Shown here: positions 1 to 64,000 of the stretch, piece after piece
Position numbering within the stretch: position 1 is the first letter of the stretch
Layout of the letters: each line of letters opens with the position of its first letter
From: Lamellibrachia columna
Lineage: Eukaryota; Annelida; Polychaeta; Sabellida; Siboglinidae
Direction: 5' to 3'
Length of the DNA stretch: 64,000 bases
NCBI GenBank assembly: GCA_963662155.1
Contig: OY759268.1
Location: forward strand, 58,666,140 to 58,730,139
Position numbers and translations under genes: made by a program
Notes under the pieces: model-generated
What the model saw: the letters and a program-made list of their open reading frames with translations, nothing else
Databases searched by the model: none
Told to the model about the DNA's origin: nothing

Positions 1-2502
1 TGGTGCAAAATTGTTTCAGGAAATTCAAAATTAACTATTGGATTAGTTTACCGAAGTCCAAACATAAACGAAGAGGACAACACAAAAATAAAAAACGCTA
101 TAAAGGAAGTTAGTAAAGGGGAATGTATCATAATGGGAGATTTTAACCATGGACACATACAATGGAATTCTCTAGAGAGCACAGGGATTGAGGATCAACA
201 ATTTCTATGTTTAATCCAGGATAGCTTTCTTACTCAGCACGTACTAGAACCAACCAGGGGAGAAAATGTATTAGATATAGTTTTGTCATCACAAAAAGAA
301 TTAGTGGACAATGTAAAAATATTTGAACCATTGGGTAATAGTGACCATAATCAAATACATTTTGACATCAATGTAAAATCAGAAAGTAAAAATAAGAAAA
401 CGTACAAGAGAAACTTCCACAAAGGTAACTACAAAGATATGAGAAAATACTTAGCACAGCTAGATTGGAATAACATGCTGATGAATAAGACCGCAATTGA
501 ATGCTGGAACATTCTTAAATATGAAATTGAGAGTATCATCGATAAATTTGTTCCCTTCCGAAAACAAGGAAAACGGTGTAGAAAGAAACATTTGTCAAAA
601 GAGGCTATTAGAAAAATAATGCTAAAACAAACTATGTGGAGGGTTTATAGGCGTACCAGAAAGGAAGAAGACTATGCAAAATACAAAGAGGCACTTAATG
701 CAGCTACAACTGAAATCAGACAATCTAAAAGAAGTTATGAGCAAAAACTGGCATGTAACATAAAAAATGACAGCAAGAGTTTTTATGCATATGTCAGGAG
801 TAAACAAAACGTACAAGACAAGGTTGGACCTCTAGAAGACAGTGCTGGAAATATAATATCACAGGGGTTTTTAATGGCGGAAGACCTAAATGGTTACTTC
901 AGTTCAGTGTTTACCAAGGAAGATATTAGTTCATTACCAGTTGCTGATGCTAAATTTCAGGGGGCTAAATCTGAATATTTAGGACCGTTAGTTGTAACTC
1001 CAGAATTGGTAGCTAAGAAAATAAGGGCAATGAAGGATAACAAATCACCGGGAGTGGATGGGATTCCTCCAAAATTACTAATGGAAACAGTAGATCAAAT
1101 CAGTATACCACTTGCAAGAGTATTCAACTTGTCATTAAAAGAGGGAGTTGTTCCGTTTGAATGGAAAGAAGCAAACATCATACCATTATTTAAAAAGGGT
1201 TCGAGAAATAAGTCAGAGAATTACAGACCAGTGAGTTTAACGTCAGTGATTTGTAAATTATTAGAAAGGTTAATTAAAGACCATATGGTGGACTTCCTCG
1301 TTAAGCATAAATTATTAAATTCATCTCAACATGGATTCCTTAAAGCAAGGTCATGCTTAACAAATATGTTATGTTTTTTGGAAGAAATCACTAAGTGGAT
1401 AGACGTGGGATCGCCAGTAGATATTATCTACTTAGATTTTCAGAAAGCTTTTGACAAAGTGCCACATCAAAGATTGCTACTTAAATTAAAAGCCCATGGT
1501 ATCGGGGATAGCATAACTGACTGGATAGAACAATGGCTGACTGACAGAAGACAACGAGTTGTAGTAGATGGAGAAGTTTCAAATTGGAAATCGGTTTTGA
1601 GTGGGGTACCTCAAGGGTCAGTACTAGGACCTATATTATTCTTAATTTATATCAATGACTTGGACGACAGTATAACAAGTAACGTACTGAAATTTGCGGA
1701 TGACACAAAACTGTTTAGAAAGGTTAATACTGATGGTGATAAACAACATTTACAAAACGATCTAGACAGATTAGTGAAATGGTCTGAGAAATGGCAGATG
1801 CTGTTCAATTTTGGGAAATGTAAATGCCTACATACAGGACATGGGAACTTGAATGTAAACTATAAAATGGGAGATACTGTTCTGGGTACTACTGTAAAAG
1901 AAAAGGACTTAGGAGTTACAATAAGCGCTGATATGAAAGTTTCAGAGCAGTGTGGTATTGCAGCTTCAAAGGGTAATCAAATTCTTGGATTGATTAGAAG
2001 AAACATAACATACAAGGGAAAAAAGTTAATTATACCTCTTTATAAAGCAATAGTTAGACCTCATTTAGAATACTGTATACAAGCATGGAGACCATATCGT
2101 AAGAAGGATATAGATACGCTTGAACGCATACAAAGGAGAGCAACTAAAATGATTCCAGAACTTAGAGACCTTAGTTATGAAGAACGCCTGAAAGAATGTG
2201 GTTTAACAACTCTAGAGACAAGGAGGTTAAGAGGAGATCAGATTGAAGTTTTTAAGATATTGAATGGGTATGAAATTATTGATAGAAATATGTTTTTCTC
2301 ACTCAAGAAGGATAGCAGAACTAGAGGACATGAGGTAAAATTAGTAAAGGATCAATGTAGATTGGACATCAGGAAGCACTCGTTCTCACAGAGGACAATA
2401 AATGAATGGAACAAATTGTCTACAGATTGTGTAACTGCTACCAGCGTGAATATGTTTAAAAACAAGGTTGACACATATCTCAGGAGGGCGGGCTATAAGT
2501 AG
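1..2502 (+). CDS. Non-LTR retrotransposon endonuclease/reverse transcriptase, 5' partial
   Basis: The reading frame is open from base 1 (the first in-window Met is at 133) to the stop at 2,502, so the true start lies upstream. An AP-type endonuclease end is visible: VYRSP, then MGDFN (133-147), then GNSDHNQIHF. The reverse transcriptase follows with KSPGVDGIPPKLL, YRPVSLTSVICKLLERLI, the catalytic LDFQKAFDKV, GVPQGSVLGPILFLIYINDL and the FADDTKLF box. After it comes a C-terminal region (IVRPHLEYCIQAWRPY) typical of CR1/Rex/L2-type elements. The protein nicks target DNA and copies its RNA by target-primed reverse transcription. No frameshift or stop interrupts the 2.5 kb, so the copy looks young and possibly competent. 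The clade call rests on remembered motifs, not an alignment. Confidence 0.9.
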   Translation, partial: WCKIVSGNSKLTIGLVYRSPNINEEDNTKIKNAIKEVSKGECIIMGDFNHGHIQWNSLESTGIEDQQFLCLIQDSFLTQHVLEPTRGENVLDIVLSSQKELVDNVKIFEPLGNSDHNQIHFDINVKSESKNKKTYKRNFHKGNYKDMRKYLAQLDWNNMLMNKTAIECWNILKYEIESIIDKFVPFRKQGKRCRKKHLSKEAIRKIMLKQTMWRVYRRTRKEEDYAKYKEALNAATTEIRQSKRSYEQKLACNIKNDSKSFYAYVRSKQNVQDKVGPLEDSAGNIISQGFLMAEDLNGYFSSVFTKEDISSLPVADAKFQGAKSEYLGPLVVTPELVAKKIRAMKDNKSPGVDGIPPKLLMETVDQISIPLARVFNLSLKEGVVPFEWKEANIIPLFKKGSRNKSENYRPVSLTSVICKLLERLIKDHMVDFLVKHKLLNSSQHGFLKARSCLTNMLCFLEEITKWIDVGSPVDIIYLDFQKAFDKVPHQRLLLKLKAHGIGDSITDWIEQWLTDRRQRVVVDGEVSNWKSVLSGVPQGSVLGPILFLIYINDLDDSITSNVLKFADDTKLFRKVNTDGDKQHLQNDLDRLVKWSEKWQMLFNFGKCKCLHTGHGNLNVNYKMGDTVLGTTVKEKDLGVTISADMKVSEQCGIAASKGNQILGLIRRNITYKGKKLIIPLYKAIVRPHLEYCIQAWRPYRKKDIDTLERIQRRATKMIPELRDLSYEERLKECGLTTLETRRLRGDQIEVFKILNGYEIIDRNMFFSLKKDSRTRGHEVKLVKDQCRLDIRKHSFSQRTINEWNKLSTDCVTATSVNMFKNKVDTYLRRAGYK

Positions 2503-2602
2503 ATGAACATTGTTGGACTCTCGATAAGCCAATGGCTTCCTTGTCCACTTGCCATCTGGGCCTTTGGCTTGGATGGCAAATCTTGTTAAATCTTGTTAAG
2601 TA
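1..2602 (+). mobile_element. CR1-like non-LTR retrotransposon, 3' part
   Basis: The element enters from the left edge already inside its coding region and ends near 2,602, where the 73-bp satellite begins. After the stop at 2,502 comes a 3' untranslated stretch of about 100 bases. It finishes with a short direct repeat (aaatcttgtt, twice, about 2,581-2,600), as CR1-type elements commonly end in a short tandem repeat rather than a long poly(A). The flank at 2,603 starts in the middle of a satellite monomer, so the element probably inserted into the array. The 5' end and any target duplication lie outside the window. A rearranged scrap of the same family sits in both palindrome arms. Confidence 0.85.
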
Positions 2603-4164
2603 TACAGTTAGAGAAACACCAGTAGCAACAGTAACAGACTGTGTCGTGGCGTCTGTACGATATGTATTCGGAGTAAACAGTTAGTGAAAGAGCAGTAGCA
2701 ACAGTAACAGACTGTGTCGTGGCGTCTGTACGATATGTATTCGGTGTATACAGTTAGTGAAAGAGCAGTAGCAACAGTAACAGACTGTGTCGTGACGTCT
2801 GTACGATATGTATTCGGAGTATACAGTTAGTGAAAGAGCAGTAGCAACAGTAACAGACTGTGTCGTGGCATCTGTACGATATGTATTCGGAGAATACAGT
2901 TAAGGAAAGAGCAGTAGCAACAGTAACAGACTGTGTCGTGGCGTCTGTACGATATGTATTCGGAGTATACAGTTAGTGAAAGAGCAGTAGCAACAGTAAC
3001 AGACTGTGTCGTTGTGTCTGTACGATATGTATTCGGTGTATACAGTTAGTGAAAGAGCAGTAGCAACAGTAACAGACTGTGTCGTGACGTCTGTACGATA
3101 TGTATTCGGAGTATACAGTTAGTGAAAGAGCAGTTGCAACAGTAACAGACTGTGTCGTGGCGTCTATACGATATGTATTCGGAGTATACAGTCAGTGAAA
3201 GAGCAGAAGCAACAGTAACAGACTGTGTCGTGGCGTCTATACGATATGTATTCGGAGTATACAGTCAGTGAAAGAGCAGAAGCAACAGTAACAGACTGTG
3301 TCGTGGCGTCTATACGATATGTATTCGGAGTATACAGTTAGTGAAAGAGCAGAAGCAACAGTAACAGACTGTGTCGTGGCGTCTATACGATATGTATTCG
3401 GAGTATACAGTCAGTGAAAGAGCAGAAGCAACAGTAACAGACTGTGTCGTGGCGTCTATACGATAGGTATTCGGAGTATACAGTCAGTGAAAGAGCAGAA
3501 GCAACAGTAACAGACGGTGTCGTGGCGTCTATACGATATGTATTCGGAGTATACAGTTAGAGAAAGAGCAGAAGCAACAGTAACAGACAGTGTCGTGGCG
3601 TCTATACGATATGTATTCGGAGTATACAGTTAGCGAAAGAGAATTAGCAACAGTAACAGACTGTGTCGTGGCGTCTATACGATATGTATTCGGAGTATAC
3701 AGTCAGTGAAAGAGTAGTAGCAACAGTAACAGACTGTGTCGTGGCGTCTGTACGATATGTATTCGGAGTATACAGTTACCGAAAGAGCAGTAGCAACAGT
3801 AACAGACTGTGTCGTGGCGTCTGTACGATATGTATTCGGAGTATACAGTTAGTGAAAGGGCAGAAGCGACAGTAACAGACTGTGTCGTGGCGTCTATACG
3901 ATATGTATTCGGAGTATACAGTTAGAGAAACAGAAGTAGCAACAGTAACAGACTGTGTCGTGGCGTCTATACGATATGTATTCGGAGTATACAGTCAGTG
4001 AAAGAGCAGAAGCAACAGTAACAGACTGTGTCGTGGCGTCTATACGATATGTATTCGGAGTATACATTTAGTGAAAGAGCAGAAGCAACAGTAACAGACT
4101 GTGTCGTGGCGTCTATATGATATGTATTCGGAGTATACAGTTAGTGAAAGAGCAGTAGCAGCAG

Positions 4165-7100
4165 TAACAGACTGTGTCGTGGCGTCTATACGATATGTAT
4201 ACAGAGTATAGAGTTAGTGAAAGAGAGGTAGCAACAGTAACAGACTGTGTCGTGACGTCTATATGATATGTATTCGGAGTATACAGTTAGGGAAAGAGCA
4301 GAAGCAACAGTAACAGACTGTGTCGTGGCGTCTATACGATATGTATTCGGAGTATACGGTCAGTGAAAGAGCAGAAGCAACAGTAACAGACTGTGTCGTG
4401 GCGTCTATACGATATGTATTCGGAGTATACAGTCAGTGAAAGAGCAGAAGCAACAGTAACAGACTGTGTCGTGGCGTCTATACGATATGTATTCGGAGTA
4501 TACATTTAGTGAAAGAGCAGAAGCAACATTAACAGACTGTGTCGTGGCGTCTATACGATATGTATTCGGAGTATACAGTTAGCGAAAGAGCAGTAGCAAC
4601 AGTAACAGGCTGTGTCGTGGCGTCTATACGATATGTATTCGGAGTATACAGTCAGTGAAAGAGCAGTAGCAACAGTAACAGACTGTGTCGTGGCATCTGT
4701 ACGATATGTATTCGGAGTATACAGTTAGCGAAAGAGCAGTATCAACAGTAACAGACTGTATCGTGGCGTCTGTACGATATGTATTCGGAGTATACAGTTA
4801 GTGAAAGAGCAGAAGCAACAGTAACAGACTGTGTCGTGGCGTCTATACGATATGTATTCGGAGTATACAGTTAGAGAAACACCAGTAGCAACAGTAACAG
4901 ACTGTGTCGTGGCGTCTATACGATATGTATTCGGAGTATACAGTTAGTGAAAGAGCAGTAGCAACAGTAACATACTGTGTTGTGGCATCTATACGATATG
5001 TATACGGATTATACAGTTAATGAAAGAGCAGTAGCAACAGTAACAGACTTTGTCGTGAATTCTGTACGATATATATATTCGGGGTATACATTTAGTGACA
5101 GAGCAGTAGCAACAATAACAGACTGTGTCGTGGCGTCTACACTATATGTATTCGGAGTATACAGTCAGTGAAAGAGCAGTAGCAACTATAACAGACTGTG
5201 TCGTGCCGTCTATACGATATGTATACGGAGTATACTGTTTGTGAAAGAGCAGTAGTAACAATAACAGACTGTGTCGTGGCGTCTACACGATATGTATACG
5301 GAGTATACAGTTAGTGAAAGAGCAGTAGCAACAGTAACAGACTGTGTCGTGGCCTCTATATGATATGTATTCGGAGTATACAGTTAGTGAAAGAGCAGTA
5401 GCAACAGTATCAGAATGTGTCGTGGCGTCTATATGATATGTTTTCGGAGTGTACAGTTAGTGAAAGAGCAGTAGCAGAGGTAACAGACTGTGTCGTGGCG
5501 TCTATACGATATGTATTCGGAGGATACATTTAGTGAAAGAGCAGTTGCAACAGTAACAGACTGTGTCGTGACGTCTATACGATATGTATTCGGAGTATAC
5601 AGTCAGTGAAAGAGCAGAAGCAACAGTAACAGACTGTGTCGTGGCGTCTATACGATATGTATTCGGAGTATACTGTCAGTGAAAGAGCAGAAGCAACAGT
5701 AACAGACTGTGTCGTGGCGTCTATAGGATATGTATTCGGAGTATACAGTTAGTGAAAGAGCAGAAGCAACAGTAACAGACTGTGTCGTGGCGTCTATACG
5801 ATATGTATTCGGAGTATACAATTAGCGAAAGAGCAGTAGCAACAGTAACAGACTGTGTCGTGGCGTCTGTACGATATGTATTCGGTGTATACAGTTAGTG
5901 AAAGAGCAGTAGCAACAGTAACAGACTGTGTCGTGGCGTCTATACGATATGTATACAGAGTATAGAGTTAGTGAAAGAGAGGTAGCAACAGTAACAGACT
6001 GTGTCGTGACGTCTATATGATATGTATTCGGAGTATACAGTTAGGGAAAGAGCAGAAGCAACAGTAACAGACTGTGTCGTGGCGTCTATACGATATGTAT
6101 TCGGAGTATACGGTCAGTGAAAGAGCAGAAGCAACAGTAACAGACTGTGTCGTGGCGTCTATACGATATGTATTCGGAGTATACAGTCAGTGAAAGAGCA
6201 GAAGCAACAGTAACAGACTGTGTCGTGGCGTCTATACGATATGTATTCGGAGTATACATTTAGTGAAAGAGCAGAAGCAACATTAACAGACTGTGTCGTG
6301 GCGTCTATACGATATGTATTCGGAGTATACAGTTAGCGAAAGAGCAGTAGCAACAGTAACAGGCTGTGTCGTGGCGTCTATACGATATGTATTCGGAGTA
6401 TACAGTCAGTGAAAGAGCAGTAGCAACAGTAACAGACTGTGTCGTGGCATCTGTACGATATGTATTCGGAGTATACAGTTAGCGAAAGAGCAGTATCAAC
6501 AGTAACAGACTGTATCGTGGCGTCTGTACGATATGTATTCGGAGTATACAGTTAGTGAAAGAGCAGAAGCAACAGTAACAGACTGTGTCGTGGCGTCTAT
6601 ACGATATGTATTCGGAGTATACAGTTAGAGAAACACCAGTAGCAACAGTAACAGACTGTGTCGTGGCGTCTATACGATATGTATTCGGAGTATACAGTTA
6701 GTGAAAGAGCAGTAGCAACAGTAACAGACTGTGTTGTGGCATCTATACGATATGTATACGGATTATACAGTTAATGAAAGAGCAGTAGCAACAGTAACAG
6801 ACTTTGTCGTGAATTCTGTACGATATATATATTCGGGGTATACATTTAGTGACAGAGCAGTAGCAACAATAACAGACTGTGTCGTGGCGTCTACACTATA
6901 TGTATTCGGAGTATACAGTCAGTGAAAGAGCAGTAGCAACTATAACAGACTGTGTCGTGCCGTCTATACGATATGTATACGGAGTATACTGTTTGTGAAA
7001 GAGCAGTAGTAACAATAACAGACTGTGTCGTGGCGTCTACACGATATGTATACGGAGTATACAGTTAGTGAAAGAGCAGTAGCAACAGTAACAGACTGTG

Positions 7101-7620
7101 TCGTGGCCTCTATATGATATGTATTCGGAGTATACAGTTAGTGAAAGAGCAGTAGCAACAGTATCAGAATGTGTCGTGGCGTCTATATGATATGTTTTCG
7201 GAGTGTACAGTTAGTGAAAGAGCAGTAGCAGAGGTAACAGACTGTGTCGTGGCGTCTATACGATATGTATTCGGAGGATACATTTAGTGAAAGAGCAGTT
7301 GCAACAGTAACAGACTGTGTCGTGACGTCTATACGATATGTATTCGGAGTATACAGTCAGTGAAAGAGCAGAAGCAACAGTAACAGACTGTGTCGTGGCG
7401 TCTATACGATATGTATTCGGAGTATACTGTCAGTGAAAGAGCAGAAGCAACAGTAACAGACTGTGTCGTGGCGTCTATAGGATATGTATTCGGAGTATAC
7501 AGTTAGTGAAAGAGCAGAAGCAACAGTAACAGACTGTGTCGTGGCGTCTATACGATATGTATTCGGAGTATACAATTAGCGAAAGAGCAGTAGCAACAGT
7601 AACAGACTGTGTCGTGGCGT
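4165..7620 (+). repeat. 1.75-kb tandem duplication inside the satellite
   Basis: A block of about 24 monomers at roughly 4,165-5,918 is repeated almost without change at 5,919-7,620, offset 1,754 bp. Rare variants are shared at matched positions: gtatacagagtatagag at about 4,198 and 5,952, and gtgaattctgtacg at about 5,053 and 6,807. A visible difference is catactgtgttg at 4,971 versus cagactgtgttg at 6,725. This is a recent duplication, probably by unequal exchange. Confidence 0.85.
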
Positions 7621-10600
7621 CTATACGATATGTATTCGGAGTATACAGTCAGAGAAAGAGCAGTAGCAACAGTAACAGACTGTGTCGTGGCATCTGTACG
7701 ATATGTATTCGGAGTATACAATTTGGGAAAGAGCAGTAGCAACAGTAACAGACTGTGTCGTGGCGTCTGTACGATATGTATTCGGAGTATACAGTTAGTG
7801 AAAGAGCAGAAGCAACAGCAACAGACTGTGTCGTGGCGTCTACACGATATGTATTCGGAGTATACAGTTAGTGAAATAGCAGTAGCAACAGTAACAAACT
7901 GTGTCGTGGCATCTATACGATATGTATACGGATTATACAGTTAGTGAAAGAGCAGTAGCAACAGTAACAGACTTTGTCTTGACGTCTGTACGATATATAT
8001 ATTCGGAGTATAAAGTTAGTGAAAGAGCAGTAGCAACAATAACAGACTGTGTCGTGGCGTCTACACTATATGTATTCGGGGAATACCGTCAGTGAAAGAG
8101 CAGTAGCAACAATAACAGACTGTGTCGTGGCATCTATACGATATGTATACGGAGTATACAGTTTGTGAAAGAGCAGTAGCAACAATAACAGACTGTGTCG
8201 TGGCGTCTACACGATATGTATACGGAGTATACAGTTAGTGAAAGAGCAGTAGCAACAGTAACAGACTGTGTCGTGGCGTCTACATGATATGTATTCGGAG
8301 TATACAGTTAGTGAAAGAGCAGTAGCAACAGTATCAGAATGTGTCGTGGCGTCTATATGATATGTATTCGGAGTATACAGTTAGTGAAAGAGCAGTAGCA
8401 GCAGTAACAGACTGTGTCGTGGCGTCTATACGATATGTATTCGGAGTATACAGTTAGTGAAAGAGCAGTAGCAACAGTAACAGAATGTGTCGTGACGTCT
8501 ATACGATATGTATTCGGAGTATACAGTTAGGGAAAGAGCAGTAGCAACAGTAGCAGACTGTGTCGTGGCGTCTGTACAATATGTATTCGGTGTATACAGT
8601 TAGCGAAAGAGGAGTAGCAACAGTAACAGACTGTGTCGTGACGTCTGTACGATATGTATTCGGTGTACACAGTTAGCGAAAGAGGAGTAGCAACAGTAAC
8701 AGACAGTGTTGTGACGTCTGTACGATATGTATTCGGTGTATACAGTTAGTGAAAGAGCAGTAGCAACAGTAACAGACTGTGTCGTGGCGTCTGTACGATA
8801 TGTATTCGGTGTATACAGTTAGTGAAAGAGCAGTAGCAACAGTAACATACTGTGTCGTGACGTCTGTACGATATGTATTCGGAGTATACAGTTAGTGAAA
8901 GAGCAGTAGCAACAGTAACAGACTGTGTCGAGGCGTCTGTACGATATGTATTCGGAGTATACAGTCAGAGAAAGAGCAGAAGCAACAGTAACAGACTGTG
9001 TCGTGGCGTCTATACGATATGTATTCGGAGTATACAGTTAGTGAAAGAGCAGAAGCATCAGTAACAGACTGTGTCGTGGCGTCTATACGATATGTATTCG
9101 GAGTATACAGTTAGTGAAAGAGCAGAAGCAACAGTAACAGACTGTGTCGTGGCGTCTATACGATATGTATTCGGAGTATACAGTTAGCGAAAGAGAAGTA
9201 GCAACAGTAACAGACTGTGTCGTGGCGTCTATACGATATGTATTCGGAGTATACAGTCAGTGAAAGAGTAGTAGCAACAGTAACAGACTGTGTCGTGGCA
9301 TCTGTACGATATGTATTCGGAGTATACAGTTAGCGAAAGAGCAGTAGCAACAGTAACAGACTGTGTCGTGGCGTCTATACGATATGTATTCGGAGTATAC
9401 AGTTAGTGAAAGAGCAGAAGCATCAGTAACAGACTGTGTCGTGGCGTCTATACGATATGTATTCGGAGTATACAGTCAGTGAAAGAGCAGAAGCAACAGT
9501 AACAGACTGTGTCGTGGCGTCTATACGATATGTATTCGGAGTATACAGTTAGCGAAAGAGAAGTAGCAACAGTAACAGACTGTGTCGTGGCGTCTATACG
9601 ATATGTATTCGGAGTATACAGTCAGTGAAAGAGTAGTAGCAACAGTAACAGACTGTGTCGTGGCATCTGTACGATATGTATTCGGAGTATACAGTTAGCG
9701 AAAGAGCAGTAGCAACAGTAACAGACTGTGTCGTGGCGTCTGTACGATATGTATTCGGAGTATACAGTTAGTGAAAGGGCAGAAGCGACAGTAACAGACT
9801 GTGTCGTGGCGTCTATACGATATGTATTCGGAGTATACAGTTAGAGAAACAGAAGTAGCAACAGTAAAAGACTGTGTCGTGGCGTCTATACGATATGTTT
9901 TCGGAGTATACAGTTAGTGAAAGAGCAGTAGCAGCAGTAACAGACTGTGTCGTGGCGTCTATACGATATGTATTCGGAGTATACAGTTAGTGAAAGAGCA
10001 GTAGCAACAGTAACAGAATGTGTCGTGACGTCTATACGATATGTATTCGGAATATACAGTTAGGGAAAGAGCAGTAGCAACAGTAGCAGACTGTGTCGTG
10101 GCGTCTGTACAATATGTATTCGGTGTATACAGTTAGCGAAAGAGGAGTAGCAACAGTAACAGACTGTGTCGTGACGTCTGTACGATATGTATTCGGTGTA
10201 CACAGTTAGCGAAAGAGGAGTAGCAACAGTAACAGACAGTGTCGTGACGTCTGTACGATATGTATTCGGTGTATACAGTTAGTGAAAGAGCAGTAGCAAC
10301 AGTAACAGACTGTGTCGTGGCGTCTGTACGATATGTATTCGGTGTATACAGTTAGTGAAAGAGCAGTAGCAACAGTAACAGACTGTGTCGTGGCGTCTAC
10401 ACGATATGTATACGGAGTATACAATTAGTGAAAGAGCAGTAGCAACAGTAACAGACTGTGTCGTGGCATCTATACGATATGTATACGGATTATACAGTTA
10501 GTGAAAGAGTAGTAGCAACAGTAACAGACTGTGTCGTGGCGTCTATACGATATGTATACGGAGTATACAGTTAGTGAAAGAGCAGTAGCAACAACAACAG

Positions 10601-13600
10601 ACTGTGTCGTGGCGTCTACACGATATGTATACCGAGTATACAGTTAGTGAAAGAGCAGTAGCAACAGTAACAGACTGTGTCGTGGCGTCTAAATGATATG
10701 TATTCGGAGTATACAGTTAGTGAAAGGGCAGTAGCAGCAGTAACAGACTGTGTCGTTGCTTCTATACGATATGTATACAGTGTATACAGTTAGTGAAAGA
10801 GCAGTAGCAACAGTAACAGACTGTGTCGTGACGTCTATACGATATGTATTCGGAGTATACAGTTAGGGAAAGAGCAATAGCAACAGTAGCAGACTGTGTC
10901 GTGGCGTCTGTACAATATGTATTCTGTGTATGCAGTTAGCGAAAGAGGAGTAGCAACAGTAATAAAACTGTGTCGTGACGTCTGTACGATATGTATTCGG
11001 TGTATAGAGTTAGTGAAAGAGCAGTAGCAACAGTAACAGACTGTGTCGTGACGTCTGTACGATATGTATTCGGTGTATACAGTTAGTGAAAGAGGAGTAG
11101 CAACAGTTACAGACTGTGTCGTGACGTCTGTACGATATGTATTCGGTGTATACAGTTAGTGAAAGAGCAGTAGCAACAGTAACAGACTTTGTCGTGGCGT
11201 CTGTACAATATGTATTCGGTGTATACAGTTAGTGAAAGAGCAGTAGCAACAGTAACAGACTGTGTCGTGACGTCTGTACGATATGTATTCGGAGTAAACA
11301 GTTAGTGAAAGAGCAGTAGCAACAGTAACAGACTGTGTCGTGGCGTCTATACGATATGTATTCGGAGTATACAGTCAGTGAAAGAGCAGAAGCAACAGTA
11401 ACAGACTGTGTCGTGGCGTCTGTACGATATGTATTCGGAGTATACAGTTAGTGAAAGGGCAGAAGCGACAGTAACAGACTGTTTCGTGGCGTCTATACGA
11501 TATGTATTCGGAGTATACAGTTAGAGAAACAGAAGTAGCAACAGTAACAGACTGTGTCGTGGCGTCTATACGATATGTATTCGGAGTATACAGTTAGTGA
11601 AAGAGCAGTAGCAACAGTAACAGACTGTGTCGTAGCGTCTATACGATATGTATACGGATTATACAGTTAGTGAAAGAGCAGTAGCAACAGTAACAGACTG
11701 TGTCGTGGCGTCTATACGATATGTATACGGAGTATACAGTTAGTGAAAGAGCAGTAGCTACAATAACAGACTGTGTCGTGGCGTCTACACGATATGTATA
11801 CGGAGTATACAGTTAGTGAAAGAGCAGTAGCAACAGTAACAGACTGTGTCGTGGCGTCTATACGATATGTATACGGATTATACAGTTAGTGAAAGAGCAG
11901 TAGCAACAGTAACAGACTGTGTCGTGGCGTCTATACGATATGTATTCGGAGTAAACAGTTAGTGAAAGAGCAGTAGCAACAGTAACAGACTGTGTCGTGG
12001 CATCTATACGATATGTATTCGGAGTATACAGTTAGCGAAAGAGCAGTAGCAACAGTAACAGACTGTGTCGTGGCGTCTGTACGATATGTATTCGGAGTAT
12101 TCAGTTAGTGAAAGGGCAGAAGCGACAGTAACAGACTGTGTCGTGGCGTCTATACGATATGTATTCGGAGTATACAGTTAGAGAAACAGCAGTAGCAACA
12201 GTAACAGACAGTGTCGTGGCGTCTATACAATATGTATTCGGAGTATACAGTTAGTGAAAGAGCAGTAGCAACAGTAACAGACTGTGTCGTAGCGTCTATA
12301 CGATATGTATACGGATTATACAGTTAGTGAAAGAGCAGTAGCAACAGTAACAGACTGTGTCGTGGCGTCTATACGATATGTATACGGAGTATACAGTTAG
12401 TGAAAGAGCAGTAGCTACAATAACAGACTGTGTCGTGGCGTCTACACGATATGTATACGGAGTATACAGTTAGTGAAAGAGCAGTAGCAACAGCAACAGA
12501 CTGTGTCGTGGCGTCTATACGATATGTATACGGATTATACAGTTAGTGAAAGAACAGTAACAACAGTAACAGACTGTGTCGTGGCGTCTATACGATATGT
12601 ATACGGAGTATACAGTTAGTGAAAGAGCAGTAGCAACAATAACAGACTGTGTCGTGGCGTCTACACGATATGTATACGGAGTATACATTTAGTGAAAGAG
12701 CAGTAGCAACAGTAACAGACTGTGTCGTGGCGTCTATATGGTATGTATTCGGAGTATACAGTTAGTGAAAGAGCAGTAGCAACAGTAACAGACTGTATCG
12801 TGGCGTCTATACGATATGTATACAGTGTATACAGTTAGTGAAAGAGCAGTAGAAACAGTAACAGACTGTGTCGTGACGTCTATACGATATGTATTCGGAG
12901 TATACAGTTAGGGAAAGAGCAGTAGCAACAGTAGCAGACTGTGTCGTGGCGTCTGTACGATATTTATTCGGTGTATAAAGTTAGTGAAAGAGCAGAAGCA
13001 ACAGTAACAGACTGTGTCGTGGCGTCTATACGATATGTATTCGGAGTATACAATTAGCGAAAGAGCAGTAGCAACAGTAACAGACTGTGTCGTGGCGTCT
13101 ATACGATATGTATTCGGAGTATACAGTCAGTGAAAGAGCAGAAGCAACAGTAACAGACTGTGTCGTGGCGTCTATACGATATGTATTCGGAGTATATAGT
13201 TAGAGAAAGAGCAGAAGCTACAGTAACAGACTGTGTCGTGGCGTCTATACGATATGTATTCGGAGTATACAGTTAGCGAAAGAGCAGTAGCAACAGTAAC
13301 AGACTGTGTCGTGGCGTCTGTACGATATGTATTCGGAGTATACAGTAAGTGAAAGGGCAGAAGCGACATTAACAGACTGTGTCGTGGCGTCTATACGATA
13401 TGTATTCGGAGTATACAGTTAGAGAAACAGCAGTAGCAACAGTAACAGACTGTGTCGTGGCGTCTATACGATATGAATTCGGAGTATACAGTTAGTGAAA
13501 GAGCAGTAGCAACAGTAACAGACTGTGTCATAGCGTCTATACGATATGTATACGGATTATACAGTTAGTGAAAGAGCAGTAGCAACAGAAACAGACTGTG

Positions 13601-15954
13601 TCGTGGCGTCTATGCGATATGTATACGGAGTATACAGTTAGTGAAAGAGCAGTAGCTACAATAACAGACTGTGTCGTGGCGTCTACACGATATGTATACG
13701 GAGTATACAGTTAGTGAAAGAGCAGTAGCAACAGTAACAGACTGTGTCGTGGCGTCTATACGATATGTATACGGATTATACAGTTAGTGAAAGAGCAGTA
13801 GCAACAGTAACAGACTGTGTCGTGGCGTCTATACGATATGTATACGGAGTATACAGTTAGTGAAAGAGCAGTAGCAACAATAACAGACTGTGTCGTGGCG
13901 TCTACACGATATGTATACGGAGTATACAGTTAGTGAAAGAGCAGTAGCAACAGTAACAGACTGTGTCGTGGCGTCTATATGATATGTATTCGGAGTATAC
14001 AGTTAGTGAAAGAGCAGTAGCAGCAGTAACACACTGTGTCGTGGCGTCTATACGATATGTATACAGTGTATACAGTTAGTGAAAGAACAGTAGCAACAGT
14101 AACAGACTGTGTCGTGACGTCTATACGATATGTATTCGGAGTATACAGTTAGGGAAAGAGCAGTAGCAACAGTAGCAGACTGTGTCGTGGCGTCTGTACG
14201 ATATGTTTTCGGTGTATACAGTTAGTGAAAGAGCAGAAGCAACAGTAACAGACTGTGTCGTGGCGTCTATACGATATGTATTCGGAGTATACAGTTAGCG
14301 AAAGAGCAGTAGCAACAGTAACAGACTGTGTCGTGGCGTCTATACGATATGTATTCGGAGTATACAGTCAGTGAAAGAGTAGTAGCAACAGTAACAGACT
14401 GTGTCGTGGCGTCTGTACGATATGTATTCGGAGTATACAGTTAGCGAAAGAGCAGTAGCAACAGTAACAGATTGTGTCGTGGCGTCTGTACGATATGTAT
14501 TCGGAGTATACAGTTAGTGAAAGGGCAGAAGCGACAGTAACAGACTGTGTCGTGACGTCTATACGATATGTATTCGGAGTATACAGTTAGGGAAAGAGCA
14601 ATAGCAACAGTAGCAGACTGTGTCGTGTCGTCTGTACGATATGTATTCGGTGTATACAGTTAGTGAAAGAGCAGTAGCAACAATAACAGACTGTGTCGTG
14701 ACGTCTGTACGATATGTATTCGGTGTATACAGTTAGTGAAAGAGCAGTAGCAACAGTAACAGAATGTGTCGTGGCGTCTGTACGATATGTATTCGGAGTA
14801 TACATTTAGAGAAAGAGCAGAAGCAACAGTAACAGACTGTGTCGTGGCGTCTATACGATATGTATTCGGAGTATACAGTTAGCGAAAGAGAAGTAGCAAC
14901 AGTAACAGACTGTGTCGTGGCGTCTATACGATATGTACTCGGAGTATACAGTCAGTGAAAGAGTAGTAGCAACAGTAACAGACTGTGTCGTGGCGTCTGT
15001 ACGATATGTATTCGGAGTATACAGTTAGCGAAAGAGCAGTAGCAACAGTAACAGACTGTGTCGTGGCGTCTGTACGATATGTATTCGGAGTATACAGTTA
15101 GTGAAAGGGCAGAAGCGACAGTAACAGACTGTGTCGTGGCGTCTATACGATATGTATTCGGAGTATACAGTTAGAGAAACAGCAGTAGCAACAGTAACAG
15201 ACTGTGTCGTGGCGTCTATACGATATGTATTCGGAGTATACAGTTAGTTAAAGAGCATTAGCAACAGTAACAGACTGTGTCGTAGCGTCTATACGATATG
15301 TATACGGATTATACAGTTAGTGAAAGAGCAGTAGCAACAGTAACAGACTGTGTCGTGGCGTCTATACGATATGTATACGGAGTATACAGTTAGTGAAGGA
15401 GCAGTAGCTACAATAACAGACTGTGTCGTGGCGTCTACACGATATGTATACGGAGTATACAGTTAGTGAAAGAGCAGTAGCAACAGTAACAGACTGTGTC
15501 GTGGCGTCTATACGATAGGTATACGGATTATACAGTTAGTGAAAGAGCAGTAGCAACAGTAACAGACTGTGTCGTGGCGTCTATACGATATGTATACGGA
15601 GTATACAGTTAGTGAAAGAGCAGTAGCAACAATAACAGACTGTGTCGTGGCGTCTACACGATATGTATAGGGAGTATACAGTTAGTGAAAGAGCAGTAGC
15701 AACAGTAACAGACTGTGTCGTGGCGTCTATATGATATGTATTCGGAGTATACAGTTAGTGAAAGAGCAGAAGCAGCAGTAACAGACTGTGTCGTGGCGTC
15801 TATACGATATGTATACAGTGTATACAGTTAGTGAAAGAGCAGTAGCAACAGTAACAGACTGTGTCGTGACGTCTATACGATATGTATTCGGAGTATACAG
15901 TTAGGGAAAGAGCAATAGCAACAGTAGCAGACTGTGTCGTGGCGTCTGTACAAT

Positions 15955-18900
15955 ATGTATTCGGAGTATACAGTTAGTGAAAGAGCAGTAGCAACAGTAA
16001 CAGACTGTGTCGTAGCGTCTATACGATATGTATACGGATTATACAGTTAGTGAAAGAGCAGTAGCAACAGTAACAGACTGTGTCGTGGCGTCTATATGAT
16101 ATGTATTCGGAGTATACAGTTAGTGAAAGAGCAGTAGCAGCAGTAACAGACTGTGTCGTGGCGTCTATACGATATGTATACAGTGTATACAGTTAGTGAA
16201 AGAGCAGTAGCAACAGTAACAGACTGTGTCGTGACGTCTATACGATATGTATTCGGAGTATACAGTTAGGGAAAGAGCAATAGCAACAGTAGCAGACTGT
16301 GTCGTGGCGTCTGTACGATATGTATTCGGTGTATACAGTTAGTGAAAGAGCAGTAGCAACAATAACAGACTGTGTCGTGACGTCTGTACGATATGTATTC
16401 GGAGTATACAGTCAGTGAAAGAGTAGTAGCAACAGTAACAGACTGTGTCGTGGCGTCTGTACGATATGTATTCGGAGTATACAGTTAGCGAAAGAGCAGT
16501 AGCAACAGTAACAGACTGTGTCGTGGCGTCTGTACGATATGTATTCGGAGTATACAGTTAGTGAAAGGGCAGAAGCGACAGTAACAGACTGTGTCGTGGC
16601 GTCTATACGATATGTATTCGGAGTATACAGTTAGAGAAACATCAGTAACAACAGTAACAGACTGTGTCGTGGCGTCTATACGATATGTATTCGGAGTATA
16701 CAGTTAGTGAAAGAGCAGTAGCAACAGAAACAGACTGTTGTCGTAGCGTCTATACGATATGTATACGGATTATACAGTTAGTGAAAGAGCAGTAGCAACA
16801 GTAACAGACTGTGTCGTGGCGTCTATACGATATGTATACGGAGTATACAGTTAGTGAAAGAGCAGTAGCTACAATAACAGACTGTGTCGTGGCGTCTACA
16901 CGATATGTATACGGAGTATACAGTTAGTGAAAGAGCAGTAGCAACAGTAACAGACTGTGTCGTGGCGTCTATACGATAGGTATACGGATTATACAGTTAG
17001 TGAAAGATCAGTAGCAACAGTAACAGACTGTGTCGTGGCGTCTATACGATATGTATACGGAGTATACAGTTAGTGAAAGAGCAGTAGCAACAATAACAGA
17101 CTGTGTCGTGGCGTCTACACGATATGTATACGGAGTATACAGTTAGTGAAAGAGCAGTAGCAACAGTAACAGACTGTGTCGTGGCGTCTATACGATATGT
17201 ATACGGATTATACAGTTAGTGAAAGAGCAGTAGCAACAGTAACAGACTGTGTCGTGGCGTCTATACGATATGTATACGGAGTATACAGTTAGTGAAAGAG
17301 CAGTAGCAACAATAACAGACTGTGTCGTGGCGTCTACACGATATGTATACGGAGCATACAGTTAGTGAAAGAGCAGTAGCAACAGTAACAGACTGTGTCG
17401 TGGCGTCTATATGATATGTATTCGGAGTATACAGTTAGTGAAAGAGCAGTAGCAGCAGTAACAGACTGTGTCGTGGCGTCTATACGATATGTATACAGTG
17501 TATACAGTTAGTGAAAGAGCAGTAGCAACAGTAACAGACTGTGTCGTGACGTCTATACGATATGTATTCGGAGAATACAGTTAGGGAAAGAGCAATAGCA
17601 ACAGTAGCAGACTGTGTCTTGGCGTCTGTACGATATGTATTCGGTGTATACAGTTAGTGAAAGAGCAGTAGCAACAATAACAGACTGTGTCGTGACGTCT
17701 GTACGATATGTATTCGGAGTATACAGTCAGTGAAAGAGTAGTAGCAACAGTAACAGACTGTGTCGTGGCGTCTGTACGATATGTATTCGGAGTATACAGT
17801 TAGCGAAAGAGCAGTAGCAACAGTAACAGACTGTGTCGTGGCGTCTGTACGATATGTATTCGGAGTATACAGTTAGTGAAAGGGCAGAAGCGACAGTAAC
17901 AGACTGTGTCGTGGCGTCTATACGATATGTATTCGGAGTATACAGTTAGAGAAACAGCAGTAACAACAGTAACAGACTGTGTCGTGGCGTCTATACGATA
18001 TGTTTTCGGAGTATACAGTTAGTGAAAGAGCAGTAGCAACAGTAACAGGCTGTGTCGTAGCGTCTATACGATATGTATACGGATTATACAGTTAGTGAAA
18101 GAGCAGTAGCAACAGTAACAGACTGTGTCGTGGCGTCTATACGATATGTATTCGGAGTATACAGTTAGTGAAAGAGCAGTAGCTACAATAACAGACTGTG
18201 TCGTGGCGTCTACACGATATGTATTCGGAGTATACAGTTAGTGAAAGAGCAGTAGCAACAGTAACAGACTGTGTCGTGGCGTCTATACGATAGGTATACG
18301 GATTATACAGTTAGTGAAAGAGCAGTAGCAACAGTAACAGACTGTGTCGTGGCGTCTATACGATATGTATACGGAGTATACAGTTAGTGAAAGAGCAGTA
18401 GCAACAATAACAGACTGTGTCGTGGCGTCTACACGACATGTATACGGAGTATACAGTTAGTGAAAGAGCAGTAGCAACAGTAACAGACTGTGTCGTGGCG
18501 TCTATATGATATGTATTCGGAGTATACAGTTAGTGAAAGAGCAGAAGCAACAGTAACAGACTGTGTCGTGGCGTCTATACGATATGTATTCGGAGTATAC
18601 AGTTAGCGAAAGAGCAGTAGCAACAGTAACCGACTGTGTCCTGGCGTCTATACGATATGTATTCGGAGTATACAGTCAGAGAAAGAATAGTAGCAACAGT
18701 AACAGACTGTGTCGTGGCGTCTGTACGATATGTATTCGGAGTATACAGTTAGCGAAAGAGCAGTAGCAACAGTAACAGACTGTGTCGTGGCGTCTGAACG
18801 ATATGTATTCGGAGTATACAGTTAGTGAAAGGGGAGAAGCGACAGTAACAGACTGTGTCGTGGCGTCTATACGATATGTATTCGGAGTATACAGTTAGTG

Positions 18901-21900
18901 AAAGAGCAGTAGCAACAGTGACAGACTGTTTCGTGGCGTCTATACGATATGTATGCGGATTATACAGTTAGTGAAAGAGCAGTAGCAACAGTAACAGACT
19001 GTGTCGTGGCGTCTATACGATATGTATACGGAGTATACAGTTAGTGAAAGAGCAGTAGAAACAATAACAGACTCTGTCGTGGCGTCTACACGATATGTAT
19101 ACGGAGTATACAGTTAGTGAAAGAGCAGTAGCAACAGTAACAGACTGTGTCGTGGCGTCTATACGATATGTATACGGATTATACAGTTAGTGAAAGAGCA
19201 GTAGCAACAGTAACAGACTGTGTCGTGGCGTCTATACGATATGTATACGGAGTATACAGTTAGTGAAAGAGCAGTAGCAACAATAACAGACTGTGTCGTG
19301 GCGTCTACACGATATGTATACGGAGTATACAGTTAGTGAAAGAGCAGTAGCAACAGTAACAGACTGTGTCGTGGCGTCTATATGATATGTATTCGGAGTA
19401 TACAGTTAGTGAAAGAGCAGCAGCAGCAGTAACAGACTGTGTCGTGGCGTCTATACGATATGTATACAGTGTATACAGTTAGTGAAAGAGCAGTAGCAAC
19501 AGTAACAGACTGTGTCGTGACGTCTATACGATATGTATTCGGAGTATACAGTTAGGGAAAGAGCAATAGCAACAGTAGCAGACTGTGTCGTGGCGTTTGT
19601 ACGATATGTATTCGGTGTATACAGTTAGTGAAAGAGCAGTAGCAACAATAACAGACTGTGTCGTGACGTCTGTACGATATGTATTCGGAGTATACAGTCA
19701 GTGAAAGAGTAGTAGCAACAGTAACAGACTGTGTCGTGGCGTCTGTACGATATGTATTCGGAGTATACAGTTAGCGAAAGAGCAGTAGCAACAGTAACAG
19801 ACTGTGTCGTGGCGTCTGTACGATATGTATTCGGAGTATACAGTTAGTGAAAGGGCAGAAGCGACAGTAACAGACTGTGTCGTGGCGTCTATACGATATG
19901 TTTTCGGAGTATACAGTTAGATAAACCGCAGTAACAACAGTAACATACTGTGTCGTGGCGTCTATACGATATGTATTCGGAGTATACAGTTAGTGAAAGA
20001 GCAGTAGCAACAGTAACAGACTGTGTCGTAGCGTCTATACGATATGTATACGGATTATACAGTTAGTGAAAGAGCAGTAGCAACAGTAACAGACTGTGTC
20101 GTGGCGTCTATACGATATGTATACGGAGTATACAGTTAGTGAAAGAGCAGTAGCTACAATAACAGACTGTGTCGTGGCGTCTACACGATATGTATACGGA
20201 GTATACAGTTAGTGAAAGAGCAGTAGCAACAGTAACAGACTGTGTCGTGGCGTCTATACGATAGGTATACGGATTATACAGTTAGTGAAAGAGCAGTAGC
20301 AACAGTAACAGACTGTGTCGTGGAGTCTATACGATATGTATACGGAGTATACAGTTAGTGAAAGAGCAGTAGCAACAATAACTGACTGTGTCGTGGCGTC
20401 TACACGATATGTATACGGAGTATACAGTTAGTGAAAGAGCAGTAGCAACAGTAACAGACTGTGTCGTGGCGTCTATACGATATGTATACGGATTATACAG
20501 TTAGTGAAAGAGCAGTAGCAACAGTAACAGACTGTGTCGTGGCGTCTATACGATATGTATACGGAGTATACAGTTAGTGAAAGAGCAGTAGCAACAATAA
20601 CAGACTGTGTCGTGGCGTCTACACGATATGTATACGGAGTATACAGTTAGTGAAAGAGCAGTAGCAACAGTAACAGACTGTGTCGTGGCGTCTATATGAT
20701 ATGTATTCGGAGTATACAGTTAGTGAAAGAGCAGTAGCAGCAGTAACAGACTGTGTCGTGGCGTCTATACGATATGTATACAGTGTATACAGTTAGTGAA
20801 AGAGCAGTAGCAACAGTAACAGAAACAGTCGTGACGTCTATACGATATGAATTCGGAGTATACAGTTAGGGAAAGAGCAATAGCAACAGTAGCAGACTGT
20901 GTCTTGGCGTCTGTACGATATGTATTCGGTGTATACAGTTAGTGAAAGAGCAGTAGCAACAATAACAGACTGTGTCGTGACGTCTGTACGATATGTATTC
21001 GGAGTATACAGTCAGTGAAAGAGTAGTAGCAACAGTAACAGACTGTGTCGTGGCGTCTGTACGATATGTATTCGGAGTATACAGTTAGCGAAAGAGCAGT
21101 AGCAACAGTAACAGACTGTGTCGTGGCGTCTGTACGATATGTATTCGGAGTATACAGTTAGTGAAAGGGCAGAAGCGACAGTAACAGACTGTGTCGTGGC
21201 GTCTATACGATATGTATTCGGAGTATACAGTTAGAGAAACAGCAGTAACAACAGTAACAGACTGTGTCGTGGCGTCTATACGATATGTATTCGGAGTATA
21301 CAGTTAGTGAAAGAGCAGTAGCAACAGTAACAGACTGTGTCGTAGCGTCTATACGATATGTATACGGATTATACAGTTAGTGAAAGAGCAGTAGCAACAG
21401 TAACAGACTGTGTCGTGGCGTCTATACGATATGTATTCGGAGTATACAGTTAGTGAAAGAGCAGTAGCTACAATAACAGACTGTGTCGTGGCGTCTACAC
21501 GATATGTATACGGAGTATACAGTTAGTGAAAGAGCAGTAGCAACAGTAACAGACTGTGTCGTGGCGTCTATACGATAGGTATACGGATTATACAGTTAGT
21601 GAAAGAGCAGTAGCAACAGTAACAGACTGTGTCGTGGCGTCTATACGATATGTATACGGAGTATACAGTTAGTGAAAGAGCAGTAGCAACAATAACAGAC
21701 TGTGTCGTGGCGTCTACACGATATGTATAGGGAGTATACAGTTAGTGAAAGAGCAGTAGCAACAGTAACAGACTGTGTCGTGGCGTCTATATGATATGTA
21801 TTCGGAGTATACAGTTAGTGAAAGAGCAGAAGCAGCAGTAACAGACTGTGTCGTGGCGTCTATACGATATGTATACAGTGTATACAGTTAGTGAAAGAGC

Positions 21901-24900
21901 AGTAGCAACAGTAACAGACTGTGTCGTGACGTCTATACGATATGTATTCGGAGTATACAGTTAGGGAAAGAGCAATAGCAACAGTAGCAGACTGTGTCGT
22001 GGCGTCTGTACAATATGTATTCGGTGTATACAGTTAGCGAAAGAGGAGTAGCAACAGTAACAGACTGTGTCGTGACGTCTGTACGATATGTATTCGGTGT
22101 ATACAGTTAGTGAAAGAGCAGTAGCAACAGTAACAGACTGTGTCGTGACGTCTGTACGATATGTATTCGGAGTATACAGTTAGCGAAAGAGCAGTAGCAA
22201 CAGTAACAGACTGTGTCGTGGCGTCTGTACGATATGTATTCGGAGTATACAGTTAGTGAAAGGGCAGAAGCGACAGTAACAGACTGTGTCGTGGCGTCTA
22301 TGCGATATGTATTCGGAGTATACAGTTAGAGAAACAGCAGTAACAACAGTAACAGACTGTGTCGTGGCGTCTATACGATATGTATTCGGAGTATACAGTT
22401 AGTGAAAGAGCAGTAGCAACAGTAACAGACTGTGTCGTAGCGTCTATACGATATGTATACGGATTATACAGTTAGTGAAAGAGCAGTAGCAACAGTAACA
22501 GACTGTGTCGTGGCGTCTATATGATATGTATTCGGAGTATACAGTTAGTGAAAGAGCAGTAGCAGCAGTAACAGACTGTGTCGTGGCGTCTATACGATAT
22601 GTATACAGTGTATACAGTTAGTGAAAGAGCAGTAGCAACAGTAACAGACTGTGTCGTGACGTCTATACGATATGTATTCGGAGTATACAGTTAGGGAAAG
22701 AGCAATAGCAACAGTAGCAGACTGTGTCGTGGCGTCTGTACGATATGTATTCGGTGTATACAGTTAGTGAAAGAGCAGTAGCAACAATAACAGACTGTGT
22801 CGTGACGTCTGTACGATATGTATTCGGAGTATACAGTCAGTGAAAGAGTAGTAGCAACAGTAACAGACTGTGTCGTGGCGTCTGTACGATATGTATTCGG
22901 AGTATACAGTTAGCGAAAGAGCAGTAGCAACAGTAACAGACTGTGTCGTGGCGTCTGTACGATATGTATTCGGAGTATACAGTTAGTGAAAGGGCAGAAG
23001 CGACAGTAACAGACTGTGTCGTGGCGTCTATACGATATGTATTCGGAGTATACAGTTAGAGAAACAGCAGTAACAACAGTAACAGACTGTGTCGTGGCGT
23101 CTATACGATATGTATTCGGAGTATACAGTTAGTGAAAGAGCAGTAGCAACAGTAACAGACTGTTGTCGTAGCGTCTATACGATATGTATACGGATTATAC
23201 AGTTAGTGAAAGAGCAGTAGCAACAGTAACAGACTGTGTCGTGGCGTCTATACGATATGTATACGGAGTATACAGTTAGTGAAAGAGCAGTAGCTACAAT
23301 AACAGACTGTGTCGTGGCGTCTACACGATATGTATACGGAGTATACAGTTAGTGAAAGAGCAGTAGCAACAGTAACAGACTGTGTCGTGGCGTCTATACG
23401 ATAGGTATACGGATTATACAGTTAGTGAAAGAGCAGTAGCAACAGTAACAGACTGTGTCGTGGCGTCTATACGATATGTATACGGAGTATACAGTTAGTG
23501 AAAGAGCAGTAGCAACAATAACAGACTGTGTCGTGGCGTCTACACGATATGTATACGGAGTATACAGTTAGTGAAAGAGCAGTAGCAACAGTAACAGACT
23601 GTGTCGTGGCGTCTATACGATATGTATACGGATTATACAGTTAGTGAAAGAGCAGTAGCAACAGTAACAGACTGTGTCGTGGCGTCTATACGATATGTAT
23701 ACGGAGTATACAGTTAGTGAAAGAGCAGTAGCAACAATAACAGACTGTGTCGTGGCGTCTACACGATATGTATACGGAGCATACAGTTAGTGAAAGAGCA
23801 GTAGCAACAGTAACAGACTGTGTCGTGGCGTCTATATGATATGTATTCGGAGTATACAGTTAGTGAAAGAGCAGTAGCAGCAGTAACAGACTGTGTCGTG
23901 GCGTCTATACGATATGTATACAGTGTATACAGTTAGTGAAAGAGCAGTAGCAACAGTAACAGACTGTGTCGTGACGTCTATACGATATGTATTCGGAGAA
24001 TACAGTTAGGGAAAGAGCAATAGCAACAGTAGCAGACTGTGTCTTGGCGTCTGTACGATATGTATTCGGTGTATACAGTTAGTGAAAGAGCAGTAGCAAC
24101 AATAACAGACTGTGTCGTGACGTCTGTACGATATGTATTCGGAGTATACAGTCAGTGAAAGAGTAGTAGCAACAGTAACAGACTGTGTCGTGGCGTCTGT
24201 ACGATATGTATTCGGAGTATACAGTTAGCGAAAGAGCAGTAGCAACAGTAACAGACTGTGTCGTGGCGTCTGTACGATATGTATTCGGAGTATACAGTTA
24301 GTGAAAGGGCAGAAGCGACAGTAACAGACTGTGTCGTGGCGTCTATACGATATGTATTCGGAGTATACAGTTAGAGAAACAGCAGTAACAACAGTAACAG
24401 ACTGTGTCGTGGCGTCTATACGATATGTTTTCGGAGTATACAGTTAGTGAAAGAGCAGTAGCAACAGTAACAGGCTGTGTCGTAGCGTCTATACGATATG
24501 TATACGGATTATACAGTTAGTGAAAGAGCAGTAGCAACAGTAACAGACTGTGTCGTGGCGTCTATACGATATGTATTCGGAGTATACAGTTAGTGAAAGA
24601 GCAGTAGCTACAATAACAGACTGTGTCGTGGCGTCTACACGATATGTATTCGGAGTATACAGTTAGTGAAAGAGCAGTAGCAACAGTAACAGACTGTGTC
24701 GTGGCGTCTATACGATAGGTATACGGATTATACAGTTAGTGAAAGAGCAGTAGCAACAGTAACAGACTGTGTCGTGGCGTCTATACGATATGTATACGGA
24801 GTATACAGTTAGTGAAAGAGCAGTAGCAACAATAACAGACTGTGTCGTGGCGTCTACACGACATGTATACGGAGTATACAGTTAGTGAAAGAGCAGTAGC

Positions 24901-27900
24901 AACAGTAACAGACTGTGTCGTGGCGTCTATATGATATGTATTCGGAGTATACAGTTAGTGAAAGAGCAGAAGCAACAGTAACAGACTGTGTCGTGGCGTC
25001 TATACGATATGTATTCGGAGTATACAGTTAGCGAAAGAGCAGTAGCAACAGTAACCGACTGTGTCCTGGCGTCTATACGATATGTATTCGGAGTATACAG
25101 TCAGAGAAAGAATAGTAGCAACAGTAACAGACTGTGTCGTGGCGTCTGTACGATATGTATTCGGAGTATACAGTTAGCGAAAGAGCAGTAGCAACAGTAA
25201 CAGACTGTGTCGTGGCGTCTGAACGATATGTATTCGGAGTATACAGTTAGTGAAAGGGGAGAAGCGACAGTAACAGACTGTGTCGTGGCGTCTATACGAT
25301 ATGTATTCGGAGTATACAGTTAGTGAAAGAGCAGTAGCAACAGTGACAGACTGTTTCGTGGCGTCTATACGATATGTATGCGGATTATACAGTTAGTGAA
25401 AGAGCAGTAGCAACAGTAACAGACTGTGTCGTGGCGTCTATACGATATGTATACGGAGTATACAGTTAGTGAAAGAGCAGTAGAAACAATAACAGACTCT
25501 GTCGTGGCGTCTACACGATATGTATACGGAGTATACAGTTAGTGAAAGAGCAGTAGCAACAGTAACAGACTGTGTCGTGGCGTCTATACGATATGTATAC
25601 GGATTATACAGTTAGTGAAAGAGCAGTAGCAACAGTAACAGACTGTGTCGTGGCGTCTATACGATATGTATACGGAGTATACAGTTAGTGAAAGAGCAGT
25701 AGCAACAATAACAGACTGTGTCGTGGCGTCTACACGATATGTATACGGAGTATACAGTTAGTGAAAGAGCAGTAGCAACAGTAACAGACTGTGTCGTGGC
25801 GTCTATATGATATGTATTCGGAGTATACAGTTAGTGAAAGAGCAGCAGCAGCAGTAACAGACTGTGTCGTGGCGTCTATACGATATGTATACAGTGTATA
25901 CAGTTAGTGAAAGAGCAGTAGCAACAGTAACAGACTGTGTCGTGACGTCTATACGATATGTATTCGGAGTATACAGTTAGGGAAAGAGCAATAGCAACAG
26001 TAGCAGACTGTGTCGTGGCGTTTGTACGATATGTATTCGGTGTATACAGTTAGTGAAAGAGCAGTAGCAACAATAACAGACTGTGTCGTGACGTCTGTAC
26101 GATATGTATTCGGAGTATACAGTCAGTGAAAGAGTAGTAGCAACAGTAACAGACTGTGTCGTGGCGTCTGTACGATATGTATTCGGAGTATACAGTTAGC
26201 GAAAGAGCAGTAGCAACAGTAACAGACTGTGTCGTGGCGTCTGTACGATATGTATTCGGAGTATACAGTTAGTGAAAGGGCAGAAGCGACAGTAACAGAC
26301 TGTGTCGTGGCGTCTATACGATATGTTTTCGGAGTATACAGTTAGATAAACCGCAGTAACAACAGTAACATACTGTGTCGTGGCGTCTATACGATATGTA
26401 TTCGGAGTATACAGTTAGTGAAAGAGCAGTAGCAACAGTAACAGACTGTGTCGTAGCGTCTATACGATATGTATACGGATTATACAGTTAGTGAAAGAGC
26501 AGTAGCAACAGTAACAGACTGTGTCGTGGCGTCTATACGATATGTATACGGAGTATACAGTTAGTGAAAGAGCAGTAGCTACAATAACAGACTGTGTCGT
26601 GGCGTCTACACGATATGTATACGGAGTATACAGTTAGTGAAAGAGCAGTAGCAACAGTAACAGACTGTGTCGTGGCGTCTATACGATAGGTATACGGATT
26701 ATACAGTTAGTGAAAGAGCAGAAGCAACAGTAACATACTGTGTCGTGGAGTCTATACGATATGTATACGGAGTATACAGTTAGTGAAAGAGCAGTAGCAA
26801 CAATAACTGACTGTGTCGTGGCGTCTACACGATATGTATACGGAGTATACAGTTAGTGAAAGAGCAGTAGCAACAGTAACAGACTGTGTCGTGGCGTCTA
26901 TACGATATGTATACGGATTATACAGTTAGTGAAAGAGCAGTAGCAACAGTAACAGACTGTGTCGTGGCGTCTATACGATATGTATACGGAGTATACAGTT
27001 AGTGAAAGAGCAGTAGCAACAATAACAGACTGTGTCGTGGCGTCTACACGATATGTATACGGAGTATACAGTTAGTGAAAGAGCAGTAGCAACAGTAACA
27101 GACTGTGTCGTGGCGTCTATATGATATGTATTCGGAGTATACAGTTAGTGAAAGAGCAGTAGCAGCAGTAACAGACTGTGTCGTGGCGTCTATACGATAT
27201 GTATACAGTGTATACAGTTAGTGAAAGAGCAGTAGCAACAGTAACAGAAACAGTCGTGACGTCTATACGATATGAATTCGGAGTATACAGTTAGGGAAAG
27301 AGCAATAGCAACAGTAGCAGACTGTGTCTTGGCGTCTGTACGATATGTATTCGGTGTATACAGTTAGTGAAAGAGCAGTAGCAACAATAACAGACTGTGT
27401 CGTGACGTCTGTACGATATGTATTCGGAGTATACAGTCAGTGAAAGAGTAGTAGCAACAGTAACAGACTGTGTCGTGGCGTCTGTACGATATGTATTCGG
27501 AGTATACAGTTAGCGAAAGAGCAGTAGCAACAGTAACAGACTGTGTCGTGGCGTCTGTACGATATGTATTCGGAGTATACAGTTAGTGAAAGGGCAGAAG
27601 CGACAGTAACAGACTGTGTCGTGGCGTCTATACGATATGTATTCGGAGTATACAGTTAGAGAAACAGCAGTAACAACAGTAACAGACTGTGTCGTGGCGT
27701 CTATACGATATGTATTCGGAGTATACAGTTAGTGAAAGAGCAGAAGCAACAGTAACAGACTGTGTCGTAGCGTCTATACGATATGTATACGGATTATACA
27801 GTTAGTGAAAGAGCAGTAGCAACAGTAACAGACTGTGTCGTGGCGTCTATACGATATGTATTCGGAGTATACAGTTAGTGAAAGAGCAGTAGCTACAATA

Positions 27901-27985
27901 ACAGACTGTGTCGTGGCGTCTACACGATATGTATACGGAGTATACAGTTAGTGAAAGAGCAGTAGCAACAGTAACAGACTGTGTC
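15955..27985 (+). repeat. 6.4-kb higher-order duplication inside the satellite
   Basis: The block from about 15,955 to 21,560 reappears at about 22,379-27,985, an offset of about 6,424 bp (88 monomers). Matched private variants include the one-base insertion ctgttgtcgtagcg (about 16,737 and 23,161), agttagataaaccgcag (19,916 and 26,340) and cagaaacagtcgtgac (20,822 and 27,246). Shorter higher-order units of about 3.14 kb (43 monomers) relate 27.2-29.6 kb to 30.4-32.7 kb. Confidence 0.8.
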
Positions 27986-30900
27986 GTGGCGTCTATACGA
28001 TATATATACGGATTATACAGTTAGTGAAAGAGCAGTAGCAACAGTAACAGACTGTGTCGTGGCGTCTATACGATATGTATACGGAGTATACAGTTAGTGA
28101 AAGAGCAGTAGCAACAATAACAGACTGTGTCGTGGCGTCTACACGATATGTATACGGAGTATACAGTTAGTGAAAGAGCAGTAGCAACAGTAACAGACTG
28201 TGTCGTGGCGTCTATATGATATGTATTCGGAGTATACAGTTAGTGAAAGAGCAGTAGCAGCAGTAACAGACTGTGTCGTGGCGTCTATACGATATGTATA
28301 CAGTGTATACAGTTAGTGAAAGAGCAGTAGCAACAGTAACAGAAACAGTCGTGACGTCTATCCGATATGTATTCGGAGTATACAGTTAGGGAAAGAGCAA
28401 TAGCAACAGTAGCAGACTGTGTCTTGGCGTCTGTACGATATGTATTCGGTGTATACAGTTAGTGAAAGAGCAGTAGCAACAATAACAGACTGTGTCGTGA
28501 CGTCTGTACGATATGTATTCGGAGTATACAGTCAGTGAAAGAGTAGTAGCAACAGTAACAGACTGTGTCGTGGCGTCTGTACGATATGTATTCGGAGTAT
28601 ACAGTTAGCGAAAGAGTAGTAGCAACAGTAACAGACTGTGTCGTGGCGTCTGTACGATATGTATTCGGAGTATACAGTTAGTGAAAGGGCAGAAGCGACA
28701 GTAACAGACTGTGTCGTGGCGTCTATACGATATGTATTCGGAGTATACAGTTAGAGAAACAGCAGTAACAAGAGTAACAGACTGTGTCGTGGCGTCTATA
28801 CGATATGTATTCGGAGTATACAGTTAGTGAAAGAGCAGTAGCAACAGTAACAGACTGTGTCGTAGCGTCTATACGATATGTATACGGATTATACAGTTAG
28901 TGAAAGAGCAGTAGCAACAGTAACAGACTGTGTCGTGGCGTCTATACGATATGTATTCGGAGTATACAGTTAGTGAAAGAGCAGTAGCTACAATAACAGA
29001 CTGTGTCGTGGCGTCTACACGATATGTATACGGAGTATACAGTTAGTGAAAGAGCAGTAGCAACATTAACAGACTGTGTCGTGGCGTCTATACGATAGGT
29101 ATACGGATTATACAGTTAGTGAAAGAGCAGTAGCAACAGTAACAGACTGTGTCGTGGCGTCTATACGATATGTATACGGAGTATACAGTTATTGAAAGAG
29201 CAGTAGCAACAATAACAAACTGTGTCGTGGCGTCTACACGATATGTATACGGAGTATACAGTTAGTGAAAGAGCAGTAGCAACAGTAACAGACTGTGTCG
29301 TGGCGTCTATATGATATGTATTCGGAGTATACAGTTAGTGAAAGAGCAGTAGCAGCAGTAACAGACTGTGTCGTGGCGTCTATACGATATGTATACAGTG
29401 TATACAGTTAGTGAAAGAGCAGTAGCAACAGTAACAGACTGTGTCGTGACGTCTATACGATATGTATTCGGAATATACAGTTAGGGAAAGAGCAATAGCA
29501 ACAGTAGCAGACTGTGTCTTGGCGTCTGTACAATATGTATTCGGTGTATACAGTTAGCGAAAGAGGAGTAGCAACAGTAACAGACTGTGTCGTGACGTCT
29601 GTACGATATGTATTCGGTGTATACCGTTAGTGAAAGAGCAATAGCAACAGTAACAGACTGTGTCGTGACGTCTGTACGATATGTATTCGGTGTATACAGT
29701 TAGTGAAAGAGGAGTAGCAACAGTAACAGACAGTGTCGTGACGTCTGTACGATATGTATTCGGTGTATACAGTTAGTGAAAGAGCAATAGCAACAGTAAC
29801 AGACTGTGTCGTGGCGTCTATACGATATGTATACGGATTATACAGTTAGTGAAAGAGCAGTAGCAACAGTAACAGACTGTGTCGTGGCGTCTATACGATA
29901 TGTATACGGAGTATACAGTTATTGAAAGAGCAGTAGCTACAATAACAGACTGTGTCGTGGCGTCTACACGATATTTATACGGAGTATACAGTTAGTGAAA
30001 GAGCAGTAGCAACAGTAACAGACTGTGTCGTGGCGTCTATACGATATGTATACGAATTATACAGTTAGTGAAAGAGCAGTAGCAACAGTAACAGACTGTG
30101 TCGTGGCGTCTATACGATATGTATACGGAGTATACAGTTAGTGAAAGAGCAGTAGCAACAATAACAGACTGTGTCGTGGCGTCTACACGATATGTATACG
30201 GAGTATACAGTTAGTGAAAGAGCAGTAGCAACAGTAACAGACTGTGTCGTGGCGTCTATATGATATGTATTCGGAGTATACAGTTAGTGAAAGAGCAGTA
30301 GCAGCAGTAACAGACTGTGTCGTGGCGTCTATACGATATGTATACAGTGTATACAGTTAGTGAAAGAGCAGTAGCAACAGTAACAGAAACAGTCGTGACG
30401 TCTATACGATATGAATTCGGAGTATACAGTTAGGGAAAGAGCAATAGCAACAGTAGCAGACTGTGTCTTGGCGTCTGTACGATATGTATTCGGTGTATAC
30501 AGTTAGTGAAAGAGCAGTAGCAACAATAACAGACTGTGTCGTGACGTCTGTACGATATGTATTCGGAGTATACAGTCAGTGAAAGAGTAGTAGCAACAGT
30601 AACAGACTGTGTCGTGGCGTCTGTACGATATGTATTCGGAGTATACAGTTAGCGAAAGAGCAGTAGCAACAGTAACAGACTGTGTCGTGGCGTCTGTACG
30701 ATATGTATTCGGAGTATACAGTTAGTGAAAGGGCAGAAGCGACAGTAACAGACTGTGTCGTGGCGTCTATACGATATGTATTCGGAGTATACAGTTAGAG
30801 AAACAGCAGTAACAACAGTAACAGACTGTGTCGTGGCGTCTATACGATATGTATTCGGAGTATACAGTTAGTGAAAGAGCAGTAGCAACAGTAACAGACT

Positions 30901-33900
30901 GTGTCGTAGCGTCTATACGATATGTATACGGATTATACAGTTAGTGAAAGAGCAGTAGCAACAGTAACAGACTGTGTCGTGGCGTCTATACGATATGTAT
31001 TCGGAGTATACAGTTAGTGAAAGAGCAGTAGCTACAATAACAGACTGTGTCGTGGCGTCTACACGATATGTATACGGAGTATACAGTTAGTGAAAGAGCA
31101 GTAGCAACAGTAACAGACTGTGTCGTGGCGTCTATACGATATATATACGGATTATACAGTTAGTGAAAGAGCAGTAGCAACAGTAACAGACTGTGTCGTG
31201 GCGTCTATACGATATGTATACGGAGTATACAGTTAGTGAAAGAGCAGTAGCAACAATAACAGACTGTGTCGTGGCGTCTACACGATATGTATACGGAGTA
31301 TACAGTTAGTGAAAGAGCAGTAGCAACAGTAACAGACTGTGTCGTGGCGTCTATATGATATGTATTCGGAGTATACAGTTAGTGAAAGAGCAGTAGCAGC
31401 AGTAACAGACTGTGTCGTGGCGTCTATACGATATGTATACAATGTATACAGTTAGTGAAAGAGCAGTAGCAACAGTAACAGAAACAGTCGTGACGTCTAT
31501 ACGATATGTATTCGGAGTATACAGTTAGGGAAAGAGCAATAGCAACAGTAGCAGACTGTGTCTTGGCGTCTGTACGATATGTATTCGGTGTATACAGTTA
31601 GTGAAAGAGCAGTAGCAACAATAACAGACTGTGTCGTGACGTCTGTACGATATGTATTCGGAGTATACAGTCAGTGAAAGAGTAGTAGCAACAGTAACAG
31701 ACTGTGTCGTGGCGTCTGTACGATATGTATTCGGAGTATACAGTTAGCGAAAGAGTAGTAGCAACAGTAACAGACTGTGTCGTGGCGTCTGTACGATATG
31801 TATTCGGAGTATACAGTTAGTGAAAGGGCAGAAGCGACAGTAACAGACTGTGTCGTGGCGTCTATACGATATGTATTCGGAGTATACAGTTAGAGAAACA
31901 GCAGTAACAAGAGTAACAGACTGTGTCGTGGCGTCTATACGATATGTATTCGGAGTATACAGTTAGTGAAAGAGCAGTAGCAACAGTAACAGACTGTGTC
32001 GTAGCGTCTATACGATATGTATACGGATTATACAGTTAGTGAAAGAGCAGTAGCAACAGTAACAGACTGTGTCGTGGCGTCTATACGATATGTATTCGGA
32101 GTATACAGTTAGTGAAAGAGCAGTAGCTACAATAACAGACTGTGTCGTGGCGTCTACACGATATGTATACGGAGTATACAGTTAGTGAAAGAGCAGTAGC
32201 AACAGTAACAGACTGTGTCGTGGCGTCTATACGATAGGTATACGGATTATACAGTTAGTGAAAGAGCAGTAGCAACAGTAACAGACTGTGTCGTGGCGTC
32301 TATACGATATGTATACGGAGTATACAGTTAGTGAAAGAGCAGTAGCAACAATAACAGACTGTGTCGTGGCGTCTACACGATATGTATACGGAGTATACAG
32401 TTAGTGAAAGAGCAGTAGCAACAGTAACAGACTGTGTCGTGGCGTCTATATGATATGTATTCGGAGTATACAGTTAGTGAAAGAGCAGTAGCAGCAGTAA
32501 CAGACTGTGTCGTGGCGTCTATACGATATGTATACAGTGTATACAGTTAGTGAAAGAGCAGTAGCAACAGTAACAGACTGTGTCGTGACGTCTATACGAT
32601 ATGTATTCGGAATATACAGTTAGGGAAAGAGCAATAGCAACAGTAGCAGACTGTGTCTTGGCGTCTGTACAATATGTATTCGGTGTATACAGTTAGCGAA
32701 AGAGGAGTAGCAACAGTAACAGACTGTGTCGTGACGTCTGTACGATATGTATTCGGTGTATACCGTTAGTGAAAGAGCAATAGCAACAGTAACAGACTGT
32801 GTCGTGACGTCTGTACGATATGTATTCGGTGTATACAGTTAGTGAAAGAGGAGTAGCAACAGTAACAGACAGTGTCGTGACGTCTGTACGATATGTATTC
32901 GGTGTATACAGTTAGTGAAAGAGCAATAGCAACAGTAACAGACTGTGTCGTGGCGTCTATACGATATGTATACGGATTATACAGTTAGTGAAAGAGCAGT
33001 AGCAACAGTAACAGACTGTGTCGTGGCGTCTATACGATATGTATACGGAGTATACAGTTATTGAAAGAGCAGTAGCTACAATAACAGACTGTGTCGTGGC
33101 GTCTACACGATATTTATACGGAGTATACAGTTAGTGAAAGAGCAGTAGCAACAGTAACAGACTGTGTCGTGGCGTCTATACGATATGTATACGAATTATA
33201 CAGTTAGTGAAAGAGCAGTAGCAACAGTAACAGACTGTGTCGTGGCGTCTATACGATATGTATACGGAGTATACAGTTAGTGAAAGAGCAGTAGCAACAA
33301 TAACAGACTGTGTCGTGGCGTCTACACGACATGTATACGGAGTATACAGTTAGTGAAAGAGCATTAGCAACAGTAACAGACTGTGTCGTGGCGTCTATAT
33401 GATATGTATTCGGAGTATACAGTTAGTGAAAGAGCAGTAGCAGCAGTAACAGACTGTGTCGTTGCGTCTATACGATATGTATACAGTGTATACAGTTAGT
33501 GAAAGAGCAGTAGCAACAGTAACAGACTGTGTCGTGACGTCTATACGATATGTATTCGGAGTATACAGTTAGGGAAAGAGCTGTAGCAACAGTAGCAGAC
33601 TGTGTCGTGGCGTCTGTACGATATGTATTCGGTGTATACAGTTAGTGAAAGAGCAGAAGCAACAGTAACAGACTGTGTCGTGGCGTCTATACGATATGTA
33701 TTCGGAGTATACAGTTAGCGAAAGAGCAGTAGCAACAGTAACCGACTGTGTCGTGGCGTCTATACGATATGTATTCGGAGTATACAGTCAGAGAAAGAAT
33801 AGTAGCAACAGTAACAGACTGTGTCGTGGCGTCTGTACGATATGTATTCGGAGTATACAGTTAGCGAAAGAGCAGTAGCAACAGTAACAGACTGTGTCGT

Positions 33901-35657
33901 GGCGTCTGTACGATATGTATTCGGAGTATACAGTTAGTGAAAGGGCAGAAGCGACAGTAACAGACTGTGTCGTGGCGTCTATACGATATGTATTCGGAGT
34001 ATACAGTTAGAGAAACAGCAGTAGCAACAATAACAGACTGTGTCGTGGCGTCTATACGATATGTATTCGGAGTATACAGTTAGTGAAAGAGCAGTAGCAA
34101 CAGTGACAGACTGTTTCTTGGCGTCTATACGATATATATGCGGATTATACAGTTAGTGAAAGAGCAGTAGCAACAGTAACAGACTGTGTCGTGGCGTCTA
34201 TACGATATGTATACGGAGTATACAGTTAGTGAAAGAGCAGTAGAAACAATAACAGACTCTGTCGTGGCGTCTACACGATATGTATACGGAGTATACAGTT
34301 AGTGAAAGAGCAGTAGCAACAGTAACAGACTGTGTCGTGGCGTCTATACGATATGTATACGGATTATACAGTTAGTGAAAGAGCAGTAGCAACAGTAACA
34401 GACTGTGTCGTGGCGTCTATACCATATGTATACGGAGTATACAGTTAGTGAAAGAGCAGTAGCAACAATAACAGACTGTGTCGTGGCGTCTACACGATAT
34501 GTATACGGAGTATACAGTTAGTGAAAGAGCAGTAGCAACAGTAACAGACTGTGTCGTGGCGTCTATATGATATGTATTCGGAGTATACAGTTAGTGAAAG
34601 AGCAGTAGCAGCAGTAACAGACTGTGTCGTGGCGTCTATACGATATGTATACAGTGTATACAGTTAGTGAAAGAGCAGTAGCAACAGTAACAGACTGTGT
34701 CGTGACGTCTATACGATATGTATTCGGAGTATACAGTTAGGGAAAGAGCAATAGCAACAGTAGCAGACTGTGTCGTGGCGTCTGTACGATATGTATTCGG
34801 TGTATACAGTTAGTGAAAGAGCAGTAGCAACAATAACAGACTGTGTCGTGACGTCTGTACGATATGTATTCGGTGTATACAGTTAGTGAAAGAGCAGTAG
34901 CAACAGTAACAGAATGTGTCGTGGCGTCTGTACGATATGTATTCGGTGTATACAGTTAGTGAAAGAGCAGTAGCAACAGTAACAGACTGTGTCCTGACGT
35001 CTATACGATATGTATTCGGAGTATACATTTAGTGAAAGAGCAGTAGCAACAGTAGCATACTGTGTCGTGGCGTCTATACGATATGTATACGGATTATACA
35101 GTTAGTGAAAGAGCAGTAGCAACAGTAACATACTGTGTCGTGGCGTCTATACGATATGTATTCGGAGTATACAGTTAGTGAAAGAGCAGTAGCAACAATA
35201 ACAGACTGTGTCGTGGCGTCTACACGATATGTAAATGGAGTATACAGTTAGTGAAAGAGCAGTAGCAACAGTAACAGACTGTGTCGTGGCGTCTATATGA
35301 TATGTATTCGGAGTATACAGTTAGTGAAAGAGCAGTAGCAGCAGTAACAGACTGTGTCGTGGCGTCTATACGATATGTATACAGTGTATACAGTTAGTGA
35401 AAGAGCAGTAGCAACAGTAACAGACTGTGTCGTGACGTCTATACGATATGTATTCGGAGTATACAGTTAGGGAAAGAGCAATAGCAACAGTAGCAGACTG
35501 TGTCGTGGCGTCTGTACGATATGTATTCGGTGTATACAGTTAGTGAAAGAGCAGTAGCAACAGTAACAGACTGTGTCGTGACGTCTATACGATATGTATT
35601 CGGAGTATACATTTAGTGAAAGAGCAGTAGCAACAGTAGCATACTGTGTCGTGGCCT

Positions 35658-35972
35658 CTATACGATATGTATTCGGAGTATACAGTTAGTGAAAGAGCAG
35701 TAGCAACAGTAGCAGACTGTGTCGTGGCGTCTGTACGATATGTATTCGGAGTATACAGTTAGTGAAAGAGCAGTAGCAACAGTAGCAGACTGTGTCGTGG
35801 CATCTATACGATATGCCTTGTTAATACTGACGTGTGTCAATTCGATTGATTCGTTAATCTCGTCGTCGTCGCATGGCGGATACATTGATGTGATGCATTC
35901 GATCAGCACGTGCGCTATTCGGTTCTGTACAGACAAATGCTCGATCACGCTACAGAAGACAGCCGCTTTCAC
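35658..35972 (-). pseudogene. Viral gene Y, left-arm 5' fragment running into the satellite
   Basis: An open frame starts with Met at 35,972. It encodes an unrecognised N-terminal region (MKAAVFCSVIEHLSVQNR, then an acidic CDDDEINESIE) and then continues straight into satellite sequence from 35,812. From there the translation is that of the 73-bp monomer (IDATTQSATVATALSLTVYS). The right-arm copy starts at 56,576 and has only five monomers before the gene resumes. Here the gene has been split by array expansion, and its 3' part is not in the window on this side. I do not recognise the family. The segment is shared between arms with few changes, which argues that it was coding before the duplication. 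Confidence 0.6.
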
Positions 35973-36071
35973 ACAGTACGTACTTTCACACAGTACGTAC
36001 TTTCACCCAGTATGTACTTTCACACAGTACGTACTTTCACACAGTACGTACTTTCACACAGTACCTACTTT
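35970..36071 (+). repeat. 17-bp minisatellite, six copies (one in the other arm)
   Basis: Six tandem copies of cacacagtacgtacttt begin at 35,970, 35,987, 36,004, 36,021, 36,038 and 36,055, with small changes in copies three and six. The matching place in the right arm (about 56,565-56,582) has a single copy. It lies at the start of viral gene Y, just upstream of and across its first codons. Confidence 0.92.
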
Positions 36072-36167
36072 CTGTCGCGTTCTTACAAAAACAGTTCGTT
36101 ACGATGTCGGATACACGTAACGTATACGATACTACATTACCGTCATTACACGTCGCACGAGCATCAC

Positions 36168-36895
36168 TCAATAGACGATAGAAGACGATATTTGATGTAC
36201 GTGGCTTTCTAATCCAATACAGAGCAGTTCGTCATCGGCAAACGGTACGTCTTGATTTCCGTACAGTTCCACGAACGCTCCGCAGACGTCTCCAATGGGA
36301 ACAGTAAAGGCGAATGTGTTCTGTGTACCTATAACGTAGCTGTCGTCATTCAAGAGATACATACTGCTGTTGGTCAGTATGTTAAAAATACACGGTGTAC
36401 TATCGGTATGATATACGTATTCGTCGATTTCGACCACATGTAGCACGTTCGGTAACAATTCGACGGCACAGTACAGGCCATGCGTACATGGTCGTACATG
36501 GTCGTACTTAGTCGTAGATTTGTCACTGCGTCGGCGCACACGTCCGCTGTGTCGCCACCATACGATGTTGCAGTCACGAACGTGAGTTCAATTACTATAG
36601 CGTCATCTTTACCGACATCGCGCATGCGTAGATGTATACGATGACTGTTGGTTGTAGCCGATGGGTTCGTATTTATCATCCAATCAGTCGTCTCCGTCGT
36701 TGCATCGGATGTCGGTATTGCAGCGTACACACCGTGTTGAATGGCGTCGATGTAGAGATTCCATAATCGACACGAACTTGTGTACGTCGGAAACCGATGC
36801 ATGCGATTGTCGTCTGTTGGCTGTAATTCGGATAACCGTGTCACAACATACGCGGCGTCGTACATACGATACGGTAGCTGTATGTCGATCATCAC
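36168..36895 (-). pseudogene. Viral gene X, left-arm copy, broken
   Basis: Two overlapping minus-strand frames together match one right-arm gene. The upstream frame from 36,895 gives MMIDIQLPYRMYDAAYVV, then SCRLWNLYIDAIQHGVYAAI and DAIVIELTFVTATSYGGDTA. The downstream frame, ending at 36,168, gives GLYCAVELLPNVLHVVEIDE, then SMYLLNDDSYVIGTQN and DVPFADDELL. The frame changes near a short direct repeat (tacatggtcg) at about 36,480-36,510. Compared with the right arm, about 74 bp is missing near 36,926. I see no signal peptide, membrane segment or known motif and cannot assign a function. It lies immediately downstream of the polymerase, on the same strand. Confidence 0.55.
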
Positions 36896-37116
36896 TGTAC
36901 GCGCTACCGTTTGTATCAGTTGCGATGAAGCATGTTCTTAACGGGAATGTTTCGTATTCCCAATGCCACCGGCGATGTCCACGTCTCTACGTCTCACGTC
37001 TCTACGCTGCTGCACGATTCGTTGCCGAGCAGAAGAACGCGTAGCGTATTGGCGCAGAACGTACTGAGTTGTACATGCGCCGGTCTTTGTACATCAAAGC
37101 GTCGAGGTATTTGTAT

Positions 37117-37480
37117 CGTGTCCGTACCGTCGATGTAACATACGTCGCGTGTCGTGTCCGTACCGTCGATGTAACATACGTCACGTGTCGTGTCCGTACC
37201 GTCGCTGTAACATACGTCGTGTGTCGTGACCGTACCGTCGACGTAACATACGTTGCGTGTCGTGTCCGTACCGTCGATGTAACATACGTCGTGTGTCGTG
37301 TCCGTACCGTCGATGTAACATACGTCGCGTGTCGTGTCCGTACCGTCGATGTAACATACGTCGTGTGTCGTGTCCGTACCGTCGATGTAACGTACGTCGT
37401 GTGTCGTGTCCGTACCGTCGATGTAACATACGTCGTGTGTCGTGTCCGTACCGTCGATGTAACATACGTTGCGTGCACGA
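37117..37480 (-). repeat. 36-bp minisatellite in viral coding sequence, ten copies
   Basis: Ten copies of a 36-bp unit (landmark tccgtaccgtcgatgtaac at 37,121 then every 36 bases to 37,445). The right arm has nine. Because 36 is a multiple of 3, each frame gives a 12-residue repeat (for example VCYIDGTDTTHD), and several frames on both strands stay open. It sits between the polymerase thumb and gene X. About 100 bp of viral sequence follows (36,994-37,116), also present in the right arm, with no family I recognise. Confidence 0.92.
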
Positions 37481-37810
37481 ACTGTTGCTATGTTGGAGTT
37501 AACGCCTGGTCTATGTAACGTGACGCGCATACTACTCGTAATATCGCACAACGGCACGATCCCTGTGTGATTGCGTCGCCGAAGTATAGGAATAACGCAA
37601 GTCCGCGTACGTCCGACTGATAGAGCAGTTTCCATGCTATTTCTTGGCACCGCGTTTGCCTGCGAGTTGTATCCAGTTTCTTTCCACTCATACCTGCAAT
37701 ATGGAAGCGCACATGACCGTCCGCAACAGCGTATCCCATGTAGGTCTTCTTTGCCAGTATGAATATACCATCTTCTCGAGCATTAGTTTCGTCGGTGCAC
37801 GGTAGAGTGG

Positions 37811-37903
37811 ACGCAATGTCGCAGTGCCTTCGTTACAATGTCGCAGTGCCTTCGTTATAATATCGCAGTGCCTTCGTTACAATGTCGCAGTGCCTTCGTT
37901 ACA
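37811..37903 (-). repeat. 22-bp minisatellite in the polymerase, four copies
   Basis: Four copies of a 22-bp unit (landmark gcagtgccttcgtta at 37,821, 37,843, 37,865 and 37,887), between the motif C region and the thumb. The right arm also has four (about 50,811-50,900). The period is not a multiple of 3, so any gain or loss shifts the polymerase frame. Confidence 0.88.
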
Positions 37904-38449
37904 AAGCCCCGCGAGGTGTACGCTGCGTTAGCTTAATGCTGACACCAGTTCACAAACGGTCATGTGGTTTCTGATGTGTATTCGCGTGCACAAACACCAT
38001 TGAGTGTTCGGGCGGTCATGTCGTCAGATGTTCGTCGTACCTGGGAACATTGACATTCTCGGCATTCGTCTCATTCGCAACTGTACTCAGATCATTCGCG
38101 TTGCGCATTTCGACACCGAGCGTCGTACAGGACCGATATGCCGTTGGTGAGAGAACATTCAAAAAGAGCGAATCCGTATCAGCGGTGACGACGCGGAACC
38201 CGAAGAGACTGGACATACGTTCTGCTACACTCCGAATAGCATTGCGTGCCGATGTAGTAATAGCTCCACCTACCGGTATCGCTGTCCTGGTCACGCTCGG
38301 CTTGCGCACGTGCCGTTTTGTACATTCGTCGCAGTGCTTTCATGTCTGTCGATATCATATTCGATAATGCCATAACATATCTTTCGGATACGAGCGGTTC
38401 TCGTCTGGTGATCTTGTGTGCACGACGTACGTTCTTGAACGTTTGTGGT

Positions 38450-38902
38450 TTGTTCGGTCGCGGCGCCACCGGTCCTGTTTCTGCAGACTCTTGGATAGAG
38501 CTGATCTCGGTGATCTCGTAGTCGATGCCTTCACGTAAATTGTTCGGTCGCGGTGCCACGGGTCCTGTTTCTGCGGATTCTTGGATAGAGCTGATCTCGA
38601 TGATCTCGTAGTCGATGCCTTCACGTAAATTGTTCGGTCACGGTGCCACGGGTCCTGTTTCTGCGGACTCTTGGATAGAGCTGACATCGATGATCTCGTA
38701 GTCGATGCCTTCACGTAAATTGTTCGGTCACGGTGCCACGGGTCCTGTTTCTGCGGATTCTTGGATAGAGCTGATCTCGATGATCTCGTAGTCGATGCCT
38801 TCACGTAAATTGTTCGGTCACGGTGCCACGGGTCCTGTTTCTGCGGACTCTTGGATAGTGCTGATCTCGATGATCTCGTAGTCGATGCCTTCACGTAAAT
38901 CG
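38450..38902 (-). repeat. 90-bp minisatellite in the polymerase fingers region, five copies
   Basis: Five units of 90 bp (landmark gttcggtc.cggtgccac at 38,453, 38,543, 38,633, 38,723 and 38,813). The right arm has two (50,021-50,200). In the polymerase frame each unit encodes 30 residues beginning near NLREGIDYEI. It lies between motif A and the fingers helices, so the expansion enlarged an internal loop while keeping frame. Confidence 0.92.
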
Positions 38903-39692
38903 TTCGTCGCGATGTAATCCCACGTCGTCATAGCCGACAAACACAGGTTATGTTCTTACATCAATGACGGATACTGCGACGAAAGGTCAAATGTGGCGTA
39001 CATATTATTAAACATTGCAATGTTGTTAGCGATCATACCGGCTCCCATCTGTGTTTTTTCGAAATCCACATCAACATCCTTTTCGCACCCCGGATGCAAC
39101 ATCTTTTCGAGGCCTTCGATCGTCACACATGGTACCGTCGGCGGCATAAGTACGCCATCACGAGCGTCACACTTTGCGAGTATATTTAACACGTTATACG
39201 TCGATCGTTGCATGAACAATTCTCGTGCGGACATCCCTTTGATACGCGATATGGCCACGTAGAAGTCGTTTACTTTCGTCACGCGTAACAGTAGCATTAC
39301 GACCAGACTATCCATGAGACAGTAGGCTATCAGCAGTTCTACGTCGTCCGTGTTTCCGTGTGACCACGTGTCGTATAGACGCGCATACGATACCTGCGGT
39401 GCGTCAATCTTTGCTACACCAATGTACTTCTTAGCGACAACGTCCAGTCGCGTCATCAGCTTACTCAAAAGACGCATTGCATTAGCAAATATTACGACAC
39501 GCGACGTGACGTGACGCATTGTCTTCGCCACTAACACCGTACGCCTCACAGCAGTCGTATCCGCCGCACCCTGCAGTTCGGTATCCGCGACTGTAGCATT
39601 GTCGTATACGGAATCGTGCACGTTCAATATCATAGTACGCATGAGATTTCTCTCTGAACTAACCGTTGTGGTATTGTAGTCTGACGAAGTAG

Positions 39693-40240
39693 TTGCATTG
39701 TTACTATTGTCGTCGTCAAGAACGTCGATGTCGTCGTTGGTATGTTGTTCGTCTGCGATCTCGTTGTCATCCTCATTGCTACTATTGTCGTCGTCAAGAA
39801 CGTCGATGTCGTCGTTGGTATGTTGTTCGTCTGTGATCTCGTTGTCAACCTCATTGCTACTATTGTCGTCGTCAAGAACGTCGATGTCGTCGTTGGTATG
39901 TTGTTCGTCTGCGATCTCGTTGTCATCCTCATTGCTACTATTGTCGTCGTCAAGAACGTCGATGTCGTCGTTGGTAAGTTGTTCGTCTGCGATCTCGTTG
40001 TCAACCTCATTGCTACTATTGTCGTCGTCAAGAACGTCGATGTCGTCGTTGGTATGTTGTTCGTCTGCGATCTCGTTGTCATCCTCATTGCTACTATTGT
40101 CCTCGTCAAGAACGTCGATGTCGTCGTTGGTAAGTTGTTCGTCTGCGATCTCGTTGTCATCCTCATTGCTACTATTGTCGTCGTCAAGAACGTCGATATC
40201 GTCGTTGGTAAGTTATTATCTCGTTGTCATCCTCATTGAT
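39693..40240 (-). repeat. 78-bp acidic-coding minisatellite, six copies plus a short unit
   Basis: Six 78-bp units (cctcattgct landmarks from 39,771 every 78 bases to 40,161), then a unit shortened to 70 bp near 40,231. In the polymerase frame each full unit encodes 26 residues rich in Asp, Glu and Asn (DDDNSSNEDDNEIADEQ). The shortened unit shifts frame relative to the Met at 40,273 and is also present in the right arm, so it predates the duplication. The right arm has thirteen full units. Confidence 0.93.
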
Positions 40241-40284
40241 ATCATACGCATCGTCGCGTTCGATAGCAAACATGCCGTTAACAA

Positions 40285-40667
40285 CGATGATGATCAACAA
40301 CATTTACAAAACGATCTAAACAAATTAGTTAAATGATCTGAAAAATGGCAGATGTTATTCAATTTTGGGTCTTCATAACTAAGGTCTATAAGTTCTGGAA
40401 TCATCTTTGTTGCTCTCCTCTATATTTTTGTCAAGTGTATCTATACCTTTCTTACGATATGGTATCCTAGTGTGTATACAGTATTCTAAATGAGGCCTAA
40501 CTATGCTTTCATACAGAGGTATAATTAGCACTTTTTCCTTGTATGTTATATTTCTCCTAATCAATCCAATAATTTGATTATCATTTGAAGCAGCAATACA
40601 ACACTGGTCTGAAACTGTCATATCAACACTTATTGTTACCAATCCATTTAGTGATTTCTAAAAAAAT
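40285..40667. mobile_element. Rearranged CR1 fragment, left arm
   Basis: A mosaic of pieces matches the CR1-like element at the left of the window. On the plus strand, about 40,288-40,369 matches its 1,735-1,816 (QQHLQNDL, then EKWQMLFNFG). Joined to it in opposite orientation, 40,370-40,640 matches 2,184 back to about 1,914 (IAASNDNQIIGLIRRNITYK, IVRPHLEYCI). A short piece near 40,640-40,667 matches 1,374-1,400. It abuts the first codons of the polymerase. The same mosaic is in the right arm. Confidence 0.8.
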
Positions 40668-40744
40668 ACAGGAAGACCAATGGCTGTCACGCGTGCTGTC
40701 TATCTGTTATCATGTGTGAAGACACAAGTGTCGTTTATTGCGTG

Positions 40745-40800
40745 ACGTCACCGATGATGATGAAGATGATGATGATGATGATGAAGATGATGATGGCTGC
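40745..40800 (+). repeat. (GAT/ATG)n trinucleotide microsatellite
   Basis: Imperfect gatgatgaa/gatgat run at about 40,753-40,795. The mirror copy (catcat) lies at 47,613-47,660 in the right arm with a slightly different sequence. No coding role is evident. Confidence 0.8.
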
Positions 40801-40923
40801 GTGATAGCGTGAAATGGAATTCAACTGTATGAGTATCACGCCAATTGCGTGAGACTTGGAAGCTCTGGCTAAGCATCATTGAATGGATGTTTTTTCCTGT
40901 TTCTTGGATGGTTTCAGTAGACA

Positions 40924-41048
40924 TGAAACGTGGTGGTATTCTGCGAATATTTCGGGCGACTCCCTCGGACTTCATTGCGAAGTCAGTCCGCCATTGCGGG
41001 CCGAGGATGTCGACCGAAATATTAGCAGAATACCACCAAGTTTCGTGA
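40924..41048. repeat. Short foldback hairpin, left arm
   Basis: An imperfect inverted repeat with stems of about 44 bases faces a loop of about 35. The left stem begins gaaacgtggtggtattctgc and ends ccctcgg. The right stem reads back as gaaacttggtggtattctgc ending tcctcgg. The mirror copy is at 47,365-47,490. It could be a small foldback/MITE-like element. No terminal target duplication was identified. Confidence 0.7.
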
Positions 41049-42065
41049 GAGGTATACAACATGTATATTAGTACCTCCACAATTCAACTGTTTTGCTAGT
41101 CTCATTTCAGATTCATTTTGCGACATATGACACTTCTCTGACATCCACTACAACATGCTAGCTCGTTTCTGCAACTGTATTTTGTGTGTGAAATCAACAG
41201 ACAAACTATGAAATTACATAATGTTTGGTGAAACGGGCGACGCTAAAAACTCACCAAAGGTGAGTAACTTTGTCATGCGATCGGTGCGAGGATGTAAGTC
41301 ACGTCAATGTATTGACCCGCAAAGTGTTTACCATTTAGGATATCAAGCATTTTGAGCCTTACCAGATCTAACGAATAACGAAAGTTAACGTCAATTTAAA
41401 GTACAGGCTTCGAGTATGCATTGACGACGGTACATAAACTATAAGAGGGACTCGCCAGTAGTCAGGTATGGCATATTCTATGATGTATGCATTAGCCACC
41501 ATGTTGATCAACGGAAATGCATTCACTGACAGATTCTGACTCGCTTATTTGAGTACATTATAAACACGACAACCTCTGGAGATTTGTCACTGTCACAGCA
41601 AGTCATGCGTTTGTCTGAATGTCAAATTGCAAGTTAAGCAATACGATGTAAGCAACATTGAAAAGAACATAAGTTATACGTTAACGGTAGAACCAGACTT
41701 CGATAATTCGTATTCGAACAGTACTTTTTAACAGTAAACGAACATTTTCATGAATGTATTCGTGTTCATGCAAATACTCTAAATACACCATATTTAGCTC
41801 GTAACTGACAATCCTATATGGAGGCATATTTGAATTCCACATAATGTCAATAACACTGCATTTGCGTAATTTCTATTAAAATAATTCATAACCAAGAAAG
41901 TAATAAATCAAATTTACAATTGCAAAATCGCATGAACAGGAGTAACGCTAGTACTAGTATATGTTTGTATATGTATCCCCTTAAAACCATAACAATAATG
42001 TTACCCACATGTGCTATACAAGGAATGGCATCGTCATTGAATGTCACAAGAGAAGAGCATCTATT
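41049..42065. other. Non-coding stretch, left arm
   Basis: About 1 kb of AT-rich sequence with no convincing frame, mirrored at 46,350-47,365. The only structure I see is a perfect 17-bp palindrome around 41,249-41,265 (actcacc, aaa, ggtgagt), a TATA-like site and short runs of no pattern. No RNA gene is apparent. Confidence 0.5.
41439..41503 (+). promoter_or_regulatory. Possible TATA box with a Kozak-like ATG
   Basis: ctataagagg at 41,439-41,448 resembles a TATA box. About 50 bases downstream, gccaccatg (41,495-41,503) is a strong Kozak context, but the frame stops after 11 codons. The pair is conserved in the mirror copy (46,907-46,972). It may be a relic promoter of an unidentified element or chance. 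Confidence 0.2.
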
Positions 42066-42069
42066 CGAA

Positions 42070-42378
42070 GCTACGATGTCGTGTCATTTACTGCAAGCTT
42101 GGCCTACATTATACGGTACTGAGAAAGATATAAATAGTGCGCAGGTAATGTTGTTTCACACCCGAACTAGAAGATACGATGTCGTGTCATTTACTGCAAG
42201 GTTGGCCTACATTATACGGTACTGAGAAAGATATAAATAGTGCGCAGGTACTGTTGTGCCACAACCGAACTAGAAGCTACGATGTCGTGTCATTTACTGC
42301 AAGGTTGGCCTACATTATACGGTACTGAGAAAGATATAAATAGTGCGCAGGTGATGTTGTGCCACAACGGAACTAGAA
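42070..42378 (+). repeat. 103-bp tandem repeat, three copies (one in the other arm)
   Basis: Units begin at 42,070, 42,173 and 42,276, each starting g.tacgatgtcgtgtcattt and containing gatataaatagtgcgcag. The right arm has one copy (about 46,240-46,340). Each unit contains a TATAAATA string, but there is no gene nearby to support a promoter. Confidence 0.92.
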
Positions 42379-42660
42379 GCGTGTGGTCATCAAAGAGGGG
42401 AATGTAGGTGACATGCCGCACCCATTCGTTTTTTCTTGCATCAACAAGTTGCTGTGCTGGCGTGGTTGTCATAGATAGGCCGAGCCGAAATCAAGTTTAC
42501 ACGTAGCAGAAGGTCACAATGGTGGCTGTAGTCAACCATGTGTTTCTACATTCTCACACACCCACAGCACTATGGGTGATTGCAATTGTGATTGTGGTTG
42601 CGCTTGGGTGCGTTGAGTTGGCACATCACATGTATACAGTATAAATCACAGGTTATTGAA
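42379..42660. other. Non-coding stretch, left arm
   Basis: No gene seen. The sequence is mirrored at about 46,012-46,240. At about 42,605-42,620 the right arm carries an extra block of roughly 0.77 kb that this arm lacks. Confidence 0.4.
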
Positions 42661-43640
42661 TCACATATTTGTGTACAATTTAGCGTTAAGAATAGAAATG
42701 GCAGAGGGTAAATAGAATACTTGTAGCGGTTTGAGGGAGTAAAACACTGCTGCTTCTGTGACTGAGCCTTGAATAACATTCCACGTGGAGGAGGTGTGAG
42801 AGGTCTTGGAGTGTTTAAAAAAAATATGTAACACTTTCCCACGATAAAAAGACTGAAAGTTGTCTAACTGTCTACCAACAATACGACTGGCTCTATGTAT
42901 GACTTTATCCACCCTCCTTTGATCATGTTTTGAAACATTCCCACCCCAACAGGCTGCCCCAGTAGAGAAAGTACTGGAAATTACTATATTATAAAACATC
43001 AGAAGAAGATCCGCACTGACTCCAAACCTCTTGAACTTCCTGAAACAGCACATCCTTGAATTTACTTTTTTCATCATGCTCTCATTGTTCTAATTCCAAT
43101 TAAGTTTTGAATAAATCACAATACCCAGGTATTTGTAAGTATCATCTCTCACCACCTCTTCACCCTTAATACAAACAGGTTGAGGAGGTGTTTGCTTTCG
43201 CCTAAAATCAATACATAGTTATTCAGTCTTCATGACATTTAACTGCAATTTTTTTTACAAAATCATTGATTTCTCGAAGGTAGCCAGAATCATCATTATT
43301 ATTATCCAAGCCAACAATGACACTGATGTCTAAATATTTGATCAGTGGATAGACATTGTCAGTACTTTTGTAGTCCGAAGTGTAGAGTGTATACAGGAAA
43401 GGTGCCAGAATTGTGCCTGGGGTGCGCAAGTGTTCGGTGGGAGACCGGATGCCTTCACGTCTGACATACTGACATATATTAGTTAAGTATCTAAAGATCC
43501 ATGAAACATAAGAGTATGGCACATTCATGTATAAAAGCTTTCGTGCACGAATATGAGGATGAATAGTATTAAAAGTACTGGGGAAATAAAAAAACAAATC
43601 GAAAATTACTGCATGCCACTTCTATATGAGAGTACACTCT
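42661..43640 (-). pseudogene. Degenerate LINE reverse transcriptase, left arm
   Basis: Two minus-strand pieces come from one non-LTR reverse transcriptase. The first (43,597-43,223) begins FPSTFNTIHPHIRARKLL and continues PGTILAPFLYTLYTSDYKST, equivalent to the usual palm A block and the G-x-P-Q-G block. The catalytic ADD is replaced (KYLDISVIVGL). After a stop and frame changes, the second (43,077-42,661) gives the C-terminal region AACWGGNVSKHDQRRVDKVI. It belongs to a different LINE family from the CR1-like and RTE-like elements here. It cannot be active. The mirror copy is at 44,200-45,190. Confidence 0.8.
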
Positions 43641-43793
43641 TTGTACAACATATATAACTACATCATCGACATATATGTTTCTCCTTGAATGGATAGATGA
43701 TCCGGTTTCTTGGTTGTTGATATTAAACATAATTACCTCTCAAGAAACAAACTTCAAGTTTGCTTAATATATGTTTCTCTTATAGCAAAAATG

Positions 43794-44158
<365 letters not shown>

Positions 44159-44199
44159 GTTTTTGCTATACGAGAAACATATATGTCGATTATGTAGTT

Positions 44200-45239
44200 C
44201 TATATGTTGTACAAAGAGTGTACTCTCATCTAGAAGTGGCATGCAGTAATTTTCGATTTGTTTTTTATTTCCCCAGTGCTTTTAATACTATGTATCCTCA
44301 TATTCATGCACGAAAGCTTTTAGACATGAATGTGCCATACTCTTATGTTTCATGGATCTTTAGATACTTAACTAATATATGTCAGTATGTCAGACGTAAA
44401 GGCATCCGGTCTCCCACCGAAAACTTGCGCACACCAGGCACAGTTCTGGCACCTTTCCTGTATACACTCTACACTTCGGACTACAAAAGTACTGACAATG
44501 TCTATCCACTGATCACATATTTAGACGTCAGTGTCATTGTTGGCTTGGATAATAATAATGATGATTCTGGCTACCTTCGAGAAATCAATGATTTTGTAAA
44601 AAAAATTGCAGTTAAATGTCATGAAGACTGAATAACTATGTATTGATTTTAGGCGAAAGCAAACACCTCCTCAACCTGTTTGTATTAAGGGTGAAGAGGT
44701 GGTGAGAGATGATACTTACAAATACCTGGGTATGGTAATTGATTCAAAACTTAACTGGAATTAGAACACTGAGAGCATGATGAAAAAAGTAAATTCAAGG
44801 ATGTGCTCTTTCAGGAAGTTCAAGATGTTTGGAGTCAGAGCGGATCTTCTGATGTTTTATAATATAGTAATTTCCAGTACTTTCTCTACTGGGGCAGCCT
44901 GTTGGGGTGGGAATGTTTCAAAACATGATCAAAGGAGGGTGGATAAAGTCATACATAGAGCCAGTCGTATTGTTGGTAGACAGTTAGACAACTTTCAGTC
45001 TTTTTATCGTGGGAAAGTGTTACATATTTTTTTTAAACACTCCAAGACCTCTTACACCTCCTCCACGTGGAATTTTATTCAAGGCTCAGTCACAGAAGCA
45101 GCAGTGTTTTACTCCCTCAAACCGCTACAGGTATTCTTTTTACCCTCTGCCATTTCTATTCTTAACGCTAAATTGTACACAAATATGTGATTCAATAACC
45201 TGTGATTTATACTGTATATATGTGATGTGCCAACTCTAG
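44200..45239 (+). pseudogene. Degenerate LINE reverse transcriptase, right arm
   Basis: Mirror of 42,661-43,640. The first piece (44,218-44,631) contains FPSAFNTMYPHIHARKLLDM and PGTVLAPFLYTLYTSDYKST, with TYLDVSVIVGL where the catalytic ADD is expected. Several stops follow. The second piece (44,777-45,190) contains AACWGGNVSKHDQRRVDKVI and SLKPLQVFFLPSAISIL. Both arms share the loss of the active site, so the element was dead before the duplication. Confidence 0.8.
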
Positions 45240-45978
45240 ACATAATGCTCAAGGTTTGGTTTCCATCGTGTTGTAAGTGTCGATCGGCACTGTAATTTTC
45301 TTGTCGGACGAATAAAGCATTATTGCAATGTATTGTGTTAATAAAACAACGGTGCATGTACATAGATTTCTTCCGTACTGTGTGTTCTGCCATGTTGACG
45401 TGTTTGTAGTATTATTTTACACATGGCCACAGCACCTGGCGGTGGAACTGGGCACAATCTACTCGCTCAGCCGTATTTCTTACTCCTGTTATTTTTACTG
45501 TTTCTGTTCCGGCAGTGCCACTTGCGGCCGACGTGCCTGCCCAGCATAGGGCCTACGGTACAGAGTGTAGGGCCCTTCACGGTAGGGCCCACGGCAGTGA
45601 AGGGTCTACGGTACGCAGTGTATGGCCTACGGTACGCAGTGAAGGGTCTACGGTACGCAGTGTATGGCCTACGGTACGTAGTGAAGGGTCTATGGTACGC
45701 AGTGTATGGCCTACGGTACGCAGTGAAGGGCCTACGGTACGCAGTGTAGGGCCCACGTTACGTAGTGAAGGGTCTACGGTACGCAGTGTATGGCCTACGG
45801 TACGCAGTGAAGGGCCTACGGTACGCAGCAGCACAGAGATCATGTACGAACACCATGCACAAATCTCTGTTACTGCTTGCGTACGTAATTTGTATATGAC
45901 CCCCATATCCTTGTGACTAACTTATGCTACATACGACTTTGACGTGTCCCTAATACTTCTGTGCCTTCCACAGGCACA

Positions 45979-46012
<34 letters not shown>
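45237..46012. other. Right-arm-only block
   Basis: This block of about 0.77 kb has no counterpart in the left arm, where caactcaacgcaccc joins directly. It holds about 300 bp without a recognisable gene (including aataaagc near 45,310), the 42-bp repeat described separately, another 140 bp of nothing recognisable, and a (CGCA)n run. Either an insertion here or a deletion in the other arm would explain it. Confidence 0.65.
45545..45830 (+). repeat. 42-bp tandem repeat built of two 21-bp halves
   Basis: Alternating ggcctacggtacgcagtgaa and ggtctacggtacgcagtgta units, about 13 half-units in all. Several frames on both strands are open through it because 21 is a multiple of 3, so the translations (VRSEGSTVRSVWPT and similar) are not evidence of a gene. 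Confidence 0.93.

Positions 46013-46018
<6 letters not shown>
45970..46018. repeat. (CGCA)n microsatellite
   Basis: About 11 tandem cgca units ending in cacccaagcg. It lies at the inner junction of the right-arm-only block. The left arm has a single unit at the matching point. Confidence 0.95.
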
Positions 46019-46349
46019 CCCAAGCGCAACCACAATCACAATTGCAATCACCCATAGTGCTGTGGGTGTGTGAGAATGTAGAAACACATTGTGACCCTTC
46101 TGCTACGTGTAAACTTGATTTCGGCTCGGCCTATCTATGACAACCACGCCAGCACAGCAACTTTTTGATGCAAGAAAAAACGAATGGGTGCGGCATGTCA
46201 CCTACATTCCCCTCTTTGATTCATGATGACCACACGCTTCTAGTTCCGTTGTGGCACAACATTACCTGCGCACTATTTATATCTTTCTCAGTACCGTATA
46301 ATGTAGGCCAACCTTGCAGTAAATGACACGACATCGTAGCTTCGAATAG

Positions 46350-47330
46350 ATGCTCTTCTCTTGTGATATTCAATGACGATGCCATTCCTTGCATAGCACA
46401 TGTGGGTAACATTATTGTTACGGTTTTAAGGGGATACATATACAAACATATACTAGTACTAGCGTTACTCCTGTTCATGCGATTTTGCAATTGTAAATTT
46501 GATTTATTTCTTTCTTGGTTATGAATTATTTTAATAGCAATTACGCAAATGCAGTGTTATTGATATTATGTGGAATTCAAATATGCCTCCATATAGGATT
46601 GTCAGTTACGAGCTAAATATGGTGTATTTAGAGTATTTGCATGAACACGAATACATTCATGAAAATATTCGTTTACTGTTAAAAAGTACTGTTCGAATTC
46701 GAATTATCGAAGTCTGGTTCTACCGTTAACGTATAACTTATGTTCTTTTCAATGTTGCTTACATCGTATTGCTTAACTTGCAATTTGACATTCAGACAAA
46801 CGCATGACTTGCTGTGACAGTGACAAATCTCCAGAGGTTGTCGTGTTTATAATGTACTCAAATAAGCGAGTCAGAATCTGTCAGTGAATGCATTTCCGTT
46901 GATCAACATGGTGGCTAATGCATACATCATAGAATATGCCACACCTGACTACTGGCGAGTCCCTCTTATAGTTTATGTACCGTCGTCAATGTATACTCCA
47001 AGCCTGTATTTTAAATGAACGTTAACTTTCGTTATTCGTTAGATCTGGTAAGGCTCAAAATACTTGATATCCTAAATGGTAAACACTTTGCGGGTCAATA
47101 CCAATCATTGACGTGACTTACATCCTCGCACCGATCGCATGACAAAGTTACTCACCTTTGGTGAGTTTTTAGCGTCGCCCGTTTCACCAAACATTATGTA
47201 ATTTCATAGTTTGTCTGTTGATTTCACACACAAAATACAGTTGCAGAAACGAGCTAGCATGTTGTAGTGGATGACAGAGAAGTGTCATATGTCGCAAAAT
47301 GAATCTGAAATGAGACTAGCAAAACAGTTG
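46350..47330. other. Non-coding stretch, right arm
   Basis: Mirror of 41,049-42,065. No gene seen. It includes the mirrored TATA-like site and palindrome. Small differences from the left arm include caatgtatactccaagc near 46,990 versus the matching left sequence. Confidence 0.5.
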
Positions 47331-47364
47331 AATTGTGGAGGTACTAATATACATGTTGTATACC

Positions 47365-47490
47365 TCTCACGAAACTTGGTGGTATTCTGCTAATATTTCG
47401 GTCGACATCCTCGGCCCGCAATGGCGGACTGACTTCGCAATGAAGTCCGAGGGAGTCGCCCGAAATATTCGCAGAATACCACCACGTTTC
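47365..47490. repeat. Short foldback hairpin, right arm
   Basis: Mirror of 40,924-41,048, with the same stems (gaaacttggtggtattctgc facing cagaataccaccacgtttc). Conserved between arms. Confidence 0.7.
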
Positions 47491-47611
47491 ATGTCTACTG
47501 AAACCATCCAAGAAACAGGAAAAAACATCCATTCAATGATGCTTAAGCAGAGCTTCCAAGTCTCACGCAATTGGCGTGATACTCATACAGTTGACTTCCA
47601 TTTCACGCAGC

Positions 47612-47642
<31 letters not shown>

Positions 47643-47724
47643 GTCACCATCATCATCGGTGACGTCACGCAATAAACGACATTTGATAATAGATAAACAG
47701 CACGCGTGACAGCCATTGGTCTTC

Positions 47725-48110
47725 GTGCATTTTTTAAGAACTCACTAAATGGATTGGTAACAATAAGTGTTGATATGACAGTTTCAGACCAGTGTTGTAT
47801 TGCTGCTTCAAATGATAATCAAATTATTGGATTGATTACGAGAAATATAACATACAAGGAAAAAGTGCTAATTATACCTCTGTATGAAAGCATAGTTAGG
47901 CCTCATTTAGAATACTGTATACACACTTGGAGACCATATCGTAAGAAGGGTATAGATACACTTGACAAAAATATAGAGGAGAGCAACAAAGATGATTCCA
48001 GAACTGATAGACCTTAGTTATATAGACCCAAAATTAAATAATATCTGCCATTTTTCAGATCATTTAACTAATTTGTTTAGATAGTTTTGTAAATGTCGTT
48101 GATCATCATC
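47725..48110. mobile_element. Rearranged CR1 fragment, right arm
   Basis: Mirror of 40,285-40,667. The plus-strand part gives IAASNDNQIIGLITRNITYK and IVRPHLEYCIHTWRPYRKKG. The inverted part toward 48,110 matches the QQHLQNDL segment. It abuts the start of the polymerase pseudogene at 48,123. Confidence 0.8.
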
Positions 48111-48158
48111 GTTGTTAACGGCATGTTTGCTAGCGAACGCGACGATGCGTATTATATC

Positions 48159-49245
48159 AATGAGGATGACAACGAGATAATAACTTACCAACGACGACAT
48201 CGACGTTCTTGACGACGACAATAGTAGCAATGAGGATGACAACGAGATCACAGACGAACAACATACCAACGACGACATCGACGTTCTTGACGACGACAAT
48301 AGTAGCAATGAGGATGACAACGAGATCGCAGACGAACAACATACCAACGACGACATCGACGTTCTTGACGACGACAATAGTAGCAATGAGGATGACAACG
48401 AGATCACAGACGAACAACATACCAACGACGACATCGACGTTCTTGACGACGACAATAGTAGCAATGAGGATGACAACGAGATCACAGACGAACAACATAC
48501 CAACGACGACATCGACGTTCTTGACGACGACAATAGTAACAATGAGGATGACAACGAGATCGCAGACGAACAACATACAAACGACGACATCGACGTTCTT
48601 GACGACGACAATAGTAGCAATGAGGATGACAACGAGATCGCAGACGAACAACATACAAACGACGACATCGACGTTCTTGACGACGACAATAGTAGCAATG
48701 AGGTTGACAACGAGATCGCAGACGAACAACTTACCAACGACGACATCGACGTTCTTGACGACGACAATAGTAACAATGAGGATGACAACGAGATCACAGA
48801 CGAACAACATACCAACGACGACATCGACGTTCTTGACGACGACAATAGTAACAATGAGGATGACAACGAGATCACAGACGAACAACATACAAACGACGAC
48901 ATCGACGTTCTTGACGACGACAATAGTAGCAATGAGGATGACAACGAGATCGCAGACGAACAACATACAAACGACGACATTGACGTTCTTGACGACGACA
49001 ATAGTAGCAATGAGGTTGACAACGAGATCGCAGACGAACAACTTACCAACGACGACATCGACGTTCTTGACGACGACAATAGTAGCAATGAGGATGACAA
49101 CGAGATCGCAGACGAACAACATACCAACGACGACATCGACGTTCTTGACGACGACAATAGTAGCAATGAGGATGACAACGAGATCGCAGACGAACAACAT
49201 ACCAACGACGACATCGACGTTCTTGACGACGACAATAGTAACAAT
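48159..49245 (+). repeat. 78-bp acidic-coding minisatellite, thirteen copies plus a short unit
   Basis: A 70-bp short unit at 48,159-48,228, then thirteen 78-bp units starting at 48,229 and ending at 49,242. They are in frame with the downstream exonuclease segment and encode 26-residue acidic repeats (DDDNSSNEDDNEIADEQ). The left arm has six full units. The other open frames here (SSLLLLSSSRTSMSS, VVVKNVDVVVG) are shadows. Confidence 0.95.
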
Positions 49246-50020
49246 GCAACTACTGCGTCAGACTACAATACCACAACGATTAGTTCAGACAGAAATCTCA
49301 TGCGTACTATGATATTGAACGTGCACGATTCCGTATACGACAATGCTACAGTCGCGGATACCGAAATGCAGGGTGCGGCGGATACGACTGCTGTGAGGCG
49401 TACGGTGTTAGTGGCGAAGACAATACGTCACGTCACGTCGCGTGTCGTAATATTTGCTGATGCAATGCGTCTTTTGAGTAAGCTGATGACGCGACTGGAC
49501 GTTGTCGCTAAGAAGTACATTGGTGTAGGAAAGATTGACGAACCGCAGTTATCGTATGCGCGTCTATACGACACGTGGTCACACGGAAACACGGACGACG
49601 TAGAACTGCTGCTAGCCTACTGTCTCATGGATAGTCTGGTCGTAATGCTACTGTTACGCGTGACGAAAGTAAACGACTTCTACGTGGCCATATCGCGTAT
49701 CAACGGGATGTCCGTACGAGAATTGTTCATGCAACGATCGACGTATAACGTGTTGAATATACTCGCAAAGTGTGGCGCTCGTGATGGCGTACTTATGCCG
49801 CCGACGGTACCATGTGTGACGATCGAAGGCCTCGAAAAGATGTTGCATCCGGAGTGCGAAAAGGATGTTGATGGGAGCCGGTATGACCGCTAACAACATT
49901 GGAATGTTTAATAACATGTACGCCACATTTGACTTTTCGTCGCAGTATCCGTCATTGATGTAAGAACATAACCTGTGTTTGTCGGCTATGACGACGTGGG
50001 AATACATCGCGACGAACGAT

Positions 50021-50200
50021 TTACGTGAAGGCATCGACTACGAGATCATCGAGATCAGCACTATCCAAGGGTCCGCAGAAACAGGACCCGTGGCACCGTG
50101 ACCGAACAAATTACTTGAAGGCATCGACTACGAGATCACCGAGATCAGCTTTATCCAAGAGTCCGCAGAAACAGGACTCGTGGCGCCGCGACCGTACAAA
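50021..50200 (+). repeat. 90-bp repeat in the polymerase fingers region, two copies
   Basis: Two units with landmarks gaaggcatcgactacgagat at about 50,027 and 50,117. The left arm has five. The unit encodes EGIDYEI followed by a Pro-rich end (VAPRP). Confidence 0.9.
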
Positions 50201-50810
50201 CCACAAACGTTCAAGAACGTAAGTCGTGCACACAAGATCACCAGACGAGAACCTCTCGTATCCGAAAGATATGTTATGGCATTATCGAATATGATATCGA
50301 CAGACATGAAAGCACTGCGACGAATGTACAAAACGGCACGTGCGCAAGCCGAGCGTGACCAGGACAGCGATACCGAAGCCCCCGCGATACACAACAGTTA
50401 TCGGTGAAGATCGAAAACAACGCAATGTATGGAGTGTTGCTCTATTTGCAAGCGTCGGTAGGTGGAGCCATTACTACATCGGCTCGCAATGCTATTCGGA
50501 GTGTAGCAGAACGTACGTCCGCTGATACGGATTCGCTCTTTTTGAATGTTCTCTCACCAACGGCCGTTATATCGGTCCTGTACGACGCTCGGTGTCGAAA
50601 TGCGCAACGCGAATGATCTGAGTACAGTTGCGAATAAGACGAATGCCGAGAATGTCAATGTTCCCAGGTACGACGAACATCTGACGACATGACCGCCCGA
50701 ACACTTAATGGTGTTTGTGCACGCGAACACACATCAGAAACCACATGACCGTTTGTGAACTGGTGTCAGCATTAAGCAAACGCTGCGTACACCTCGCGGG
50801 GCTTTGTAGC

Positions 50811-50905
50811 GAAGGCACTGCGACATTGTAACGAAGGCATTGCGATATTATAAAGAAGGCACTGCGACATTGTAACGAAGGCACTGCGACATTGCGTCCA
50901 CTCTA
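50811..50905 (+). repeat. 22-bp minisatellite in the polymerase, four copies
   Basis: Four units with landmark gaaggca(c/t)tgcga at about 50,811, 50,833, 50,855 and 50,877. It mirrors 37,811-37,903, with one unit carrying taaagaagg instead of taacgaagg. Confidence 0.88.
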
Positions 50906-51236
50906 CCGTGCACCGACGAAACTAATGCTCGAGAAGATGGTATATTCATACTGGCAAAGAAGACCTACATGGGATACGCTGTTGCGGACGGTCATGTGCG
51001 CTTCCATATTGCAGGTATGAGTGGAAAGAAACTGGGTACAACTCGCAGGCAAACGCGGTGCCAAGAAATAGCATGGAAACTGCTCTATCAGTCGGACGTA
51101 CGCGGACTTGCGTTATTCCTATACTTCGGCGACGCCATCACACAGGGATCGTGCCGTTGTGCGATATTACGAGTAGTATGCGCGTCACGTTACATAGACC
51201 AGGCGTTAACTCCAACATAGCAACAGTTCGTGCACG

Positions 51237-51560
51237 CAACGTATGTTACATCGACGGTACGGACACGACACACGACGTATGCTACATCGACGGTACGGAC
51301 ACGACACACGACGTACGTTACATCGACGGTACGGACACGACACACGACGTATGTTACATCGACGGTACGGACACGACACGCGACGTATGTTACATCGACG
51401 GTACGGACACGACACACGACGTATGTTACGTCGACGGTACGGACACGACACACGACGTATGTTACATCGACGGTACGGACACGACACGCGACATATGTTA
51501 CATCGACGGTACGGACACGACACGCGACGTATGTTACATCGACGGTACGGACACGACACA
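51237..51560 (+). repeat. 36-bp minisatellite in viral coding sequence, nine copies
   Basis: Landmark cggtacggacacgacac at 51,254 then every 36 bases to 51,542. The left arm has ten. It is in the polymerase thumb frame after one stop (51,218-51,220). It is followed by YLDALMYKDRRM and SVRSAPIRYAFFC to 51,670, also present in the left arm. Confidence 0.92.
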
Positions 51561-51751
51561 AATACCTCGACGCTTTGATGTACAAAGACCGGCGCATGTG
51601 CAACTCGGTACGTTCTGCGCCAATACGCTACGCGTTTTTCTGCTCGGCAAATACTCGTGCAGCAGCGTAGAGACGTGAACATCGCCGGTGGCATTGGGAA
51701 TACGAAACATTCCCGTTAAGAACATGCTTCATCGCATCTGCGCAATCGGCG

Positions 51752-52511
51752 ATGATGCGACCTTACGCGGCCGTAAATAACAAACGTATGTACGACGAAC
51801 GCATGCGACAACTGATACAAACGGTAGCGCATACAGTGATGATCGACATACAGCTACCGTATCGCATGTACGACGCCGTGTATGTTGTGACACGGTTATC
51901 CGAATTGCAGTCAACAGACGACAATCGCACGTATCGGTTTCCGACGTCCACAAGTTCGTGTCGATTATGGAATCTCTACATCGACGCCATTCAACACGGT
52001 GTGTACGCTGCAATACCGACATCCGATGCAACGACGGAGACGACTGATTGGATGATGAATTATACCCATCGGCTGCAACCAACAGTCATCGTATACATCT
52101 ACGCATGCGCGATGTCGGTAACGATGAAGCTATAGTAATTGAACTCACGTTCGTGACTGCAACATCGTATGGTGGCGACACAGCGGACGTATGCGCCGAC
52201 GCAGTGACAAATCTACGACTATGTACGACCATGTACGACCATGTACGCGTGGCATGTACGGTGCCGTCGAATTGTTACCGAACGTGCTACATGTGGTCCA
52301 AATCGGCGAATACGTATATCAGACCGATAGTACACCGTGTATTTTTAAAGGACTGACCAACAGCAGTATGTATCTCTTGAATGACGACAGCTACGTTATA
52401 GATACACAGAACGCATTCGCCTTTACTGTTCCCATTGGAGACATCTGCGGAGCGTTCGTGAAACTGTACGGAAATCAAGACGTACTGTTTGCCGATGACG
52501 AACTGCTCTGA
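51752..52511 (+). pseudogene. Viral gene X, right-arm copy, broken
   Basis: The first frame from 51,752 gives MMRPYAAVNNKRMYDERMRQ and IDIQLPYRMYDAVYVVTRL. A second, starting at 52,048, gives EAIVIELTFVTATSYGGDTA, and a third, ending at 52,511, gives ELLPNVLHVVQIGEYVY and SSMYLLNDDSYVIDTQN. Matching pieces in the left arm show these belong to one gene with at least two frame changes (about 52,055 and 52,220). The first frame is the same as that of the polymerase thumb upstream, so X may once have been a C-terminal extension of the polymerase or a separate downstream gene. No known domain is recognised. About 74 bp present here (near 51,745) is missing in the left arm. Confidence 0.55.
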
Positions 52512-52595
52512 ATCGAATATCGTCCTCTATCGTCTATTGAGTGATGCTCGTGCGACGTGTAATGACGGTAATGTAGTATCGTATACGTTACGTGT

Positions 52596-52603
52596 ATACT
52601 ACA
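52596..52603. repeat. Target-site duplication, 5' copy
   Basis: atactaca at 52,596-52,603 is repeated exactly at 56,521-56,528 on the other side of the RTE-like element. The left arm has an uninterrupted equivalent (about 36,105-36,120), which places the insertion after the inverted duplication. Confidence 0.85.
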
Positions 52604-53351
52604 GTGTAGTGTGGCGTGTCAACACAGGTCTTTGTGATGCGCCTAGTGCTGTAGTGTAGTGTGTAGTGTGTAGCTCTTGCTTCATACTCTCGCTTTCAAC
52701 TACAGACGCCAGATAGCTCCTTGGAGTGAAAAGGGAGCTGAGTGCATAAGTCTCCCCTGCTGGTACATAGCCTCTCCATAGACAAGACTCTAGCACAACC
52801 TCCTCGTGGTACACTGCGGATACTGGGTACCCTGCGGCCCCAGGCAAATGTGCTGGAGATCTCGGAGCAGATTGGAGCCCCAGAAGTGTCGTGTGCTGGG
52901 CCCACCGGCGAGTGGATACGTCCCGACAGTCACCATTCCAATCCCCCAACTATGGGTAAATAGTCAGTGTCGGGCAGCAGCGATGTTTTGTATCTGGTAC
53001 TGGAGGTATGCAAGTATTACAGTACCTCTGGTACTACAATACCTCAGGGAGTTTGACGCCCCTGCATTGCAGAGTTGAAAATCACTGCCTTGTGATACAG
53101 GTTCTCGACAGAACCGAAGGCTAAGGGAGCAAACCCTAACAGAAAACCATGTCATTGTGGCAGCATCAAGGGCGGTTGATGAATGGAACTCCCAACATCT
53201 CCCGACCAGCCACTGCACGGACAAATAGCTCGCGCCTGTCTTGACGTGTTCTTGCCGGTGTGAGACCTCTATTTGCTCCCCGAGAGAGTGCCGCTAGTAA
53301 CTTGCAAAAGCCAGCAGCACTTCAACACTTTTTGCAAGCAGCTCTCATGAA
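52604..53351 (+). other. 5' leader of the RTE-like element
   Basis: About 750 bp upstream of the ORF. It begins with gtgtagtgtggcgtg and a tagtgtagtgtgtag stutter near 52,655. Short frames on both strands do not look like proteins. Non-LTR elements usually carry an internal promoter here, but I cannot point to its motifs. Confidence 0.6.
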
Positions 53352-56300
53352 ATGCACAACCGCACGAATTATCATACCGGACCGGTCGTCGCCCGGGTTA
53401 CCAAGGACCGCGCTGCTCGACCTCATCTTCCGTCGACAGTGAAAAATCAGCTAGGAAGAAGAGAACAACTATCAATTGCTCAATGGAACGTCAGGACTCT
53501 CCTCGACCGAGAAGTAGCCGACCGACCGGAAAGACGTACTGCACTAGTAGCAATGGAACTCGCCAAGTACAATATAGACATTGCCGCCCTGTGCGAAACA
53601 AGGTTCTCAGAGTCTGGTAGTCTTAATGACTTGGAGTACTCTTTCTTCTGGAGTGGCAGACCCAAGGGAGAGAGAAGGGAGGCTGGAGTGGGCTTTGCTA
53701 TAAAGAAGGACATCGTGACAATGCTGACAGAAATGCCACGGCCAGTAAGTGACAGAATCATGATGATGAGACTACCTCTGAACAAGGACAACAATGCTAC
53801 AATTATCAGTGTTTACGCTCCAACAATGACAAACCCGGACGATAACAAGGAGGCTTTCTACAACCAGCTGTCAAGTACGCTCAGAGACATCCCTCGTACC
53901 GATAAGTTACTGCTGATAGGAGACTTCAATGCAAGGATAGGAAGAGACAATGACAAATGGACCATGATCATGGGCAAATATGGGATCGGGAAACGCAACT
54001 CCAATGGCGAGCTTCTACTGGCTTTGTGCTCTGAGTTCGAACTGATAGTGACAAACACCATGTTCAAGCAGAAGGATGAATGCAAGACCACCTGGATGCA
54101 TCCTCGCTCCAGACACTGGCATATGATCGACTTCATCATCACGAGGTGTCGGGATAAGATGGACATCCACAGTACTCGAGCCATGCGTGGAGCTAACTGC
54201 TGGACCGATCACCATATGCTGAGGTCAAAAGTGGCATTTAGAGTACGACAAAAGCACAACAGGCAAGGGGTAAGAAAACCGACCAAGCTAAACACAGCAA
54301 AACTACGTACCATCAGTCAAAGGGAGAGCTTCGAGCAGGAGATGGACAGCGCTCTCGCCCAATGGGAGGAGAAGGAAAACCCAACACCAGATGAGGAATG
54401 GGCAGCTCTGCAACAGGTAGTATACAACACAGCTAAAACATTTCTCGGCAAGCCAGACAGAAAACACCAGGACTGGTTCGACCCCAACGACCAGGAGCTA
54501 CAAAATCTAATGAGCAGAAGAGACCAATCCCACCAGAGAGTGTTGCAGACCAGGAGTACTAGATCCACCATTGCAGCGTACAAAGATTCCTGCAGACTGC
54601 TACAAAAACGCACCCGTGCCCTGAAGTCAGAATGGTGGGAAACGAAGGCAGAGGAGCTGCAGAGATCTGCAGACAGAAACGACATGAAGGGCTTCTACAA
54701 TGGACTGAAGGAAGTGTGGGGACCCGCGAAAAAGGGACCTGTTCACCTGAAGTCAACAGATGGAATGGAGACCTTCTCCGACAGCAAGAGAGTTGTGGCA
54801 AGATGGAGTGAACACTTCCAAAAACTACTCAACGTCCCTGGCGACATAGAACATGAAGCTCTTGTCAACATCCAGCAGCGCATTACCAACACATGCCTTG
54901 ATGAGATTCCAAATATGGATGAGATGGCTAGAGCAATCGCCGGCCTGAAAGATGGCAAAGCACCTGGGGGTGATGGAATTCCTGCTGAAGTATGGAAGCA
55001 CGGAGGAGACAATCTGTCCAACAGACTGCACCAATTAATCACCAAAGCCTGGGAGGAGGGTTCTGTACCACAAGCGTGGAAGGATGCCAGCATTGTAACC
55101 ATCTACAAGAAAGGAGATCGAACAGACTGTGGGAACTACAGAGGAATCTCTCTTCTTTCCATAGCAGGCAAGATCTTCGCCAGGATCCTGCTCAACAGAC
55201 TATCTATTCACATAACACCAGAAGTAGTTCCGGAGACACAGTGTGGCTTCAGATCCAACCGGAGCACAGCGGACATGATATTTTGTCTTCGACAACTACA
55301 AGAAAAGTGCATTGAGCAGGACCGACCACTATACATAGTATTTGTCGACTTCACGAAGGCGTTTGATACAGTCGGAAGGACCGGGCTATGGCAGCTACTG
55401 AGGAAATATGGATGCCCAGAGAAATTCACAACCATGATCGAGGCTCTACATACGGGAATGATGGCGAATGTGAGTGTTGGAGGGGAAGTCTCGGAAACGT
55501 TCGGTGTTACCAATGGTGTCAAGCAAGGCTGTGTACTGGCCCCCACGCTCTTCTCCATCTTCCTATCGGCAATGCTCGTCGAGGCTTTCAGAGGCATGGG
55601 AGATGGCGTCTATATACAGTCTAGACAGAGCGCTGACCTATTCAACGTCGCATACTTCAGAGCGAAAACCAAGACTACCCAGATACTTGTGAGAGAGCTG
55701 CTATACGCAGATGACAGTGCACTGGTTGCCCACTCTGCTGAAGAGATCCAGAGAATAGTGGATGCTTTCTCCGATGCATCAAAGAAGTTCGGCCTGAAGA
55801 TTAACATCAAGAAGACGGAAGTGCTGTACCAACCCAACTCTACAAGAACCCGAGAGGAGGATATCATGGTTGATGGAAACAAGCTGAACTCTGTTCCGGA
55901 ATTCACCTACCTCGGAAGCACTATATCAAGTGATGGACGCATTGATGCTGAAATACAGAGGAGGATGGCCAAGGCTAGCGCATCTTTCGGCCGATTACGC
56001 CAGAGAATCTGGAACAACCACCATGTGTCCACGCGGGTCAAAGGCAAGATCTACCTCGCAATTGTGCTATCCACCTTACTATACGGAGCCGAGGCCTGGA
56101 CAGTGTACAGACGACAGGTGAAAAAGCTGCATGCCTTCATGATGCGACATCTGCGTTCGATCATGAGGCTAACCTGGAAGGACAAAGTGACAAACAAGGA
56201 AATACTCGGTCGGATAGGGCTGCCTTCTATGGAAGATCTTCTGATCAAAAAGAATCTCCTGTGGACTGGACACCTCATGAGGATGTCATCAGACAGACTA

Positions 56301-56474
56301 CCAAAGCAGATCCTCTACTCTCAATTGTCTTCTGGTCACAGACAGAGAGGACGCCCTCGTCTCCGGTTCAAGGATACCATCAAAAGAAACCTCAATATGA
56401 GAGACATAAAGACCGACTCATGGACATCACTCTCACAGCAGAGAACTAAATGGAGTGCGGCGGTCAAGAAATGA
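53352..56474 (+). CDS. RTE-like endonuclease/reverse transcriptase
   Basis: A 1,040-residue open frame. The N-terminal AP endonuclease shows SIAQWNVRTLL, ALCETRF, ISVYAPT, LLIGDFNARIG, MIDFIIT and TDHHMLRS. The reverse transcriptase shows GKAPGGDGIPAEVW, NYRGISLLSIAGKIF, QCGFRSNRSTADMIF, VFVDFTKAFDTV, GVKQGCVLAPTLFSIF and the catalytic LLYADDSAL, then FTYLGSTIS. The C-terminus (GHLMRMSSDRLPKQILY, RQRGRPRLRFKD) is the type often mislabelled in databases as craniofacial development protein 2-like. It nicks genomic DNA and reverse-transcribes its own RNA. All catalytic boxes are present with no stop, so it may be active. The first Met at 53,352 is the only good start in the frame. The clade name is from memory of motifs. 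Confidence 0.92.
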   Translation: MHNRTNYHTGPVVARVTKDRAARPHLPSTVKNQLGRREQLSIAQWNVRTLLDREVADRPERRTALVAMELAKYNIDIAALCETRFSESGSLNDLEYSFFWSGRPKGERREAGVGFAIKKDIVTMLTEMPRPVSDRIMMMRLPLNKDNNATIISVYAPTMTNPDDNKEAFYNQLSSTLRDIPRTDKLLLIGDFNARIGRDNDKWTMIMGKYGIGKRNSNGELLLALCSEFELIVTNTMFKQKDECKTTWMHPRSRHWHMIDFIITRCRDKMDIHSTRAMRGANCWTDHHMLRSKVAFRVRQKHNRQGVRKPTKLNTAKLRTISQRESFEQEMDSALAQWEEKENPTPDEEWAALQQVVYNTAKTFLGKPDRKHQDWFDPNDQELQNLMSRRDQSHQRVLQTRSTRSTIAAYKDSCRLLQKRTRALKSEWWETKAEELQRSADRNDMKGFYNGLKEVWGPAKKGPVHLKSTDGMETFSDSKRVVARWSEHFQKLLNVPGDIEHEALVNIQQRITNTCLDEIPNMDEMARAIAGLKDGKAPGGDGIPAEVWKHGGDNLSNRLHQLITKAWEEGSVPQAWKDASIVTIYKKGDRTDCGNYRGISLLSIAGKIFARILLNRLSIHITPEVVPETQCGFRSNRSTADMIFCLRQLQEKCIEQDRPLYIVFVDFTKAFDTVGRTGLWQLLRKYGCPEKFTTMIEALHTGMMANVSVGGEVSETFGVTNGVKQGCVLAPTLFSIFLSAMLVEAFRGMGDGVYIQSRQSADLFNVAYFRAKTKTTQILVRELLYADDSALVAHSAEEIQRIVDAFSDASKKFGLKINIKKTEVLYQPNSTRTREEDIMVDGNKLNSVPEFTYLGSTISSDGRIDAEIQRRMAKASASFGRLRQRIWNNHHVSTRVKGKIYLAIVLSTLLYGAEAWTVYRRQVKKLHAFMMRHLRSIMRLTWKDKVTNKEILGRIGLPSMEDLLIKKNLLWTGHLMRMSSDRLPKQILYSQLSSGHRQRGRPRLRFKDTIKRNLNMRDIKTDSWTSLSQQRTKWSAAVKK

Positions 56475-56520
56475 AAGCAGTCTTTGTCGCATAGCGACCG
56501 ACAGCATGATGATGATGATG

Positions 56521-56528
56521 ATACTACA
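56521..56528. repeat. Target-site duplication, 3' copy
   Basis: atactaca, identical to 52,596-52,603, directly after the (atg)n tail. It is followed by catcgtaacgaactg, which continues the arm sequence. Confidence 0.85.
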
Positions 56529-56575
56529 TCGTAACGAACTGTTTTTGTACGAACGCGACAGAAAGTACGTACTGT

Positions 56576-57527
56576 GTGAAAGCGGCTGTCTTCTGTAGCG
56601 TGATCGAGCATTTGTCTGTACAGAACCGAATAGCGCACGTGCTGATCGAATGCATAACATCAACGTATCCGCCATGCGACGACGACGAGATTAACGAATC
56701 AATCGAAGTGACACACGTCAGTATTAACAAGGCATATCGTATAGATGCCACGACACAGTCTGCTACTGTTGCTACTGCTCTTTCACTAACTGTATACTCC
56801 GACTACATATCGTATAGACGCCACAACACAGTCTGCTACTGTTGCTACTGCTCTTTCACTAACTGTATACTCCGAGTACATATCGTATAGACGCCACGAC
56901 ACAGTCTGCTACTGTTGCTACTGCTCTTTCACTAACTGTATACTCCGAATATATATCGTACAGACGCCACGACACAGTATGTTACTGTTGCTACTGCTCT
57001 TTCACTAACTGTATACTCCGAATACATATCGTACAGACGTCACGACACAGTCTGCTACTGTTGCTACTGCTCTTTCACTAACTGTATACTCCGAATACAT
57101 GGGACACGTGGTATCGCGTCAACAGAATGTCACAATGAATACCGTAATCGATGATCCGCGTGAACGATTCTTAGAGTCTGTTAACGAACACCCGTCGAAA
57201 GGTATCACACCGTTTACATTAGCCCGACGAGACGGACGCCGCCGACGACGACAGAAGTGTTCGACATCCGAGACTACTGATGACGGCGGAACGGTTACAA
57301 AACATCATCGAACACAGGTCGGAAAGCGTCACGCATCCCATGAGACGGACGTCAACACTAGTGACATTTCTATTGGTGACGACGTTGCCAGAACCGCGGA
57401 TTCAACTACTGCAGCGTTAACGAAGACACCGGTATACGGAGGACAGCAGGGGAAACGTTCTCGATTATTGGGTCACGTGATTCGAACGGTGCTGCCGCAT
57501 GATGAGAACGCAAACGATGGATACTGA
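56576..57527 (+). pseudogene. Viral gene Y split by five 73-bp monomers, right arm
   Basis: The 5' part starts with Met 56,576 (MKAAVFCSVIEHLSVQNR, then the acidic CDDDEINESIE) and runs into the first 73-bp monomer at 56,736. Five monomers end at 57,100, and the gene resumes as MGHVVSRQQNVTMNTV to a stop at 57,525-57,527. It contains a strongly basic patch (RRDGRRRRRQK) and a Ser/Thr-rich tail. The 5' frame and the 3' frame differ by the 292 bp that four extra monomers add, so they would agree if only one monomer were present. I do not recognise the protein; the basic patch suggests nucleic-acid binding or nuclear localisation, as inference only. The left-arm counterpart enters the 33-kb array at the same base. 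Confidence 0.65.
56736..57100 (-). repeat. 73-bp satellite, exactly five copies inside a viral gene
   Basis: Five head-to-tail monomers of 73 bp (365 bp), inverted relative to the main array, with viral coding sequence on both sides. The first carries gatgccacg, as does the array unit touching the viral flank at 35,812. Most units carry the tctgctactg variant that in the big array is seen mainly near that same boundary and in a subset of older units. Confidence 0.96.
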
Positions 57528-57616
57528 ATGAACGTTACGTGTACGCATCACGAACATAAACCGTATATATCGGTTTACGTAACAGCACACATCGAACGCA
57601 CATTGATATTGTTTTT

Positions 57617-57720
<104 letters not shown>

Positions 57721-57749
57721 TGTCTGATTGTACAATGCGATATTCCGTG

Positions 57750-57887
57750 TTACGCACGAGCAGCATCAACGTAATCATCCCCGCTATTATTGATATCTTC
57801 ATCATCGGTTTCATCCGTATCATCATCATCATCATCATCATCCGTGGTACTTGGATTACTCTTATCCGATTCAGTACTAATACTCAT
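57750..57887 (-). CDS. Small acidic ORF, possible viral protein or C-terminal fragment
   Basis: A 45-codon frame from Met 57,887 to the stop at 57,750-57,752: MSISTESDKSNPSTT, then seven Asp (a gat/catcat microsatellite on the other strand) and TDETDDEDINNSGDDYVDAA. Its composition resembles the acidic repeat of the polymerase. It starts six bases beyond the stop of the glycoprotein-tail frame (57,893). It may be a genuine short viral protein, a tail of a broken gene, or an accident of a (GAT)n run. Confidence 0.3.
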   Translation of the reverse strand: MSISTESDKSNPSTTDDDDDDDDTDETDDEDINNSGDDYVDAARA

Positions 57888-57892
57888 GGCTA

Positions 57893-60800
57893 CTATCGTA
57901 TATGTTTTATTTGTTCATAAGATCGTATTACGATAGGCATTACGTTCGCAACAGTCTTTCGTATCGCGAATACAACACGGTATACATTGTGCCGCCGCTG
58001 TACAAACAGTCTTTCGTATCGCGAATACAACACGGTATACATTGTGCCGCCGCTGTACAAACAGTCTTTCGTATCGCGAATACAACACGGTATACATTGT
58101 GCCGCCGCTGTACAAACAGTCTTTCGTATCGCGAATACAACACGGTATACATTGTGCCGCCGCTGTACAAACAGTCTTTCGTATCGCGAATACAACACGG
58201 TATACATTGTGCCGCCGCTGTACAAACAGTCTTTCGTATCGCGAATACAACACGGTATACATTGTGCCGCCGCTGTACAAACAGTCTTTCGTATCGCGAA
58301 TACAACACGGTATACATTGTGCCGCCGCTGTACAAACAGTCTTTCGTATCGCGAATACAACACGGTATACATTGTGCCGCCGCTGTACAAACAGTCTTTC
58401 GTATCGCGAATACAACACGGCATACATTGTGCCGCCGCTATACAAACAGTCTTTCGTATCGCGAATACAACACGGCATACATTGTGCCGCCGCTGTACAA
58501 ACAATCTTTCGTATCGCGAATACAACACGGTATACATTGTGCCGCCGCTATACAAACAGTCTTTCGTATCGCGAATACAACACGGCATACATTGTGCCGC
58601 CGCTATACAAACAGTCTTTCGTATCGCGAATACAACACGGCATACATTGTGCCGCCGCTGTACAAACAATCTTTCGTATCGCGAATACAACACGGTATAC
58701 ATTGTGCCGCCGCTGTACAAACAGTCTTTCGTATCGCGAATACAACACGGCATACATTGTGCCGCCGCTGTACAAACAGTCTTTCGTATCGCGAATACAA
58801 CACGGTATACATTGTGCCGCCGCTGTACAAACAGTCTTTCGTATCGCGAGTACAACACGGTATACATTGTGCCGCCGCTGTACAAACAGTCTTTCGTATC
58901 GCGAATACAACACGGTATACATTGTGCCGCCGCTACACAAACAGCCATTATCATTAACATATGCGGCGATACAAGAAATAGCAACACTTTACCCCATGAT
59001 CCGAACATATCCGTGATAGCGGATATCGCACGTAAAACATCACCCGCCAGTGCTATCTGCACGTCTGAAAAATCCATTACATTTTGTTGTACGCCTCATC
59101 GACACGCGAGGAATACACAACAGTATCCGTTTTTATACTATTCACGAGTTTTTAGTAATTACTGCTGAACGCACTATCGTCTGCGATATATGACGCTGCC
59201 GTATCGCGTACGACGGATACATCTGGTATGCTGAACGGTTTATAATAGGCATTCGGTAATCCAGTATACGCTTCTAATCCAGCCATGTACGAATGCGCAT
59301 GGTACGATTGCAACGATCATATTAAAGTGTTGTCGAATATCCATAGTCGATGAACTGGGTGTGTACATCCGACAATTATGTAATCGCATTGGTACATCAA
59401 AATCATTACCATACAGTGTACAATAACAGCGTACACTGATATGACATGGTAGACATGGTCGAATTGTGGTACGCGTTATTGTGCCTTTGCTTGGATGCAT
59501 ACAGCCCATGCGCCAAACGTCATTTGCTAAACGACCGCTCTGTGTGGCGGTATTGTTGATGTATATGTACTGCGCAGTGCTGTATTCGTGTTGTTTTGCG
59601 TATACAACTGTACTTAGACGTTCGATATAGCGCGCGTTGCCTTCGAATAGTGCTTTTACGCACTGTTTGTTACTGATATGGCGCAATGCCGGCAATCCAG
59701 TCGTGCATACACGTAGCGTTGCGTTACCGCTATCCGATACACAACTGTCGTAGTACGAATGCGAAAATGTGACAGAATACTCATACATGGCACCGCATGC
59801 GATGTATTCTGTCATGTTCAGTATTCGTGTAGATAACGTGTCATAAGGCACAGCCGTTGCCGAATGCATACCGGACAGCGCCGATACTGGAACGCTTGTC
59901 ATACGATATAGTATGTAGTATGTTGCCAATATATTGAAGCGGTATATCAACCTGTACGTCTATACCGTATTCGCTACAGATATATACAATATCGCTAAAT
60001 CGATACGTACCGGCGACATTGGTGTATAGAAGAAATCCTTTATAAGCACTATCCGTTAGCACGTGTTGCGTGATATAATCGTAGAGATTATGCATGGTTT
60101 CGTACGATACAAGATGCATTGTCAATTCTCCGCGTAATAGTGCCTGAACACCAATTACCCAGGCACGTACCGTACTCGCAATATGACGTATACTATACCG
60201 AAAGTCTACTATAGCCGGTACGATTCGCGTGAGCAACATGGATTGTACGTTGTTTAATATTTCGAGATTGTGTGCAATAGATGCTATACGCGATTCCGTA
60301 ATCGTAAAGGTGGTGTTAATCGCGTTCACTAGTCGCGTCAGAGAGTTGTCGCTGCGTGTCGTGCTGTGTACTACGCGATCCGTCTCATGTTCAGTCAACG
60401 ATTGCACGGAATGCAGACGATTATTGTAACTCATTACTGCGCGTGTGTTAAGCGACACTAAATCGCGCGCGTTTTGCAGTTGTTCGATCATCGCGTCACG
60501 TTGGTCGAGACCCAGTTTGTGTAACAGATCGGCGTAGCCCTGTTGAACGCGACGTATAATGCCAGTAAACCACCCGCGTTTAACTCTATGTCGTTTCGTA
60601 TGCGCCGCCGTAGTTGTAGTAGTATAGTCGTCATTCGCACGATAGAATATTGCTGGCGATTGTCGTACGTCTCGTCGGCGACGTATCGTAGTGTCGGCAG
60701 CATGAGGTAAAACAAACGTGTCCACAAAACGTAGTAGTGCGAGAGCCGTCGCATGTTCATTCTCAGCATATTTATTCAATGCGCGTATACGATTGTTGAG

Positions 60801-61061
60801 TTCCATACACGTCGAAAACGAAAACGCTACAGTATCGCATGTATAATACGTAAGCGCAGTATACGTTATATTAGGAACGGCGAGTCGAAATATATGTTTG
60901 TACGTATCACTGTTTCGACGTTGTACTAAGCGAGCTTCTTTGTGAAAGTACACACCGTAATTACTCGACGCTATTGTCGGTTGTACGACACCGCACGTGT
61001 ACATGGCGCAGATTCCCGCAGACACAATCGCCGCTATTAAGATACTGACTACGGATGCCAT
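57893..61061 (-). pseudogene. F-like fusion glycoprotein 1, broken
   Basis: From Met 61,061: signal segment (SVVSILIAAIVSAGIC), ectodomain with N-glycosylation sites (NITYT, NTTF), RRRR at residues 127-130 and a furin-type site RVKR at 159-162 followed by GWFTGII. A long helical, heptad-like region comes next (LHKLGLDQRDAMIEQLQNA onward). Frames change near 59,935 and 59,300, with an in-frame stop at 59,152-59,154 and another change near 59,085. The end, 59,077-58,940, has an amphipathic stretch, a membrane segment (VLLFLVSPHMLMIMAV) and a Cys-rich tail (CIPCC) that then runs into eighteen 55-bp repeats. Layout and middle cysteines match the paralogue at 61,111-63,662 and resemble baculovirus F / Gypsy Env class I fusion proteins. 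It would be a virion surface protein. No restored form is offered. Confidence 0.6.
57950..58939 (-). repeat. 55-bp minisatellite, eighteen copies, at the glycoprotein tail
   Basis: Units of 55 bp (landmark cagtctttcgtatcgcgaat) start at 57,950 and recur every 55 bases to 58,885. Variants alternate ggtatac/ggcatac and gctgtac/gctatac, and two units have caatctttc. 55 is not a multiple of 3 and the unit has no stop in any frame, so all six frames are open over nearly 1 kb. The long proteins predicted here are therefore not evidence of genes. The repeat begins within the Cys-rich tail of glycoprotein 1. Confidence 0.97.
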
Positions 61062-62467
61062 TGTCGGAACGGTATACGTACGCTACGAAATGTTTACGTT
61101 ATCGTGTGTGTCAATAGCAGTTGTACATAGAACAGATACACGCCAGGATAGCCATCACCATCATTCCAGTGACACCGCCCGTTATGCTTACTGCGTTAAA
61201 GATCTTGCCACCGAAACCGTTCATGATATTATTTTTGATATCGTTTAAATTGTTGTACGAAAAATCGGACATGTCGCGTATTTTGTGCCATAAATGATCG
61301 GCTTTAGAGGCGTATACTGTATCTACTATAGTTAGTTTATTCAATTTCCAAGCGTGTTCGTCGTCGATCGTCATCACGTCCGTCCAGTTAGATTCTACGA
61401 CGTGAAACGTTGGTAGTTCGTGTGACCACATGCGGTCGTAGCGCATTGAACTACCAGTTATTCGCTGTATTTCGACGTCTCGTGGAAACGTATGATACAT
61501 GGCGAGATTAATCGGGAAGGCGTAAACAATTGTGGTACTGATACTACTTGTCATTACTGAACAATCACTGAGACGCATAGGTATGAAGAATTCTTTCGCC
61601 GACAACGAACACATACACGGTAATTGTATGATACATGTATTACACGGTTCCATTGCTCGCGCGACACGTGCGCTGTCTTTGTCGAGCGGACAATTCAAAC
61701 TCCATGTAGCGCTAATATTGATGCCGTACACCAAATACCTTGCCGAATCGTCGATACGTTTAGCATTTCCGTTATATTGTTCTACGGACGAGTAGCGTAT
61801 ATCGCACAGTTCTAATATTTTTTCCGGTATGTCATAATAGATACTCGCAGCGCAACTCAGTGTATTGCGATGACGCAACAGCATAGCTGTTGTACACATT
61901 TTGACGTGTCCCGTGTCACATTGTAAGTATTGCGCATTCGTCAGTTCGGTGTAGTATTCGGCATTCGGTGTCACCGTTAAATAGGCCGGTAGACCTAATA
62001 TACGTGTCCTTTCGCCGTGTGTGTTATTTATCGAGAGCGGTATGACGTCGAGACGATAGATAGCCAACATGCCGCCGACCGATGTTAACGGTATATGCAT
62101 TGTAATGTACAAATACTGATCGCTCTGCGTGTAAAGCGTACGCTGTATTTGATAATAGAAACTCGGATTACTATGCGCCAATTCGAATATGTCGTGTCCG
62201 TAAATGTTAATCTCCTTTAGTGCATGCGCCAAAATACTGCTTAACATCGTCCGTTAACAAAACATGGTGATAGATTTCCAACCATGAGCGTTATTAAATT
62301 GATTCGCCAATCCGCGATGTCTTCCTCCAAACGTGTCATACACACATCCGTGACTTGTGTCGACGTTCCAAGGGCCACCGATAGGGCACTGGCTTCTTGC
62401 GTTAACATAATCTGCTTACGTAAGTCGTTCGTTGCCTGCTCGAGTCCTTTTGCCACTAGCGACATTT

Positions 62468-62883
62468 GTTTGTTAGTATCGGTTATACGTTTGTTTATCG
62501 ATGCCAGTCCTCCGACGATGTTTGTTAGTATCGGTTATACGTTTGTTTATCGATGCCAGTCCTCCGACGATGTTTGTTAGTATCGGTTATACGTTTGTTT
62601 ATCGATGCCAGTCCTCCGACGATGTTTGTTAGTATCGGTTATACGTTTGTTTATCGATGCCAGTCCTCCGACGATGTTTGTTAGTATCGGTTATACGTTT
62701 GTTATCGATGCCAGTCCTCCGACGATGTTTGTTAGTATCGGTTATACGTTTTTTATCGATGCCAGTCCTCGGACAATGTTTGTTAGTGTCGGTTATACGT
62801 TTCTTTATCGATGCCAGACCTCCGACTATGTTTGTTAGTATCGATTATACGTTTGTTTATCGATGCCAGACCTCCGTCGATGT
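62468..62883 (-). repeat. 52-bp minisatellite, eight copies, in the glycoprotein 2 helix
   Basis: Units of 51-52 bp (landmark tttgttagtatcggttatac) start at about 62,468, 62,520, 62,572, 62,624, 62,676, 62,727, 62,778 and 62,830. They derive from codons for GGLASINKRIIDTN in the heptad region. The period is not a multiple of 3, so the frame cycles and the gene is broken here. Confidence 0.95.
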
Positions 62884-62997
62884 TCTGTAGTTCTTTGTGA
62901 CTCAGTTCCATGAACGACGTGAGACGCGTATTCGATTTTACTATTTCATCCGCGTTCAGCTTACTCAACGCGCCCATTTCGCACACGTGTTCTGCAC

Positions 62998-63113
62998 TCG
63001 TGATGATATCTGCCGTCGACGGTGATGATGTCTGCCGTCGACGGTGATGATGTCTGCCGTCGACGGTGATGATGTCTGCCGTCGACGGTGATGATGTCTG
63101 CCGTCGACGGTGC
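62998..63113 (-). repeat. 22-bp minisatellite, five copies, in glycoprotein 2
   Basis: Five units with landmark gatgtctgccgtcgacggt, the first with gatatctg. The direct repeat gcgcccatt stands on both sides (62,971 and 63,111), suggesting the whole block was added between duplicated ends. It falls just after the putative fusion peptide. Confidence 0.93.
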
Positions 63114-63674
63114 GCCCATTAGCGCGTTCGTTACTTTGCCAAGTGTACCGAGTATCGAGTTATCGCTCGCGGAATTATCCATCATCTTACAGAAATCGGA
63201 CCCAAGCGATTTACTGGCGTCGCGTCGTTTACGTTGCTTTGTCGGATGTCGGTCCACGTTACCGAGACTCGGTATCATCGCACGTGACAATAATAAGCTT
63301 TCGCGCAGGATACGTATGCGATCCGTGAATATTGCGTTCATATCATCGATCATTGTATTGTGCGATACGCATTGTAACAATCGCGCTTGTATCGTATTAC
63401 TCGATTGACGCTCCAGCGGTGTGAACGTTATGCTCGGCCAGGGTATGCGTATCGTATGTACATAGGACATCGAGTTTTCCAGTAATACACCAGCACGTGA
63501 CATATACACACTGCAGGTAATGCGATTGATCGATGTCGGCACATTAGTGATATCAAACGCTACTACGCGATGCTTCGTCAGTACCATATAGGCGACGATT
63601 AATAGCATACCTATCACGTTGTAGAACACAGGTAGTCGCCTGATGCATACGTGTGCACGCACGACGCGTCGATG

Positions 63675-63770
63675 CGAATATATCTATAATGCTAATATAT
63701 TATGTACCTGTACGTGCGATGACGAATATATCTATAATGCTAATATATTATGTACCTGTACGTGCGATGA
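63675..63770. repeat. 48-bp direct repeat upstream of glycoprotein 2
   Basis: Two identical 48-bp copies (gaatatatctataatgctaa at 63,675 and 63,723) lie just upstream of the Met at 63,662 on the minus strand. They are AT-rich with TATA-like strings and could be a duplicated promoter, but no start site can be defined. Confidence 0.85.
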
Positions 63771-63926
63771 CGAAACATAGCCACACGAGACGCATAAACG
63801 CATCGATATGTACAACATCTCCTTTAATATTTTGTTCTTATATACATCACATATATACGGTGCATTACATACATATATACATACATCATCATAGATATAT
63901 ACGACTACTACTATACTCTAGCACAT
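63771..63926. other. Intergenic, AT-rich
   Basis: About 155 bp with runs of tatatac and acatac and no coding signal. It is presumably the region upstream of glycoprotein 2. Confidence 0.4.
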
Positions 63927-64000
63927 CCCGATGACCACGATGACCACACGATGACCACACGATGACCACACGATGGCCACACGATGACCACACGATGACC
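63927..64000. repeat. 11-bp minisatellite running off the window
   Basis: About seven units of acacgatgacc from 63,927 to the last base, one with gatggcc. It continues beyond the window, so its length and host gene are unknown. Confidence 0.9.

Follow-up and report, generated by a model that had tools for sequence, protein, structure and literature searches.

How does a satellite array of many kilobases come to lie inside a gene, and did its repeat unit originate there or arrive from elsewhere? The question is raised by a 64-kb stretch of the Lamellibrachia columna genome (C8:58666140-58730139; 880 Mb in 30 contigs), hereafter the window, in which units of 73 bp interrupt a gene, here called gene Y, of what appears to be an endogenous virus-like element. 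The window contains an inverted duplication centred near 43.9 kb, the arms of which are inverted copies of each other and differ by 2.3% (97 substitutions in 4271 aligned columns, summed over seven chosen non-repeat pieces; single pieces range from 0.8 to 4.8%). A preliminary description of this locus read the unit as an internal piece of the element's gene that was subsequently expanded, and this reading is supported by the comparison of all gene Y copies found in the genome. The features of the window that enter the argument are collected in Table 1.

Table 1. Features of the 64-kb window discussed in the text (positions counted from the first base of the window)
Feature	Position	Strand	Remarks
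RT ORF of the LINE-bearing insert that breaks the giant array	133..2502	+	RVT_1 1.5e-32; array resumes on the far side
Near half of the giant 73-bp array, left arm	2599..35815	-	Period 73, 454.9 copies, 93% matches
Gene Y 5' flank, left arm	35816..35987	-	98% identity to 56561-56732 (3 differences in 172)
17-bp minisatellite that runs into the gene Y 5' flank at its upstream edge	35966..36072	-	6.3 copies
Fragment with weak resemblance to family B DNA polymerase	38956..39642	-	Two collinear stretches match DNA polymerase delta, E 0.55
Segment confined to the right arm, carrying a second LINE	52598..56560	+	Gap in the arm alignment; RT ORF 53352-56474, RVT_1 7.2e-34
Gene Y 5' flank, right arm	56561..56732	+	Open frame from GTG 56576, without ATG
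Five 73-bp units and closing CAT, right arm	56733..57100	+	Period 73, 5.0 copies, 95% matches
Gene Y 3' part, right arm	57101..57527	+	ORF 57099-57527, 142 aa; one of 10 genome copies found
ORF P0001, membrane-glycoprotein-like by eye	59841..61061	-	Relatives at 89-97% (4 public protein clusters)
ORF P0002, possibly envelope-like, C-terminal hydrophobic stretch by eye	61111..62247	-	Also found beyond the giant array

In the right arm, the units lie within gene Y with sequence of the gene on both sides, as the preliminary description had stated, and its claim that gene Y meets the array at the equivalent base in both arms holds as well, the 5' flanks of the arms being almost identical. Because CAT stands at either end of the array, each boundary can be placed only to within 3 bp, and the junction placed earlier at 35,812 and here at 35,815 is therefore one and the same. 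The unit at this boundary had been said to carry the same private variants in both arms. Sharing was indeed observed, with 14T and 31C present on either side, but the variants are not strictly private: of the 448 full-length units that the left-arm array has in the window, 13 carry 14T and 28 carry 31C.

The left-arm array, estimated at 33 kb from the window, is actually about 65 kb long. Position 2599 is not the end of the array but the edge of an inserted LINE, where AAATCTTGTT tail repeats adjoin. Past this insert of ~4.8 kb, the array resumes to the left of the window and continues through L019, L020 and L022 into L023. With the insert included, it spans C8:58632363-58701954 (69,592 bp), and it holds ~888 units, 455 in the window and ~433 beyond it (432 of them anchored unit by unit). 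The array ends in L023 at the gene Y 3' part (L023:5797-6223, 97% identity), which the preliminary description had suggested looking for to the left of the window, and beyond it follow other sequences known from the right of the right arm. The LINE in this array and the one confined to the right arm are different, their ORFs showing 28% identity where alignable. Long tandem arrays are hard to assemble, and the assembly was read here without its underlying reads. We nevertheless give hardly any credence to the idea that the giant array is an assembly artefact, as its units are heterogeneous (the 448 full-length ones in the window fall into 174 distinct types), both of its edges match sister copies, and it is broken by an insert.

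Searching the genome with the gene Y 5' flank and with the 3' part yielded 11 and 10 places, respectively, with all 11 and all 10 candidates scored. Every one of these flanks adjoins a 73-bp unit or part unit. Conversely, the preliminary description had asked whether each array is flanked by gene Y, and the 5' flank was present at all 11 array places found and the 3' part at 10 of the 11. The copies differ widely in the number of units, with 1 in L010 and L011, 2 in L014, 2.7 in L012 and L013, 5 in the right arm of the window, 6 in L016, 16 in L018, 21.7 in L015, 51 in L017 and ~888 in the left arm of the window. L012, L013 and L015 have in common a shortened 3' junction that meets a 54-bp part unit, and L018 keeps only ~9 bp of the 3' part. 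A single-copy form of the unit hence exists in the same genome, and gene Y with one uninterrupted unit, proposed at the outset as a form to search for, was found at two places, C1:40.52 Mb and C1:38.25 Mb (L010 and L011).

Gene Y without any unit, which the preliminary description had set against its own reading, was seen in none of the 11 5'-flank copies and none of the 10 3'-flank copies, diverged copies being ones that such a search could miss. Searches with the monomer (10 of 12 candidates scored) reported unit arrays on two contigs, all of them in gene Y; these searches did not list the giant array itself and might overlook arrays located outside gene Y. The earlier phrase "large host satellite" goes further than these results, since every reported array place sits in gene Y. 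These counts bear on the proposal that an unrelated host satellite or repeat was inserted into an ancestral gene Y with a 3-bp target duplication of CAT and later changed in number. CAT at both ends of the unit also fits a 3-bp target duplication, and to that extent it counts against a native unit. An insertion is still very unlikely in our view, given that no empty gene Y was found among the 11 and 10 copies, that all the array places reported lie in gene Y, and that the reading frame is continuous when one unit is present.

This frame continuity had been predicted from the two halves of gene Y in the window, which are in one frame if a single unit is counted, and two natural copies have exactly that arrangement. 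In L010 and L011, the only one-unit copies, an open frame of 219 codons runs from a GTG across the 5' flank, the unit and the 3' part. Six of the 11 copies were subjected to the frame test, and the frame is open in L010 and L011 and broken in L014, the right arm of the window, L016 and L017. A first-order model leaves at least one frame open in 11% of 162-nt stretches. The length of the unit, 73 bp, is not a multiple of 3.

It is possible, if somewhat doubtful, that the unit belongs to a non-coding leader of gene Y and that the ORF starts at the ATG formed by the last CAT of the array together with a G. The array would in that case be a minisatellite between genes, possibly with a former regulatory role, which is compatible with an origin in place. 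Consistent with a leader, the 5' half of gene Y has no ATG in either arm, and the 3' ORF has relatives in three public protein clusters (77-98%), the representatives of which (12 members in total) begin either at this ATG or at the one after it. The three codon positions have similar numbers of substitutions, which gives no sign of codon constraint, with 8, 8 and 9 variable sites by codon position in the 5' flank (11 copies) and 12, 9 and 12 in the 3' part (full-length copies). Codon usage lends no support to the 5' frame, and a reverse frame scored higher. On the other hand, a leader does not account easily for a frame open over 219 codons in two copies, and an upstream start may be masked by the LINE and by the 17-bp array beside the 5' flank, which reaches up to ~21 copies in other copies of the element.

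The relationships of the copies were assessed in an unrooted tree of the flanks (9 of the 11 copies, 300 bootstraps), L015 and L018 being omitted because they lack part of the sequence. Two groups are separated in 99% of the bootstraps, C1 (1, 1 and 51 units) and C8 (2 to 888 units). The one-unit copies differ by 0.8% in their flanks and group with the 51-unit copy; being near-identical, they count as one observation. Their unit differs from the consensus of the window array at position 31 only, and it equals the second unit of L012 and L013 as well as the third unit of the right arm.

This grouping agrees with a history in which the ancestor of all copies already carried several units and the one-unit copies are contractions. 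Such a history concerns direction only, as the unit would still be native to the element, and it is compatible with the rest of the explanation favoured below. The distribution of 10C points the same way, this variant being shared by C1 arrays and, in C8 arrays, by the last units. It is present in all 51 units of L017, in all 16 of L018 and in the last units of six C8 arrays, and two unit types could have existed before the C1/C8 split, with L010 and L011 having lost units. Moreover, units differ from one another by 5.1% among the five of the right arm and by 7.3% in the window array, which exceeds the divergence between the arms. We nonetheless regard contraction as rather unlikely, since only the one-unit form is open throughout among the six copies tested and since the unit of the one-unit copies is a central type. 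From these two observations and the lack of an empty form among the copies found, we infer that one unit was the starting state, the tree being unrooted.

The types of the edge units indicate how the arrays grew. In six of the seven C8 arrays, the first unit has 14T together with 31C, and in six of them the last unit has 10C, 16T and 31C (as part units in L012 and L013), L015 being the exception at both ends. As the edge units keep their types, growth was thus internal. The giant array shows the same contrast between edges and centre, with 31C present in 28 of the 372 units nearest the 5' flank, in 24 of the 44 units nearest the 3' part, and in none of the units in between. On the 5' side, it is found in units 1, 2, 3, 5, 11 and 15 and then in about every 15th unit. 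Runs of units also recur exactly at long lags in the window array, for example, 71 units at a lag of 88. The 31C pattern and the repeated runs fit internal growth by block copying in which the old edges were kept. Two features of a satellite are accordingly present in the giant array, a long head-to-tail series of near-identical units and block amplification with differences between edge and centre.

Quite probably, a native segment of gene Y bounded by CAT on either side was duplicated in place and expanded inside endogenous virus-like copies. The 73-bp unit would originally have been an internal part of the gene, present once in its undivided form with a CAT trinucleotide at each end. Slippage or an event guided by microhomology at these trinucleotides may then have produced a tandem copy in place; direct repeats of at least 3 bp at this spacing are found at 3% of the positions in gene Y. 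Later on, unequal exchange or replication errors may have changed the number of units separately in different copies of the element, with a maximum of ~888. Growth of the left-arm interior would have proceeded by the copying of multi-unit blocks while the edge units stayed, and a LINE would have entered the array thereafter.

The 73-bp unit is one of several segments of this element family that are found in tandem. A 96-bp segment of gene Y forms arrays of 4.9, 13.0 and 12.3 copies in L012, L013 and L015, respectively, and two segments of P0001 do likewise, one of 38 bp (8.1 copies in L015, 23.1 in L016 and 4.1 in L023) and one of 37 bp (10.1 copies in L017). Arrays with periods of 96, 38 and 37 are absent from the window, where each of these segments is single. 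The direct repeats flanking the single segments measure 2 bp (38-bp segment), 4 bp (37-bp segment) and 1 bp (96-bp segment), and microhomology is therefore clear for some segments but not for all. Since no fewer than three further internal segments occur singly in the window and in tandem elsewhere, the family may act as a nursery of arrays, and we lean towards the view that this one genome displays the stages of the birth of a satellite from a piece of a viral gene, from one in-frame copy through short arrays to an array of 65 kb.

The element itself is best described as resembling an endogenous large DNA virus, a label suggested by dense ORFs, the weak polymerase-like fragment, the ORFs that look glycoprotein-like by eye and a sub-threshold RING match. 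The polymerase-like fragment has no Pfam match, and no Pfam match to the hallmark genes (polymerase, capsid, terminase) was obtained for the ORFs scanned. Predicted structures were of no use, with a mean pLDDT of 35.9 for P0001 and 31.4 for P0002. No relatives of P0001, P0002 or the monomer were found in viral_contigs, nor of P0001 or the monomer in genome_contigs, two collections that may leave out the records of the window's own genome. TTAGGG repeats occur at two of the seven large-contig ends read, and contig 30 (16,783 bp) has a mitochondrial gene order that we take to be annelid. A nimavirus as the source was a lead only, and it is weakened by these telomere repeats and this mitochondrial gene order, which are signs of a non-crustacean host.

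Coding minisatellites and VNTRs are short internal segments in tandem whose number varies between copies. The present array differs from them in a period that is not divisible by three and in having reached ~65 kb in one copy. Another parallel is Tetris TIR-220 of Drosophila virilis, described as a case where internal tandem repeats of a mobile element built longer satellite arrays (PMC4079207). In both systems, tandem repeats inside an element gave rise to satellite arrays, but the source of TIR-220 is reported to be the terminal inverted repeats of a foldback transposon, whereas here it is a gene-internal segment of a virus-like element (PMC4079207). Furthermore, as compared with Tetris as described there, the genome studied here retains the one-unit form, and the arrays found in it have stayed within their source gene (PMC4079207).

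In endogenous nimaviruses, too, an animal genome harbours a large DNA virus in many copies, with tandem repeats of varying length (PMC10871703, PMC7016691). They are described from crustaceans, where they insert into host microsatellites or 28S rDNA (PMC10871703, PMC7016691). Here, in contrast, the repeat seems to have been born inside the element, the host is an annelid, and no nimavirus gene was identified. Genes of large DNA viruses in an annelid genome are also represented by the Malacoherpesvirus-like sequences reported from Capitella teleta, as opposed to which no herpesvirus hallmark gene was identified in our element (PMC5552708). Among the papers listed in literature searches, none was seen to describe a viral gene giving rise to a satellite.

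The start of a satellite from single-copy DNA is usually hidden, as the source is lost and the array homogenised. At this locus, the source gene, the one-unit form, the intermediates and the giant array are found in one genome with comparable flanks, which makes the site where an array begins, the survival of particular units and the pace of growth amenable to counting. If the viral label is true, satellite DNA would have a further source, besides transposons, in endogenous large DNA viruses.

Internal segments other than the 73-bp unit also form arrays. In L016, a further copy of gene Y elsewhere in the genome, the P0001 ORF (membrane-glycoprotein-like by eye) contains a tandemly repeated 38-bp segment that occurs once in the window. 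The 3' part of gene Y in another copy, L013, contains a second array. There are also minisatellites of three periods, each divisible by 3, whose copy numbers are not the same in the left and right arms.

Near the centre of the inverted duplication lies a TA dinucleotide run, and the sequences flanking the centre are, by eye, possibly the relic of a third reverse-transcriptase element. Close to the element's left limit, in L026, there is a RING-finger-like ORF (Pfam zf-C3HC4_3, E 0.0059, below the cut-off).

Features of the element (bare coordinates, window; L-numbers, other stretches of the same genome)
Feature	Location	Copies (left/right arm where two are given)
TA run	44051-44155	
Possible reverse-transcriptase relic	42615-43683, 44172-45236	
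RING-finger-like ORF	L026:9508-10000	
38-bp array	L016:7091-7966	23
96-bp array	L013:1632-2880	13
Minisatellites	36994-40217, 48179-51678	
36 bp		10.0/8.9
78 bp		6.7/13.7
90 bp		5.1/2.2
Same-sequence ORFs	L021:52-888, L024:7898-9091	

The inverted duplication extends past the window on both sides, as ORFs of the same sequence are positioned outside both arms; the element therefore looks like a long head-to-head duplication.
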